This document shows positions 1-64,000 of a stretch of DNA of 64,000 nt, piece by piece (position 1 is the first letter of the stretch; every line of letters begins with the position of its first letter). This stretch comes from Agrobacterium sp. AGB01 (GTDB lineage Bacteria; Pseudomonadota; Alphaproteobacteria; Rhizobiales; Rhizobiaceae), in contig NZ_JACVAB010000006.1 of assembly GCF_014851585.1 (NCBI RefSeq), positions 310,001 to 374,000 on the forward strand, read 5' to 3'. The notes beneath the pieces were generated by a model. That model was not told the origin of the DNA and ran no database searches. It saw nothing but the letters and a program-made list of their open reading frames with translations. The translations under genes were made by a program, and so were the position numbers.

Positions 1-330
1 TCGAAAAGCACGGTTGGGCAGATTCGCGGCTTCCATTTCGAAGCCCAGCAAGTCCATTGTGGATGGCACAATATCAAGATTAGGAACAGCTGTGGGGACG
101 ACAGTCTCACCAATCGTATTGCTACCAATCAGCAAGTCATAAGACGAAAGTTTGCGGTCGCGGCGATCGATACCCAAGCCAGTACTGGCATTACCCTGCG
201 GATCGAGGTCAACGATAAGAACACGTTCCCCAATTGCCGCGAGTGCCGTTGCAAGATTGATGGCTGTCGTTGTTTTACCAACGCCGCCTTTCTGATTTGC
301 AATGGTGATAATTCGGTTTTTTTCAAACAT
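1..330 (-). CDS. parA: ParA chromosome-partitioning ATPase (N-terminal 110 residues, cut by window edge)
   Basis: ParA is a deviant-Walker ATPase that binds DNA non-specifically and, with ParB bound at parS, moves the replicated origins apart. The frame is open from an ATG at 330 to base 1, so the C-terminal part lies outside the window. The deviant Walker A KGGVGKTT is at residues 14-21 and the A' motif [10 protein letters not shown] at about 40-49, both diagnostic of chromosomal ParA/Soj. rsmG lies 27 bp upstream in the same direction, the usual alphaproteobacterial rsmG-parA-parB order, so parB probably follows beyond base 1. The ribosome binding site is weak; an in-frame GTG lies four codons upstream. 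Six parS-like sites in this window are its presumed partner sites. Confidence 0.95.
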
Positions 331-357
331 AATGCCGCACACCCAGAGAATACATCA

Positions 358-972
358 TTATTGAGATGTAAGACGGCTGATTTCCAGAACAACGGAATCT
401 GCCTCAACAACACTGGAATGTTTTATCAGATCAAACTGCCAACGACCACGGGCTTTCGTGATCTCACTTTGGTAATCCCGGCCTTTATTAAAAAAAGCCT
501 TCACTTTCTCGGAATCTCTAGCCCAAGGATGCATATATTCGAGCAAAAGATCGAGATCAGCGAGCGCGCGGGCTGAAATCACATCGCAGTGCGGAATGAT
601 TTCAGGCGCTTTTTCAATACGAATGGGGTGAATACTGCCCCGAGCACCGGTTTCAGCCAGAGCAACACGCAAGAAAGCTGCTTTCTTATTGTTGCTTTCA
701 ACCAGATGAACCCAACCATCATTGAGTTCAGCCAGGAAAATGGCTGTGACAACACCAGGAAGTCCACCGCCACTGCCCAAATCGACCCACGTCTGCGGCT
801 GTGGGCTTAGCTGAAAGATCTGCGCACTATCCGCAATGTGCCGGCTCCAGATTTCTGATATGGTGGAGGGCGCTGCGAGATTTGTTGTTTTATTCCACTT
901 TTTAAACAGGTCAACATAATGTGTGAGTCGTTCATGTGTTTCACGTGAAACACTTTGGCCGTTTATCTGCAT
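358..972 (-). CDS. rsmG: 16S rRNA (guanine527-N7)-methyltransferase RsmG (GidB)
   Basis: RsmG methylates N7 of G527 in 16S rRNA using SAM; its loss is known to give low-level streptomycin resistance. At 204 residues it has the family length. The SAM-binding loop [11 protein letters not shown] is at residues 63-73, preceded by the family motif RHIADS at 44-49. It lies between mnmG (11 bp gap) and parA. Codons 7-12 (SVSRET) are encoded by a perfect 16-bp parS palindrome at 937-952, so the DNA here serves both as coding sequence and as a ParB site. The start is the only ATG that keeps the conserved N-terminal region. Confidence 0.96.
937..952. promoter_or_regulatory. parS site 1 (perfect palindrome) inside rsmG
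   Basis: TGTTTCACGTGAAACA is a perfect 16-bp palindrome identical to the consensus ParB-binding parS of alphaproteobacteria. It lies inside the rsmG coding region, about 600 bp from parA and about 6.6 kb from the probable origin. It is the only one of the six sites here without a GANTC sequence. Confidence 0.93.
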
Positions 973-983
973 GTAAAGACTCG

Positions 984-2861
984 TTATGAGTGCGATTGTA
1001 CCTGCGGTTGAATCGCTACGTTGTGCTTTTTTACCAACGCCAGAATAAGCGATACAGCGGCCGGTGTCATGCCGTCTACACGGGATGCCTGTGCGATATT
1101 CAGAGGTTTTGCAGCAATAAGTTTCTGTTTCAACTCATTCGACAGGCCGGAAAGCAAGCTGTAATCAAAATCGTCTGGTATCTTACGATCCTCATCACGA
1201 CGAATTTCGATAATATCAGCGCTCTGACGCTGCATATAAACAGCATAGCCAGCTTCAATCTCCAGCACCTCGCCAACCTTATTGTTGATCGCGCTCAAGT
1301 CGTTCCAATGTCCACGGAGCTGATCGAGCGAAATATCAGGATAGGACAGCAACTCATAGGCAGAACGGCGCTGCCCATCCTGATTCAACTTCAAGCCAAT
1401 TTTGGCCCCTTCGTTGGGGCTGATTTGAATTGACTGCAGCAGAGCGCGACCCTTCTCGATCGCATCCGTGAATTCAGAAAAGCGCCCAGTACGAGCAGAA
1501 CCTATAATTCCCGCTTTCAAACCAATAGGGGTCAGACGCAAATCGGCATTATCAACCCGTAGAGAAAGCCGATATTCCGCACGTGATGTAAACATGCGAT
1601 ACGGTTCACTGACGCCCTTCGACGTCAGATCGTCAATCATCACACCGATATAGGATTCTGTTCGGCTGAAATGCAGCGCCTCAGAACCGGAGGCATAAAG
1701 CGATGCATTAAGACCGGCAACCAGGCCTTGAGCACCCGCTTCTTCGTAACCAGTCGTGCCATTGATTTGTCCCGCAAGAAACAGACCTTGCACCTTCTTG
1801 ACCTGCAGAGAAGGGTAGAGCTCTCGAGGGTCGACGTAGTCATATTCAATTGCATAACCTGGTTGGAGAATTTCGACTTTTTCCAATCCGGGAATACTAT
1901 GAATGAAAGCTTCCTGAACGGATGCAGGTAACGACGTCGAAATACCGTTCGGGTAAATCGTGTCGTCATCCAGTCCCTCGGGCTCCAGGAATATCTGGTG
2001 ACCGTCACGGTCTCCAAAGCGAACGATCTTATCTTCGATGGAAGGGCAATAACGCGGCCCAACACCTTCAATCTGTCCTGAATACATCGCGGAGAGATGG
2101 ATATTGTCGCGGATGATCTTATGACCGTATTCGGTGGTACGGGTCACACCACAATCAATTTGCGGATTAACAATAGCATCCGTCATGAAGGAGAAGGGGA
2201 ACGGATCTTCGTCTGCGGACTGGCGCTCGACCGAATCCCAATCAATCGTCTTGCCATTCAAACGCGCTGGTGTGCCAGTTTTCAAACGACCTAGTTTCAG
2301 TCCCAACCGCGCCAGTGTATCGGACAATCCAACAGACGGCTTTTCACCAACACGACCCGCGGGAATCTTTTCGGACCCGATATGAATGAGGCCACGGAGA
2401 AAGGTGCCGCTGGTCAGAACAACAGATGCGCAAGGAAATATACGCCCATCCGCCATTATTACCTTTTTGACGATTTTATCTTCAATTTCAATATCATAGG
2501 CATCACCTTCGATAACTGTGAGATTATCGATTGAGGCAATTTCCTTAGCCATAGCGAGGCGGTAAAGCTTGCGGTCAGCCTGAGTACGAGGACCACGGAC
2601 AGCAGGGCCTTTTTTACGATTGAGCATACGGAACTGAATTCCGCCCGCATCTGCAACACGGCCCATCAAACCATCGAGAGCGTCAATCTCGCGAACAAGG
2701 TGACCTTTTCCCAAACCACCAATCGCAGGATTACAGGACATGACGCCGATGGTATCAGCTTTGTGAGTAATCAAAGCTGTCTTGGCGCCATGACGTGCCG
2801 CTGCCGCCGCCGCTTCGCAGCCCGCGTGTCCACCACCGATAACAATTACATCGTAGCGCAT
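984..2861 (-). CDS. mnmG: tRNA uridine-5-carboxymethylaminomethyl modification enzyme MnmG (GidA)
   Basis: MnmG is an FAD enzyme that, with MnmE, installs the (carboxymethyl)aminomethyl group on U34 of tRNAs that read two-codon boxes. The Rossmann FAD motif [10 protein letters not shown] is at residues 9-18. The SCNPAIGG and KTGTPARL motifs and the C-terminal region involved in MnmE and tRNA contact are present. The 625-residue length is normal. It lies between its functional partner mnmE (67 bp upstream) and rsmG (11 bp downstream), consistent with co-transcription. Confidence 0.97.
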
Positions 2862-2915
2862 CTCAATGCCCTTGTATTACTCTGCGGAAACGGAGAGGGC
2901 ACTCACTAGCCCGAA

Positions 2916-2931
2916 TGTTTCACGTGAATCA
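2916..2931. promoter_or_regulatory. parS site 2 at the mnmE stop codon
   Basis: TGTTTCACGTGAATCA differs from consensus parS at one position. Read on the minus strand it is TGATTCACGTGAAACA, identical to the site at 9274. It overlaps the mnmE stop codon at 2929-2931. The variant base creates a GANTC site (GAATC). Confidence 0.88.
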
Positions 2932-4260
2932 TTTGCCAATGCAGAATTCGGAGAAAATCACACTCAATAAATCTTCGACATCTACTCGTCCGGTTATTCT
3001 ACCAAGAGAACTTGCAGCGAGACGAAGATATTCCGATCTTATGGCCAAATCCTGACCTTCGGATTGCAGCGCATCACTAACATAATTTCGGGTCTCTTCA
3101 AGACGTTTCTGATGTCTCTGGCGGACCGGCGCCAACATCGATGCAGAACCAAGGCGGTTCTCAATATAATCTCTAATAAATGATTTGAGTTTCTCTAGAC
3201 CTTGGCCGCTCTCGACGGACAGTTCCAGCGCAAATGCAGATGGCAAAGGCGAGGGACCACGCTGGTCACTTTTGCTGCGAACCAATACATGGTTACGACT
3301 ACTGATGGTAATGCTAGTTTGTTCCGGAATCGAATCGGTATCAACAAGATGAAGAACAAGGTCTGCCATTTCGGCCTTGGCAACCGCTCTTTTCACGCCT
3401 TCCTGCTCTACGGCATCTGACGTCTCTCTGATGCCTGCGGTATCGGAGACGGTGACCAGATAGCCGCCAAGGTTGAGATCAACGTTCAAGACATCTCTGG
3501 TCGTGCCAGCGATATCGGTAACAATCGCCACGTCACGACCGCTGAGAGCGTTCAGCAGGCTGGACTTGCCGACATTAGGTAAGCCAACCAGTGCAATCTT
3601 AAGGCCGTCTCGGATGATTTCTGCTGACGATGCGGCGGCCAGATGATTGTTAACCTCATCCAGCAACGCCTTCATCTGTATCCACACGTGATTGGCAACA
3701 GAATCTGGCACATCTTCTTCATCGGCAAAATCGAGTTCGGCCTCGATGAACGCACGCGCTCGCGTCAACCTGTCGGCCCAGCCATCATAAAGAGCAGAGA
3801 GTTTGCCAGAACTTTGCTCAACGGCAAGACGACGCTGCATCTCCGTTTCCGCATGTAATAGATCTGCGAGACCTTCAACCTCGACAAGATCCATCTTCCC
3901 ATTCTCGAAAGCACGTTGGGAAAATTCTCCAGCTTCCGCCGGCCTTCCCCCTTCATGCCCCGCCAACTCCTCAAATACAGCGTTCACCACAGCCCGGCTG
4001 CCGTGGACTTGCAATTCCACGCAATCTTCACCGGTAAAGGAGTGTGGAGCTGGAAATGGAAGCACCAGCGCCTGATCAATCGCTAGACCATTACGGTTAC
4101 GAATCGTTCTTAAACTTGCTTTTCTGGAATCCGGCAAAGGACCTTTGATCAGACTTTGCAACATAGGAAATGCCTGTGGTCCGCTGAGTCTGATGACCGC
4201 GACACCAGCAGGCAGCGCGCCACTGGACAATGCGTAAATCGTGTCTGAGGTTTTTGTCAT
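2929..4260 (-). CDS. mnmE: tRNA modification GTPase MnmE (TrmE)
   Basis: MnmE is a GTPase that binds methylene-tetrahydrofolate and works with MnmG on tRNA U34. With the start at 4260 it has 443 residues. An N-terminal TrmE fold is followed by a helical region with an inserted G domain: P-loop GLPNVGKSS at 226-234, G2 region DIAGTTRD near 250 and DTAG near 274. It ends in CIGK, the invariant C-terminal motif with the catalytic Cys. The frame runs on to 4332, but that start would fall inside the loop of the rho terminator and add residues not typical of the family; the product MTKTSDTIYALSSG is the expected N-terminus. Another ATG at 4299 cannot be excluded. Confidence 0.95.
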   Translation of the reverse strand: MTKTSDTIYALSSGALPAGVAVIRLSGPQAFPMLQSLIKGPLPDSRKASLRTIRNRNGLAIDQALVLPFPAPHSFTGEDCVELQVHGSRAVVNAVFEELAGHEGGRPAEAGEFSQRAFENGKMDLVEVEGLADLLHAETEMQRRLAVEQSSGKLSALYDGWADRLTRARAFIEAELDFADEEDVPDSVANHVWIQMKALLDEVNNHLAAASSAEIIRDGLKIALVGLPNVGKSSLLNALSGRDVAIVTDIAGTTRDVLNVDLNLGGYLVTVSDTAGIRETSDAVEQEGVKRAVAKAEMADLVLHLVDTDSIPEQTSITISSRNHVLVRSKSDQRGPSPLPSAFALELSVESGQGLEKLKSFIRDYIENRLGSASMLAPVRQRHQKRLEETRNYVSDALQSEGQDLAIRSEYLRLAASSLGRITGRVDVEDLLSVIFSEFCIGK

Positions 4261-4311
4261 CGCTGTCACTTGGTCCCACTTAGGCCCGAACATACAATTA
4301 TTATCTTCAAT

Positions 4312-4351
4312 AAAAAATGGCCGTGCTGGCATTACACCACACGGCCATTTT
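4312..4351 (-). terminator. Rho-independent terminator of rho
   Basis: The arms 4314-4325 and 4340-4351 form a perfect 12-bp stem (CACGGCCATTTT paired with AAAATGGCCGTG) with a 14-nt loop. On the minus strand it is followed by a run of T. It lies 21 bp beyond the rho stop codon and before the mnmE start, so it should separate the rho and mnmE transcripts. Confidence 0.8.
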
Positions 4352-4372
4352 ATTATTGAATCCGGCTAACCG

Positions 4373-5638
4373 TTAGGTGTTCATTGAGTCGAAGAAATCA
4401 CCGTTGTTCTTGGTTTGCTTCAACTTGTCGATAAGGAATTCGATGGCGTCCATCGTTCCCATCGGAGCAAGGATACGGCGTAGAACAAATATCTTCTGAA
4501 GATCTTGGCGTGGCACGAGCAGGTCTTCCTTACGTGTACCGGACTTGAGAATATCCAGCGCTGGGAAGATGCGCTTGTCAGCAACCTTGCGGTCAAGCAC
4601 GATTTCCGAGTTACCGGTACCCTTGAATTCTTCAAAGATAACTTCATCCATACGGCTACCTGTATCGATCAGCGCCGTTGCGATGATTGTCAACGAGCCG
4701 CCTTCTTCGATGTTACGGGCAGCACCGAAGAAGCGCTTAGGACGCTGTAGGGCGTTCGCATCGACACCACCGGTCAGAACCTTACCAGAAGAAGGAACAA
4801 CGGTGTTGTAAGCACGGCCGAGGCGGGTGATCGAATCGAGCAGGATAACAACGTCACGACCATGCTCGACAAGGCGCTTCGCCTTCTCAATGACCATTTC
4901 AGCGACCTGAACGTGGCGAACTGCTGGTTCGTCGAAGGTAGAGGAAACAACTTCACCCTTCACAGAACGCTGCATGTCCGTCACTTCTTCAGGACGCTCA
5001 TCGATCAGCAGAACGATGAGATAGCATTCCGGATGGTTAGCAGTGATCGAATGTGCGATGTTCTGCAGCAGAACCGTTTTACCGGTACGTGGCGGTGCAA
5101 CGATCAGACCACGCTGGCCTTTGCCGAGTGGGGCAACCAGATCGATAACGCGAGACGACAAATCCTTCGAGGTTGGAACATCAAGTTCCATTTTGAAACG
5201 CTCATTCGGATAGAGCGGTGTCAGGTTATCGAAGTGAACCTTGTGGCGAATCTTTTCAGGGTCGTCGAAGTTGATCGAGTTGACCTTCAGAAGCGCAAAA
5301 TACCGTTCGCCTTCCTTCGGCCCACGGATTGGTCCTTCAACCGTATCGCCAGTCTTCAGCGAGAAGCGGCGGATCTGCGAGGGAGATATGTAGATATCAT
5401 CAGGACCAGGCAGATAGTTGGCATTGGCGGAACGCAGAAAGCCGAAGCCGTCCTGCAGAACTTCCACCACACCTTCACCGATAATCTCGATATCCTGGCT
5501 GGCGAGAACCTTGAGGATAGCAAACATTAGCTCCTGCTTGCGCATGGTGCTGGCGTTTTCGACCTCGAGCGATTCCGCAAATGTCAGCAAATCGGTTGGA
5601 GATTTGCTTTTTAGTTCTTGAAGCTTCATTTCAGCCAT
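4373..5638 (-). CDS. rho: transcription termination factor Rho
   Basis: Rho is the hexameric RNA-dependent ATPase/helicase that ends untranslated transcripts. The 421 residues match the family. An N-terminal Rho-N helix bundle (about 5-45) is followed by the RNA-binding cold-shock fold with GFGFLR near 64-69, then the RecA-like domain with Walker A APPRTGKT (181-188), ERPEEVTDM, and Walker [14 protein letters not shown]. The start at 5638 gives MAEMKLQEL; the ATG three codons later is an alternative. It is read away from hemJ's end after a 195-bp spacer and has its own strong terminator. Confidence 0.97.
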
Positions 5639-5833
5639 GAAGAGAAGACCGTTTCAGATATTAAGAAATGATAGGGGAGGGGCGTGCTGAAAAATTCGGT
5701 ACTGGGTGAATGACCCGCATACGACTGAACAAGACACATGCCGCGAAGATGAGTAGCGGGAAAATAGCGACTGAATTGGAAGCCTGCAAGAGAAAAGCAA
5801 CAATTCCGCGAAATTTATAAAAATATGAACCGA

Positions 5834-6376
5834 TCAAAACGGTTTCACAACCACAAGTATGACGATGATGATCATCAAGACGGTTGGAACCTCGTTTAAC
5901 AACCGCCAGTGTCGGGCGCTGTGTTTGTTTTCATCACGCGCAAAAACCCGAACTGCACGGCTGAAATACACATGCGCACCGGTTAGAAACACCACTGCGA
6001 GAATTTTGGTATGGAGCCATCCACCCGAAAAGCCATAAACGCTCCAGGCGAGGTAGAGCCCCAACACCCATGAAATCATCATGGCAGGGTTCATGATCAG
6101 TTTGAGAAGACGCCGTTCCATCACCTTGAAGGTTTCGGATTGCACGGAACCAACCGGTGCATCTGTGTGGTAAATGAACAGCCGCGGCATATAAAGCAGC
6201 CCCGCCATCCACGAAATGACAGCGATGATATGCAGCGCCTTTACCCAGAGATAGGCCTGATCAGGACCTATCCAGTAGAGCAGGCCACCGAAGCAGGCAA
6301 AAGCGCAGAGCGCCATAGCAACGCGCAGCCGGGTTTTCCGTCCAGCAGATTCCGAAGTCTGCAGCTCGCCACTCAT
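5834..6376 (-). CDS. hemJ: protoporphyrinogen IX oxidase HemJ
   Basis: HemJ is the membrane-bound enzyme that oxidises protoporphyrinogen IX to protoporphyrin IX in bacteria that lack HemG/HemY. The 180-residue protein has four or five hydrophobic segments. The conserved first histidine region ([20 protein letters not shown]) and the later [16 protein letters not shown] segment carry the family's invariant His, Arg and Lys residues. Its start overlaps the hemE stop by 4 bp (ATGA), so two steps of haem synthesis are translationally coupled. The 195 bp between this gene and rho contain no gene that I can support. Confidence 0.92.
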
Positions 6377-7401
6377 CGTTTAAAACCACGCACGCGGTTC
6401 ACCAGCTTGGTCACATTCTCAGGATCGGCTTGTGGCGTGATACCATGGCCAAGATTGAAAATCAGTGGACCGTTGCCCAGTGCCTGCAGAATGGCATCGA
6501 TGCCCTCATCCAGTGCCTTGCCACCGGCGACCATACGCATAGGGTCCAGATTGCCCTGTACGGGGCCGTCCTTCTGCAACTCCTGTGCAAAGGAAAGCGG
6601 AACAGACCAATCGAGCCCAATGGCATCTGCGCCGGTCTTTTGACGGTAATCCTTCAACAGTATTCCCGCACCTTTGGCAAAAGCGATGATCTTGGCACCG
6701 GGGCGACGGCTACGAACGGATGCAATGATGCGCTGAACCGGCTTCACCGCAAAATTTTCAAACTCACTCTCACCAAGCACACCAGCCCAGGAGTCGAAAA
6801 TTTGAACGGCATCTGCGCCGGCGTCGATCTGCGCCACAAGATAATCAGCGGATATGTCAGCGAGAGTAGCCAGCAGTTCTTCCATCGCTTGAGGGTGATT
6901 ATAACCGAACAGACGTGCGGGTGCCTGATCGGGTGTTCCGTGGCCGGCAATCATATAGGTCGCAACTGTCCAGGGAGCTCCACAGAAGCCAATCAGCGTG
7001 GTTTCCTGCGGCAGTTCCGCGCGCAACCGCTTTACGGTTTCAAACACGGGACAGAGATGCGGAAGAACATCGACCTTGGAAAAGGATGCAATGTCTGAAA
7101 CCTCAATCGGGTCCATCGCCGGACCCTTGCCCTCGCTGAAGGTAACATTGCGCTTCAAAGCATCTGGAATAACCAGAATGTCTGAGAACAGGATTGCAGC
7201 ATCCAGACCAAAGCGGCGAATAGGCTGCAAGGTAACTTCGGTGGCCAATTGCGGATTATAACAGAGGTCCAGGAAACTTCCGGCTTGCTGACGCGTTTGT
7301 CTATATTCGGGAAGGTAACGACCAGCCTGTCTCATAAGCCAGATTGGTGGAGGAGTGAGTGTTTCTCCATCAAGCACTTTCAGCAGACGGCGTACAGCCA
7401 T
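6373..7401 (-). CDS. hemE: uroporphyrinogen decarboxylase HemE
   Basis: HemE decarboxylates the four acetate side chains of uroporphyrinogen III to give coproporphyrinogen III. The diagnostic N-terminal motif [16 protein letters not shown] is present, with the Arg residues that bind substrate. [13 protein letters not shown] carries the catalytic Asp, and GFCGAPWT is also present. The start at 7401 (342 residues) follows the ribosome binding site GGAAAGGTG; a TTG at 7419 would overlap that site and is unlikely. hemE borders the probable origin, as in Caulobacter and Rickettsia. It overlaps hemJ downstream. Confidence 0.96.
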
Positions 7402-7805
7402 GAATTCACACCTTTCCAAAATATAAAAATAGAGATTCTTAGAATCTTCTTATTCTTAGAGTCAGTGAGTATCAGGAATTAAAAACACCTCAAGCCTCAC
7501 CCACAAAAACATGACAGACAGCAATTGAGCGGACACAGTTTCAACCAAACAGCTTGGTACTGTGAATAATTCAAAAAATATTGAAAAATCATTGACTTGA
7601 ACGCTGAAAAATTGGTTTGAAATTGTGGATAACTGGTGCATGGATTTGGACTGCGGCATTTTTTCCCACCTATCCACAAGCTCCTCTCAACGAAGTCCCC
7701 TGAAGTGCTTTTTGTGGAAAACTCGACACTTTTCCCGTTCCCGGATCGGTCGCTCGCCACTAGGATGAAGTCATCCCCACTTATCAACAGGCAGGCAAAA
7801 ACAAC
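7402..7805. other. oriC: probable chromosomal replication origin (oriC) between hemE and the kinase-regulator gene
   Basis: This 404-bp gap has no supported gene and lies between hemE and the DUF299/PPSR gene (the Rickettsia RP001-type neighbour), the known origin location in Caulobacter and related alphaproteobacteria. DnaA-box matches: TGTGAATAA at 7561-7569 and TGTGGATAA at 7624-7632 (both fit TTATNCACA exactly), and one-mismatch copies CTATCCACA 7670-7678, TGTGGAAAA 7713-7721 and TTATCAACA 7781-7789. The AT-rich stretch 7561-7622 between the two perfect boxes is a candidate unwinding element. Three GANTC sites cluster at 7434-7463. I found no TTAA-N7-TTAA CtrA site. parA and six parS sites surround it. 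Confidence 0.82.
7433..7463. repeat. GANTC-containing inverted and direct repeat at the hemE side of oriC
   Basis: AGATTCT-T-AGAATCT (7433-7447) is a 7-bp-arm inverted repeat with a one-base centre. ATTCTTAGA occurs at 7435-7443 and again at 7452-7460. The stretch contains three GANTC sequences (7434, 7442, 7459), the CcrM methylation target, in 30 bp. Confidence 0.7.
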
Positions 7806-8627
7806 GTGGAGAACCAGAAAAGTTTCTTTCATCTGCATCTGATTTCTGACTCAACAGGAGAGACTCTCAGATCTGCAGGCCGTGCTGCCTCCGCGCAGTT
7901 CCATGCCGCAACACCAATTGTGCATGTCTATCCAATGGTCAGAAACCAGAAGCAGCTTGGCCAGATCCTCGACGCAATCGATAACGAACCCGGCATTCTC
8001 CTTTACACAATGGTGGACGAGAACCTTTGCGAGTTCCTGTCGCAGCGTTGCCAGGCCATGGATATTCCTTGCGTGAATGTGCTCGAACCGATCCTGACGA
8101 CCTTTCAGACCTATCTCGGAAAAAAATCAAAACAGCAGGTCGGTGCACAATATGCTCTGAATGCCGACTATTTTGGCCGCATTGAAGCATTGACCTTTGC
8201 CATGGATCATGACGATGGCCAGATGTCGGAGAACTATGATGAGGCTGATGTGGTTATCGTCGGCATCAGCCGTACCTCCAAAACCCCCACCAGCATCTAT
8301 CTGGCCAATAGAGGTATAAAGGCTGCCAACATACCTGTTGTTCCCGGTGTTCCCTTGCCGGAAAGTCTTTATGCAGCCAGCAAACCTTTGATCGTCGGAT
8401 TGATCGCCACATCAGATCGCATTTCCCAAATTCGGGAAAATCGCGAACTCGGTTCAACAAGCGGTTTTGACCCTGGCGGATACACTGACAGGGCGACAAT
8501 TATGGAAGAGCTGAAATATGCGCGTTCGCTGTGTGCCCATAACAATTGGCCGGTGATAGATGTGACGCGCAGATCGATCGAAGAAACGGCCGCCGCGATC
8601 ATTGCCATGCGTCCACAGCTACGCTAA
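7806..8627 (+). CDS. PPDK/PEP-synthase regulatory kinase-pyrophosphorylase (DUF299 family)
   Basis: Proteins of this family phosphorylate and dephosphorylate a Thr of pyruvate phosphate dikinase or PEP synthase, using ADP or inorganic phosphate. The N-terminal [11 protein letters not shown] (about 11-21) and the P-loop-like [18 protein letters not shown] (about 153-170) are the family signatures. The 273-residue length is normal. Translation starts at a GTG (7806) on the downstream edge of oriC, and its promoter must lie within or beside the origin. It is the first of a rightward run: this gene, maf, aroE, coaE, dnaQ. Which of the two target enzymes it controls cannot be told from this window. 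Confidence 0.93.
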
Positions 8628-8676
8628 GCCGCGACACGCTGCTTAACCGCCGCTGATATAAGTGTTGGAGAGAGAT

Positions 8677-9276
8677 ATGAAACCGGCCTTGATTCTGGCT
8701 TCTTCCAGTTCATCCCGCCAGGCCTTGATGAGAAATGCCGGCCTGGAGTTTACTGCGCAAGCCGCTGATATCGACGAGCGTCTGATTGAAGAGCCCTTGC
8801 AGGCGGCCGGTAGCACGCCGGATGAAACAGCGCTTGAACTTGCCAAGGCAAAAGCACTGGCCGTCTCCGACCTTCATCCTCAGGCCATTATTATTGGCTG
8901 TGACCAGACAATGTCGCTGGGTTCAAGAATCTACCACAAACCGAAAGATATGGCTGAGGCGCATCAGCATCTGATGTCGCTCTCGGGGCAGACACATCGT
9001 TTGAACTCGGCCGCGGTCATGGTGCGTCACGGTGACGTGCTCTGGCAGACGGTAACCCATGCCGATATGACTGTTCGGGAATTGAGTGACGCTTTCGTCG
9101 ACGGACACCTGCGGAAGGTCGGCAAAAAAGCCTTGACCAGCGTCGGAGCCTATCAACTTGAAGGAGAGGGAATCCAGCTATTCACTTCAATTGAAGGCGA
9201 TTATTTTACCGTCCTTGGCTTGCCGCTGCTGCCGCTTTTGGAAGCGTTAAGAAAATTTGGGGTGATAAATGCGTGA
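8677..9276 (+). CDS. maf: Maf-family nucleotide pyrophosphatase
   Basis: Maf proteins hydrolyse non-canonical or excess nucleoside triphosphates (dTTP, UTP or modified bases) to monophosphates. The N-terminal [12 protein letters not shown] loop, the DERLIEE region, the IIIGCDQT motif and the C-terminal [14 protein letters not shown] are those of the family. The ATG at 8677 follows GGAGAGAG and gives 199 residues; a GTG at 8662 would add five residues. It lies 49 bp after the kinase-regulator gene, and its last 8 bp overlap the aroE start, so the two are probably coupled. Confidence 0.92.
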
Positions 9277-10132
9277 TTCACGTGAAACATTAACCATGAA
9301 GGCTTTTGTTGCCGGCTACCCAATCAAGCACTCTCGCTCGCCATTGATCCATGGATACTGGCTGAAACAGTTCGGCATCGAAGGATCTTATAATGCCGTA
9401 GAAGTTCATCCAGATGCGTTCAAGGATTTTCTTGCGCAGATCAAGTGTGGCGAGGAGGGCGGCTTTGTCGGCGGCAATGTCACAATCCCGCATAAGGAAA
9501 GTGCATTTCAACATGCTGACAAGCCGGACGAGTTGGCACAAGAGCTGGGCGCCGCCAATACCATCTGGATGGAGGACGGAAAACTGTGTGCCACCAATAC
9601 TGACGGTCACGGTTTTATCGCCAATCTCGATGAACGTCATCCCGGCTGGGACAAGGCAGGCAAGGCTGTTGTTCTGGGAGCAGGTGGTGCAAGCCGCGCG
9701 ATCATTCAGGCATTGCGCAATCGCGGCCTGAGCGAAATCCATGTTCTCAACAGAACGGTAGAACGCGCTCAGGAACTTTCAGATCGCTTTGGTGAGAAAG
9801 TGCATGCGCACTCCATAAGTGCTTTACAGGAAACCATGTCGGGTGCAGGGCTTTTTGTGAACACCACCTCGCTTGGAATGGATGGAAGTGAAATACCAGA
9901 TTTCGACTTCTCGCCATTGGCAACCGACGCAGTGGTAACTGACATCGTGTATGTGCCGCTCAAAACACCGATCCTGAAAATTGCCGAGCGACAGGGTTTT
10001 GCGATTGTTGACGGTCTTGGCATGTTACTGCATCAGGCAGCACCTGGTTTTGAGAAATGGTTTGGGGTTCGCCCCAAGGTCGATGAAACCTTGCGGTCCC
10101 TGATCATCGCCGACATGGAGAAATATGCATGA
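9269..10132 (+). CDS. aroE: shikimate dehydrogenase AroE
   Basis: AroE reduces 3-dehydroshikimate to shikimate with NADPH in the aromatic amino acid pathway. The substrate-binding region [14 protein letters not shown] (about 18-31), the catalytic Lys in NVTIPHKE (K76), and the NADPH loop LGAGGASRA are clear. The 287-residue start at 9269 has GGGGTG upstream and overlaps maf; ATG 9296 is an alternative. The extra N-terminal residues DSRET are encoded by a parS site (9274-9289), so the DNA may be constrained by ParB binding rather than by protein function. coaE begins within its stop codon. Confidence 0.95.
9274..9289. promoter_or_regulatory. parS site 3 at the maf/aroE junction
   Basis: TGATTCACGTGAAACA is one base from the palindromic parS and identical, on the opposite strand, to the site at 2916. 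The variant base makes a GANTC site (GATTC). It is the parS nearest to oriC, about 1.6 kb away. Confidence 0.9.
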
Positions 10133-10737
10133 TTGTGATCGGGCTGACCGGGTCGATAGGCATGGGCAAGTCGACGACAGCTGCCATGTTTGCCGATGCT
10201 GGAATCCCGGTTAATGACTCTGATCGGAATGTGCATAGTCTCTATTCAGGCAAGGCAGTTGCTACCATTGAAGATGCCTTTCCTGGCGTCACGTCAAATG
10301 GAACAGTCGACCGTCAAAAACTGTCGAAAGAACTCAAGAGGAATCCGGCTAATTTTAAAAAGCTTGAAGGCATTGTTCATCCGCTTGTGCGCGAAATGGA
10401 AAAGGACTTTCTGGCAAACCAGAAAGCCTTGGGGCACGACATCGTCATTCTCGATATACCTTTGCTGTTTGAAACGGGAGCAGACAAAAGGGTCGACAAG
10501 ATAGTTGTCGTCAGTTGCGATCCTGAAATTCAGAAAGAACGGGTTTTGAAACGCCCTGACATGACGGCAGAAAAATTTGCAATGATCCTGTCACGCCAGA
10601 CACCGGATGCGGTAAAACGAGCGAAAGCGGATTTTATAATTAATACCGGAAACGGTATGGATGCGGCCAGACAACAGGTTGATGAGATCATTCACAATCT
10701 GCGTGGGCAGATGAACAAGGATAATGCAGATGCGTGA
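10129..10737 (+). CDS. coaE: dephospho-CoA kinase CoaE
   Basis: CoaE phosphorylates the 3'-OH of dephospho-CoA, the last step of coenzyme A synthesis. The P-loop is GSIGMGKST (8-16), followed by the substrate motif [12 protein letters not shown] and the lid region with LSRQ. The 202 residues are normal. It overlaps aroE by 4 bp (ATGA) and dnaQ at its 3' end, so it is inside a tightly packed operon. An earlier step of the pathway, coaA, lies elsewhere in the window (48830-49804). Confidence 0.95.
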
Positions 10738-11431
10738 GATTATTTTCGATACGGAAACGACCGGACTTGAATCAAAGAATGATCGCATCATTGAAATTGG
10801 TGGCATCGAGCTTATCAATCACTTTCCTACGGGTCGTACAATTCATCTGTATATCAATCCGCAGGGACGCAAGGTTCACCCAGACGCTTTGGCGGTGCAT
10901 GGCATTACCGACGAATCTTTGGTTGATAAGCCAAAATTTCCGGAGGTCGTTGACCAGATACGGGAGTTCTTTGAAGGCGCGAAGTGGGTTGCCCACAACG
11001 CGACTTTCGATATGGGTTTCATCAATGCGGAATTTGCGCGTCTGGGAATAGAGCCTGTGGCACCTGATATGGTGCTGGATACGTTGGCGATGGCCCGCCG
11101 CAAACATCCGATGGGGCCAAACTCTCTTGATGCTCTTTGCCGCCGTTATGGCATAGATAACTCTCGCCGCGAAAAACACGGCGCGCTCCTCGACTCCGAA
11201 CTTCTGGCTGAAGTTTATATCGAGATGATTGGCGGACGCCAGACAGCGCTTGGTTTCGGCTCGGCGCAGAAAGTGGCAGAGCAGATAGATGTCAGCGATG
11301 ACAGCTATGTTGACGCACCATTGTCGCGACCACACGCATTGCCATCACGACTGTCCCAACTTGAAGCCGAAGCGCATGCGAAGCTGGTTGCCTCAATGGG
11401 CGAAAAAGCGATTTGGGGACGTTACAACTAA
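10730..11431 (+). CDS. dnaQ: DNA polymerase III epsilon subunit (proofreading exonuclease) DnaQ
   Basis: DnaQ is the 3'-5' proofreading subunit of the replicase. ExoI motif DTETTG (7-12), Exo[11 protein letters not shown] and the ExoIII-epsilon motif [14 protein letters not shown] give the full DEDDh active site. I chose ATG 10730 (233 residues) because AAGGA lies 8 nt upstream; ATG 10724 is two codons longer and would sit too close to that site. The C-terminal tail, the likely contact with the polymerase, is variable. It overlaps coaE and ends before a bidirectional terminator. Confidence 0.95.
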
Positions 11432-11497
11432 ATCAGTTGTCGGTGGTCTCCGAGACGAGACCTCAGATAAAAGAGAAAGATTTTTCTTTAAACAAAC

Positions 11498-11534
11498 AAA
11501 AAGCCCGCTGCGGGGTATTCGCTGCGGGCTTTTT
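11498..11534. terminator. bidirectional terminator between dnaQ and secB
   Basis: Inverted repeat AAAAAGCCCGC (11498-11508) and GCGGGCTTTTT (11524-11534) gives an 11-bp stem with A/T runs on both sides. It can stop both dnaQ (plus) and secB (minus) transcripts. Confidence 0.9.
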
Positions 11535-11558
11535 AGTTTCATACAAGCGAACCAACTA

Positions 11559-12038
11559 TCAGTTGGTAACCTGAACCTTGGAGCGGGCCTGCTCTTCAGC
11601 AACGCGCTGTGCAAACATCTGCGCAAAGTCGATCGGGTCGATCATCAGTGGCGGGAAGCCACCATTGCGCGTCACGTCAGCAATGATCTGGCGTGCAAAC
11701 GGGAACAGAAGGCGTGGGCACTCGATGAAGAGAACCGGCAGCATATGTTCCTGTGGGAAACCAGTGATGCGGAAAACGCCGCCGTAAACCAGTTCCGCAG
11801 CAAACAGAACCTTGTCGCCATCCTTGGCTTCAGCGTTCAGCGTCAAAACAACGTCGAAGTCAGAACCGGTGATCGGGTTCGCATTAACGTTGACATTGAT
11901 GTTGATCGAGGGAGCACCCTCACGCGCCTGCAAGGAACGGGGAGCGCCGGGATTTTCGAACGACAGATCCTTGATGTACTGGGTCAGAATATTCAGGGAG
12001 GGGCTGGCTCCGCCCTGCGCGCCATTTTCGGTGGTCAT
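11559..12038 (-). CDS. secB: protein-export chaperone SecB
   Basis: SecB is a tetrameric cytosolic chaperone that keeps preproteins unfolded and hands them to SecA. The 159-residue, acidic protein has the family pattern: [14 protein letters not shown] near residue 20, the [18 protein letters not shown] strand region, GGVFRITGF, and [18 protein letters not shown]. It converges on dnaQ across a shared terminator and follows fxsA in the same direction with a 64-bp gap. Confidence 0.96.
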
Positions 12039-12102
12039 GCTGTTTCCTCGCGGATTGAATGTGTTTGGCCATCTATCATTTCAAAACAGGGCTTACAAGC
12101 CT

Positions 12103-12645
12103 TCAGCCACGGGGACCGTTGTTTCCGGGTCCATCAAGATGGTCGATATCAGGTCCTTTTCGCCAAGGACTGTTTTCATTCGGGTCTTGCCGGTGAAAGT
12201 CAGTGTCATCTAGATCAACAACATCAGGGCGCGAAGACTGGCTTCGGGCACCACCACTCCACTGGCGACTTTGGCTGAAATTGCTGGCCACAACAATATT
12301 GGCTGCGAATTTCGACCAGATCGCTTTGCGGACAAAAGGCAGTAACAGCAGTAGACCGATCACATCGGTAATGAAACCGGGTAGGAACAGGAGGACACCG
12401 GCTAGGCCAAGCATAACGCCCTGGACGATCTCTTCGGCAGGCGCTACGCCGCTTTGACGGCTGGCCGAAAGTTTGCGGAACATGCCAAGTCCTATCGCTC
12501 GCAAAATTATCAGACCTGCGAAAGCGCTGAGAATGACAAGTGCCAGCGTTGCCCAAACACCTATTGCCTTGCCCACAACAATGAAGCCAGCAATTTCCAA
12601 GATCGGCATCAGTATGACGAAGAAGGATAGGAGTGGAAAACGCAT
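12103..12645 (-). CDS. fxsA: FxsA-family cytoplasmic membrane protein
   Basis: FxsA in E. coli suppresses exclusion of phage T7 by the F plasmid when overproduced; its normal role is unknown. The 180-residue protein opens with the family pattern LLSFFVILMPILEIAGFIVVG, followed by a second and third hydrophobic segment (WATLALVILSAFAGLIILRAI; a later GLLLLLPFVR). The C-terminal third is hydrophilic and rich in Gly, Asp and Arg. Its position beside secB is common in this order. It is divergent from the Tim44-like gene; the 142 bp between them should hold both promoters. Confidence 0.85.
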   Translation of the reverse strand: MRFPLLSFFVILMPILEIAGFIVVGKAIGVWATLALVILSAFAGLIILRAIGLGMFRKLSASRQSGVAPAEEIVQGVMLGLAGVLLFLPGFITDVIGLLLLLPFVRKAIWSKFAANIVVASNFSQSRQWSGGARSQSSRPDVVDLDDTDFHRQDPNENSPWRKGPDIDHLDGPGNNGPRG

Positions 12646-12787
12646 TATTCTCGCCTTGCGTGTGAGTTATCTCGTTGCCAACGGTATGACGCCCATACCG
12701 GCGATTGCATCTGTCTATTTGAATGAGTGACAGTTCAGACTATATGATGTTTCATGATGTGGATTTAAATGGTGGTTTTGGCTAAAC

Positions 12788-13486
12788 ATGGGTTCAAGCG
12801 ATTTCATAACATTATTCTTTCTTGTTGCGGCTGTACTGATTTTTCTTCAGTTGCGCAGCGTCCTTGGTCGCCGCACAGGAAATGAAAAACCGCCCTTTGA
12901 TCCCTATAGCGCAAAGGACGCTGCGAGGGGTCCCGGTAGCGATGACGGCAAGGTTGTTACCCTGCCCAAGCGCGATGGAAGGGATGAGGATGAGCGTTTT
13001 GCTGAAATCGATTCTTTTGCAAAACCGGGCACAGAACTGAACGAATCACTTCGTGAACTTCTCAAGAGTGATCCGTCCTTCCGACCTAAGGAATTCCTCA
13101 ACGGTGCCCGTATGGCCTACGAAATGATCGTCATGGCCTTTGCTGATGGCGATCGTAAGACCCTCAAAAACCTGTTGTCACGAGAAGTTTATGATGGTTT
13201 CAATTCAGCCATTACGGAACGTGAGGCACAGGGAGAAGTGGTGAAGTCCACTTTTGTCGGTATCGAAAAGGCGGATATTCTTCAGGCCAGCATTCGTGAT
13301 GAAGAAGAACAGATCACAGTGCGCATAGCCAGCCAGCTGATTTCTGCCACCTATAATAAGGATGGTGAACTGGTAGACGGCGATGCCGAGGGTGTTTCCG
13401 AGGTTAATGATATCTGGACCTTTGCCCGCGATGTGCGGTCAAAAGATCCAAACTGGAAACTGGTTGCTACAGAATCCGAACAATGA
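12788..13486 (+). CDS. Tim44-like domain membrane protein
   Basis: This is a bacterial homologue of the mitochondrial import component Tim44. One N-terminal membrane segment (about residues 6-22) is followed by a charged linker and a Tim44/lumazine-like C-terminal domain (about 85-230). The pattern FLNGARMAYEMIVMAFADGDRKTLKNLL is the start of that domain. The 232-residue length is typical for the alphaproteobacterial form. It heads an ATGA-overlap chain with mltA, an Smr protein and an XRE regulator. The function in bacteria is not settled; a role at the inner membrane is inferred. Confidence 0.85.
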   Translation: MGSSDFITLFFLVAAVLIFLQLRSVLGRRTGNEKPPFDPYSAKDAARGPGSDDGKVVTLPKRDGRDEDERFAEIDSFAKPGTELNESLRELLKSDPSFRPKEFLNGARMAYEMIVMAFADGDRKTLKNLLSREVYDGFNSAITEREAQGEVVKSTFVGIEKADILQASIRDEEEQITVRIASQLISATYNKDGELVDGDAEGVSEVNDIWTFARDVRSKDPNWKLVATESEQ

Positions 13487-14604
13487 GCGCCGAAGGCCAG
13501 AATTTCTCGTTACGAGAACTGAATTTTTTGGATCTGCCTGGCTGGCGTGGCGATGACCCACGCCAGCTGGTGGATGCTATGCGGGCCTGTCTTCGGCATC
13601 TGCGCTCCATAAAACCCTATCGTACCGGTTCCCTTGGACTGTCGAGTCATGATTTGCTGCCGCTTCTTGAAGCGGCAGAAACATTTCAGCCATCCAGTGC
13701 AGCGGATGCCCGGGAGTTTTTTGAACAACACTGTTCGCCATTTGCCATTCTTCCTCAGGAAACAGAGCAAGGTTTCGTAACCGGTTTTTATGAACCGGAA
13801 GTCGAAGTATCTGCCGTCCCTGACGATGTCTGGAAATATCCCTTCTACAATCGCCCCACTGATTTGATTGATCTGGACGCGCAAAATCGCCCAGCTCATA
13901 TCGATGCATCCTATGCATTTGGACTTTCTGGCGACAACGGTGTCGATTTCTATCCGGAACGCAAAGTGATTGATCAGGGTTACCTACAGGGTAGGAACCT
14001 GGAAATTGCCTGGGCCAAATCGAAGGTTGATGTGTTCTTTGCCCATGTTCAGGGTGCCGCAAGGCTGAAATTTCCCGATGGAAGTGTGACCCGCATCACC
14101 TATGCGGCAAAAGCTGGTCATCCGTTTTCAGGCATCGGTCGGTTGTTGATCGATCGTGGCTGCATCGATCCGGCCACTGTCTCCATGCAGTCCATTCGTA
14201 GATGGCTCGGCGAAAATCCTGCCTTGGTGGACGAAGTGCTGTGGCACAATCCTTCTTATATCTTTTTCAAGGTCGCGGATGTTTCGGATGAAACTCTGGG
14301 GCCGGTGGCGGCTGCAAAGGTTCCACTGATCGCCGGCCGCTCGCTGGCTGTCGATCGCTCCATTCACACATTTGGCTACCCATTTTTTATTCACGCTGCG
14401 GAGCTGACACATCTCGACGAGGGAAAACCTTTCGCCAGATTGATGCTGGCGCTTGATACCGGTTCGGCGATTATCGGTCCGGCACGCGGTGATATTTTCA
14501 CGGGCTCCGGTTATCTCGCCGGAGAGCAGGCAGGCACGATCCGCAACAACGCTGATTTTTATATTCTGCTACCCAACCATGCCGCCCAAAGGTACCGGCC
14601 ATGA
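13483..14604 (+). CDS. mltA: membrane-bound lytic murein transglycosylase A (MltA)
   Basis: MltA cleaves the glycan strands of peptidoglycan with formation of 1,6-anhydromuramic acid. The 373-residue protein has the MltA domain (GFVTGFYEPEVEVS near 95-110) and the C-terminal 3D domain with the Asp residues in LALDTGSAIIGPARGDIFTG (D325, D337), the family's catalytic region. No clear lipobox or signal peptide is seen at the chosen start. It overlaps the Tim44-like gene and the Smr gene by 4 bp each. The anhydro-sugars that it releases could feed the recycling kinase encoded at 35871-37388. Confidence 0.88.
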   Translation: MSAEGQNFSLRELNFLDLPGWRGDDPRQLVDAMRACLRHLRSIKPYRTGSLGLSSHDLLPLLEAAETFQPSSAADAREFFEQHCSPFAILPQETEQGFVTGFYEPEVEVSAVPDDVWKYPFYNRPTDLIDLDAQNRPAHIDASYAFGLSGDNGVDFYPERKVIDQGYLQGRNLEIAWAKSKVDVFFAHVQGAARLKFPDGSVTRITYAAKAGHPFSGIGRLLIDRGCIDPATVSMQSIRRWLGENPALVDEVLWHNPSYIFFKVADVSDETLGPVAAAKVPLIAGRSLAVDRSIHTFGYPFFIHAAELTHLDEGKPFARLMLALDTGSAIIGPARGDIFTGSGYLAGEQAGTIRNNADFYILLPNHAAQRYRP

Positions 14605-15167
14605 AGGGTGGTCGAAAGCTGAACCGGGACGAACGCATTTTGTGGGGCAAGGTCGCCAGAACGACCCGGCCTGTGTCCGGTCGTCTTGAAGACCTCGAGT
14701 TTGAAGATGTAACGGAAGCAGCGCCCGTTGCAGCAGAACCGGAGAAGCCCAAAGCGCAATTCCCGAAAATGATTGTTGAGGAAGTGCCGCTTGATCCCGG
14801 TATTAAGGCTAAGGCTGGTCGCATTCACCATCCGCTTGAGAAACCGGTCAAACGAAAACTGACCCGCGGCCATCTGCCACTTGAAGGCCGTATTGATTTG
14901 CACGGCATGGTCCAAAGCGAAGCGCATTCCATTCTGCTGGATTTTCTGATCCGTGCCCATGAACGGGGTATGCGGCATGTATTGGTCATCACCGGCAAAG
15001 GCAGGTCGCTCGGCAGCGATGGTGCCCTGAAACGAGCAGTGCCAATGTGGTTTTCCAAACCGGAGTTTCGTTACCTGATATCGTCTTATGAGGATGCTTC
15101 GCGTAATCACGGTGGTGATGGCGCGCTTTATGTCAGGTTATCGCGGGCGAGGGGAGATCGATCATGA
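14601..15167 (+). CDS. Smr-domain protein
   Basis: Smr domains (MutS2 C-terminal type) bind or nick nucleic acids. In this stand-alone 188-residue protein a basic, proline-containing N-terminal part (1-90) precedes the domain. The two signature motifs are present: IDLHGM near residue 99 and VLVITGKGRS near 130. It overlaps mltA and the XRE gene by ATGA. Whether it is a nuclease here cannot be judged from sequence. Confidence 0.85.
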   Translation: MKGGRKLNRDERILWGKVARTTRPVSGRLEDLEFEDVTEAAPVAAEPEKPKAQFPKMIVEEVPLDPGIKAKAGRIHHPLEKPVKRKLTRGHLPLEGRIDLHGMVQSEAHSILLDFLIRAHERGMRHVLVITGKGRSLGSDGALKRAVPMWFSKPEFRYLISSYEDASRNHGGDGALYVRLSRARGDRS

Positions 15168-15529
15168 CACCCTTTGCCGAAGCTGTGCGGCTCTTGAGAG
15201 AACGCAAGGGTGTGACGCAAAAGCAGATGGCCTATGCCATCGGTGTATCGCCGGCCTATCTCTCGGCACTGGAACATGGAAAGCGTGGCAAACCCAGCTT
15301 CGATTTTCTCCAGCGGGTTGCCGGTTATTTCAACATTATCTGGGACGAGGCCGAGGAGCTGTTTTCTCTGGCAGGTGTATCCGATCCAAGGGTGGTTATT
15401 GACACAGCAGGAATGCCACCGGAATACACCGCCTTTGCCAACGCGCTTGCGAAGGATATTCGCCATTTGCCATCATCCGTGCTAAATGAACTGTCAGATG
15501 TTCTGCAACGCAGCCGGACGACCGGATAA
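15164..15529 (+). CDS. XRE-family helix-turn-helix transcriptional regulator
   Basis: The 121-residue protein has a Cro/C1-type HTH at about residues 8-65, with VTQKQMAYAIGVSPAYLSALEHGKRGKPSF as the recognition region (quoted in part here as the YLSALEHGKRG signature). The rest is a short helical tail. It is the last gene of the overlap chain Tim44-like/mltA/Smr and ends 141 bp before gyrB, so it may act on its own operon or on gyrB; that is an inference from position only. Confidence 0.85.
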   Translation: MTPFAEAVRLLRERKGVTQKQMAYAIGVSPAYLSALEHGKRGKPSFDFLQRVAGYFNIIWDEAEELFSLAGVSDPRVVIDTAGMPPEYTAFANALAKDIRHLPSSVLNELSDVLQRSRTTG

Positions 15530-18106
<2,577 letters not shown>

Positions 18107-18137
18107 TCAGGCACCGTCCCAGACGGTGAATGGTTGA

Positions 18138-18153
18138 GGATTCACGTGAAACT
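18138..18153. promoter_or_regulatory. parS site 4 between the gyrB stop and its terminator
   Basis: The core GATTCACGTGAAAC (18139-18152) matches the asymmetric parS form of the other sites and carries GANTC (GATTC). It lies immediately before the gyrB terminator hairpin, in the 3' untranslated part of the transcript. Confidence 0.85.
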
Positions 18154-18156
18154 TTT

Positions 18157-18190
18157 AATCCCCGAGCTGAACCTCGGGGATTTTTATTTT
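18157..18190 (+). terminator. Rho-independent terminator of gyrB
   Basis: AATCCCCGAG (18157-18166) and CTCGGGGATT (18173-18182) form a 10-bp stem with a 6-nt loop, followed by TTTATTTT. Confidence 0.92.
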
Positions 18191-18267
18191 GTGCTGTCGC
18201 GTCAATTAAAGATGTCTTTGCGGCAAGACAGCCTGTTGGTGCCACGCGGCCGAAAACTTCAACGCCC

Positions 18268-18870
18268 TTAATCAATCTTGCCGGTAAATTTGCCTTCAAA
18301 GGCGACGTCTGCCAGTGGTAGCCTGCCGCTTGGCACTTCACGTTCTCTCAGATCATCGGGCAGGGTGTCCTTGTCGGCTATCTTGCCGATCGCAACTGCT
18401 GCCTCAACCTGATACCCGTCGGGAATATCCAAAGCCTCAACTGCCTTGTCACGGTAAATGCCACCCATGCCATGGGCATGGTAACCGAGCAACTGCGACT
18501 GCATGGCCATTGAAAACCAAGCAGCACCAGCATCGAAGGAATGGGTCGCCGATGGCTTCTTCTCGCCTTCGCGTGAAACATTGTAGGTGCGAGATACGAC
18601 AAACAGCAGCACAGATGCTTTGTCGACCCAACGTTTGTTACCGTCCATCAGCAAATCGAACAGTGTCTGCCACTGTTCGCTGCCATTATGGGCGTAGATG
18701 AAACGCCATGGCTGGAAATTTGAAGCAGATGGTGCCCAGTGGGCTGCATCCAGAATAGTCAGAAGATCATCCGCCGGCATTGTCTCACCGGTGAAGGCTC
18801 GAGGTGACCAGCGTTCCAAAAACAACGGATCAACGGCATATTCAGATTGGCGGGAATTCGCTTTGGTCAT
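18268..18870 (-). CDS. nitroreductase-family FMN oxidoreductase
   Basis: Members of this family reduce nitro groups, quinones or enals with NAD(P)H and FMN. The N-terminal RWSPRAFTGETM (Arg and Ser that hold the FMN phosphate), the AAHWAPSASNFQPWRF motif and the C-terminal GYHAHGMGGIY are present. ATG 18870 has GAAAGG upstream and gives 200 residues; ATGs at 18885, 18912 and 18930 extend it. It is divergent from the FAH-family gene across 136 bp that contain a large inverted repeat, suggesting shared control. The substrate is unknown. Confidence 0.85.
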   Translation of the reverse strand: MTKANSRQSEYAVDPLFLERWSPRAFTGETMPADDLLTILDAAHWAPSASNFQPWRFIYAHNGSEQWQTLFDLLMDGNKRWVDKASVLLFVVSRTYNVSREGEKKPSATHSFDAGAAWFSMAMQSQLLGYHAHGMGGIYRDKAVEALDIPDGYQVEAAVAIGKIADKDTLPDDLREREVPSGRLPLADVAFEGKFTGKID

Positions 18871-18945
18871 CTTTGCGCCTTTCATTGGTAAAAAGATGTC
18901 AGCATTCCGCATGCTATTTTTCAGGTCCATATGCGGTCAAGGGGT

Positions 18946-18986
18946 GACAAGGATAAATAGATCGTTCATATATGATCTATCTTGTC
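18946..18986. promoter_or_regulatory. dyad-symmetric operator candidate between nitroreductase and FAH-family genes
   Basis: Inner arms ATAGATC (18957-18963) and GATCTAT (18974-18980) flank a 10-bp spacer ending in CATATATG. Outer arms GACAAG (18946-18951) and CTTGTC (18981-18986) continue the dyad with a 5-bp insertion on the left. It lies midway between two divergent starts, so a regulator bound here could control both. Confidence 0.6.
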
Positions 18987-19006
18987 TGACAACCGGGAGG
19001 ATCCCT

Positions 19007-19849
19007 ATGAAATTGATGCGTGTTGGCCCAGCGGGGCAGGAAAAACCAGCCATTCTTGACAACGACGGTAAGGTCCGTGATCTTTCCGCTCATGTAAAGG
19101 ATATTGGCGGCGAGGCGATTTCGCCTGAAGGCCTGAAAAAGATTGCTGCACTGGACCTGTCCAGCCTGCCAGTTCTCGATGACAGCCGTATTGGCGCCTG
19201 CGTTGCTGGCACCGGCAAATTCATCTGCATTGGCCTGAACTTCTCGGACCACGCTGCTGAAACCGGCGCAGCCGTTCCTTCTGAGCCAGTTATCTTCATG
19301 AAGGCAACATCCGCTATCGTTGGTCCTAACGACAATGTCGTTATTCCACGCGGCTCTGAAAAGACCGACTGGGAAGTTGAGCTGGGTGTGGTTATCGGCA
19401 AGACAGCGAAATACGTTTCCGAAGCCGACGCACTGGACTACGTTGCCGGTTACTGCGTCAGCCACGACGTATCCGAGCGTGCGTTCCAGACGGAGCGTCA
19501 GGGACAGTGGACGAAGGGCAAGTCCTGCGACACCTTCGGCCCGATCGGCCCGTGGCTGGTTACGAAGGAAGAGATCACTGATCCACAGAACCTTGGCATG
19601 TGGTTGAAGGTCAACGGCGAAACTGTACAGAACGGCTCCAGCAAGACCATGGTTTATGGCGTCGCTAATGTTGTTTCCTACCTCAGCCAGTTCATGTCGC
19701 TACACCCGGGCGATGTTATCTCCACCGGCACACCTCCAGGCGTTGGCCTTGGCATGAAGCCACCACGCTTCCTCAAGGCAGGTGACATTGTTGAGCTCGG
19801 CATCGAAGGCCTCGGCACGCAGAAGCAGACTTTCGTCGCTGACGTCTAA
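19007..19849 (+). CDS. fumarylacetoacetate hydrolase (FAH) family protein
   Basis: FAH-fold enzymes hydrolyse or decarboxylate beta-diketo or oxo acids; several are ureidoglycolate lyases or acylpyruvases. The 280-residue protein starts at ATG 19007 after GGGAGG (18995-19000). CIGLNFSDHAAE, the metal-binding DWEVELGVVIGK and the C-terminal STGTPPGVGLG are family signatures. The open frame continues upstream to 18698 but that region is intergenic. It is divergent from the nitroreductase and ends before a strong terminator. The true substrate cannot be inferred from sequence or neighbours. Confidence 0.88.
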   Translation: MKLMRVGPAGQEKPAILDNDGKVRDLSAHVKDIGGEAISPEGLKKIAALDLSSLPVLDDSRIGACVAGTGKFICIGLNFSDHAAETGAAVPSEPVIFMKATSAIVGPNDNVVIPRGSEKTDWEVELGVVIGKTAKYVSEADALDYVAGYCVSHDVSERAFQTERQGQWTKGKSCDTFGPIGPWLVTKEEITDPQNLGMWLKVNGETVQNGSSKTMVYGVANVVSYLSQFMSLHPGDVISTGTPPGVGLGMKPPRFLKAGDIVELGIEGLGTQKQTFVADV

Positions 19850-19911
19850 GATCTGAAATGACGGTGCGTTCTGCGATGTTTTTATCGCACGACATGCTGG
19901 AAGTTACACAG

Positions 19912-19939
19912 AAGCCCGAAGGTATCTTCGGGCTTTTGT
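19912..19939 (+). terminator. terminator after the FAH-family gene
   Basis: AAGCCCGAAG (19912-19921), loop GTAT, CTTCGGGCTT (19926-19935), then TTGTTTG. A 10-bp stem with a T-rich tail. Confidence 0.9.
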
Positions 19940-20026
19940 TTGTTTCACAGTCCGCGAGATACCCGCAGGATTGACAGGATGCAGTTTTCCTTGGCGTGAA
20001 TGGCCTCGAATCGGTTATGAAACAGC

Positions 20027-20788
20027 ATGTTTTCCTTGTTGAAAAAATCTCGAACACCAGCAAAATCCAACGCCCCGCTTCAGCGTATGCATGCAGTGGC
20101 CGGCAGAAGCTTGCCTTTGGTTATCAAGGAAAACCTGCGCGCCACCCGTATTACCCTGCGTATCGAACCAGGCGGAAAGGGTCTGAAACTCACCATTCCC
20201 TATGGTCTACACCATCGCGAGGTTGATGATTTTCTTGATCGGCATCACGGTTGGTTGAAAAACAGGCTCGAAAAACTTGGCCCGGAGCAACATCTGCGCC
20301 ACGGCGGTACCATCAGCATTCGCGGCATTTCCCACCGTATCGAACATACGGGAACGTTGCGCGGGGTAACACAGGTTCTGCGTAATCCGGAAGGGGAGGC
20401 GATATTGCGGGTCAGTGGCCTGCCCGAACATACGGGTCGACGCATTTCGGCCTACCTTAAAAAGGAAGCCCGCGCTGATCTTGAGCGGCTGGTGGCCATG
20501 CATGCAAAAACCGTGGGCCGGCCGGTGCGCTCCCTGACCATGAAAGATACGCGCAGCCGTTGGGGATCGTGCTCCTACGAAGGCAATCTCAGTTTTTCAT
20601 GGCGTATCGTCATGGCCCCGGACAGTGTCATTGATTATCTAGCCGCCCATGAGGTGGCGCATTTGCGTGAAATGAACCACGGACCAAAATTCTGGGCACT
20701 GTGCAAAGCCCTGTGCCCACATATGGAAGAATCTAAGGCCTGGCTGAAGCGACATGGTTCACAGCTGCATGCATTGGATTTCAGTTAG
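20027..20788 (+). CDS. YgjP-like zinc metallopeptidase (DUF45, M48-related)
   Basis: The 253-residue protein belongs to the YgjP/SprT-like group of putative zinc proteases. The zinc motif is HEVAH (208-212), with a third ligand His in MNHGPKFW (H218). It is preceded by the family block TRSRWGSCSYEGNLSFSWR. No signal peptide or membrane segment is evident, so it should be cytosolic. It stands alone between the FAH-family terminator and the parS-containing spacer before trpF. The substrate is unknown; the catalytic residues look intact. Confidence 0.88.
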   Translation: MFSLLKKSRTPAKSNAPLQRMHAVAGRSLPLVIKENLRATRITLRIEPGGKGLKLTIPYGLHHREVDDFLDRHHGWLKNRLEKLGPEQHLRHGGTISIRGISHRIEHTGTLRGVTQVLRNPEGEAILRVSGLPEHTGRRISAYLKKEARADLERLVAMHAKTVGRPVRSLTMKDTRSRWGSCSYEGNLSFSWRIVMAPDSVIDYLAAHEVAHLREMNHGPKFWALCKALCPHMEESKAWLKRHGSQLHALDFS

Positions 20789-20884
20789 ATGCCATTGCGC
20801 AGACAGTCATGCCGGCGCAGCGCCGGGATCTTCTCCATCATTTGGCCCATTTTGTCGCGCGTATAACAGGTAACACTACAACTT

Positions 20885-20900
20885 GGATTCACGTGAAACA
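20885..20900. promoter_or_regulatory. parS site 5 upstream of trpF
   Basis: GGATTCACGTGAAACA holds the core GATTCACGTGAAAC (20886-20899) with a GANTC (GATTC). It is in the 177-bp spacer between the YgjP-like gene and trpF, about 13 kb from oriC. A GC-rich hairpin (CCGGCG-CAG-CGCCGG, 20812-20826) is also in this spacer. Confidence 0.88.
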
Positions 20901-20965
20901 TATTCTCTCATCGGGGTGCCGCGTTTTGGCTCGACTCTTGGATAAAATCATGTCACGTCGCGGCT

Positions 20966-21628
20966 ATGAAACCTGATATCAAGATATGCGGATTGAAGAC
21001 CTCGGAAGCGGTGGAAAAAGCCGTTGCCCGTGGTGCAAGCCATATTGGCTTCATTTTCTTTGAAAAAAGCCCCCGCAATATTGAGCCTGATATTGCTGGA
21101 AAACTGGCGGATGCGGCGCGGGGACGGGCAAAAATCGTTGCTGTTACCGTCAATGCCGACAATGATGATCTGGACGAGATCATCGCGCTTCTCAAGCCGG
21201 ATATTCTGCAGCTTCATGGCACAGAAACCCCTGAGCGGGTTTTGAATGTCAAGGCGATCTACGGATTGCCTGTCATGAAGGCACTTTCCATCCGTGAAGC
21301 TGATGATCTTATCAGGGTCGAACCCTATATAGGAATAGCAGATCGTTTCCTGTTTGATGCCAAGCCTCCAAAGGGTTCGGATCTGCCGGGTGGCAATGGT
21401 GTAAGCTTTGACTGGTCGTTGCTGGCTGGCCTTGACGCAGATATCGATTACATGCTTTCCGGTGGATTGAATAAAGATAATGTCGCAGAGGCGCTGTCAC
21501 GCACCGGGGCGAGGGGAATAGATTTATCGTCGGGCGTGGAAAGTGCGCCGGGCGTGAAGGATCTCGGACTGATCGATGCGCTTTTTGATGCCATCGAGAC
21601 AGCCGGAAACAAACCGCAGGGAGTTTGA
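20966..21628 (+). CDS. trpF: phosphoribosylanthranilate isomerase TrpF
   Basis: TrpF isomerises N-(5-phosphoribosyl)anthranilate to the enol-deoxyribulose form in tryptophan synthesis. The N-terminal KICGLKT holds the catalytic Cys; [10 protein letters not shown], the catalytic Asp region LFDAKPP, and the phosphate-binding [14 protein letters not shown] are present. The 220 residues fit a (beta-alpha)8 barrel. It is the first gene of trpF-trpB-trpA-accD-folC; its stop overlaps a TTG that could open trpB. Confidence 0.96.
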
Positions 21629-21630
21629 AA

Positions 21631-22851
21631 GTGAACGAGACGCCAAAACCGAATTCGTTTCGTGCCGGTCCCGACCAGGATGGGCGCTTCGGCATTTACG
21701 GGGGGCGCTTTGTTGCCGAAACCCTGATGCCTCTGATCCTCGACCTTCAGGCGGAATGGGACAAGGCCAAGAACGACCCTGAATTCCAGGCGGAATTGAA
21801 GCATCTCGGCGCTCACTATACCGGCCGTCCGAGCCCGCTTTATTTCGCGGAACGCCTGACCGAGGAACTTGGCGGTGCTAAGATTTATTTCAAACGCGAA
21901 GAGCTGAACCACACTGGTTCGCACAAGATCAACAACTGCCTTGGCCAGATCCTGCTTGCCAAACGCATGGGCAAGACCCGTATTATCGCTGAAACCGGTG
22001 CCGGCCAGCACGGCGTGGCTTCTGCCACTGTGGCCGCACGGTTTGGCCTGCCTTGTGTTGTCTACATGGGTGCAACAGATGTTGAGCGTCAGGCTCCAAA
22101 CGTGTTCCGCATGAAACTCCTCGGTGCTGAAGTTAAGCCGGTCACGGCTGGCCACGGCACATTGAAGGACGCCATGAATGAGGCGCTGCGCGACTGGGTT
22201 ACCAATGTCGACGACACCTACTACTTGATCGGTACCGCTGCTGGCCCTCATCCGTATCCGGAGATGGTGCGCGACTTTCAGGCCGTGATTGGTGAAGAAG
22301 CCAAACAGCAGATGATGGAGGCCGAAGGCCGTCTGCCGGATATGGTTATTGCAGCTGTTGGCGGCGGTTCCAACGCTATCGGTATTTTCCATCCGTTCCT
22401 GGATGATGAAAGTGTGAAGATTGTCGGTGTCGAGGCTGGCGGCAAGGGTCTGTCAGGTGATGATCACTGCGCATCCATCACGGCCGGTTCTCCCGGTGTT
22501 TTGCATGGCAACCGTACCTATCTGCTTCAGGATGAGGATGGCCAGATCAAGGAAGGTCACTCCGTGTCTGCGGGTCTCGACTATCCGGGCATCGGGCCTG
22601 AGCATTCCTGGCTGAACGATATTGGTCGCGTTGAATACGTTCCGATCATGGACCATGAAGCTCTGGAAGCATTCCAGACACTAACACGTCTTGAAGGCAT
22701 CATTCCCGCACTGGAGCCAAGCCATGCTCTGGCCGAAGTTATCAAGCGCGCGCCGACAATGGGCAAGGACGAAATCATTCTCATGAATCTGTCCGGTCGC
22801 GGCGACAAGGATATCTTCACTGTGGCGAAACTTCTGGGAATGGGTGCGTAA
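21631..22851 (+). CDS. trpB: tryptophan synthase beta chain TrpB
   Basis: TrpB condenses indole with serine using PLP. The PLP Lys is in [10 protein letters not shown] (K99), the phosphate-binding loop is GGGSNAIG, and the C-terminal SGRGDKD motif is present. I chose the GTG at 21631 (406 residues) because GGGAG lies 8 nt upstream; a TTG at 21625 overlaps the trpF stop. trpA follows after 2 bp, so the two chains of the complex should be made together. Confidence 0.97.
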
Positions 22852-22853
22852 TC

Positions 22854-23693
22854 ATGACTGCTCGTATGGAAAAACGTTTCGCGGATCTGCGTGCAGAAAA
22901 TCGCCCGGCGCTCATTACATATTTCATGGGTGGCGATCCTGACTTCGAAACATCGCTCGGCATCATGAAGGCACTGCCGGAAGCCGGTTCAGACGTGATC
23001 GAACTCGGCATGCCGTTTTCTGATCCAATGGCTGACGGTCCGGCCATTCAGTTGGCTGGTCAGCGCGCGCTGAAGAACGGCCAGTCGCTGAAAACCACGA
23101 TTGATCTGGCCCGTGAATTCCGCAAAGTTGATAACGATACCCCAATTGTCCTGATGGGCTACTATAACCCTATCTACATCTATGGGGTCGAAAAGTTCAT
23201 CGATGATGCCTTGGCCTCCGGTATCGACGGCTTGATCATTGTTGATCTTCCACCCGAAATGGATGACGAACTCTGCATTCCAGCATTGCAGAAAGGTCTC
23301 AATTTCATTCGTCTCGCAACACCGACCACGGATGAGAAGCGTCTGCCTGCGGTTCTCAACAACACGTCCGGTTTTGTTTACTACGTTTCGATGAACGGTA
23401 TCACCGGTTCGGCGCTGCCGGATCCATCGTTGATCTCCGGTGCCGTCGGGCGTATCAAGGCGCACACGAACCTGCCGGTTTGTGTCGGTTTCGGTGTCAA
23501 GACAGCCGAACATGCCAAGGCCATAGGCGCAGTTGCCGATGGTGTGGTGGTCGGTACTGCGATTGTCGCGCAGATTGCCGGAAGTCTGACAAAGGACGGT
23601 AAGGCGTCAGCGGACACTGTTCATGCCGTCACGACACTGGTAAAGGGACTTTCCACGGGCGTCAGAGCATCACGCCTTGCTGCTGCCGAGTAG
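22854..23693 (+). CDS. trpA: tryptophan synthase alpha chain TrpA
   Basis: TrpA splits indole-3-glycerol phosphate to indole and glyceraldehyde 3-phosphate and passes the indole through a tunnel to TrpB. The catalytic Glu and Asp are in [29 protein letters not shown] and the phosphate-binding [11 protein letters not shown] are present. The 279 residues are normal. It lies 2 bp after trpB and 39 bp before accD. Confidence 0.97.
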
Positions 23694-23732
23694 TATTCGG
23701 TACGGACAGCAGAAAAAGTCAGGAGTTTTCAA

Positions 23733-24635
23733 GTGAACTGGATCACCAATTACGTTCGGCCGCGCATCAATTCCATGCTGGGTCGCCGCGATGTGCCGGA
23801 GAACCTCTGGATCAAGTGCCCAGAAACGGGCGAGATGGTTTTCCATAAGGATCTGGAAGACAACAAGTGGGTTATTCCTGCTTCCGGCTATCATATGAAG
23901 ATGCCGGGCAAGGCCCGACTTGCTGATCTGTTTGATGACGGCGTTTACGAAGCACTGCAGCAGCCAAAGGTCGCGCAGGATCCGCTGAAGTTCCGCGATT
24001 CAAAGAAATACACCGATCGCCTGCGTGACAGCCGCATCAAGACCGACCAGGAAGATACCATTCTGGCCGGCGTTGGTTTGCTGAAGGGCCTGAAGATTGT
24101 GGCCGTCGTGCATGAATTCCAGTTCATGGGCGGTTCGCTGGGTATTGCGGCCGGTGAGGCCATCGTCAAGGCATTTGAGCGCGCCATTTCCGAACGGTGC
24201 CCGCTCGTGATGTTCCCGGCTTCCGGTGGCGCTCGTATGCAGGAGGGCATTCTGTCTCTCATGCAGCTGCCGCGCACCACTGTTGCCGTCAACATGCTCA
24301 AAGAAGCAGGCATGCCGTATATTGTCGTGCTCACTAACCCGACCACGGGTGGTGTGACCGCGTCTTATGCAATGCTGGGCGATGTTCACATTGCCGAGCC
24401 AGGTGCCGAAATCTGCTTTGCCGGCAAGCGCGTTATCGAGCAGACAATTCGTGAAAAGCTGCCGGAAGGCTTCCAGACGGCGGAATACCTGCTGGATCAC
24501 GGCATGGTCGACATGGTGGTGGATCGCCATGAGATTCCCGATACGCTGGCAAACCTTCTCAAGATCATGACGAAATCGAACATCGCGGCGCCTGAAAAAA
24601 AGCAGGTTACCGTGGTTGATGCCGTTTCTGCCTGA
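23733..24635 (+). CDS. accD: acetyl-CoA carboxylase carboxyltransferase subunit beta AccD
   Basis: AccD forms, with AccA, the carboxyltransferase that makes malonyl-CoA for fatty acid synthesis. A GTG start (23733) gives 300 residues. The crotonase-like core is clear: [34 protein letters not shown] and [11 protein letters not shown]. The N-terminal region, where E. coli has a four-Cys zinc ribbon, keeps only one Cys ([12 protein letters not shown]); the ribbon is degenerate, as is known for related rhizobia. The trp-accD-folC order is common in alphaproteobacteria. Confidence 0.95.
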
Positions 24636-24654
24636 TTGCGCTTTTTCATGATCC

Positions 24655-24692
24655 ATGCGCAGCCTGCATTTTCGTCAGGCTGCGCATTTGTA
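24655..24692 (+). terminator. terminator or attenuator between accD and folC
   Basis: ATGCGCAGCCTG (24655-24666) and CAGGCTGCGCAT (24676-24687) form a perfect 12-bp stem with a 9-nt loop, followed by TTGTATTTT. It may end the trp-accD transcript or reduce read-through into folC. Confidence 0.82.
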
Positions 24693-24757
24693 TTTTCCGG
24701 ATGTGTGCGGAACAGGCTTTGTCCTTTAGACACACGCTTTAGACGCCTGAGGGGCGA

Positions 24758-26110
24758 ATGAACGACATGACGCACTTGCCCATGAGTGAAGCCGAACTGG
24801 AAATTGAAAAGCTGATGCAGCTTCATCCGAAGGGCTTTGACCTTTCGCTGGAGCGTATTACCGCTCTTCTTGAGAAGCTCGGCAATCCACATCGCCGCTT
24901 GCCGCCTGTCATTCATGTGGCCGGCACTAATGGCAAAGGCTCTGTCACGGCGTTCAGCCGCGCGCTTCTCGAAGCAGCCGGTCTTTCTGTTCATGTCCAC
25001 ACCTCGCCGCATCTGGTGCGCTGGCACGAACGGTACCGCCTCGGCGTTTCCGGTGGCCGTGGTCGTTTCGTGGAAGATGCCGTATTTGCCGACGCATTGC
25101 GCCGCGTGGCTGATGCCAATGGCGGACAAAAAATCACAGTTTTTGAAATTCTGACGGCGGTGACGTTCCTGTTGTTTTCGGAACATCCGGCAGACGTTGC
25201 GATTATCGAAGTGGGACTTGGCGGCAGGTTTGATGCCACCAATGTCATCAACAGCCCGGCTGTCTCCGTCATCATGCCGATTTCGCTGGATCACCAGCCC
25301 TATCTCGGTGACAGGGTGGAACTGATTGCGGCCGAAAAGGCCGGTATTATGAAAAAGGGCTTTCCTGTCGTCATCGGCCATCAGCAGTTTGATGCGGCTC
25401 TCGAGGTTCTGGTCGGTACGGCCGAGCGGCTGTCCTGTCCCACCACTGTCTTCGGACAGGATTACGGTGCCCACGAGGAATTTGGCCGTATGATCTACCA
25501 GGACGAATTTGGCCTGTCCGATCTTCCGATGCCGCGCCTGCCGGGCCGCCACCAACTTGCCAATGCCGCTGCTGCCATTCGCGCCGTCAAGGCTGCAGGC
25601 TTTGAAGTCAGTGAACGCATGATGGAAAAAGCCATGCAGTCAGTGGAATGGCCGGGTCGTTTGCAAAGACTGATGGATGGCAAACTGTTCCAACTGGCGC
25701 CAAAGGGTGCTGAATTATGGGTCGATGGCGGGCATAATCCCGGTGCCGGTGAAGTCATTGCCGAAGCAATGGCCGGTTTCGAGGAAAAGCAACCGCGCCC
25801 GCTGTTCATCATCGCCGGTATGATCAACACAAAGGATCCGGTTGGCTACTTCAAGGCATTTGCCGATATCGCCGAATATGTCTTTACCGTGCCGATTGGC
25901 GGAACCGATGCTGCAATTGATCCCGTCGTTCTGGCCCATGCTGCCTTTGACGCCGGATTGACGGCAGAGCCATCCTCGTCAATCGAGGAAGCGCTGCAGG
26001 AGATTCACGGCAGGCTGATGCTCGACGCACCGGCTCCACGCATTCTGATTGGTGGATCGCTCTATCTGGCTGGCAACGCGCTTTCTGCCAACGGCACACT
26101 TCCAGACTGA
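24758..26110 (+). CDS. folC: folylpolyglutamate synthase / dihydrofolate synthase FolC
   Basis: FolC adds glutamate to dihydropteroate and to folates. The 450-residue protein has the Mur-ligase-like ATP loop HVAGTNGKGSV near 52-62, the folate region HTSPHLVRWHERYR, and GLGGRFDATN. The C-terminal domain begins near WVDGGHNPGA. GGGGCG precedes the ATG by 5 nt. The gene converges on the MerR regulator, with only 6 bp between the stops and no obvious terminator there. Confidence 0.95.
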   Translation: MNDMTHLPMSEAELEIEKLMQLHPKGFDLSLERITALLEKLGNPHRRLPPVIHVAGTNGKGSVTAFSRALLEAAGLSVHVHTSPHLVRWHERYRLGVSGGRGRFVEDAVFADALRRVADANGGQKITVFEILTAVTFLLFSEHPADVAIIEVGLGGRFDATNVINSPAVSVIMPISLDHQPYLGDRVELIAAEKAGIMKKGFPVVIGHQQFDAALEVLVGTAERLSCPTTVFGQDYGAHEEFGRMIYQDEFGLSDLPMPRLPGRHQLANAAAAIRAVKAAGFEVSERMMEKAMQSVEWPGRLQRLMDGKLFQLAPKGAELWVDGGHNPGAGEVIAEAMAGFEEKQPRPLFIIAGMINTKDPVGYFKAFADIAEYVFTVPIGGTDAAIDPVVLAHAAFDAGLTAEPSSSIEEALQEIHGRLMLDAPAPRILIGGSLYLAGNALSANGTLPD

Positions 26111-26116
26111 CATCGT

Positions 26117-26518
26117 TCAGGCAGGCTTTGCGGTCAGACCACCATTAAGAAGCTGCCGAAATGACTTGCATTGCATATGCGACGGGGCAGGGCACTCGGC
26201 GACGTGGCGCAATGTGTCACGCAACGCAGTCAGTTCGCGGATTTGTGCTTCGATCTGATCCGCCTTTTGATGGAAAATATCGCGCGATATCTGCGGCAAT
26301 CCATTCTGGCCAAACATCCCGGCAATGTCTTGCAGCGAGAAGCCTGCTGACTTGGCCATCGCAATCAATTTGAGTTGCAGCAGGACCTCGGGCGGAAACT
26401 GTCGGCGCAAACCTTTGCGTGACACCGAGGTGATCAACCCGGCTTCTTCGTAATATCGAAGTGCCGACGGTTTGAACCCGCTACGCGCCGAAACTTCGCC
26501 AATATCCAGAAACTTCAT
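26117..26518 (-). CDS. MerR-family transcriptional regulator
   Basis: MerR proteins bind long-spacer promoters and untwist them on sensing an inducer. The start at 26518 gives 133 residues with the N-terminal winged HTH FLDIGEVSARSGFKPSALRYYEEAGLI (shown in part as the RYYEEAGL signature), then a dimerisation helix ending in a Cys-containing tail (CPAPSHMQC). Only two Cys with spacing C-x7-C are present, so it is not a canonical SoxR Fe-S type; the tail may bind a metal or sense a thiol, which is speculation. It is divergent from the MFS gene, and its expected operator lies between them. Confidence 0.88.
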   Translation of the reverse strand: MKFLDIGEVSARSGFKPSALRYYEEAGLITSVSRKGLRRQFPPEVLLQLKLIAMAKSAGFSLQDIAGMFGQNGLPQISRDIFHQKADQIEAQIRELTALRDTLRHVAECPAPSHMQCKSFRQLLNGGLTAKPA

Positions 26519-26520
26519 AC

Positions 26521-26551
26521 TTGACCTCAAGTTGGCTTGAAGTGGCAGCAT
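26521..26551 (+). promoter_or_regulatory. MerR-type promoter/operator for the MFS gene
   Basis: TTGACC (26521-26526) as -35 is followed 19 bp later by CAGCAT (26546-26551) as a weak -10. Such a long spacer is characteristic of MerR-controlled promoters. The spacer holds the dyad TCAAG-TTGG-CTTGA (26527-26540), similar to SoxR-type operators. It starts 3 bp from the merR ATG. Confidence 0.6.
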
Positions 26552-26586
26552 GCTCCTCGTTCGTTATTCAAACAAGAGGCAAAGAC

Positions 26587-27840
26587 ATGCAGCAAACGAA
26601 AGTAAGTGAACAACAGCGAATGACGAAGGGGGTAGTTTTTACCCTCTCATTATCGATGTTGCTGGCATCACTCGCCACCAGCATTGTCAACATTGCCTTG
26701 CCAGCACTGGCTGAAGCGTTTTCGGCACCGTTTGCAGAAGTGCAAGCGGTCGTGGTCATATATCTTGCTGCCATGACAGTATCGGTCGTCATCGCTGGCA
26801 GGCTCGGTGACCGGTTCGGTTTAAAGCCGATGTTACAAACCGGCCTTGGCTTATTTTGCCTTACCTCATTTGCCAGTGCAGTCGCGCAAAATCTCTGGTG
26901 GCTGATTGCTGCACGAGCACTTCAAGGTATCGGTGCAGCTTTTCTGTTGACGCTCTCTATGGCGATGATGCGCCAAATGGCAAGCCAATCGCGTATTGGA
27001 CAGGCCATGGGACTGCTCGGAACCGTTTCCGCTGTTGGTACCGCTCTTGGCCCCTCGCTTGGTGGCCTTTTAATCCCAGTGGCGGGATGGCAGGGTATTT
27101 TCTGGCTACAAATCCCTTTCGCCGCAATCGCCTTGCTGCTGGCAGTTGTGATCCTGCCTGATGACGCGGCGAGAAAACAAACAGCAGCTGCCAGCATGCG
27201 ATCGGTGTTCAACACTGCCTTGGTTGCCAGTTTTGTCATCAATCTTCTGGTCACCGCCGTCATGATGACGACACTGGTTGTCGGCCCATTTTATCTCGGC
27301 CTCAGGCTGGAGTTGCAGATCAATCAGATCGGCTTTGTCATGGCGATTGGGCCGCTCCTGTCGATCATCAGCGGTGTACCATCGGGTCGTCTTGTTGATG
27401 TCTGGGGATGCAGGAGAGTGTTGTCCCTCGGGCTGATCTTGTTGGCTGTCGGCGCTTTTCTTCTGGCTTTTCTGCCTAACACGATTGGGCTGGTTGGATA
27501 TATTGCATCCGTCATTCTGCTGACGCCGGGATATCAATTGTTCCAGGCGGCCAATAACACTGCAGCTTTGGTAGATGTGCCGAGAGAACAGCGTGGTACA
27601 GCATCTGGTGTCCTGACCCTGTCACGCAATATCGGTTTGATTACCGGTGCATCGATTATGGGAGCGGTTTTCAGCGCCGGTGTCGGCACCAAAAATTTAG
27701 CAGATGCCACAGGTGAGGCCATAGGGCAGGGCATGCAGCTGGTTTTCCTGCTTTCGGGTGCCATGATGATTACTACAATCGTCATCAACATAGTGGCAGG
27801 CAGGCATAGATGGCAAAGTCTCACTCGCGAGCAGCGATAA
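26587..27840 (+). CDS. MFS transporter (drug-efflux type)
   Basis: The 417-residue protein has about 12 hydrophobic segments and the MFS motif GRLGDRFGLKPM between segments 2 and 3. ALQGIGAAFLLT and the motif-C-like GLLGTVSAVGTALGPSLGGLL in segment 5 are typical of drug/H+ antiporters. ATG 26587 follows AGAGG; the frame extends upstream to 26521 across the operator, so the longer form is unlikely. Divergent from the MerR gene, which probably controls it. The drug or metabolite exported is unknown. The pair looks like an accessory insertion between folC and trxA. Confidence 0.88.
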   Translation: MQQTKVSEQQRMTKGVVFTLSLSMLLASLATSIVNIALPALAEAFSAPFAEVQAVVVIYLAAMTVSVVIAGRLGDRFGLKPMLQTGLGLFCLTSFASAVAQNLWWLIAARALQGIGAAFLLTLSMAMMRQMASQSRIGQAMGLLGTVSAVGTALGPSLGGLLIPVAGWQGIFWLQIPFAAIALLLAVVILPDDAARKQTAAASMRSVFNTALVASFVINLLVTAVMMTTLVVGPFYLGLRLELQINQIGFVMAIGPLLSIISGVPSGRLVDVWGCRRVLSLGLILLAVGAFLLAFLPNTIGLVGYIASVILLTPGYQLFQAANNTAALVDVPREQRGTASGVLTLSRNIGLITGASIMGAVFSAGVGTKNLADATGEAIGQGMQLVFLLSGAMMITTIVINIVAGRHRWQSLTREQR

Positions 27841-27841
27841 A

Positions 27842-27869
27842 AAAAGCCCGGCATGACCGGGCTTTTAAT
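27842..27869. terminator. bidirectional terminator between the MFS gene and trxA
   Basis: AAAAGCCCGG (27842-27851), loop CATGA, CCGGGCTTTT (27857-27866): a 10-bp stem with A and T runs on the two sides. It starts 2 bp after the MFS stop. Confidence 0.92.
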
Positions 27870-27888
27870 CTGTATTCTGATGGAAAAA

Positions 27889-28209
27889 TCAGGCTGCGCC
27901 AGCAATCCACGCAGAGAGCGCGCTCTTGGGGGCAGCGCCTACCTTGATGTCAGCCACTTCGCCACCCTTGAAAACGGCAAGTGTCGGGATAGAGCGAACG
28001 CCGAACTGAGCAGCAAGCTCGGGGTTTTCATCGATGTTCAGCTTGGCAACCTTGACCTTGCCAGCCAGTTCATTGGAAATCTCTTCAAGGCTTGGTGCAA
28101 TCATTTTGCACGGGCCGCACCATTCCGCCCAAAAATCAACAACGACAGGTTCAGAGGATTCGAGAACTTCCGACTGGAAGTTGGCGGTATCGACTTTAAC
28201 GGTAGCCAT
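27889..28209 (-). CDS. trxA: thioredoxin TrxA
   Basis: Thioredoxin is the small dithiol donor for ribonucleotide reductase and other enzymes. The active site WCGPC is at residues 30-34, with the cis-Pro loop SIPTL near 75. The start at 28209 has AGGAGAG upstream and gives 106 residues, the normal length. It lies 90 bp after addA in the same direction and ends before a bidirectional terminator, so it can be the last gene of the divL-to-addA run or have its own promoter. Confidence 0.96.
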
Positions 28210-28299
28210 CGCGGCTCTCCTTTCAGTGAAGCTTGTTGGCAAGCATGTGATGCGGCGCGGGCGGAATTTCAATGCCCTGTGTGCGGTTTTCCCGGTATC

Positions 28300-31200
28300 T
28301 CACTTTGTCTTGATTGCGGCAAGGGCCAGTGCGAGTTCTTTCTCATCCAGCGTAACAAGCTTTCCCGTTTCCGTATAAACCAACGCGCAGATGAAGGTTT
28401 TACCTGGATAGAGCGGCTCAAGAATGCGTTTATAAATGGCAAGCTGCGCCTTGTGGGAATGAGGCGTGTCAAAATTGCCCTTTGGCGGAACACGGTTGGT
28501 CTTGTAGTCGATGAGGATAACGTGATCTCCATCCACCGCCAACCTGTCGATACGGCCGGAGACTGCATAGTCGGTTCTGCCAAGGGTGAGCGTTCCCATG
28601 ATAGAGACTTCCGCCCGGCTATTGGCTGAGAAAGCAGCTTTCAACTCCGGATTGGCAAAGACAGAAAGCGTGGTCTCAATCAGACTGTCGCGTTCCCGCT
28701 GGGGCCAGAAGCGGGCGGCACGCTCCACATAACGCAAGGCAGCATCACGGCGTTCCTCTTCCGCAAAATCCGGCAGCATCTGCATCATACGGTGGATCAA
28801 ACGCCCACGTTGAAGTGCTATGCCCGAAGACGACGTCTTTTCCGTCGCAAACAATCGCGATGTAACGATCAGATCATCCGCACCATCATCGATGATTGTA
28901 CCGGCACCGGAGGGGCTGAGAGGTCGCGGCAGATAGATCTGTGGTGGCAACGGCTCGCCAAGTGCTGCCGGCAGCACGGGACTGTCATGATGTTGAACCC
29001 CTGGCGTGTCTTTTATTTCAGCAGATGCGCCGACTAGGGTTGCCCGCCATAAAAGACCACCCCATTCCTCGGCACCGCTTTTCAGCGTGACGGACTGGCA
29101 GCGTGTTTCATCCGAAGCAAGGCTTGCTGAAATCATTGCATGCCAGCAATCCGGATTTTCTTTCGGCCCGCGATATCCGCAGACAATCAAATGATCGGCA
29201 GCGCGGGTCATCGCCACATACAGCAAGCGACGATATTCCTCTTCCGCCGACATTTTCAGCCGCGCTTCGTCGGCTTCGGTCAGCGTATTGCTGAAACCTT
29301 TGCCGGGTAGCCAGACCGGGAAGGAGTTTTCAGGGGCTTCGATGAAACGAAGTTTCGGCAGATGACTGTGGTTGAAAGCCTTTGATGCGCCATCCACCAG
29401 AAAAACGACTGGTGCCTCCAGACCTTTTGACGCGTGCACGGTCATGATGCGTACTTCATTACGCTCCTTGTCCTGCTCACGTTTGACTTCCGGTGAATCG
29501 GTTTCCAGCACGGAGATAAAAGATTGCAGACCCGGAAGGCCGGCCCGTTCATGGTCGAGTGCAAACGACAGAAACTCGTCCAGAACGTCACTTGCCTCAT
29601 TGCCAAGCCGCGCAAGGAACAGTCTGCGTCCTTCATAGAGCGCAAGAATGGCGGCAAAGAAGTCATGCACCGTTGCGGTTTTGGAAAGCGTTATAAAGCC
29701 CTGCAGACGTTCCATTGCTGCTTGATACGGCGAGCGGCTTTCACCACTGCATAACCGCTGCAGGTGCTGCCAAACGCTTTCATTGTCCTCACGCTTGGCT
29801 GCTAAGGTAAAAATATCGTCTTCCGACAGGTTGAACAGCGGGCTTTTCAGAAGTGCAGACAGTGAAAGGTCATCCTGCGGCAAAAGCACAAAACGCCCCA
29901 GCGCCAGTAGATCCTGAATGGCAATGTGGTCGGTCAGCCGTAGGCGGTCGGCACCGGCAACAGGAATGTCGCGTCGTTTTTTCAGTTCGCGGGTCAGTGC
30001 GTTAACGAAGGCGTGGCGTTTGCGGACCAGAACGAGAATGTCACCCGCTTCAATCGGCCGGGTCACGCCTTTCTCAGTGATGGTCTGATTGCCAATCATC
30101 TCACCGATCCGCGCGGCAATTCGACGGGCTAGAACTGCAGGCGGTGCACTTTCTGGCAGCGAATCGAACGGTGCCGTCCAATCGTCTTCGGTGTCGGCTT
30201 GCTCGGCGGCAATCATCTCCCACACTTCGACAGTACCAGCCTGTCCTATGCGGTTGGAGCGATGTTCCACCGGCTCCCCCGTAAAGCTCAGGCCTTTGGC
30301 ATTTTCCTCATTGGAAAACACCTGATCGACAGCCGACAACACGTCTTCGGTGGAGCGGAAGGAAAGGGGTAGGCGCACCGGATGGAATATCTGCTCCACC
30401 GCGGTCACGCGTCGATGTGTGTCGCGGCGCTCCTGCGCAAATCGCTCGGGCCGGGCTCCCTGGAAGGAATAGATCGATTGTTTTTCATCGCCCACCGCAA
30501 ACATTGTGCGGCGTGTTTCACGCGCCGTGCGACCGTTGAAAAAATCGGCTGCCAGAGACTGGATGATGGACCACTGCACCGGGCTGGTGTCCTGCGCCTC
30601 ATCGACCAGAATGTGGTCAATGCCCTGGTCCAGCTTGTAGTGAACCCAGGCGCCGGCTGTATCGCGGTTGAGAAGTGTTGCAGCACGTTCGATCAGATCT
30701 TCAAAGTCCAACTGGCTACGTTGCTTCTTCAGATCCTCAAATTCGGCAATCAGCCTTTCTGCCAACACAAGTGCAGCGCGGGTTGCAGATAGCATGCGCA
30801 GGGTGCGGTACGTATTGCGGCAGGCCGCCACATGGTCCTTTGCCGCGGCAAAAGCGTCACCCAGTTCCGGTGCTGCTTTCGACATCGCCTTGTTGAACAA
30901 GAAGGCATCGGTTTTTGGCGTGCCTTTTTCGGTCAGAATGGCCGCCTCGACGAAATCCATTCGTTTGACGGGGTCGCTTTCCTTGATCGCCAGCCGCAGC
31001 TGATAGGCAACCACTTCGGCACGCGCACCGCCAACCTCGTCGGCAAGCGTCAGATACGCGTCCAGCAATGCACCACTGAGATAAGGCAGGGGCCAGTACG
31101 CGCTCGCGGCATCCTGTTCGCTCATGTCGTCAGGAATGGCAAACTCACGTCGCAGTGCCGTATCGACGCCACCGCTTTTGCGGGCCAGTGCCAGAAAGGC

Positions 31201-31878
31201 GTGAATAGGGTTGCGGCTGGCGACAATGGCGCTCAACAGACTTTCCAGCCCGGTCTCATCACCAATATCCAGAACGTAAGCCAAAGCCTGTGAAAGCCCG
31301 CTGTCGCGATCACTGGAAACACTCGTCAACAATGTCCGTCGCGCCTCTGCAAGAAGCGTAGAGGCGGCACGATCGTCAAGCACCGAGAAGTGTCCGGCGA
31401 CATTTGCTTCCAGCGGAAATTGGTGCAGAAGCGCTTCGCAAAAGGCGTGAATGGTCTGGATTTTAAGACCGCCCGGTGTCTCCAGGGCGCGTGCAAACAA
31501 CCGTCTTGCCTCGGCAAGCTTCAACCGATCTGGCTGCTTTCCTTCAATTGTCGCGATGCGGCGCGCCAGATCCTCATCCGGCAGCGTTGCCCATTCCGCC
31601 AGCCGGTCAAACACACGGCTCGACATTTCAGACGCCGCTGCCTTTGTATAAGTCAGACAAAGGATCGCCGATGGGCGGCAGCCAGCCAATAGCAGGCGTA
31701 TAACACGTTGTGTCAGAACGTGGGTTTTACCGGAACCGGCATTTGCAGACACCCACGCCGAACCGAGGGGATCCGATGCACGTGTCTGCTGGCTGACTGT
31801 CCAGTCGATCCAGCTTTTCGGATCGTCATTGGCCGGGTTATCGATGTCTGTCTCGTAATGCATGGTGTCACTCGCCAT
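28300..31878 (-). CDS. addA: double-strand break repair helicase AddA
   Basis: AddA is the UvrD-like helicase and nuclease subunit of AddAB, the RecBCD counterpart that resects broken ends for RecA. With ATG 31878 (11-bp overlap with addB) it has 1192 residues. Walker A SANAGSGKTHVL is at about 44-55, with the LDFEDLIERA and HILVDEAQDTSPVQW (Walker B) motifs, MTVHASKGLEAPVVFL, and the C-terminal RecB-type nuclease signature VILIDYKTNRVP. The frame extends upstream to 31986 inside addB but has no gene-like start there. Confidence 0.95.
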   Translation of the reverse strand: MASDTMHYETDIDNPANDDPKSWIDWTVSQQTRASDPLGSAWVSANAGSGKTHVLTQRVIRLLLAGCRPSAILCLTYTKAAASEMSSRVFDRLAEWATLPDEDLARRIATIEGKQPDRLKLAEARRLFARALETPGGLKIQTIHAFCEALLHQFPLEANVAGHFSVLDDRAASTLLAEARRTLLTSVSSDRDSGLSQALAYVLDIGDETGLESLLSAIVASRNPIHAFLALARKSGGVDTALRREFAIPDDMSEQDAASAYWPLPYLSGALLDAYLTLADEVGGARAEVVAYQLRLAIKESDPVKRMDFVEAAILTEKGTPKTDAFLFNKAMSKAAPELGDAFAAAKDHVAACRNTYRTLRMLSATRAALVLAERLIAEFEDLKKQRSQLDFEDLIERAATLLNRDTAGAWVHYKLDQGIDHILVDEAQDTSPVQWSIIQSLAADFFNGRTARETRRTMFAVGDEKQSIYSFQGARPERFAQERRDTHRRVTAVEQIFHPVRLPLSFRSTEDVLSAVDQVFSNEENAKGLSFTGEPVEHRSNRIGQAGTVEVWEMIAAEQADTEDDWTAPFDSLPESAPPAVLARRIAARIGEMIGNQTITEKGVTRPIEAGDILVLVRKRHAFVNALTRELKKRRDIPVAGADRLRLTDHIAIQDLLALGRFVLLPQDDLSLSALLKSPLFNLSEDDIFTLAAKREDNESVWQHLQRLCSGESRSPYQAAMERLQGFITLSKTATVHDFFAAILALYEGRRLFLARLGNEASDVLDEFLSFALDHERAGLPGLQSFISVLETDSPEVKREQDKERNEVRIMTVHASKGLEAPVVFLVDGASKAFNHSHLPKLRFIEAPENSFPVWLPGKGFSNTLTEADEARLKMSAEEEYRRLLYVAMTRAADHLIVCGYRGPKENPDCWHAMISASLASDETRCQSVTLKSGAEEWGGLLWRATLVGASAEIKDTPGVQHHDSPVLPAALGEPLPPQIYLPRPLSPSGAGTIIDDGADDLIVTSRLFATEKTSSSGIALQRGRLIHRMMQMLPDFAEEERRDAALRYVERAARFWPQRERDSLIETTLSVFANPELKAAFSANSRAEVSIMGTLTLGRTDYAVSGRIDRLAVDGDHVILIDYKTNRVPPKGNFDTPHSHKAQLAIYKRILEPLYPGKTFICALVYTETGKLVTLDEKELALALAAIKTK

Positions 31879-34800
31879 CGCCGTCTCCCGCCTCTGCGGT
31901 AGACCACTCGGAAACCCGGGCCAGATGGTCGTATTCGCCGCCATAGGTCTGCTGCTGCTCGGGAATGAGGCGTGAGGCGAAACCACGTTCGCCGCGTTGC
32001 AGAAGTCCTACGAATTTTTCAAGCTGCTCAACCGATTCGATGGCAAGTTCCAGTGCCGACTTCGGCTGCTTTTTGGTAGAGCGGGTCGAGTGTTCGTTGT
32101 TGACCTGTTCGGAAAGGAAACGTTCGCCGGGTCTCAGGCGCACGTAAACGAGGTTTTCCGGCTCCTGATTGCCAACATTGCGAAACGCACCGCCTCGCAG
32201 TGCAGCGGCTTCCAGCGCCAATTGCGGGTCAAGCAGGGCGCGTGCCTGTTGTACGGAAGGCGACAGTCCGGTCTTGTAGTCGACGATGTCGGCCAAACCA
32301 TTTTTTTTCAGATCGATCCGGTCGGCGATGCCGGTTAGGCGAATACCGGCAAATGGCATTTCCATACCTGCGGGAACCTCGGTGAAAGTACGCCGGATGT
32401 CATGATGGCGTGCCTTTTCCCATTCGATGAAAGAGTTGGCGACGGCTGCAAACCGCTGCCGCCACACGACATCAATATGTGCAGGTAGATTTTCCGCATC
32501 AAAACATGCGTTTAGAATCTGGTGCATGGCCTCATATGAAGCCGGTGTGCCAGGAACATGTTCGGCAGCTGTATAGCGCTCGATAATGCGGTGGTACAAC
32601 GTTCCGCGATCAGCGGCGCCGGGATCTCGGTTAAACTCATCGACCGGATCAAGTCTCAGAATACGGCGTGCGTAAATGGAGTAGGGGTCACGTCGTAGTT
32701 TGCCCACTTCACTGAAAGAATAGCTTTTCGGTTGCAGTTCGGCCGGCGCAATCGGTGAAGGGCGTCTGGCCGGATCTTGCGACAGTCCGCTATCCAGCAT
32801 GGCTGCCCATTGCCGGTAGGGTTCGCCACGCTTTTTCAGTTGTTTTGCGAAATTAGGCCCACCCAGCGCCAGCAGGCGCTGCAGCCAGCGGGAAGCCACA
32901 GATGGTGCCGAGCCTTGCCGCAGCGAGCGGGTATAGAATATGTCGCGTGTTCCATTGGCCATGTCGAAATCATGCGCTAACTGACCAATACGGCGCTCCG
33001 GTGGTTCCAGCCCAATGGCGGTTTTCATACTGCGTGACAGGAAGGGATTGTTGGTGGTCTGGCCTGGCCAGACACCCTCATTCAGGCCGCCAAGGATCAT
33101 TGTATCCATGGTCTGCAAACGGGCTTCCAGTGCACCGAAAATAAACACGCGAGGATGGCTCATGGCGCGCGGCTTGGTCGATTCTCCCGCCACCAGCGCC
33201 ATGACAATATCAATCCATTGCGGACCGTCAGCATCCAGAATGTCGCCGCTTTCCATCAACTCGCCCAACAGGTTAGCAAGTTTGTCACCGGCCTCGCCAG
33301 ACCACAGGGCCGCCAAATCTCCGTTATCATCAACGCAGATCGCTTCCAGCACGCGGCCCGTTCTTTCCGCCCATTGTGACAGGGGCAGACGATCCGTCCG
33401 CGGCCTGCCATTTTTGCCTTCGGACAGGAAGGTAGAGGTCAGCGGTTCTATGGCTGGCAGGATTTTTTCTGCCAGCAGCGCTGCTTCTGTCGTAATCTCC
33501 TCCGGCAAGGCGCTGCGCCATTTCGGCGGATGGCGGTCTGTGCTGTGCTGCAGAAGCTGATCGGCAAGCAGGCCGCTGATTGTGGCAATGTCGACTTCCT
33601 CGGTACCGCCACGCAAAGCCAGAAGCTCCAGGCCGGTCATGCCCCGATCGTGTTCTTCAACCGTCGCACCGAACCGTGCAAGTGGATGTTTGAGAAGCGA
33701 GACTATCGCGACAGGATCACCCGGCCGCAAAATGGCCTCCAGTGCCAACTGCAGGATGGTTGATTGTGGTGTCGCTGTCAGTGGGGTACCGGCGGAATCG
33801 TCCGCTTCAATGCCAAATCGCGCAAGTTCGGTTGCCACCCTACGGGCAAGTGCGCGGTCGGGGGTAATGAGTGCTGCCTGAGACTGACCGCCTTGGCGAC
33901 CGGGTTTTTCCAGCGCGAGACGTAACGCGATCGCAATTGCCGTGGCTTCTTCGCGTTCATTTGCCGTTTCAATAAGACAGGCGTTTTCAAACGCCTCTTC
34001 GAAAATTGAGTGAGGATTTTCATCCCGCCAACGACCCCAGTCGTCGGTGACCTGCGCAGGTGCCATGGCGGCAGAAAACACGGCAGCCCGTTTCTGAAGT
34101 GCTGGCGTTGGCGTTGAAAGGGCTTCCACGTCACGACGCAGCACGCCAAGCTTTTGCAACAGAACAAACAATCCATATTGTGGATGTGTACGGCTGGAAG
34201 GATCGTCCGGTTCGGTGGCAATCGCCTGCCAGTTCTCTTCGGGCATGGTGGTGTCAAGACCCGGAAGTACGACAACACCTTGCGGCAGTCGGGACACGGA
34301 CACGATCAGATCAGCCGCTGCCGGAATAGAGCCTGTGGAACCGGCAACAATAACCGGGCCGCTATCGGTAAGTTTTGAAAGGCGGTGTGCTTCGGCACGC
34401 AGAACTGAATTCATGTGCCGTCCAGACGAAGAACGGTTTAGCTCGTTCAGCCGGGCTGGCCAGAACTGACTGGCAATTCTGAGAAAGTCGGCTGTCAGCT
34501 GCCACCACTGCGCATGTTCGCTGGTGTCCAGTTCGCCCAGCCGTTCCCAATCCAGTTCCTCGGTGTCCATGGCATCAATCACCTCGGCCAGTGACCGGGC
34601 AAGCCAAATGGCATCGGCAGGGCTGGCGGGTGCGACAAGTGGCGAATCGGAATGCACGGCGCGGATAGCATCAGGCAGGCTGTTTCGCCAGGCTAGGATC
34701 AAACGAGCCAGTTCCAGAAGTCTTGCCGTGCCTGAAATTGGTGGAGCAAGATCAAGAAGCGCAGGTGTTTCGGCATCAAAAAAGCCGCTATCGTCATCCG

Positions 34801-35056
34801 TTTCACCCAGTGGGCGAATAACCGGAAGAATGGCTGATTTACCGCCGAGAAGATCCACAAATTCGGAGCGCAGGTTACGGGCCGAACGGCGGGTTGGCAC
34901 GTAAATCGTCACCCGTGCCAGCGACAGGGGATCGGTTGGATCGTAACGGTAATCCGGCGTCAGTTGGCCATTGCACAGGGTTTCCGCAAGCGTCTTCAGA
35001 AACGGGCTACCAGCGGCGATGGTAACGATGCGCTGATGGTGAGCGGAACCGCTCAT
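31868..35056 (-). CDS. addB: double-strand break repair protein AddB
   Basis: AddB is the second subunit of the AddAB helicase-nuclease. The 1062-residue protein has an inactivated helicase fold: no Walker A is visible near the N-terminus (TIAAGSPFLKTLAE), as expected in the alphaproteobacterial form. It has a C-terminal RecB-type nuclease domain with GIADRIDLKKNG followed by ADIVDYKTGLSPS. The four-Cys iron-sulfur cluster of Bacillus AddB is not evident. It overlaps the upstream nucleotidyltransferase by 4 bp and addA by 11 bp, so all three are probably co-translated. Confidence 0.92.
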   Translation of the reverse strand: MSGSAHHQRIVTIAAGSPFLKTLAETLCNGQLTPDYRYDPTDPLSLARVTIYVPTRRSARNLRSEFVDLLGGKSAILPVIRPLGETDDDSGFFDAETPALLDLAPPISGTARLLELARLILAWRNSLPDAIRAVHSDSPLVAPASPADAIWLARSLAEVIDAMDTEELDWERLGELDTSEHAQWWQLTADFLRIASQFWPARLNELNRSSSGRHMNSVLRAEAHRLSKLTDSGPVIVAGSTGSIPAAADLIVSVSRLPQGVVVLPGLDTTMPEENWQAIATEPDDPSSRTHPQYGLFVLLQKLGVLRRDVEALSTPTPALQKRAAVFSAAMAPAQVTDDWGRWRDENPHSIFEEAFENACLIETANEREEATAIAIALRLALEKPGRQGGQSQAALITPDRALARRVATELARFGIEADDSAGTPLTATPQSTILQLALEAILRPGDPVAIVSLLKHPLARFGATVEEHDRGMTGLELLALRGGTEEVDIATISGLLADQLLQHSTDRHPPKWRSALPEEITTEAALLAEKILPAIEPLTSTFLSEGKNGRPRTDRLPLSQWAERTGRVLEAICVDDNGDLAALWSGEAGDKLANLLGELMESGDILDADGPQWIDIVMALVAGESTKPRAMSHPRVFIFGALEARLQTMDTMILGGLNEGVWPGQTTNNPFLSRSMKTAIGLEPPERRIGQLAHDFDMANGTRDIFYTRSLRQGSAPSVASRWLQRLLALGGPNFAKQLKKRGEPYRQWAAMLDSGLSQDPARRPSPIAPAELQPKSYSFSEVGKLRRDPYSIYARRILRLDPVDEFNRDPGAADRGTLYHRIIERYTAAEHVPGTPASYEAMHQILNACFDAENLPAHIDVVWRQRFAAVANSFIEWEKARHHDIRRTFTEVPAGMEMPFAGIRLTGIADRIDLKKNGLADIVDYKTGLSPSVQQARALLDPQLALEAAALRGGAFRNVGNQEPENLVYVRLRPGERFLSEQVNNEHSTRSTKKQPKSALELAIESVEQLEKFVGLLQRGERGFASRLIPEQQQTYGGEYDHLARVSEWSTAEAGDGDGE

Positions 35057-35790
35057 GCCGCAACCTCGCGGTTAAAACGGCGGATCGTCGTTTCTGCAGC
35101 TTCAATAGCATCTGGCGTACCAACCGTTATCCATTCACCGTCCAGCATGGTGCCAAACAGGCGGCCTGCTGCGATCGCCCGGTCGAAATAGATATTCAGA
35201 TTAAAGGGTTCGTCAGGCGCATCGGCAAGCAACCGCGAATCCATGGCGATGGCGCCCGCGTAGACGACAGGATTGTCATCTCCATCACGGTAACGTGCCA
35301 GTCGACCGTCGTCGTTGAGGTTAAAGTCCTTTTTGCCATTGTGGCCCGTTGTATGCTCCAGCGTGACGCAAAGCATGGCCATATCCATCCGACTGCTGTC
35401 AAAGAATCCGGCTAATTTTTCGAGCGCCGTCTGTTCGAGGTCAGGGCGTTCGAGCCAGAATAGATCGGCGTTCATCACCATGACCGGGCCAGCTGGCAAC
35501 AATTTCAATCCTTTGGCCAATCCACCACCCGAATCCATCAACCTGTCGCGTTCATCCGAAATCAGGATATTTGCACGATCATAGTGTGCCAGATGCTGTT
35601 CCATTTGCCCGGCATGGTGATGCACATTGATGGCAATGGTATCGATGCCAGCCTGTGTCAGGGCGTCCAGGGCATAATCGATCATCGGTTTACCACCGAT
35701 CGCCACCAGTGGTTTGGGGGTGGTGTCAGTGATAGGACGCAACCGGGTGCCAAGACCTGCTGCCAGAACCATTGCATTGCGAATTGTCAT
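35053..35790 (-). CDS. murU: nucleotidyltransferase, probable MurNAc-1-phosphate uridylyltransferase (MurU-like)
   Basis: The 245-residue protein has the sugar-nucleotidyltransferase signature LAAGLGTRLRP near residues 9-19 and the KP motif TPKPLVAIGGKPMIDYALD. In Pseudomonas, MurU makes UDP-MurNAc from MurNAc-1-phosphate made by the kinase AmgK, bypassing de novo synthesis. An AmgK-like kinase is fused to TsaE in the adjacent upstream gene, supporting MurU over mannose-1-phosphate guanylyltransferase, which has a similar sequence. The assignment of the sugar is therefore an inference from context. It overlaps addB by 4 bp. Confidence 0.75.
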   Translation of the reverse strand: MTIRNAMVLAAGLGTRLRPITDTTPKPLVAIGGKPMIDYALDALTQAGIDTIAINVHHHAGQMEQHLAHYDRANILISDERDRLMDSGGGLAKGLKLLPAGPVMVMNADLFWLERPDLEQTALEKLAGFFDSSRMDMAMLCVTLEHTTGHNGKKDFNLNDDGRLARYRDGDDNPVVYAGAIAMDSRLLADAPDEPFNLNIYFDRAIAAGRLFGTMLDGEWITVGTPDAIEAAETTIRRFNREVAA

Positions 35791-35870
35791 GTTGCCTGTT
35801 CGGTTTGAGACGTCATTTGTTCAAGCATGAGATGATCCGCAGACCACTCCACCGTTTTCGGTAGGATGCT

Positions 35871-37388
35871 TTAGAGAATGCCGATATCAGCCTTGATTAA
35901 CCAGTCCCGCAAGGGGGAAAGCCGATCATTTTTTAATACGGCTTTAAGATACTCCATCGTGCGCGGCATGTGGCGCATATATCCCGGTTTGCCATCCCGT
36001 TGCATCAAACGTACCCATATACCGGCGAGCTTACAATTACGCTGTGTCGCCATAATAGCAAAGGTGTCGTGGAACTTCGTTTCATCAAACGTCGCGTCCT
36101 GCTGACGGCGCAACACAAGGTAACGTTCGAGAAGCGCGTCTGACAGATCAGGACGTATGGTCACACGTGCATCTTGCACTAACGACGCTACGTCATAGGC
36201 GGTTGGCCCGATCATCGCGTCCTGAAAATCAATGATACCGACCTTGCCCGCACCGGTTCTGTCATTACGCCAGATAATGTTTGGAGAATGAAAATCGCGT
36301 AGCAGCAAGTTTGTCTCGCTGTCGGCAAGCTGGTCGATCAGATCGTCCCAGATTGCAAAATATTCGTCACGCTCATCCTGGGATGCGGCAGACCCACGTT
36401 TCCACGGCAGATACCAGTCGATCAAAAGCGACACTTCCACTTTCATGGCGGCGCGATCGAATCCGGGTATTGAATAGGTTTCGCTGTCATCAACCGGCAA
36501 AATGTCGGGTGTTTTCAACGCATGTAGGCGGGCAAGACAGGTTACGCTTTCCAGATAACGTTCCGCTATCGGGTTGCCCGCTTCATCGAGAACCCCTTCG
36601 CGACCGAGATCTTCCAGTAGCAGCAGCCCCTTGCCGATATCGGCAGCGTAAATGGCCGGTGCCGACAATCCATTGCCGGAGAGATAATTGCCTATAGCGA
36701 TAAACGCCGGTGGCGTTTGTGCAATATGGGCAATTTCCGCATAAGTCTTGCCGTCCTGGATAACAGCGCCTTTGGGCGGTGTCGGCCAGTCCATCAGGAT
36801 GAGGTTAGGTCCGTCCTGCGGCAGAATGGTTTCATAGGCACGAGTTGATGCGTCACCTGTCAGAAAACGGCGTTTCGCCGTTCCATAACCAGCTTTTCCG
36901 AGAAATTCCGCGATATCGAAAACGCGTTGCAGACGGTCGAGAATGCGGGTTGGGCCTTCCAGTTGCGCAGTACGCCCGGTGCCGGAATGCTCCAGCTGCA
37001 ACGTAAGCAGGCTGTCGCGCGGTAAATCCTGTGCTGCAATATCCGGCCACTCTATAAGGCAAATGCCGTCTTTCAGCATTTCATCCAGCCCGAGTTCATC
37101 CAGTTCACTGACGTCCGACAGGCGGTAAAGGTCGAGATGGTGGACAGGTATGCGCAGATTGTAGCTTTGTACGATGGTGAAGGTCGGGCTTGGAACTTCA
37201 AGCTCGTCGTCGTCAGCCATGGCGCGGATGAATGCCCGCGCCAACGTCGACTTACCGGCTCCGAGATCTCCGACCAGAGCAATACAATCGCCGGGTTTCA
37301 AGGTCAGGGCAAGTTGCTCGCCCAGCCGCATCGTGTCCGCTTCTCCTGCCAGTTGGATATGCATGGTCGCGGACACGGGTTTGCTCAC
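35871..37388 (-). CDS. tsaE: fusion of TsaE (t6A tRNA synthesis ATPase) and AmgK-like sugar kinase
   Basis: Residues 1 to about 150 are TsaE: P-loop GDLGAGKST (39-47), PSPTFTIVQSY, HHLDLYRL and CLIEWPD. TsaE supports threonylcarbamoyl-adenosine formation on tRNA. From about 165 a choline/aminoglycoside-kinase-like domain follows: the Gly-rich RRFLTGDASTRAY, catalytic RDFHSPN (363-369, D364) and metal-binding IDFQDAM (D386). In Pseudomonas, AmgK is an anomeric kinase of MurNAc and GlcNAc. Both domains look intact; 505 residues is about the sum of the two families. It overlaps divL upstream by 4 bp; the murU-like gene follows after 80 bp. Confidence 0.88.
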   Translation of the reverse strand: MSKPVSATMHIQLAGEADTMRLGEQLALTLKPGDCIALVGDLGAGKSTLARAFIRAMADDDELEVPSPTFTIVQSYNLRIPVHHLDLYRLSDVSELDELGLDEMLKDGICLIEWPDIAAQDLPRDSLLTLQLEHSGTGRTAQLEGPTRILDRLQRVFDIAEFLGKAGYGTAKRRFLTGDASTRAYETILPQDGPNLILMDWPTPPKGAVIQDGKTYAEIAHIAQTPPAFIAIGNYLSGNGLSAPAIYAADIGKGLLLLEDLGREGVLDEAGNPIAERYLESVTCLARLHALKTPDILPVDDSETYSIPGFDRAAMKVEVSLLIDWYLPWKRGSAASQDERDEYFAIWDDLIDQLADSETNLLLRDFHSPNIIWRNDRTGAGKVGIIDFQDAMIGPTAYDVASLVQDARVTIRPDLSDALLERYLVLRRQQDATFDETKFHDTFAIMATQRNCKLAGIWVRLMQRDGKPGYMRHMPRTMEYLKAVLKNDRLSPLRDWLIKADIGIL

Positions 37389-39997
37389 TCTGCAGCGATA
37401 GAGTGCGGGTTGATGTAAGACGGGATACGGCAGGTCACGACCGTGCCTTCGCCCGGCTTGCTGTCGATATGCACTTCACCCTTATGCAGGCTGACAAAGC
37501 TTTCAACGATCGAGAGACCTAGACCGGCACCACTGCGGCGACCGCCATTGCCACGGCTTGAGAAACGATCAAACACGGTCTTCAGAACGTCTTCTGGAAT
37601 GCCAGGCCCCTTGTCGGAAACCGAAAAGACAAAATCGCTGCCATTGCGGTTGCAGCTCAGCAGGATTGTCGAACCTTCCGGGGCAAAGTTGGCTGCATTG
37701 GTCAGAAGCTTGATCAGGATCTGCTTCAGCCGCTGATGATCGGCAACCAATGTACCAAGCTTCACCGGTGCAGCAATTTCCAGCTCGACATTGCTTTCAT
37801 GCAGCTTGTCGGTGATCTGTTCAGCCACATCGTCCAGCAAAGAATTAAGATCATTTTCGCTGTATTGCAGCTGCATGATACCGGCGTCCACGGTCGCGAG
37901 ATCGAGAATGTCGTTCACGATGGTCAACAGCACGGAGGACGATGTCGATATATGATCGATATATTCACCCTGCCGATCATTCAGCGTGCCGATGCCCGGC
38001 GTCTTGAGAAGATCGGTAAAGCCAATAATATTGGTCAGCGGCGAACGAAGTTCGTAGGAGACGTGCTGGACGAAATCGTTCTTGAGTTCATCAGCTTTCA
38101 ACAGCGCGTCGTTCTTTTCTTTCAAAGCCCGCTCTGCTCTGACGCTGTCAGTCATGTTGACGAAGGTCAACATGGTCTGTGCGTCTGGCAATGGAATGAT
38201 TGCGTAATCGAGCACCAGCCCGGAAAGCAGTTCCAGCGTACCCTGTTTGGAGCGTCGTTCATCATCAAAGCTGGTGATGAACTGGCTGAATTCCCGCCAT
38301 CCATCCGGCTTTTCATAGGATGCAGAGCAAGCCTTTTCGATGGCCTTGATGTGAGTGCCCGGTTCTGCCTGCTCGGCAGTAACGCCCCATAGCGCACGGA
38401 ATGCCGGGTTGCATAAACGGATACGTCCATCCGCACCAAACACCGCAACACCTTCGGCCAGATGGTCGATGGTTTCACCCTGTACCTTGACCAACGTATT
38501 GTAACGGGTCTGCAGGTCTACCTGTTCAGTAAGGTTTTCAAACACCCAAGTCGCGCCGCCCTGCGGATGCGCCGTCGCGATAACGCGTAACGTCTGGCCG
38601 TTTGGCAGGTGCCAGAGATCAGTCTGTGTATCCAGCGAACGATAAACCGAGAGGGCAGATTCTTTCCAGCTCTTCCAGTTCAGTTCTTCCGGCAGCTTGC
38701 CTGCTAGTCGCAAACGGTCAAACAGTTCGGAATTGTCAGGATGGCCTTCAAGGAAAACGATATCCAGTTCCCAGAGACGCGCAAATGCCTGATTGTAGAA
38801 CTGAAGTCGTTGCTGGCCGTCGAAAATCGCCACCGGCGTTGCCAGATGATCGAGCGTTTCGGCATGGCTTTTCAGCGTACGTTTCAGCTCTTCACGAATA
38901 GCTTCAGCCTGCGATGTATCAATCGCGATACCGGCAGATCCGCCGGGTGTCTTGACATCGACCACGTCAAAGAAGGTGCGGTTGCCGTTAACGACGGTGG
39001 AAATGCGGTCGGAGAACGGCGATTCTGGCGTGGTGACGGCGCGGATCTTCTGGCGTGTCACGGTGGTCAGAAGTTCACGTTGTTCCTTGACGGCATCGGC
39101 GGCATTGCTGGAATCGACTGACTTGCCATAGGCGTGGTTAACCCAAAGCAATTGACCCTCGCTGTTGCGACGCCAGACAGGCTGTTCCAGCGCGTCGAGC
39201 AGTTCTTCAAAAGCATTGATGGAAGACAGCAGTCTTTCGCGCTCGATCCGCAGTTCCGCCAGTTCGGCGCGCAGATTGCTGAGTGCTATGAAACGGGCAA
39301 ATGCCTTGCCACCGGAAACGCGACCCTGAACCTCGATAACTTCATCGCGGTGGGTCTCAATGGTCAGGTCAAAACTCTGCGCATGGCTGCGCAGCTTTTC
39401 GATTGCCTTTTCAAGCTGGCTGGCCGAGCCGGATTTCAACCAGCGGCCAAACGCCAAAAAATCGGCATCATTTTGCGGAGCGCCGGTCTCAATAGGAAGT
39501 TGCCCGATAAAATCAGGGCGCTTGCCGGTATTTTCCCAAACCACAATCCGGCGACTTTTGTCTGAAATCAGTGCCTGATAGGTATCAATCTTCTGGTTGG
39601 CATCGGCAAGTGCTGTGCGGTAATCGCGGCTTTCCGCCTCGATGTTGCCGCGCTGACGCACCAGCCACACAACCGACAGCAGACTTGCTGCCAAAACGCC
39701 AATCACCAGCGAGAAGCCGATGGTCTCGCTGGAGGAGAACAGCCGCTCTCCGCTGCTAATTATGTTTGCTTCCTGTGCCTGCGCAACACCTGCCAGCGTT
39801 GTGCTGGATAGGAATGCAACAAAGCGACCACCGAAAACAGAAACCCGGTTACGAGCAGTGCGATAGAACCGCACATGCACGCCGGATTTTGGTGGGGGGC
39901 TTATTTCGCCCACGTTTTTTTGTACCCGCTGAAGCGAGTTTTTTATCTCTACCGACATTTCCGGTCTGTCTCCGTCCGTTGTGCCGCTCATCGACAA
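37385..39997 (-). CDS. divL: DivL-type tyrosine pseudokinase (PAS-containing histidine kinase homologue)
   Basis: The 870-residue protein has an N-terminal membrane part (segments near 60 and 95-110), several PAS domains (about 260-625), then DHp and ATPase domains. At the H-box the usual SHELR reads SYELR: HVSYELRSPLTNI, with Y648 (codon at 38054-38056) where the phospho-acceptor His is expected. This Tyr is the hallmark of DivL, which in Caulobacter controls CckA and through it CtrA. The ATPase boxes remain (LLTNAANFAPEG, DKGPGIP, GAGLGLSIV). It is followed by the TsaE-AmgK gene with a 4-bp overlap and lies downstream of ahcY's terminator. Confidence 0.85.
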   Translation of the reverse strand: MSMSGTTDGDRPEMSVEIKNSLQRVQKNVGEISPPPKSGVHVRFYRTARNRVSVFGGRFVAFLSSTTLAGVAQAQEANIISSGERLFSSSETIGFSLVIGVLAASLLSVVWLVRQRGNIEAESRDYRTALADANQKIDTYQALISDKSRRIVVWENTGKRPDFIGQLPIETGAPQNDADFLAFGRWLKSGSASQLEKAIEKLRSHAQSFDLTIETHRDEVIEVQGRVSGGKAFARFIALSNLRAELAELRIERERLLSSINAFEELLDALEQPVWRRNSEGQLLWVNHAYGKSVDSSNAADAVKEQRELLTTVTRQKIRAVTTPESPFSDRISTVVNGNRTFFDVVDVKTPGGSAGIAIDTSQAEAIREELKRTLKSHAETLDHLATPVAIFDGQQRLQFYNQAFARLWELDIVFLEGHPDNSELFDRLRLAGKLPEELNWKSWKESALSVYRSLDTQTDLWHLPNGQTLRVIATAHPQGGATWVFENLTEQVDLQTRYNTLVKVQGETIDHLAEGVAVFGADGRIRLCNPAFRALWGVTAEQAEPGTHIKAIEKACSASYEKPDGWREFSQFITSFDDERRSKQGTLELLSGLVLDYAIIPLPDAQTMLTFVNMTDSVRAERALKEKNDALLKADELKNDFVQHVSYELRSPLTNIIGFTDLLKTPGIGTLNDRQGEYIDHISTSSSVLLTIVNDILDLATVDAGIMQLQYSENDLNSLLDDVAEQITDKLHESNVELEIAAPVKLGTLVADHQRLKQILIKLLTNAANFAPEGSTILLSCNRNGSDFVFSVSDKGPGIPEDVLKTVFDRFSSRGNGGRRSGAGLGLSIVESFVSLHKGEVHIDSKPGEGTVVTCRIPSYINPHSIAAE

Positions 39998-40090
39998 GAC
40001 ATCCCATTTCCGCGTGACGTCCGATCGGAAGCCTCACGAATCAAGAGCTTAAACAATACTGCCTTAGGGAATCTGCGGGAAGGGACTGGG

Positions 40091-40127
40091 CCAAAAAAGA
40101 AATGGCCCGCTTTGTCAAGCAGGCCAT
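40091..40127 (-). terminator. Rho-independent terminator of ahcY
   Basis: On the minus strand ATGGCCTGCTT, loop GACA, AAGCGGGCCAT form an 11-bp stem (one G-T pair), followed by TTTCTTTTTTGG. It lies 30 bp beyond the ahcY stop. Confidence 0.87.
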
Positions 40128-40157
40128 CACTATATATTGTGGATAATTTTGATATGG

Positions 40158-41561
40158 TTAATATCTGTAGTGCTCAGCCTTGAATGGGCCCACTTTTGAT
40201 ACACCGATATAGTCGGCCTGAACGTCAGAAAGTTCTGTAAGCTTCACGCCAAGCTTCTCGAGGTGAAGGCGGGCAACCTTTTCATCGAGGTGCTTCGGCA
40301 GCACATAGACGTCGTTTTTGTATTCGCCTGGCTTGGTGTACAGCTCGATCTGGCCCAACACCTGGTTGGTGAAGGACGCCGACATCACGAAGGATGGGTG
40401 ACCTGTGGCATTACCCAGGTTCAGCAGACGACCTTCCGACAGAAGGATCATGCGGTTGCCCTTGGCAAACTCGATCATGTCGACCTGTGGCTTGATGTTG
40501 GTCCACTTCAGGTTCTTCAGTGCAGCAACCTGGATTTCGTTGTCGAAGTGGCCGATGTTGCCAACAATTGCCATATCCTTCATCTCGCGCATATGCTCGA
40601 TGCGGATAACGTCCTTGTTGCCAGTTGTGGTGATGAAGATGTCAGCCGAAGAAACAACGTCTTCTAGACGGACAACTTCAAAACCGTCCATAGCGGCCTG
40701 CAAAGCGCAGATAGGGTCGATTTCGGTAACCTTGACGCGGGCGCCAGCGCCCTGAAGCGAAGCAGCCGAACCCTTGCCAACGTCGCCGTAACCGCAAACG
40801 ACAGCAACCTTACCAGCCATCATTACGTCGGTAGCGCGGCGAATACCATCAACCAGCGATTCCTTGCAGCCGTACTTATTGTCGAACTTCGACTTGGTAA
40901 CGCTGTCGTTGACGTTGATCGCCGGGAAGGGGAGAAGACCCTTTTTAGCCAGGTCGTACAGGCGGTGAACACCTGTGGTGGTCTCTTCGGTCACGCCCTT
41001 GATTGCGTCGCGCTGCTTGGTGAACCAGCCTGGCGATGCCTTGAGGCGCTTCTTGATCTGTGCAACCAGAATTTCTTCTTCTTCAGAGCCCGGGTTGGAC
41101 AGAACGTCTTCTCCAGCTTCTGCGCGTGCTCCGAGCAGGATGTACATGGTGGCATCGCCGCCATCGTCCAGGATCATGTTGGATGGCTCGCCATCGGTCC
41201 ACTGGAAGATTTTGTCGGTGTATTCCCAGTATTCTGTCAGGCTTTCGCCCTTGATCGCAAAAACCGGAATGCCAGCAGCGGCAATAGCTGCGGCCGCATG
41301 GTCTTGCGTGGAGAAAATGTTGCAGGATGCCCAACGAACATCAGCGCCGAGTTCCTTCAACGTCTCGATCAGAACAGCAGTCTGGATCGTCATGTGCAGC
41401 GAACCGGAAATGCGTGCGCCCTTGAGCGGCTTGGAAGCACCGAATTCGCTGCGGCAGGCCATCAGACCCGGCATTTCGGTTTCGGCGATATCGAGTTCCT
41501 TGCGGCCAAATGCGGCAAGATTGATATCAGCTACGATATAATCTTTGGTTTCAGTGCTCAT
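40158..41561 (-). CDS. ahcY: S-adenosylhomocysteinase AhcY
   Basis: AhcY reversibly splits S-adenosylhomocysteine to adenosine and homocysteine, keeping the methyl cycle running. The NAD-binding motif [13 protein letters not shown] and the signature [14 protein letters not shown] are clear, and the C-terminus KAEHYRY is the conserved end. The ATG at 41561 has GGAG upstream and gives 467 residues, the long bacterial form; the open frame to 41651 crosses a structured leader and is not used. It is 127 bp after ptsH in the same direction. The leader (41582-41626) may regulate it. Confidence 0.97.
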
Positions 41562-41581
41562 GCGTTTCTCCAGATCAGTGA

Positions 41582-41626
41582 GGTGCGATCCCGCACCCCT
41601 TGGTGGCAACTGTTGGCCAAGGGGTG
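41582..41626 (-). promoter_or_regulatory. structured leader with two overlapping hairpins upstream of ahcY
   Basis: Hairpin 1 (farther from the start): CACCCCTTGG and CCAAGGGGTG pair perfectly (10 bp; 41594-41603 with 41617-41626), with an inner CAAC/GTTG stem in the loop. Hairpin 2: GGTGCG-GGAT-CGCACC (41582-41597). They share the four bases at 41594-41597, so full formation of one opens the other. The ahcY ribosome binding site follows about 10 nt later. It does not match the known SAH riboswitch consensus that I can recall; a terminator is unlikely because there is no T-run. Confidence 0.55.
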
Positions 41627-41688
41627 TATCAGGCTTAAACCAATCTGGCAATAATGATATAAAGAAGTCTTTATGTCTTTATATGACT

Positions 41689-41964
41689 TTACGCTTCTTC
41701 ACCGAAACGGTTGGCGACCAGCGCGTCGAGAGCGGCAAGCGCCTCTTCAGCCTGATTGCCACTTGCTTCCACAAGCACCGTGCAGCCAGGGCTGGCTGCC
41801 AGCATCATAAGACCCATTATCGAGGTTCCGCCAACCGTCATTCCGTCTTTTGAAACGGTGATCTCGGCGTCAAATCCGTCAACCATCTGCACGAATTTTG
41901 CCGAGGCACGGGCATGCAGGCCGCGTTTATTGATAATCAGCAATTCGCGCGATAATGGCGACAT
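41689..41964 (-). CDS. ptsH: phosphocarrier protein HPr (PTS system)
   Basis: HPr is phosphorylated by enzyme I on His and passes the phosphate on. The 91-residue protein has the phospho-His in NKRGLHARAS (H17) and a Ser in GGTSIMGLMM (S48), the site that HprK targets. In alphaproteobacteria it works in the nitrogen-related PTS, not mainly in sugar uptake. It lies in the series chvI-chvG-hprK-EIIA-ptsH-ahcY; the EIIA gene ends 16 bp upstream. Confidence 0.94.
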   Translation of the reverse strand: MSPLSRELLIINKRGLHARASAKFVQMVDGFDAEITVSKDGMTVGGTSIMGLMMLAASPGCTVLVEASGNQAEEALAALDALVANRFGEEA

Positions 41965-41980
41965 GGGTGTGAAATGTCCG

Positions 41981-42382
41981 TTATTTTCCGCTCAAGACGC
42001 GGCTGGCAACATTGATGTATTTGCGGCCCGCATCGGATGCTTCCTGCAGCGCCTTGTCCATATTGTTCTCACCGCGCACTCCGGCCAGCTTGATAAGCAT
42101 AGGCAGGTTTACACCGGCAATCACCTCGATTGGACCATTATGCATCACGGAAATCGCGAGATTGGACGGTGTACCGCCGAACATGTCGGTCAAGATGATA
42201 ACGCCGTTTCCATCATCTGCACGCGCAACGGAATCAAGAATATCCTGCCGGCGCTGATCCATGTCATCTTCCGGGCCGATTGAAACCGCTTCGATCAACT
42301 TCTGCGGACCTACGACATGCTCTACTGCATGACGAAATTCTTCAGCCAGCTTGCCATGAGTGACAAGCACAAGTCCGATCAT
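41981..42382 (-). CDS. PTS enzyme IIA of the mannose family (EIIA-Man type)
   Basis: The 133-residue protein has the phosphorylated His in VLVTHGKLAEEF (H9), the conserved TDMFGGTPSN motif and GVNLPML. No EIIB or EIIC genes accompany it here, which fits the regulatory PTS of Rhizobiales, where this protein is a phosphate end-point and not part of a permease. It is between hprK and ptsH; the 133-bp spacer from hprK contains no supported gene. Confidence 0.92.
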   Translation of the reverse strand: MIGLVLVTHGKLAEEFRHAVEHVVGPQKLIEAVSIGPEDDMDQRRQDILDSVARADDGNGVIILTDMFGGTPSNLAISVMHNGPIEVIAGVNLPMLIKLAGVRGENNMDKALQEASDAGRKYINVASRVLSGK

Positions 42383-42515
42383 GAAATGCTCCCTTGCACA
42401 CGCATTCTAATTGTCGACTACCGCAATGCCGCAATTCTGTCCACCGGTGGGTAGCCATCTTGGTGATGAAAACAGGAATCGCAAGTCCAAAAATGAGGCA
42501 ATCAACGCATTTGAC

Positions 42516-42977
42516 TTATGCATAAAGGGAATTGCTTACCAATGTCCTGAACCTGGCAAGCGGATTATGGCATTGCAGCGGAATTCGTGTGACGGGCAAT
42601 CGCCCGCCACAGGGCAACGCATACATCTCGTTTTCCGGCGGTAGTCGCTCATGCGTGTCGTTTGGCGCGAGAACCATTACCGCATAATGCAATGTCGCCT
42701 TTTCAATGCTGTCCAACCGAACGATACCGCTGCCGCGCAACTCCAGCAGCCCAGCAATAGAAGCAGGGCGTTCGGCTATGATTGTGCCGTCCTGCTGCTG
42801 CGAGACAAAAATCTGGTCATCGGCAATCAGTGCCGAGGATTGCCCGGCATAACGGGCTTCCGTCAGAAAAGCGAAGGCGAGAGAAGATTTTCCGCTGCCG
42901 GATGGTCCAACGAATAAAATGCCGATTTCATCGACGGTGATGGCGGTCGCATGAAGATTGATGCGATCAGCGCTCAT
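42516..42977 (-). CDS. hprK: HPr kinase/phosphorylase, short alphaproteobacterial form
   Basis: HprK phosphorylates HPr on Ser. The 153-residue protein is only the C-terminal catalytic domain of the Bacillus enzyme, with Walker A GPSGSGKSS (24-32) and the LIADDQIF and LELRGSGIV motifs; the N-terminal half of the long form is absent, as is usual in Rhizobiales. It overlaps the 3' end of chvG by 11 bp, linking the two-component system and the PTS in translation. Confidence 0.93.
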   Translation of the reverse strand: MSADRINLHATAITVDEIGILFVGPSGSGKSSLAFAFLTEARYAGQSSALIADDQIFVSQQQDGTIIAERPASIAGLLELRGSGIVRLDSIEKATLHYAVMVLAPNDTHERLPPENEMYALPCGGRLPVTRIPLQCHNPLARFRTLVSNSLYA

Positions 42978-44760
42978 GATGCTGTTCAGCGCTAGGCAGG
43001 CTCAGGGTAAAGCGCGCACCGGTTATCAAGCCGTGCTGGTCCAGCATGTTTTCTGCCTTCAGAGTGCCACCATGGGCTTCGGCAATCTGACGGCTAATTG
43101 AGAGACCAAGACCAGAATTCTGACCAAAGTCTTCCGTCGACGGTCGATCAGTATAAAAACGCTCGAAAATGCGGTCGATATTTTCTGCCTGAATGCCAGG
43201 ACCATTGTCTTCAACACGGATCACACAACGATCCCGGTGCCGGTAAAGATGTACAAAAATCCTACCATTGTCCGTTGGAACGAAGGAACGGGCATTTTCA
43301 ATAAGATTGGTAACAATCTGGCCGAGCCGCAGGTCATGGCCGTTGACGACAAAGTTGGTTTTGACGCCAGCCTTGTGATCAGCCTTGTATTCGATTTTGA
43401 CGGCTTTTTTCTTGGCACTGATTTGCTGAGAAATCTCGACAAGGCTTTTGACAAGCACTTCCATATCAACGGGATTGGCATCGGCGCGGGCAAGTTCGGC
43501 ATCAAGACGCGAGGCATCGGAAATGTCGCTGATCAAGCGGTCAAGCCTGCGAACGTCATGGAAAATAACGTCGGTCAGGCGCTGTTTAGATTGTTCCGTC
43601 TTGGCCAGTGGCAGGGTTTCAACCGCACTGCGCAACGAGGTCAGCGGATTTTTCAATTCGTGGCTGACGTCGGCAGCAAAGCTTTCGATGGCATCAATCC
43701 GGTCGTAAAGCGCCGTCGTCATTTCACGCAAGGCTATGGAAAGGTTACCAATTTCGTCCTGACGGGCAGAGAAATCAGGGATTTCCTCTCGGGTGCGGGC
43801 ACCGCGACGCACACGAATAGCTGCAGCCGACAAACGACGCAAAGGTGTGGCGATGGTTGAAGACAACAGCAATGACAGCACAATGTTGACCAGTGTCGCG
43901 ATACCGAACACGCGCATGATCGCCAGACGCTCGGCGTGCACGATCTTGTCGATGTCACCCGCCTGTGTCGATAACAGCAGAACACCAAGAACTGCGCGGA
44001 AGCGCTGTACCGGCACAGCCACCGACACGATCAGTTCACCCTTGTCCGTCACCCGCACTACCGCACCACGAACACCGGTCAATGCATTCATGACCTCTGG
44101 GTAGATCGAGCCATCACCACCAGGCGCTTCTTTGTATTGAGGAAGACTGCCGGATTGCAGCATGCGGTTAAACAGGCTGGCGAACCAGTCACCCCAGCTT
44201 GTCGTTTCATTGGAAACTGGCGGCAAATCAAAACGCAGGACCTGGCCGCGCGAATAAAGGTGGCGCGAATCAAGCAGCAGGTTTGCATCCGCATCAAACA
44301 GACGGGCGCGTGTGCGGGTAGGGGAAATCAATCGACGCAGAACCGGGGCAACCCGTTCCGGATTGATCGGGAAGCTCAAATCCTCATCATTGGGAACAGG
44401 CGTAATGCTTTGGCCCGCCTGCAGTTCAAGCAGCTTTTCCGGATTGATAGTGATCGAGTTGGTATCAACGGACGCGGATGCAGAAATCGCACCGGCAATG
44501 ATTTCTCCCTGCGTCAGCAGACTTTCGACGCGGGCGTCGATCAGTCCTTCACGGAACTGATTGAGGTAGAGAATGCCGCCCACCAGAACGACGGTCGCCG
44601 CCACGTTGAAAAACAGGATACGGCGGGTAAGGCTGGAGAATACTGCATTGCCGAAGATCCGTCGAATGAGCGTCAACGGGTGAATACGGTGGGGGCGATC
44701 CTGCAAACGGTCGTCCGCATCCATATTCTGCGCGTTGTTCTCAAAGGTTTGCTTCAGCAA
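42967..44760 (-). CDS. chvG: sensor histidine kinase ChvG/BvrS
   Basis: This kinase senses acidity or envelope stress and phosphorylates ChvI; in Brucella (BvrS) and Sinorhizobium (ExoS) it is needed for host interaction. The 597-residue protein has membrane segments at about 47-67 and 282-302 enclosing a periplasmic domain, then HAMP, an H-box ADVSHELKNPL (H367) and N, G1 and G2 boxes. A TTG at 44760 with AAGGA 7 nt upstream is the best start; ATG 44724 is an alternative. It overlaps hprK. A 7-bp hairpin (44840-44857) lies between chvI and this gene and could reduce its expression. Confidence 0.93.
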   Translation of the reverse strand: MLKQTFENNAQNMDADDRLQDRPHRIHPLTLIRRIFGNAVFSSLTRRILFFNVAATVVLVGGILYLNQFREGLIDARVESLLTQGEIIAGAISASASVDTNSITINPEKLLELQAGQSITPVPNDEDLSFPINPERVAPVLRRLISPTRTRARLFDADANLLLDSRHLYSRGQVLRFDLPPVSNETTSWGDWFASLFNRMLQSGSLPQYKEAPGGDGSIYPEVMNALTGVRGAVVRVTDKGELIVSVAVPVQRFRAVLGVLLLSTQAGDIDKIVHAERLAIMRVFGIATLVNIVLSLLLSSTIATPLRRLSAAAIRVRRGARTREEIPDFSARQDEIGNLSIALREMTTALYDRIDAIESFAADVSHELKNPLTSLRSAVETLPLAKTEQSKQRLTDVIFHDVRRLDRLISDISDASRLDAELARADANPVDMEVLVKSLVEISQQISAKKKAVKIEYKADHKAGVKTNFVVNGHDLRLGQIVTNLIENARSFVPTDNGRIFVHLYRHRDRCVIRVEDNGPGIQAENIDRIFERFYTDRPSTEDFGQNSGLGLSISRQIAEAHGGTLKAENMLDQHGLITGARFTLSLPSAEQHHER

Positions 44761-44839
44761 TTCCTGTTCCTTTTCACCGCCCAGGTGAAGAAGGCCGAAC
44801 CCGCAGGGGTTTCAGCCTTTTCTTCATCAGCCCCTGAAA

Positions 44840-44857
44840 CCAGTCCCTTTGGACTGG
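44840..44857 (-). terminator. small hairpin between chvI and chvG
   Basis: CCAGTCC (44840-44846), 4-nt loop, GGACTGG (44851-44857). The T-run beyond it is short, so it is more likely a partial attenuator or mRNA-processing element than a full terminator. Confidence 0.4.
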
Positions 44858-44905
44858 CCATAACAGGGCGGTAACCGTCTCAAACCGGACGTCCTTGTAG
44901 CCCGT

Positions 44906-45631
44906 TTAGGCCGCTTCGCGGAAGCGATAGCCTACACCATAGAGCGTTTCGATCATATCGAAGTCAGTGTCAACGACCTTGAACTTTTTGCGGAGACGCT
45001 TGATGTGGCTGTCGATGGTACGGTCGTCGACGTAAACCTGCTCATCATAGGCAGCGTCCATCAGCGCATCACGGCTTTTGACCACGCCGGGACGTTGTGC
45101 CAGCGAATGCAGAATGAGAAACTCGGTTACTGTCAGTGTTACCGGCTCACCCTTCCATGTGCAGGTGTGACGTTCCTGATCCATGGCAAGCTGGCCTCGT
45201 TCCAGAGTACGGGCCTGCTGGTCAGCGGCGGATTTGGTGCCGGGTACACCACTTGCGGCGGCCTCACGGCTGCTGGCGCGGCGCAGAATAGCCTTTACGC
45301 GCTCCACAAGAAGGCGCTGAGAAAACGGCTTGGTGATAAAGTCGTCCGCCCCCATTTTAAGGCCGAACAATTCGTCGATCTCTTCATCTTTCGAGGTGAG
45401 AAAGATAACTGGAATATCAGACTTCTGGCGAAGGCGACGCAGCAGTTCCATGCCGTCCATGCGGGGCATCTTGATGTCGAAGATCGCCAACTGCGGCGGA
45501 CGGGCCAGAAGTCCATCCAGTGCCGATGCGCCATCGGTATAGGTCTCGACCTTGTAACCCTCGGCTTCGAGGGCGATGGAAACGGATGTCAGAATATTCC
45601 TGTCGTCGTCCACAAGGGCAATTGTCTGCAT
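44906..45631 (-). CDS. chvI: response regulator ChvI/BvrR (OmpR/PhoB family)
   Basis: The receiver domain has the acidic pair in ALVDDDRN, the phospho-acceptor in [10 protein letters not shown] (D52) and the Lys in FITKPFS. The C-terminal winged helix includes [18 protein letters not shown] and [15 protein letters not shown] 45631, with GGAGAT 8 nt upstream, gives 241 residues; earlier ATGs at 45646 and further upstream extend it. It precedes its kinase and is divergent from pckA, a known target of the ChvI system in several rhizobia. Confidence 0.94.
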
Positions 45632-45962
45632 AGTGTTTATCTCCATCGTCATCTTCTCTCTCGACATCATACCCAGCCAGGTTGGAGCGCCGTGAGCGTG
45701 TTCATGAGTATAAAGGTGGAACAAATTGTGGCAAAGAAAAAGGATGCGACATCGTGCAATCTTCCAAACAGTCGTTTGCACCCGTCCTCAACACGAAAAT
45801 CTGCGATTGTTTAAACGATTTAAAATGAAATAAAATATTCTAAATCGATTAATATATTGAATTTATTGATGTATTTTAAAAGAGGCTCTTGCGTTTCCAA
45901 AAGACGGGTCATACGCTTGCGAAAATTTCAATGGTTATGCCTGCAACAAAAGGAAATTGCTC
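45632..45962. promoter_or_regulatory. divergent regulatory region between chvI and pckA
   Basis: 331 bp with no supported gene. The part from about 45808 to 45885 is strongly AT-rich. It contains GTTTAAAC (45809-45816) and a second TTTAAA (45819-45824). AT-richness together with the divergent start sites suggests overlapping promoters for both genes. The ATG-rich extension of chvI covers part of it but shows no conserved protein sequence. Confidence 0.5.
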
Positions 45963-47573
45963 ATGGAGGAGCTTGGAATTCGTAATCCTGCTAATGGAGT
46001 ATCCGAGCTTGGTCTGGCTGGTGCTTCCAACGTCAAGTACAATCTCATCGAGAGCGAACTTTACGAAGAAGCAATCCGCAATGGTGAAGCCGATGTCACC
46101 GCTGATGGCGCATTGCGTGCAGTGACCGGCCAACACACAGGTCGTTCGCCAAAGGACAAGTTTGTTGTCCGCGACGCGGCGACGGAAAACACCATCTGGT
46201 GGGATAACAACAAGCCTCTGTCTCCTGAAAAGTTTGAAATCCTGCACAAGGACATGCTGGCCCACGCTGCCGGCAAGACACTTTATGTACAGGATCTGCT
46301 GGGCGGTGCCGACGAAGACAACGTTCTTCCGGTTCGTGTTATAACCGAACTGGCTTGGCATGCGCTTTTCATTCGCAACCTTCTGATTCGCCCATTGCGC
46401 GAAAAGTTGGGCTCCTTCAAGCAGAAGCTGACCATCATCAACCTGCCAAGCTTCAAGGCTGATCCGGAGCGTCACGGCGTGCGCACCGAAACGGTGATTG
46501 CTTGCGATCTGACCAATGGTCTGGTGCTGATCGGCGGCACGTCCTATGCCGGTGAAAACAAGAAGTCGGTGTTCACTGTTCTCAACTACCTGCTGCCTGC
46601 CAAGGGCGTCATGCCAATGCACTGCTCGGCCAATGTTGGCCCGGCAGGTGATTCGGCTGTCTTCTTCGGACTGTCCGGAACCGGCAAGACCACGCTGTCT
46701 GCAGACCCGTCGCGTACGCTGATCGGTGATGACGAGCATGGCTGGGGTGAAGATGGCATCTTCAACTTCGAAGGCGGTTGCTACGCCAAGGCAATCAAGC
46801 TCTCTGCAGAAGCAGAACCGGAAATCTACGCGGCGACCCGTCGTTTCGGCACGGTTTTGGAAAATGTAGTACTGGACGAAAACCGCGTTCCGGATTTCAA
46901 CGACAATTCGCTGACCGAGAACACCCGTAGCGCTTACCCGCTGCACTTCATTCCAAATGCGTCGGAAACCGGTATTGCTGGCCACCCGAAAACCATCATC
47001 ATGCTGACAGCAGATGCCTTTGGCGTTCTGCCGCCAATTGCCCGTCTGACACCTGAGCAGGCCATGTACCACTTCCTGTCCGGCTACACCGCCAAGGTCG
47101 CCGGTACGGAAAAGGGCGTGACTGAGCCGGAAGCAACATTCTCGACCTGCTTCGGCGCACCATTCATGCCACGTCATCCTGCGGAATACGGTAACCTGCT
47201 GCGTGATCTGATCAGCCGCCACCAGGTGGATTGCTGGCTCGTCAACACGGGCTGGACCGGTGGTGCTTACGGCATTGGCAAGCGCATGCCGATCAAGGCA
47301 ACCCGCGCACTGCTGACAGCGGCTTTGACGGGTGAGTTGAAAAACGCCCAGTTCCGCACGGACGCAAACTTCGGTTTCGCTGTGCCAACTTCACTGGAAG
47401 GTGTCGATAGCGCCATTCTCGACCCGCGCTCGACTTGGGCTGATGGCGTTGCTTACGACGCACAGGCCAAGAAGCTGGTTTCGATGTTCGTGACCAACTT
47501 CACAAAGTTCGAGGATCACGTTGACAGCAAGGTGCGCGATGCCGCTCCTGGCCTCAAGATCGCCGCAGAATAG
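45963..47573 (+). CDS. pckA: phosphoenolpyruvate carboxykinase (ATP) PckA
   Basis: PckA makes PEP from oxaloacetate, the entry to gluconeogenesis from organic acids. The P-loop kinase-1a motif [11 protein letters not shown], the metal site [17 protein letters not shown] and [10 protein letters not shown] are present. ATG 45963 with AGGA 8 nt upstream gives 536 residues; a TTG at 45957 adds two. It is divergent from chvI, whose product regulates pckA in relatives. Downstream are a parS site and a terminator. Confidence 0.97.
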
Positions 47574-47621
47574 CAAGTGGAGCGGATGTTGCGTCTGGAA
47601 TGACGCAGCCCACTGTAGTTT

Positions 47622-47637
47622 GGATTCACGTGAAACC
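47622..47637. promoter_or_regulatory. parS site 6 overlapping the pckA terminator
   Basis: GATTCACGTGAAAC (47623-47636) with a GANTC in its left arm. Its right arm supplies the GAAAC that begins the terminator stem. It is the most distant site, about 40 kb from oriC. Confidence 0.85.
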
Positions 47638-47668
47638 CCGGCGAGATATTGCCGGGGTTTCTTTATGT
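47632..47668 (+). terminator. Rho-independent terminator of pckA
   Basis: GAAACCCCGGC (47632-47642), 8-nt loop, GCCGGGGTTTC (47651-47661): 11-bp stem, then TTTATG. It shares 5 bases with the parS site. Confidence 0.83.
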
Positions 47669-47788
47669 GATGTTTACTTTTGCTTGTGCCTGATCGTCGC
47701 AAACTGGCCGCGTCTGGCTTTTCACGCGGCTCGTCCGGTTTTCATTTCTGTCGATCTGTGGCATGACGCGCACCGGAGAAAACCGCCC

Positions 47789-48223
47789 ATGGCCAGTGAA
47801 CCACTTTTTGTCAGCAATCGAATAACGATTTCCGGATGGGAACTGACGGAACAATTTGTGCTGGCGGGTGGCCCGGGTGGTCAGAACGTCAACAAGGTTT
47901 CCACCGCCGTTCAACTGTTTTTCAGCGTTGAAACCTCTCCCGCCCTGACGGATCGCGTCAAGACAAACCTCAAGCAACTGGCGGGCCGTCGTCTCTCAAA
48001 AGAAGGCGTGCTGATGATTGAAGCCAGCCGCTTTCGCAGCCAGGAGCGCAATCGGGAAGATGCACGTGAGCGGTTGAAGGAGTTGATTCTTGAGGCGGCC
48101 AAACCACCACCGCCGGTGCGCAAAGCCACCAAACCGACAAAAGGTTCGGTTGAGCGTCGTCTGAAAGAGAAATCCGGACGCTCTGAAGTCAAGAAGATGC
48201 GCGGCCGCCCAATCGGTGATTGA
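47789..48223 (+). CDS. arfB: alternative ribosome-rescue factor ArfB (peptidyl-tRNA hydrolase)
   Basis: ArfB enters stalled ribosomes without a stop codon and hydrolyses the peptidyl-tRNA. The 144-residue protein has the catalytic GGQ in GGPGGQNVNK (GGQ at 30-32) and the basic C-terminal tail (KGSVERRLKEKSGRSEVKKM) that reads the empty mRNA channel. ATG 47789 follows GGAGA; the open frame extends through the parS/terminator region upstream without conserved sequence. It stands alone between pckA and the BON-LysM gene. Confidence 0.93.
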   Translation: MASEPLFVSNRITISGWELTEQFVLAGGPGGQNVNKVSTAVQLFFSVETSPALTDRVKTNLKQLAGRRLSKEGVLMIEASRFRSQERNREDARERLKELILEAAKPPPPVRKATKPTKGSVERRLKEKSGRSEVKKMRGRPIGD

Positions 48224-48302
48224 AACTGCCATCACAAAACATGCTTGTATTTTGATCAGGCTTACAGTTCTTTAGTGTTTCCGAACATGAGAGGAAATCA
48301 CC

Positions 48303-48758
48303 ATGGGATTGTTCAGCTTTATCAAGAATGCCGGGAAAAAACTGGGCCTTGGAGGAGATGAAGAGGCTCCGGATGCCGAAGCTGTTAAAAAGGAGCTGGC
48401 ATCGCACAATCTCGGCACCGACAAGGTGCAGGTAGATGTGGTTGACGACAAGATCGTACTGAAGGGCGAAGTGGCCGATCAGTCCGCCTTTGAAAAAGCC
48501 GTTATCGCGGTTGGTAATACACTTGGCGTGTCCAAAGTGGAGGCCGGTGAACTGAAAGTAGCTGCGGCACCTGCGAAGGAGCCAGTTTTCTACACGGTTA
48601 AAAAAGGCGATAATCTCTGGAAGATTGCCGAAGCCCAATACGGCAAAGGCAAGGGCGCCAAGAACAATATTATTTTCGAAGCCAACAAGCCGATGCTGAC
48701 CCATCCGGATAAGATCTATCCGGGTCAGGTGCTGCGCATTCCGGCCCTGGACGAATAA
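48303..48758 (+). CDS. BON- and LysM-domain protein (Kbp/YgaU type)
   Basis: The 151-residue protein has a BON domain (about 25-88) and a C-terminal LysM (97-147: FYTVKKGDNLWKIAEAQYG). In E. coli the same architecture is Kbp, a cytosolic potassium-binding protein; other LysM proteins bind peptidoglycan. No signal peptide is evident (N-terminus MGLFSFIKNAGKKLGLG), favouring a cytoplasmic Kbp-like role. The gene has its own spacer with AGAGGAAA upstream and a terminator downstream. Confidence 0.88.
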   Translation: MGLFSFIKNAGKKLGLGGDEEAPDAEAVKKELASHNLGTDKVQVDVVDDKIVLKGEVADQSAFEKAVIAVGNTLGVSKVEAGELKVAAAPAKEPVFYTVKKGDNLWKIAEAQYGKGKGAKNNIIFEANKPMLTHPDKIYPGQVLRIPALDE

Positions 48759-48781
48759 ACGCATTTCAAAAAATGGATACA

Positions 48782-48815
48782 AAAACGCCGCAGATTTCCA
48801 GTCTGCGGCATTTTT
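48782..48815. terminator. bidirectional terminator between the BON-LysM gene and coaA
   Basis: GCCGCAGA (48787-48794), 7-nt loop, TCTGCGGC (48802-48809), flanked by AAAAA on the left and TTTTT on the right. Confidence 0.87.
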
Positions 48816-48829
48816 GATGTGTGCGGTGA

Positions 48830-49804
48830 TCAAAGCTTTCTTAGCGCCACCGTATCGATCAGATGATTATTGCCCTTGCGCAGAATGAGGTCCGCACGTG
48901 GCCGGGTCGGCACGATATTCTGGCGCAGGTTCTTCAGATTGATATTGGCCCAAAGTCCCTCGGCAATCTTCAAAGCCTCTTCTTCACTAATTGAGGCATA
49001 ACGATTGAAGAAGGAGTTGGGGTCACGGAACGCGGTTTTGCGCAGGTTCATGAACCGGTTGACGTACCAGTTATGGATCTGGTGTTCGTCTGCATCGATA
49101 TAAATTGAGAAGTCGAAGAAATCCGAAACGATAGGCACGATACGGCCGCCCGCGGGCAAATCCCGCGACTGCAGCACATTGATGCCTTCGAAAATCAAAA
49201 TGTCCGGCTGGTCGATGACCGAATATTCATTTGGCAGGACATCATAGACCAGGTGCGAATAACGTGGCGCCTTGACCTCTGCCTGTCCCGCCTTGATGGC
49301 AGAGAGGAACCGCAACAATGCACCGATATCGTAGCTTTCGGGAAATCCCTTGCGCTCCATCAGGCCTTCGCGTTTCAAGACAGCGTTTGGATAGAGAAAA
49401 CCGTCCGTGGTGATCAGATCCACCTTCGGGCTGGACGGCCAGCGTGCCAGCAATTCTTTCAATATACGGGCGGTAGTGGATTTTCCGACAGCAACCGAAC
49501 CGGCAATGCCGATGACAAACGGCGTCTTGTTGACATCGGACATGTTGAGGAAGCGGTTGCGCTGTTCGAACAGCAGTTGCGATGCTTCAACATGGGATGA
49601 CAGAAGGCGCGATAGCGATAGATAGATACGCCGCACCTCGTCTAGATCGATCGGGTCATCGAGTGAACGTAACCGGCTGACCTCGTCGGCTGTCAATGTC
49701 ATCGGCGTATCGGCGCGGAACTTCGCCCATTCTTCCGAAGAGAAGAAATGGTAAGGCGAATAATCATCCGCTCGGAAATGGTCGAGTGTATTGGTCGTCG
49801 GCAT
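48830..49804 (-). CDS. coaA: pantothenate kinase CoaA (type I)
   Basis: CoaA phosphorylates pantothenate, the first committed step of CoA synthesis. The P-loop [24 protein letters not shown] and the [11 protein letters not shown] motif define the type I enzyme; 324 residues is normal. AGGAGAGG precedes the ATG. It follows hisE by 28 bp and is the last gene of the his operon before a terminator. Confidence 0.96.
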
Positions 49805-49832
49805 GCGCCTCTCCTCTGCGTGCCCGGCTTGA

Positions 49833-50156
49833 TCAAGCGGTGGGACGCGACGCCTTTTCCTGAAGACCGGTCTGTGCCGTGCGGCGCTCCAGTTCCTCCA
49901 TCACCTCGCCGAGCGGAATATCGGCAATCTTCAACACCACAAGCAGGTGGTAGAGAAGATCGGCGCTTTCCTTGGTCAGTTCAGTGCGGTCATTGGAAAC
50001 GGCGGCAATCACGGTTTCAACCGCTTCTTCGCCCAGTTTCTTGGCTGCACGCGGCTGGCCTGCCGCAAAAAGTTTGGCCGTCCATGATTCGTCCGGTGAC
50101 GCCGCAGCGCGCGCAGCGACGATACGTTCCAGATCGGCAAGGGAAAAACCGCTCAT
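49833..50156 (-). CDS. hisE: phosphoribosyl-ATP pyrophosphatase HisE
   Basis: HisE removes pyrophosphate from phosphoribosyl-ATP in the second step of histidine synthesis. The 107-residue alpha-helical protein has the metal-binding EEAVETVIA and [13 protein letters not shown] motifs. It is a separate protein here and not fused to HisI. It is in the his operon between hisF (21-bp gap) and coaA. Confidence 0.95.
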
Positions 50157-50177
50157 GATGTGTTCCTGAGGCTTATA

Positions 50178-50950
<773 letters not shown>

Positions 50951-50954
<4 letters not shown>

Positions 50955-51685
50955 GCGCGTGCCTCCTTGATCAGCGCCAATGCTTGCGCCGGATCGATGC
51001 GGCCATCATAAAGCGCGCGACCGGAAATCGCGCCCTCCAGTTTGGCTGCGTCCGGTTCCAGCATACGTTTGACATCATCAATCGAAGCGAGACCACCCGA
51101 GGCGATCACCGGAATGGAAACGGCACCGGCCAGCTCCAACGTGGATGGCCAGTTGATACCGGTCAGAATGCCGTCACGGTCAATGTCGGTATAGATGATT
51201 GCGGCAACGCCAGCGCCTTCAAAACGCTTGGCAAGTTCAATCACACCAAGTTCTGAGGCTTCCGCCCAGCCTTCGACAGCCACCTTGCCACCCTTGGCAT
51301 CAATGCCAACGGCAACCTGTCCCGGAAATCGTTTGCAGGCCTCGATGACAAGCATTGGATCACGCACTGCAACGGTGCCGAGAATAACGCGAGCGAGCCC
51401 TCGCGACAGCCACGCCTCAATATGGTCAAGCGTGCGGATGCCGCCACCAAGCTGCACAGGGTTTTTTGTTGCCTTCAAGATGGCGTCGACCGCGGCACCA
51501 TTGACGCTTTCACCGGCAAAGGCACCGTTCAAATCCACAACATGCAGCCATTCAAACCCCTGGTCTTCAAAGGCCTTAGCCTGAGCGGCGGGGTCTGGAT
51601 TGTAAACGGTGGCCTGGTCCATATCGCCGAGTTTCAGGCGTACGCACTGGCCGTCTTTAAGGTCGATTGCGGGAAAAAGGATCAT
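50951..51685 (-). CDS. hisA: phosphoribosylformimino-AICAR isomerase HisA
   Basis: HisA isomerises ProFAR to PRFAR. The N-terminal [15 protein letters not shown] has the catalytic Asp; the second Asp is in [15 protein letters not shown] 51685 gives 244 residues; the longer frame up to 51787 would lie inside hisH. The gap to the hisH stop is a single base. Confidence 0.96.
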
Positions 51686-51686
51686 G

Positions 51687-52337
51687 TCAGGGCTTCCAGC
51701 GCAGGAAATTGGAAATAAGGGCGAGGCCAAGCGTCTGGCTTTTTTCAGGGTGAAACTGTGCACCGGCCATGTTATCGCGCCCAACAAATGCAGTCATCGC
51801 CCCGCCGTAATTGGTTGTGGCAATAACGTCATCATGGTTCGTCGCTGCCAGATGATAGGAATGCACGAAATAGGCATGCAGACCGTCTTTTCCGGTTTTG
51901 ATGTCGTTGAACAACGGGTGAGGGTGCTTCACATCCAGCGTATTCCAACCGATCTGCGGAATTTTCAGGGTCTTATCATCCGGTGTCATCTCAACCACGT
52001 CGCCCTTGATCCAGCCAAGCCCTTCAGAGGTCGTTTTCTCAAGACCGCGCGAGGACATCAGCTGCATGCCAACACAGATGCCAAGAAACGGCCGTGCCCT
52101 GTGTTCGACAACGTCCTTCAATGCCTCCAACATGCCAGGAACGGCGTTGAGGCCGGCGCGACAGTCTGCGTAGGCGCCGACGCCGGGCAGCACAACACGG
52201 TCAGCTTTCGCCACAACGTCTGCCTTGTCAGTCAGTTCGATCGTGGCGGCAATGCCAGCTTCACTTGCGGCCCGTTCAAAAGCCTTGGTGGCCGAGCGCA
52301 GATTGCCCGAACCGTAGTCGATGATTGCCACACGCAT
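51687..52337 (-). CDS. hisH: imidazole glycerol phosphate synthase subunit HisH
   Basis: HisH is the class-I glutaminase that feeds ammonia to HisF. The nucleophile Cys is in [10 protein letters not shown], the catalytic His and Glu in AQFHPEKSQ, and the PGVGAYADC loop is present. ATG 52337 gives 216 residues. It follows the DUF2628 gene by one base. Confidence 0.96.
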
Positions 52338-52338
52338 G

Positions 52339-52830
52339 TCAGCGCCTTCCACTGAAATCGAACTGGAACAGTCCGGCTGCATCACTGTCTGCAAGACGCG
52401 ACACGCCCTGCGATGAGGTTTTCCATTCCGGTTTTACAACAGCCGTCTCTGGCGACGGCTCGTCTGCGGTCATGGAAAAATGAATGGTTTCGGCAGTTGC
52501 CAGATCGGGAGCGACGATAATGTCTTTAGTTTCCCAACCCTTGGCGGTCAGATGTCGAATAAGCAGGTTTCGACCCTCAAAACCGGTCAGCAGAGCAAGG
52601 GTCAGCGCGCAGAGAGCACCTGCGACCTCGAATCCGCTGACTGTAGACAGGGCACCGGCAAGGATCTGGAGCAAAATGGCAAGGACCGCAAACAGCCACA
52701 GGCGGTTCGCACCAAGCCATATCCACGGCACGATAAAACCAAGCCAGGAAAAACGGTCGGCGACGAACCGGGTAGAAAGCCCTTGTGGATCGGCTCCATC
52801 GGGTGCTTCAAGAACGAGATAGCTTGTCAT
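52339..52830 (-). CDS. DUF2628 membrane protein in the his operon
   Basis: The 163-residue protein has an N-terminal hydrophilic stretch with [17 protein letters not shown], two or three membrane segments (about 30-75 and 72-90), and a hydrophilic C-terminal tail. The family has no known function. Its place between hisB and hisH is common in Rhizobiales; nothing in the sequence suggests a role in histidine synthesis. Confidence 0.82.
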
Positions 52831-52892
52831 GGCTTTCCTGACAAATTTCAGAGCGGCTGAAAGGCGTCTTGCCTTCCTGCTTGCTCAGACAT

Positions 52893-53489
52893 TCAGGCCA
52901 GCATGCCCTTGGTAGAGGGTACGCGACCTGCCTGCCGTGGATCGATTTCCGTTGCGGTGCGCAGCACGCGGGCAACGGCCTTGAAGCATGTTTCGGCGAT
53001 ATGATGGTTGTTAGCGCCATAATGATTGAGAATATGCAGGGTTATACCGGCGTTCTGTGCCAGCGCCTGGAAGAACTCACGCACCAGCTCTGTGTCGAAC
53101 GTGCCGATTTTCGGCGCGGAAAAATTGACGTTCCACACGAGGAATGGACGCCCGGAGATATCAACAGCCGCCTTGGTCATGGTTTCATCCATAGCAAGGT
53201 CAAGCGAGGCGTAACGCGTGATACCGCGGCGATCACCTAGTGCCTTGGCAATGGCTTGGCCAATGGCAATGCCGGTGTCCTCGACCGTATGGTGATCGTC
53301 GATATGCAGGTCACCCTGTACCTCGATTTCCATATCGATCAGCGAATGGCGGGCAAGCTGGTCCAGCATATGGTCAAAAAAGCCGACACCAGTCGAAATT
53401 TTTGATTGTCCGGTCCCGTCGACGTTTACGCGCACCGATACCGATGTCTCGTTGGTCTTGCGGGAAATCTCACCCTTACGCTCTGCCAT
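52893..53489 (-). CDS. hisB: imidazoleglycerol-phosphate dehydratase HisB
   Basis: HisB dehydrates imidazole glycerol phosphate to imidazole acetol phosphate. Metal-binding His-rich motifs [24 protein letters not shown] and [12 protein letters not shown] are intact. ATG 53489 gives 198 residues, the stand-alone form without the phosphatase domain. It is the first gene of the his-coaA operon. A hairpin is in its leader. Confidence 0.96.
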
Positions 53490-53513
53490 TCTGGCTGCTC
53501 CATGCAAATGATG

Positions 53514-53538
53514 GCCGTTCCTTATCAGCAAGAACGGC
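53514..53538 (-). promoter_or_regulatory. hairpin in the leader of the his operon
   Basis: GCCGTTC (53514-53520) pairs with GAACGGC (53532-53538); two more pairs form if one base is bulged. It lies 24-50 nt upstream of the hisB ATG. No His-rich leader peptide was seen, so a classical his attenuator is not supported. Confidence 0.4.
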
Positions 53539-53691
53539 AAATATCCAGAAGTTACATCACCTTGTCATATAGTGGTGTGTGTTGACTTTGTCAGCATGAT
53601 TGCAATCGCCAAAAGCCTCCTTACATAGACCCTTGGAAAGGGCCACGTCGGTCCGATTGTAACGTGCCCATCGAGGGTAGACAGGTGTTTG

Positions 53692-54219
53692 ATGACAACG
53701 ATTATAACGGTTCGTAAGGGCGGTAAGGTCGTAATCGCCGGTGACGGCCAGGTCAGTCTCGGCCAGACGGTTATGAAGGGCAATGCCCGCAAGGTCCGCC
53801 GCATCGGCAAGGGTGAAGTTGTAGCCGGATTTGCCGGTGCGACGGCCGATGCCTTTACGCTGCTCGACCGACTTGAAAAGAAACTGGAACAATATCCAGG
53901 TCAGCTGATGCGTGCTGCGGTTGAGCTTGCCAAAGACTGGCGCACGGATAAGTATCTGCGTAATCTTGAAGCCATGATGATTGTCGCTGACAAGACCATA
54001 ACACTGGCCATCACCGGCAATGGTGACGTGCTGGAACCGGAACATGGCACCATGGCCATCGGTTCCGGCGGAAATTTTGCGTTTGCAGCGGCACGCGCCA
54101 TGATGGATTCTGATAAGAGTGCGGAAGACATCGCTCGTCGCGCGCTCGATATTGCTGCTGATATTTGCGTTTATACCAACCATAGTTTTGTGATCGAAAC
54201 TCTCGATTCCGATAACTGA
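53692..54219 (+). CDS. hslV: HslV protease subunit (HslUV, ClpYQ)
   Basis: HslV is the proteasome-like Thr protease driven by HslU. ATG 53692 gives MTTIITV, so Met removal exposes the catalytic Thr, as in E. coli; a TTG at 53689 would add one residue. [21 protein letters not shown] and [14 protein letters not shown] are typical. hslU follows after 31 bp. The 202-bp spacer from hisB should hold divergent promoters; I could not place a sigma-32-type promoter with confidence. Confidence 0.96.
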
Positions 54220-54250
54220 ATCCGGCTACGAAAGCCGTGAGGTAAAATTC

Positions 54251-55558
54251 ATGACAACTTTTTCTCCCCGCGAAATCGTCTCGGAACTTGACCGTTACAT
54301 CATTGGCCAACACGAGGCGAAACGGGCTGTAGCGATTGCCTTGCGCAACCGGTGGCGTCGTCAGCAGCTTGATGAGAGCCTGCGCGACGAAGTCACGCCG
54401 AAGAACATTCTGATGATTGGACCGACCGGTGTCGGCAAGACGGAAATCTCCCGACGTCTTGCAAAGCTGGCCGGTGCGCCGTTCATCAAGGTCGAAGCGA
54501 CTAAATTTACCGAAGTTGGATATGTTGGCCGCGATGTCGAACAGATCATCCGCGATCTCGTTGAGATTGGCATCGGTCTGGTTCGTGAAAAGAAACGTGC
54601 CGAGGTGCAGGCCAAGGCTCACGATAGCGCCGAAGAGCGTGTGCTCGACGCGCTTGTCGGCACAACCGCATCGCCCGCCACGCGTGAAAGCTTCCGCAAG
54701 AAGCTGCGTGATGGTGAACTGGACGACAAGGAAATCGATATCGAGATTGCCGATAGCGGAGCGGGCATGCCCGGCTTCGACATTCCCGGCATGCCGGGCG
54801 CTAATATCGGCGTTCTGAACCTGTCGGAAATGTTCGGCAAGGCTATGGGCGGCAAATCGAAGAAGGTCCGCACCACCGTTTCGAAATCCTATCCGGAGTT
54901 GATCCGTGATGAATCTGACAAGCTGATCGACAATGAAGTCATCCAGCGTGAAGCTGTACGATCTGTTGAAAATGACGGTATCGTCTTCCTCGACGAAATC
55001 GACAAGATCGCGGCGCGTGATGGCGGCATGGGTGCCGGTGTGTCGCGCGAAGGCGTGCAGCGTGACCTTCTGCCATTGGTGGAAGGCACCACGGTGTCGA
55101 CCAAATATGGTCCGGTAAAAACCGACCATATCCTGTTCATCGCGTCGGGCGCATTCCATGTGGCCAAACCGTCGGATCTTCTTCCGGAACTTCAGGGCCG
55201 TCTGCCGATCCGTGTGGAACTGAAGGCGCTGTCCAAGGACGATTTCCGTCGTATCCTGACTGAGCCGGAGGCAAGCCTCATCCGCCAGTACAAGGCGCTG
55301 ATGAAGACGGAGGAACTTGATCTCGATTTCTCCGAAGATGCGATTGATGCACTGGCCGATGTGGCGGTTCACCTCAACTCAACGGTGGAGAATATCGGCG
55401 CACGTCGTCTGCAAACGGTGATGGAGCGGGTTCTAGACGACATCTCCTATAACGCGCCGGACCGTGGCGGCTCCGCTGTCAACATCGATAGCGATTATGT
55501 TCGCAAGCATGTTGGCGACATTGCCGCCGACACCGATCTGTCCCGCTACATTCTGTAA
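54251..55558 (+). CDS. hslU: HslU ATPase subunit (HslUV, ClpY)
   Basis: HslU unfolds substrates and threads them into Hsl[21 protein letters not shown] at the start, Walker [11 protein letters not shown], Walker [12 protein letters not shown], and the inserted I domain (about 110-230) rich in Gly and Met are clear. The C-terminus DLSRYIL is the tail that docks into HslV. The 435 residues are normal. Confidence 0.97.
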
Positions 55559-55612
55559 AAAGAACCATCGTTACTGCAATATTCGGTGATATGGTCCGCT
55601 TTTTCTCGACAT

Positions 55613-55643
55613 CCAGCCTCTCTTTTCTGTAAGGGGAGGCTGG
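55613..55643 (+). terminator. hairpin after hslU
   Basis: CCAGCCTC (55613-55620), 15-nt loop, GAGGCTGG (55636-55643), followed by AATTTG. A weak terminator candidate. Confidence 0.4.
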
Positions 55644-55722
55644 AATTTGTTTGGGAACTCCTTTTGCGGAGCAGCGTGCAGATGTAACCACTCTGGAGGA
55701 GAGGGAAGCATCTCAGGGAAGA

Positions 55723-56703
55723 ATGAGGCATCCGGTCTTGCGCCATATAATTGTGACACTCGCCGCCGCACTGCTGATGACGGCTTTTTCGACTGCAGCA
55801 GCTGACGCTGCCACGCTTGTTCCTGCGGGTAACCGCAATGCGGAACAGCCGGGTGTGCCAGGTGCATCGGCACGACGCACCAAAGCCAGCAATTCGAGTT
55901 ACGAGAGAAAATACCAGAAGGTCATCGATCTCCTGTCCAGCGACAAGCAGCTTATCGGTAAGATCAAATCGACAGCCGGTCGCTACGGCATAGACCCCAT
56001 CCACATGATCGGTGCGATTGTCGGTGAACATACCTATAATGTCGACGCCTACGACCGCTTGCAGTCCTATTACGTCAAGGCGGCATCTTACGCTGGCAGC
56101 AGTTTCCGCTTCGGTTATGAAGATGAAACCATTGCTCAGTTCATCGCAAAACCTGAATTTGCCAACTGTTCTTCAAACTCGGATGCTTACCGTCTTTGGT
56201 CGTGCCGGGAAAATGTCTGGGAAAAAAGCTTCCGTGGCCGCAAGGTCGGTGGAAAATCCTATCCGGACAATCGTTTCAGCGCGGTATTTTTCCAGCCATT
56301 TTATGCAGGCCAGACCTTTGGTCTGGGCCAGATGAACCCCCTGACAGCTCTGATGCTGACTGACATGGTTTCCAAGACGTCTGGCTATGAAAAGCTGGAT
56401 GAAAATGATGCTGCGGCGGTTTACAAGGCAATTATGGATCCTGACCGCTCGCTCGCCTTCATGGCTGCGTCGATCCGTAAATCGATTGACGATTACAAGT
56501 CCATTGCAAACATGGATATTTCTGACAATCCCGGTCTGACATCGACGCTCTATAATGTCGGTGGCTCCACACAGCGTGCCGGGGCTTTGGCCGCGCGCAA
56601 TCGCGCCCGTGCTGCCGCAGGTGAGGGGCCAGCCTGGCCGGAGGAAAACTATTACGGCTGGCTGGTCAACGACCGCATCGAAGACCTCAAAAAATTGCTG
56701 TAA
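55723..56703 (+). CDS. DUF1402 secreted or periplasmic protein
   Basis: With ATG 55723 the 326-residue protein has a signal peptide (basic start, hydrophobic segment about 8-25, then ADAATLVP). The remainder resembles the DUF1402 family, which is common next to hslU in Rhizobiales and has no assigned function. The pattern GIDPIHMIGAIVGEHTYN, followed later by FGLGQMNPLTALMLTD, recalls lysozyme-like transglycosylase folds (Glu after a helix, then a GQMNP motif), but that is a suggestion only. A long-stem terminator follows. Confidence 0.8.
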   Translation: MRHPVLRHIIVTLAAALLMTAFSTAAADAATLVPAGNRNAEQPGVPGASARRTKASNSSYERKYQKVIDLLSSDKQLIGKIKSTAGRYGIDPIHMIGAIVGEHTYNVDAYDRLQSYYVKAASYAGSSFRFGYEDETIAQFIAKPEFANCSSNSDAYRLWSCRENVWEKSFRGRKVGGKSYPDNRFSAVFFQPFYAGQTFGLGQMNPLTALMLTDMVSKTSGYEKLDENDAAAVYKAIMDPDRSLAFMAASIRKSIDDYKSIANMDISDNPGLTSTLYNVGGSTQRAGALAARNRARAAAGEGPAWPEENYYGWLVNDRIEDLKKLL

Positions 56704-56750
56704 GCCATCAGGCGTAGATCTGCCCAACGGCATATTTTGTGATTGATCTT

Positions 56751-56795
56751 GAAGGATTTGTTCCCAGACGGAACAGATCCTTCTTACTTTTGTGT
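56751..56795 (+). terminator. terminator after the DUF1402 gene
   Basis: GAAGGATTTGTTCC (56751-56764) pairs with GGAACAGATCCTTC (56770-56783), 14 bp with one G-T pair and a 5-nt loop, then TTACTTTTGTG. Confidence 0.82.
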
Positions 56796-56859
56796 GATTG
56801 ACTAAAAATATCCTGCTGGCAATGTGGCACCCAAACACCAGAAGTTTTGGAGAGCCTGT

Positions 56860-59028
56860 ATGACCTTCGTTGAAAAGCACGGACTATCTGTAGACGCAAA
56901 GCTGTATGACTTTCTGACCACAGAAGTCCTGCCTGAAACCGGGCTTGATGCCGATGCGTTTTTTGCCGGTTTTTCCGAAATCGTGCACGACCTTTCGCCG
57001 AAGAATCGCGCTCTGTTGGAAAAGCGTGATGCGTTTCAGGCTAAACTGGATGACTGGTACCGGCAGAACGGTGCACCTGTTGATCTTGCTGTCTACGAGC
57101 AGTTTCTGCGCGATATCGGTTACATCCAGCCGGAGGGCGGTGCCTTCACCATCTCTACTGATAATGTTGATCTGGAAATCGCGCAGATCGCTGGCCCGCA
57201 GTTGGTCGTTCCGGTCATGAATGCCCGTTACGCGCTGAATGCTGCCAATGCCCGCTGGGGTTCGCTGTACGACGCGCTTTATGGCACGGATGCCATTCCT
57301 GAAACCGACGGTGCCGAAAAGACCGAAGGCTATAATCCCAAGCGCGGTGACAAGGTCATTGCGTGGGTACGAGCATTTCTCAATGACGCGTTTCCGCTTG
57401 TTGATGGTGACTGGACCGCTATCAACGCCCTGCGGGTCAACAACGGAATATTGGAAATCGCCTCATCCAGTGGTGTGACAGGCCTCAAAAATCCTACACA
57501 GTTTGCCGGCTACAAAGGGGAGGCGGCGCAGGCTTCCGCTATTCTGCTGGCCAATCATGGTTTGCATGTCGAAATTGTCATCGACCCAACAACTGCGATT
57601 GGCAAAAGCGATGCTGCCAGCATTTCGGATGTGATTGCCGAATCGGCGCTGACAACCATCATGGACTGCGAAGATTCCATCGCCGCTGTGGATGCTGCTG
57701 ACAAGGTCGAGGTCTATCGTAACTGGCTGGGCTTGATGCGCGGTGATCTCAAGGAAAGCGTGACCAAGGCAGGCAAGACATTTACGCGCACGCTGAACCC
57801 CGATCGTGACTACACGGCCCCTGATGGTTCAGCACTGACGCTACCCGGTCGTTCGCTGATGTTGATCCGCAATGTCGGCCACCTCATGACGAACCCGGCA
57901 ATTTTTGACCGTAACGGTAACGAGGTGCCTGAAGGCATCATGGATGGTGTCATCACTGCTTTGATCGCGCTTTATGACATTGGCCCCGGTGGTCGCTACA
58001 AGAACTCGCGTGCCGGTTCGATGTATGTCGTGAAGCCCAAAATGCATGGTCCTGAAGAAGTGGCGTTCGCCTGCGAGATCTTCACGCGTGTTGAGGTTTT
58101 GGTTGGCATGAAACCCAACACCATGAAAATGGGCATTATGGATGAGGAGCGCCGCACCACGGTCAATCTCAAGGAGTGCATTCGCACAGCGAAGGACCGT
58201 GTTGTGTTCATCAATACCGGTTTCCTTGATCGCACTGGCGACGAAATGCACACCTCCATGGAAGCGGGTCCAATGATCCGCAAGGGCGACATGAAGCAGG
58301 CGGCCTGGATTGCAGCCTACGAAAACTGGAATGTCGACATCGGTCTGGAATGTGGATTGTCCGGCCATGCGCAGATCGGCAAGGGCATGTGGGCCATGCC
58401 GGACCTGATGGCCGCGATGCTGGAGCAGAAGATCGCTCATCCAAAGGCTGGCGCCAACACCGCTTGGGTACCTTCACCGACTGCGGCGACACTCCACGCA
58501 ACCCATTACCACAAGATCGATGTTGCCGCCGTCCAGCAGGAGCTGAAGAGCCGTCCGCGCGCCAAGCTCGGAGACATTCTCTCGGTACCGGTCGCCAGCC
58601 GTCCAAACTGGTCTGCTGAAGACATCCAGCGCGAACTGGATAACAACGCCCAGGGAATTTTGGGCTACGTTGTACGTTGGGTCGATCAGGGTGTTGGTTG
58701 CTCCAAGGTACCAGACATCAACAATGTCGGATTGATGGAAGACCGCGCAACCCTGCGTATATCCGCGCAACATATGGCAAACTGGCTGCATCACGGTATC
58801 GCCAGTCGTCAGCAGATCGTTGAAACACTCCAGCGAATGGCATCTGTGGTCGATGGTCAGAATGCTGGCGATGCTGCGTACACACCGATGGCCGGAAATT
58901 TTCACGATTCCGTTGCTTTCCAGGCAGCACTGGAACTGGTGCTGGAGGGCCGTACGCAGCCAAATGGTTATACTGAACCGGTTCTGCACCGCCGTCGCCG
59001 GGAGTTGAAGGCAAAGCTGGCAGGCTGA
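56860..59028 (+). CDS. glcB: malate synthase G (GlcB)
   Basis: Malate synthase G condenses glyoxylate with acetyl-CoA to malate in the glyoxylate pathway. The 722-residue length and single-chain layout are those of the G form. [18 protein letters not shown] and the catalytic-region [20 protein letters not shown] are diagnostic, with the Asp at the C-terminal part of the barrel in a GQRPN-like context not unambiguously seen. ATG 56860 follows GGAGAG; the frame opens at 56824. It does not lie next to an isocitrate lyase gene. Confidence 0.95.
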
Positions 59029-59041
59029 TATATTCCCGTAG

Positions 59042-59075
59042 GTCTGTCACGAGGCGAGACAGCGTCGTGACAGAC
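59042..59075. terminator. long hairpin between glcB and the HxlR gene
   Basis: GTCTGTCACGA (59042-59052), 12-nt loop, TCGTGACAGAC (59065-59075): a perfect 11-bp stem between two convergent genes. No strong T-run on either side, so terminator function is plausible but not certain. Confidence 0.5.
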
Positions 59076-59079
59076 ATTG

Positions 59080-59535
59080 TCATGAACTGCGGCGCTGGGC
59101 TGCAACGACCCGTGTTTCTTCCCAGGCAAGCTTTTTCCCCGATAAAGAGGACAATTCCAGCCGCGAAACCGGATGATTTGTATTGGTCTCCACCAGTGTG
59201 GAGCGGGGTTCGTCAGCTTGGTAGAGGTGGTCTTCACCCCATTGTCGCAACGAGACAATAACAAGAAAAAGTCGTCGCCCTTTTTCGGTCAGCACATATT
59301 CCTGATAGGCACTGCCATCAGAGGCTGGGGCCAGCGCCAGTACGCCCGCCTCAACAAGATCGCGCAACCGCGTTGTCAGCATACCCTTGGCAATACCGAG
59401 GTTCTGCTGAAACTGGCTGAATCGACTAATGCCATCAAATGCATCGCGAATGATGAGCAAGGACCACCAGTCACCGATCGCATCCAGCGTCCGCGCGACC
59501 GGACACTCGGCTTCCCGAAAACTCTTTCGTTTCAT
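59080..59535 (-). CDS. HxlR-family transcriptional regulator
   Basis: The 151-residue protein is a winged-HTH of the HxlR type: CPVARTLDAIGDWWSLLIIRD is the first-helix signature (shown over 20 residues shortened to CPVARTLDAIGDWW), then FSQFQQNLGIAKGMLTTRL and VEAGVL. It is divergent from an MFS gene across 112 bp with a perfect inverted repeat, so local control is likely. Some HxlR members sense aldehydes or quinones through the N-terminal Cys; one Cys (C11) is present. Confidence 0.88.
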   Translation of the reverse strand: MKRKSFREAECPVARTLDAIGDWWSLLIIRDAFDGISRFSQFQQNLGIAKGMLTTRLRDLVEAGVLALAPASDGSAYQEYVLTEKGRRLFLVIVSLRQWGEDHLYQADEPRSTLVETNTNHPVSRLELSSLSGKKLAWEETRVVAAQRRSS

Positions 59536-59575
59536 CGGCTTTGTTCCACGTTAATGCGCTTCACGGCGGATATCT

Positions 59576-59592
59576 AGTTCTAAAATAGAACT
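59576..59592. promoter_or_regulatory. palindromic operator candidate for the HxlR regulator
   Basis: AGTTCTA-AAA-TAGAACT, 7-bp perfect arms with a 3-bp centre, between the divergent hxlR and MFS starts. HxlR proteins bind such short dyads as dimers. Confidence 0.65.
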
Positions 59593-59647
59593 GGAATGCG
59601 AATGTAGCAAGTGGTCTTGTTATGAGACTACAAAGGAAACATGTATC

Positions 59648-60889
59648 ATGGATACGCCAGTCAATCTTGCCCCATTCCACCCCGATGCACCACACGTTCA
59701 AAGCCCGCAACCAGCCAGCCTGTCTGGTTGGATCATTATGATCTTTGCTCTGACCTGTGGTCTCAGTGTCGCGAATATCTATTATGCTCAGCCATTGCTC
59801 GATGTCATAGCGGCTGACTTTGGCATTGAGCCCGCATCAATTGGACTTGTCGTCACACTGACGCATGTCGGTTACGTCGCAGGGCTTCTGCTGATCGTGC
59901 CGGCGGGTGATCTGTTCGACCGCCGTAAGCTTATCATCTTCCAAATCCTTCTGTCCGCGGTAGCATTGACGATTGTTGCAACAGCCCAGCATGTCATCAT
60001 TCTCTTCGTCGGAATGATCAGTGTCGGGCTTCTTGCGGTCGTCGTGCAGGTCATCGTGGCTTTTACCGCGACGTTGGCGGCTCCCCAGCAACAGGGACAC
60101 GCCATTGGCCTTGTGACGGGCGGGGTGGTGATAGGTATTCTTGCTGCCCGGTTTGTCTCCGGTGTACTCGCTGATTTCGGCGGCTGGCGCACCGTTTATA
60201 TGGTGTCCGCAATTTTGATGCTGATCATGGGTCTGCTGCTTGCCCGTATCCTGCCGCGTGGAACGCCGCCCACCGTAGGGACAGGCAGTTATTGGGCAAT
60301 CGTAAAATCCATACCAGCATTGTTTCTGCGAGAGCACATTTTGCGGGAACGGGGCATCCTGGCCTTTCTCATTTTTGCAAGTTTTAGCACCTTATGGACG
60401 GCAATGGTGTTGCCACTGAGTGCTACTCCTTTTTCGCTATCACACACCACCATAGGGCTGTTTGGCATTGCTGGCTTGGCAGGTGCACTTGCTGCCAGTG
60501 GCGCCGGATATCTTGCCGATCGTGGTCATGCTAACCGGGTAACGGGCGTGTCGCTCCTTTTGCTCAGCCTTTCATGGTTGCTGGTCGGCCTTTTGCCCGC
60601 GTCTTTGCCGCTTTTTGTGGTTGGCGTGGTGTTGCTTGATTTCGCAATTCAAGCAGTCCATGTGACCAATCAGAGTGTGATCTTTACGGCTCGCCCAGAT
60701 GCGAGCAGCCGGTTGGTTGGCGGTTACATGGTGTTCTATTCGACAGGAAGTGCAGTAGGAGCCATCTCGTCAACCACCGCCTATGCCCAATTTGGCTGGA
60801 CGGGCGTATCGATGCTGGGCGCGCTATTCAGCCTGTCCGCCCTGTTATTCTGGCTTGCTTTGAGCGCCAGGCGACAGCAGAACATCTGA
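59648..60889 (+). CDS. MFS transporter (AraJ/YdhP-like efflux type)
   Basis: The 413-residue protein has about 12 membrane segments and the motif AGDLFDRRKL between segments 2 and 3. It opens with NIYYAQPLLDVIAADFG, common in sugar-efflux/drug-efflux MFS of the DHA1 group. It is divergent from the HxlR gene, which probably represses it. The substrate is unknown. A strong bidirectional terminator follows. Confidence 0.88.
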   Translation: MDTPVNLAPFHPDAPHVQSPQPASLSGWIIMIFALTCGLSVANIYYAQPLLDVIAADFGIEPASIGLVVTLTHVGYVAGLLLIVPAGDLFDRRKLIIFQILLSAVALTIVATAQHVIILFVGMISVGLLAVVVQVIVAFTATLAAPQQQGHAIGLVTGGVVIGILAARFVSGVLADFGGWRTVYMVSAILMLIMGLLLARILPRGTPPTVGTGSYWAIVKSIPALFLREHILRERGILAFLIFASFSTLWTAMVLPLSATPFSLSHTTIGLFGIAGLAGALAASGAGYLADRGHANRVTGVSLLLLSLSWLLVGLLPASLPLFVVGVVLLDFAIQAVHVTNQSVIFTARPDASSRLVGGYMVFYSTGSAVGAISSTTAYAQFGWTGVSMLGALFSLSALLFWLALSARRQQNI

Positions 60890-60897
60890 GCAAACAA

Positions 60898-60929
60898 AAA
60901 AGCCGCCAGGAGGTTCTCCGGCGGCTTTT
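60898..60929. terminator. bidirectional terminator between the MFS gene and the L,D-transpeptidase gene
   Basis: AAAAGCCGCC (60898-60907) and GGCGGCTTTT (60920-60929), with further GGAG/CTCC pairing inside. A-run and T-run flank the stem. Confidence 0.9.
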
Positions 60930-60953
60930 GTGATTTTGATCGTCTGCGTGACC

Positions 60954-61643
60954 TTACTGGATCACGATAACCTTGGAGGTACGGCCTGGACGAACACGGC
61001 TGTAAAGATCGATCACATCCTGATTGATCATACGGATGCAGCCGGAGGACGCAGCCGTGCCGATGGAAGCCCATTCTGGCGAACCATGGATACGAAACAG
61101 TGTGTCCTGACCCTTTTCGTTAAACAGGTACATGGCGCGTGCGCCGAGCGGGTTTCTGAGACCAGGACCCATGCCCTTTTCGACGTACTGGGCGATATCA
61201 GGTTTGCGAACGGCCATTTCCTTTGGCGGGTGCCACATTGGCCATTCCTGCTTCCAGGCAACATAGGCTTCGCCTGCCCATGCAAAACCCTGCTTGCCAA
61301 CGCCAATGCCGTAACGAACGGCGCGATTGCCGGACATGACGTAATACAGGTAGCGCTCGCGGGTGTTGACGATGATCGTGCCCGGCTTTTCCTGTGTCTG
61401 GAACTCAACGATCTGGCGGCGGAACTTCTCGTTCACACGCTCGATCGGAATTGCTGGAAGTGCGTAACCGGCGTCGGTGACCGGACCATAAACATCGTTG
61501 AAAATCTGAACGGTTTCAACGCGGGCAGGGGCTGCTACCGGAGCAGCCTCGTTCTTCGAAACTTCAGAACTGGTAGAAGCACAACCGGTTATGGCAAGTG
61601 TTGCTGTCAGACCGAATGCAGTCAAAATAGTGCGAATGCGCAT
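60954..61643 (-). CDS. lipoprotein L,D-transpeptidase (ErfK/YbiS/YcfS/YnhG family)
   Basis: The YkuD domain cross-links peptidoglycan (3-3 links) or attaches proteins to it. Residues 1-21 form a lipoprotein signal with lipobox LAITGC (C21). The catalytic motif runs HGSPEW (H186) to SSGCIRM (C202), intact. The 229-residue length is normal. It lies at the end of a region between two terminator-like regions, so it is probably monocistronic. In Brucella relatives several such enzymes anchor outer-membrane proteins to peptidoglycan. Confidence 0.92.
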   Translation of the reverse strand: MRIRTILTAFGLTATLAITGCASTSSEVSKNEAAPVAAPARVETVQIFNDVYGPVTDAGYALPAIPIERVNEKFRRQIVEFQTQEKPGTIIVNTRERYLYYVMSGNRAVRYGIGVGKQGFAWAGEAYVAWKQEWPMWHPPKEMAVRKPDIAQYVEKGMGPGLRNPLGARAMYLFNEKGQDTLFRIHGSPEWASIGTAASSGCIRMINQDVIDLYSRVRPGRTSKVIVIQ

Positions 61644-61813
61644 GATGTTCTCGCGGAAAATGACGCTGGTGATGGGGAAGGTTGAACCACCTTTGTCAGC
61701 AGCTTATTTTCCATTAGACTGGGCTTTGCAAGGCATTGCGTTGCAGCATCACGCTATGCAGCGATTAATTGTGACGGGATGGCCTTTTTGCAACATTTCA
61801 CAGGGCTTTGGAT

Positions 61814-62299
61814 ATGACCATCGTTTCATTTGGTGCCGGTAACCCGCTGGTCGACGGGCGGCAGTCTGAAAAGGCGATGCTGGTGCGACGTGGCGTGCAG
61901 CGTTTGCTGCATGAGATGCGCCACGCCGTATTGCCGGAATTGCCGCTAGCCAATGGCCGACGTGCGGACTTGATCAGCCTGTCCATGAAAGGCGAAATCT
62001 GGATCATCGAGATCAAATCATCGATTGAAGATTTTCGTGTTGATCGCAAATGGCCGGAATATCGCTTGTTTTGCGACCGGCTGTTTTTTGCAACCCATAA
62101 TGAAGTGCCGCTTGATATCTTTCCACCGGACTGTGGTCTGATTGTCTCGGACGGCTACTCAGCGCATACGTTGCGCGAGGCACCGGAACACAAGCTGGTA
62201 CCGGCGCGGCGCAAGGCGATCACTCTCGACTTCTCAAGAACGGCGGCGCGCCGCTTGATGCTCGCCGAATGGCAAACCGGTCAAACCTTCGGGGAATGA
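61814..62299 (+). CDS. mmcB: MmcB-family DNA repair protein (DUF1052)
   Basis: The 161-residue protein resembles MmcB, an alphaproteobacterial protein linked to mutagenic or mitomycin-C-related repair in Caulobacter. A PD-(D/E)XK-like core is visible: ELPLANGRRADLISL, then IWIIEIKSSIEDF. These acidic and Lys residues would form a nuclease site. ATG 61814 is preferred; a TTG at 61808 adds two residues. It is divergent from the transpeptidase gene and convergent with regA. Confidence 0.82.
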   Translation: MTIVSFGAGNPLVDGRQSEKAMLVRRGVQRLLHEMRHAVLPELPLANGRRADLISLSMKGEIWIIEIKSSIEDFRVDRKWPEYRLFCDRLFFATHNEVPLDIFPPDCGLIVSDGYSAHTLREAPEHKLVPARRKAITLDFSRTAARRLMLAEWQTGQTFGE

Positions 62300-62312
62300 C
62301 CGGTCAGCGTCC

Positions 62313-62903
62313 TTACTTGGGCGCTCTTTTGGCGAGGATGCGCTGCAGGGTGCGGCGGTGCATATTCAAACGACGGGCTGTTTCCGACACGTTGCGTTCG
62401 CACATCTCGTAGACGCGCTGAATGTGCTCCCAGCGTACTCGGTCCGCAGACATCGGGTTTTCCGGTAGTTCCTTTTTCTCACCGGCACGCTGCGTCAACG
62501 CATTGAAGACGTCATCAGCATCGGCAGGTTTTGCCAGGTAATCCAGTGCACCCAGCTTAACGGCGGTAACAGCGGTGGCAATGTTGCCATAACCTGTCAG
62601 CACGACGATCTGCGTGTCGTCGCGGTTCTGACGAATGGCTTCGATGACTTCCAGACCATTGCCATCCGTCAGGCGCAAATCGACCACCGCGTATTTCGGT
62701 GGCATGATCTTCGACTTGGCAATGCCTTCACTGACCGTCTCGGCTGTATCGACAACAAATCCTCTTGTTTCCATGGCGCGTGCCAGACGGCGCAAAAACG
62801 GACCGTCATCATCAACGATCAGCAGGGTCTTGTCAGGCCCGATATGGTCTTCTGTTGGTTGGTCTGCGCCACTTAACGCTGTGGTTTGGGTTTCGTTGCT
62901 CAT
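62313..62903 (-). CDS. regA: redox response regulator RegA/ActR/PrrA
   Basis: RegA controls energy and redox metabolism genes in response to RegB. The receiver has the acidic pair LLIVDDD and phospho-acceptor AVVDLRLTDGNG (D75). The short C-terminal Fis-type HTH (CERNVSETARRLNMHRRTLQ) is the one shared by RegA/ActR/PrrA. The 196 residues are the normal length. The kinase gene is 72 bp upstream. Confidence 0.94.
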   Translation of the reverse strand: MSNETQTTALSGADQPTEDHIGPDKTLLIVDDDGPFLRRLARAMETRGFVVDTAETVSEGIAKSKIMPPKYAVVDLRLTDGNGLEVIEAIRQNRDDTQIVVLTGYGNIATAVTAVKLGALDYLAKPADADDVFNALTQRAGEKKELPENPMSADRVRWEHIQRVYEMCERNVSETARRLNMHRRTLQRILAKRAPK

Positions 62904-62975
62904 GCCCCGGCCTCCCGGCTATTTCTGTCTTTATAGGTGATAATTGTTATGGCCCTTAGCGGCCTTGGCGTAAAG

Positions 62976-64000
62976 TCATTTCGCCCTGATGTCGTCCATG
63001 ATGCTGCGGGGCCAAACCACTTTGACGCGTGCGCCTGTCGTGTCGGATCGGTTTTCGAATGTCAGCGTCGCGCCGGAGCGTTCCAGTAGTGTTTTGGCAA
63101 TAAAAAGCCCGAGGCCCAGTCCGCCAGCGCGCGCCATGTTCTGGCGTTTGGTCACATAGGGATCGCCGATACGCACCAGAATGTCCGGGGCGTAACCCTG
63201 GCCATCATCTTCAATGGTAATGCGCACCTGCTGGGCGTTGTGTTCAACAGTGATGATCACCGATTTGCTGGCGTAGTCGACGGCGTTTTCGATCAGATTG
63301 CCCAGGCCGTACAGTATGCCAGCGTTACGGGCTCCGACAGGCTCTCCAGCCCGTCCATTGATGTCGACCAGATTGATCTTGATGCCAAACTCGCGGTGCG
63401 GCGCGATCACCTCCTCCATCAACGAGGAGAGAGGCAGCCGACGCATATGTTCCTCGCCGTCAGCAGAAAGGGAAGTCAGCCGCTTCAGAATGTCACGGCA
63501 ACGTTCGCTTTGGCTGCGCAGCAGCGAGACATCCTCGCCAAACCGCTCATCCTTGCCAAGCTCGCGTTCCATTTCCTTCGCGACCACACTAATCGTGGCA
63601 AGTGGTGTGCCCAATTCGTGGGCTGCGGCCGCAGCAAGGCCATCAAGCTGCGACAGATGTTTTTCGCGTTCCAGCACCAGTTCCGTGGCCGCTAGTGCAT
63701 TGGCAAGCTGATTGGCTTCATTGGAAACCCGGTAGGCGTAGAAGGCGGTAAACAACATCATGGCAATGATCGAGCACCACATGCCGACCTGCATGATCGG
63801 TTGGATCGGCAATGGCTCACCCGGATACCAAGGCACGGGATAGGGGGAGAATGCAATAATTGCCGAGCAGGCAAGTGCGACACCCAATAGCACTTGCGAA
63901 TAACGTAGAGGCTGCGATGCAAATGCAATGATAACCGGAACGGAAATTAGCGGGCTGAACGGGTTGGAAAGGCCGCCTGTGATATAAAGAAGCGCTGTCA
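62976..64000 (-). CDS. regB: redox sensor histidine kinase RegB/ActS/PrrB (C-terminal part, cut by window edge)
   Basis: The frame continues to base 64000 without a start, so the N-terminus is outside. The quinone-binding signature GGLSNPF (63957-63977) lies in a membrane segment, followed by two more segments, an H-box AAHELGTPLATI and the N, G1 and G2 boxes (NLIENAVDYAS, DDGQGYAP, GGLGLGLFIAK). A Cys in QSERCRDILKRL matches the redox-active Cys region of RegB. The pair with regA is adjacent. Confidence 0.94.
   Translation of the reverse strand, partial: TALLYITGGLSNPFSPLISVPVIIAFASQPLRYSQVLLGVALACSAIIAFSPYPVPWYPGEPLPIQPIMQVGMWCSIIAMMLFTAFYAYRVSNEANQLANALAATELVLEREKHLSQLDGLAAAAAHELGTPLATISVVAKEMERELGKDERFGEDVSLLRSQSERCRDILKRLTSLSADGEEHMRRLPLSSLMEEVIAPHREFGIKINLVDINGRAGEPVGARNAGILYGLGNLIENAVDYASKSVIITVEHNAQQVRITIEDDGQGYAPDILVRIGDPYVTKRQNMARAGGLGLGLFIAKTLLERSGATLTFENRSDTTGARVKVVWPRSIMDDIRAK

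Follow-up and report, generated by a model that had tools for sequence, protein, structure and literature searches.

Chromosomal parS sites with one GATTC arm in Agrobacterium sp. AGB01 and its relatives

Five of the six parS sites in a 64,000-nucleotide stretch of Agrobacterium sp. AGB01 DNA (the window) have one arm that reads GATTC instead of GTTTC, and thereby contain GANTC, the sequence methylated by CcrM. Is this arm a methylation mark that ties chromosome segregation to replication, or is it a change that ParB tolerates and that contains GANTC only as a by-product?

The parS sites of AGB01

A search of the window allowing up to three mismatches returned six matches, compared with a mean of 0.28 in 100 shuffled windows. 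These were the six sites reported by an earlier sequence-only reading, and its observation that five of them have GATTC in one arm also proved correct (Table 1). The sequence GATTCACGTGAAAC matches exactly at 2917 (minus strand), 9275, 18139, 20886, and 47623. The sites conform to the definition of parS as a 14–16 bp palindrome that departs from the 14-base core by no more than one base.

Table 1. Positions of the parS sites and of the probable origin in the window
Feature	Position	Strand	Context
Palindromic parS TGTTTCACGTGAAACA	937..952		5' end of the rsmG coding sequence, translated VSRET
One-arm parS TGATTCACGTGAAACA	2916..2931	-	Its TGA is the mnmE stop codon (mnmE 2929-4332, -)
Probable replication origin	7420..7805		Gap between hemE (-) and ppsR (+)
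One-arm parS TGATTCACGTGAAACA	9274..9289	+	Its TGA is the maf stop codon (maf 8662-9276)
One-arm parS GGATTCACGTGAAACT	18138..18153	+	Intergenic, 31 bp downstream of the gyrB stop codon
One-arm parS GGATTCACGTGAAACA	20885..20900	+	Intergenic, between a YgjP-like metallopeptidase gene and the PRA isomerase (trpF) gene
One-arm parS GGATTCACGTGAAACC	47622..47637	+	48 bp downstream of the PEP carboxykinase stop codon

The site in the maf stop also falls among the opening codons of aroE (MRDSRET), and the site past gyrB directly precedes a terminator-like hairpin. The last site is inside arfB if the long version of that reading frame is taken; its intact GTGAAACC side is in a strong hairpin stem (z-score -6.3), with most of the GATTC arm outside the stem. 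Genome-wide, GATTC occurs in five of the eight sites with zero or one mismatch and in five of the seven asymmetric ones. All eight are on one contig, within ~97 kb. Two of them, the one-mismatch sites GGTTCACGTGAAAC and GTCTCACGTGAAAC, lie ~34 and ~49 kb to the left of the window, and neither contains GANTC.

The cluster lies near parA and parB, located at the start of the window and immediately to its left, and near the probable origin, a gap with five DnaA-box-like matches and three GANTC in 30 bp. The ParB encoded by the genome has a helix-turn-helix with GKSRSHVAN and GHAR, which we matched by eye to the parS-type recognition residues R173, N178, G201, and R204 described in the available text of a ParB study (PMC7383237). 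The sites share with the consensus chromosomal parS of ParABS systems their sequence, their several copies around the origin, and the adjoining parAB; they differ in that most copies have one GATTC arm, and relatives also have GACTC. They are thus probably ordinary chromosomal parS sites in a lineage-wide one-armed form, with ParB binding predicted from sequence.

Distribution of the changed arm

Second-base variants of parS occur in 53 of 61 genomes of the family (probably Rhizobiaceae), 37 of which were searched a second time for full site lists. These variants comprise 133 GATTC and 23 GACTC, against eight with C or G. The comparison of GATTC with other single-base variants that the sequence-only reading had called for thus shows strong over-representation of GATTC in the family. 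In tiles of the origin region, 156 arms read GAYTC and 12 carry other single changes; the tiles were picked for GVNTC content, so that palindrome-only genomes are under-represented in these tile counts (the 61-genome counts are unaffected), and 10 two-mismatch sites other than GACTC were excluded from the classes. Other families of the same order (13 genomes) have nine GATTC, one GCTTC, one GGTTC, and one GCCTC. Drift without constraint is ruled out, since A at a single position accounts for nearly all of the changes.

Both arms contain GANTC together in one site of the family tiles, where 24 were expected, which indicates that one perfect arm is kept per site. The arms are further structured at the third base, where C is frequent only beside the A (23 GACTC and 3 GTCTC in the tiles; Fisher 4e-10). 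GACTC arose repeatedly, with at least seven T/C changes at the mnmE-end site, a minimum count from a single midpoint-rooted FastTree of three proteins from 59 genomes. It is unlikely to be decay of GATTC, since it occurs in 23 cases and every other two-mismatch form in one or two. Flanking DNA is also rich in the motif: intergenic GANTC within 60 bp of parS occurs at 6.6 per kb, about twice the 3.1 per kb found elsewhere, with 62 observed and 33 expected from base composition.

Gene sequence, orientation, and methylation as possible causes of the change

Near the mnmE end (within 20 bp), 44 genomes have a GAYTC site and none a palindromic one, and at the maf stop and aroE start 12 of 12 sites are GATTC (AGB01 counted in both). 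The parS-type sites inside rsmG are palindromic in 57 of 60 cases in the fetched tiles. In the window, TGATTC supplies the TGA stops of mnmE and maf, and so two of the five A's; gene-edge sites in the family number 42 GAYTC and two palindromic. Within reading frames the site is read as DSRET, IHVK, or FHVN. It is nevertheless very improbable that the A is imposed by stop codons and coding sequence alone. Intergenic sites comprise 59 GAYTC and five other single changes, counts that are approximate because genes were called by a simple codon-score method (the site at 47622 was scored as coding), and sites displaced from the mnmE stop remain GAYTC. In hemE, Asn is encoded in nine of nine genomes with the site and in none of 46 without it, whereas Lys, which the palindrome would encode, is found in five relatives lacking the site. 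In hisH, where Leu is usual without the site and would suit C better than A, all 16 sites have A; C would encode Leu, as in five of six site-less relatives. The intergenic GAYTC sites and the hemE and hisH codons rule out protein coding and stop codons as the sole cause.

The sequence-only reading had also placed all five changes in the same arm. This is partly an effect of naming, because in a palindrome such as parS a change in either arm can be put on the left by choice of strand. What stands is that all five GATTC strands point away from the probable origin, a shared orientation that follows mainly from gene direction and the TGA stop codons. A reading in which the asymmetry itself matters, with the changed arm facing the origin and directing ParB or SMC loading, appears remote. 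The GANTC arm is indeed towards the origin in 124 of 147 placed family sites, a proportion that excludes strict origin-facing polarity as a law, but removal of gene-edge sites and mnmE neighbors leaves 56 versus 22, and the opposite orientation is found at the hemE sites and at several located beyond parB. Intergenic sites between co-directional genes are oriented along gene direction by 38 to 4, which is inseparable here from replication direction.

More attractive is selection for GANTC itself, by which CcrM would methylate the arm and hemimethylation after passage of the fork would alter ParB binding, tying segregation to replication. The AGB01 genome encodes CcrM, so that the GATTC arms are probably methylated. 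The one-arm variants are almost exclusively GANTC in the family, and likewise in other families of the order; GACTC arms recur independently while GTCTC remains rare; and GANTC is enriched around parS, although 35 of 64 flanking GANTC are confined to the mnmE-mnmG gap, perhaps a promoter. We consider this account unlikely. Of the GANTC sites in the tiles, 165 have a perfect opposite arm, and none of these reads GAATC or GAGTC, although both are GANTC forms as well. Moreover, GVNTC variants are absent from eight CcrM-bearing genomes of the family (G002, G034, G044, G022, G056, G005, G006, and G053).

The distribution outside the order bears most directly on CcrM. Among 245 Actinomycete genomes besides the chosen center, second-base variants comprise 42 GATTC, 5 GCTTC, and 7 GGTTC (a reversed control gave 10 matches with all six patterns pooled). 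Full-length CcrM was not found in the 38 GATTC-bearing Actinomycete genomes, five of which have a weak partial match; a GANTC methylase unlike CcrM may exist there. Of the 12 windows fetched for these 42 sites, 6 contain a second parS-like site no more than 2.5 kb from the GATTC site; in ten short Actinomycete loci, however, three A sites have parS neighbors but so do two C sites. Conversely, 113 genomes of alphaproteobacteria outside the order have 4 GATTC, 6 GCTTC, and 2 GGTTC, and those with a CcrM match have 2, 5, and 2, respectively, which is no A preference, though in few sites. Outside the class, GATTC sites with a palindromic parS within ~5 kb occur in three genomes (G190, G269, and G253) in which full-length CcrM was not found; the class of G190 (probably Gammaproteobacteria; 369 genomes) has eight A, three C, and one G, a sum equal to its 12 control matches, and so contributes little. 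Across these Actinomycetes and non-order alphaproteobacteria, the GANTC form showed no dependence on CcrM. The same change in Actinomycetes without full-length CcrM, together with CcrM-bearing alphaproteobacteria without the preference, leaves CcrM unsupported as the cause and largely agrees with the outcome that the sequence-only reading had named as counting against its methylation proposal, which is supported in part; tolerance by ParB explains the change better.

Probable tolerance by ParB

The GATTC arm is therefore probably a change that ParB tolerates. One arm (GTTTCAC) would be held perfect, and T to A at the second base of the other would be the best tolerated one-arm change. ParB of this species would still load on such sites, probably more weakly than on the palindrome near parAB. 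The A would be retained where genes use it, in the TGA of mnmE and maf or as part of aroE and hisH codons, or where it costs ParB little, and GANTC would then be a by-product.

In the available text of a study of Burkholderia cenocepacia parSc1 (PMC5450999), a single-arm T3A site, by our mapping the identical change at the second base of GTTTC, bound ParB like wild type in vitro, while the symmetric change was unbound; the T3A site failed to compete in vivo. That change was made for an assay, whereas the AGB01 change is natural and lineage-wide. One-arm T3C also bound in vitro according to the same text, yet GCTTC is rare in the family. For Pseudomonas aeruginosa ParB, one arm is described as enough for binding in the accessible part of a report on half-parS (PMC10419367); those are lone heptamers (GTTCCAC or GTTTCAC), whereas the AGB01 sites are full-length with a near-perfect second arm. 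With alphaproteobacterial CcrM cell-cycle sites the AGB01 sites share GANTC and an encoded CcrM, but show no sign of CcrM dependence.

What tolerance leaves unexplained is the recurrence of GACTC and an A preference stronger in the family than in Actinomycetes (133:8 versus 42:12; Fisher 0.002). GACTC sites may be inactive, by analogy with a two-mismatch site of P. aeruginosa reported as unbound in vivo in the available text of another study (PMC5098823). It is also conceivable, if quite unlikely, that in this family the tolerated change became a CcrM-readable mark, with the third base free to be T or C and its neighbors fixed; hemimethylation behind the fork would then produce grades of weak parS sites surrounding a single palindrome that bears no mark, and this would time the loading of ParB or label sister origins.

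ParB tolerance, the preferred reading, yields a testable rule: a parS site must keep one arm perfect, and the other may have A as its second base. The rule indicates where true but weak parS sites may be located across whole families, and why gene ends accommodate them. A simple rule thus replaces an attractive methylation story, and the remaining GACTC pattern is a narrow place in which to seek a real link between CcrM and ParB.

parS sites and the probable replication origin

All six parS sites reported by the sequence-only reading, five of them with a GATTC arm, were confirmed by exact matches in the window, and the pattern reaches further than that reading knew. The 5.6-Mb genome (24 contigs) has eight sites at up to one mismatch, all on one contig; the two beyond the window have GGTTC and GTCTC arms. 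The replication origin is probably located at 7420–7805, in the gap between hemE and ppsR, as judged from the gene order (rsmG, mnmG, mnmE, and hemE on one side; ppsR, maf, and aroE on the other) and from the five DnaA-box-like matches in this gap, among 14 in the window, a total not above chance. Upstream of hemE at this probable origin, three GANTC sequences occur within 30 bp (7434–7463). The parA gene spans the left end of the window, and parB lies just outside.

parS sites in the window, with an example from relatives
Site	Strand	Changed arm	Context
937			Palindromic parS
2916	−	GATTC	TGA of TGATTC is the mnmE stop codon
9274		GATTC	TGA of TGATTC is the maf stop codon
18138		GATTC	Beyond the end of gyrB
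20885		GATTC	Beyond the end of a YgjP-like gene
47622		GATTC	Beyond the end of the PEP carboxykinase gene; perfect arm within strong hairpin stem
G008:C65:157031			hisH-internal parS of relatives (example)

The two stop codon overlaps and the positions past three other genes place all five GATTC sites at the 3' ends of genes that point away from the origin. The placement of the change in the same arm at all five, as first claimed, is partly a labeling effect of the palindrome; the true regularity is one of orientation. After the PEP carboxykinase gene, the intact parS arm belongs to a strong terminator-like hairpin, and this stretch (47622–47670) may serve as both parS and terminator.

Arm variants in the family and coding constraint

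One-arm variants with the second base changed occur in 53 of 61 family genomes, amounting genome-wide to 133 GATTC, 23 GACTC, 5 GCTTC, and 3 GGTTC. Tiles covering the origin region of 58 of these genomes, the window included, contain 98 palindromes, 133 GATTC, 23 GACTC, and 12 single-change sites of other kinds (the equal 133 and 23 in the two tallies are due to chance, as the sets differ). GATTC is thus in excess over other single-base variants in the family, a comparison proposed by the sequence-only reading. In the tiles, GANTC occurs in both arms at one site versus 24 expected under independent arms, and no GAATC or GAGTC arm accompanies a perfect arm. Of 60 sites internal to rsmG, 57 are palindromes. 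At the mnmE end, 44 genomes have a GAYTC site (third base T in 35, C in 9), and all 12 maf/aroE sites have GATTC.

Gene-edge sites in the tiles comprise 42 GAYTC versus 2 palindromes, but 59 GAYTC sites are intergenic (along with 52 palindromes and 5 others), and stop codons therefore explain only part of the pattern and are ruled out as its whole cause. The hemE residue at the site is Asn in all nine genomes with the site, versus none of 46 without it; five of the latter have Lys, the residue the palindrome would encode. The presence of the hemE site changed at least four times on the tree. Likewise, hisH has Ile in 16 of 16 genomes with the site and Leu, which GCTTC would encode, in five of six without. 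These residue patterns indicate that A is favored by the parS site itself, beyond coding.

CcrM and GATTC across lineages

CcrM is encoded in the window's genome and in all 33 other family genomes checked, among them all eight lacking GVNTC variants. Other families of the order (13 genomes) have 9 GATTC, 1 GCTTC, 1 GGTTC, and 1 GCCTC. Alphaproteobacteria of other orders (113 genomes) have 4 GATTC, 6 GCTTC, 2 GGTTC, and three others (control, 4); among those with second-base variants, a CcrM match was absent from G132 (70% complete), G143, and G171, and CcrM-bearing genomes alone have 2 GATTC, 5 GCTTC, and 2 GGTTC. In the phylum outside the class (119 genomes), there are 7 GATTC (four from one genus), 3 GCTTC, 0 GGTTC, and ten others, with full-length CcrM in none of 16 genomes checked and a partial match in one. 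In three genomes outside the class (G190, G269, and G253), the GATTC site has a palindromic parS no more than 5 kb away; the class to which G190 belongs (369 genomes) has 8 A, 3 C, and 1 G, not above control.

The 246 Actinomycetes have 45 GATTC, 6 GCTTC, 7 GGTTC, 2 GACTC, and 3 others (42, 5, 7, 2, and 3 without the center genome, picked for carrying GATTC), and the reversed control gave 10 matches over all six patterns together. Small genomes, probably in many cases from a single clade, account for 17 of the 42 GATTC; excluding the small genomes leaves 25 GATTC, 4 GCTTC, and 7 GGTTC. Among 50 non-alphaproteobacterial genomes searched, none had full-length CcrM and six had weak partial matches. 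A further parS-like site lies within 2.5 kb in 6 of 12 Actinomycete windows examined, and ten short Actinomycete loci have such neighbors at three A sites and also two C sites. Paired sites, like those in the window's family, occur at one Actinomycete locus (L336), where two GATTC parS-like sites (2501 and 2528) are spaced 27 bp apart and a palindromic parS is close by. Among the 80 loci listed as carrying TGATTCACGTGAAACA, 16 are, by title, from named organisms: Micromonospora, Nocardia, Virgibacillus, Catenovulum, and others.

Probable ParB tolerance and a possible role for methylation

Excerpts of PMC5450999 describe ParB binding to synthetic Burkholderia chromosome 1 parS probes, which were probably unmethylated. 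One-arm T3A, by our mapping the same change as in the GATTC arm, and one-arm T3C bound like wild type, symmetric changes abolished binding except at the outermost position and for one position-5 transition, and the single-arm T3A site failed to compete in vivo. These excerpted data match a rule of one perfect arm, and suggest that a GATTC parS would be a weaker site. P. aeruginosa ParB was found at single arms GTTCCAC and GTTTCAC (excerpts of PMC10419367), and sites with two mismatches had no in vivo binding there (excerpts of PMC5098823). ParB of the window's genome carries, as matched by eye, the parS-recognition residues given in the available part of PMC7383237. A. tumefaciens ParB1 is reported at parS1 sites, with no sequences in the available text (PMC9239152).

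A signal compatible with methylation comes from GACTC (23, in 16 genomes) versus GTCTC (3) in the family tiles: third-base C is strongly tied to A (Fisher, 4e-10), and GACTC arms arose repeatedly on the tree. Actinomycete GACTC is at background (2 versus 42 GATTC; Fisher versus family, 0.076). In relatives, intergenic DNA up to 60 bp from parS is enriched ~twofold in GANTC outside the parS sites themselves. Of 64 such flanking GANTC, 16 are by rsmG and 35 fall in the mnmE-mnmG gap upstream of mnmG, where a promoter responsive to CcrM possibly drives the mnmG-rsmG-parAB genes. At the Caulobacter parS locus, GANTC methylation was unchanged with methylase expression (excerpts of PMC5172544). A text search of the available papers did not find the GATTCACGTGAAAC string, and the available excerpts on parS with CcrM and GANTC contained no description of GANTC within a chromosomal parS arm.

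The methylation mechanism first proposed for the GATTC arms is not needed, as tolerance by ParB of an A in one arm, along with gene-end placement, would account for most of the pattern. An additional role for CcrM atop this tolerance is possible, and is specific enough for testing.
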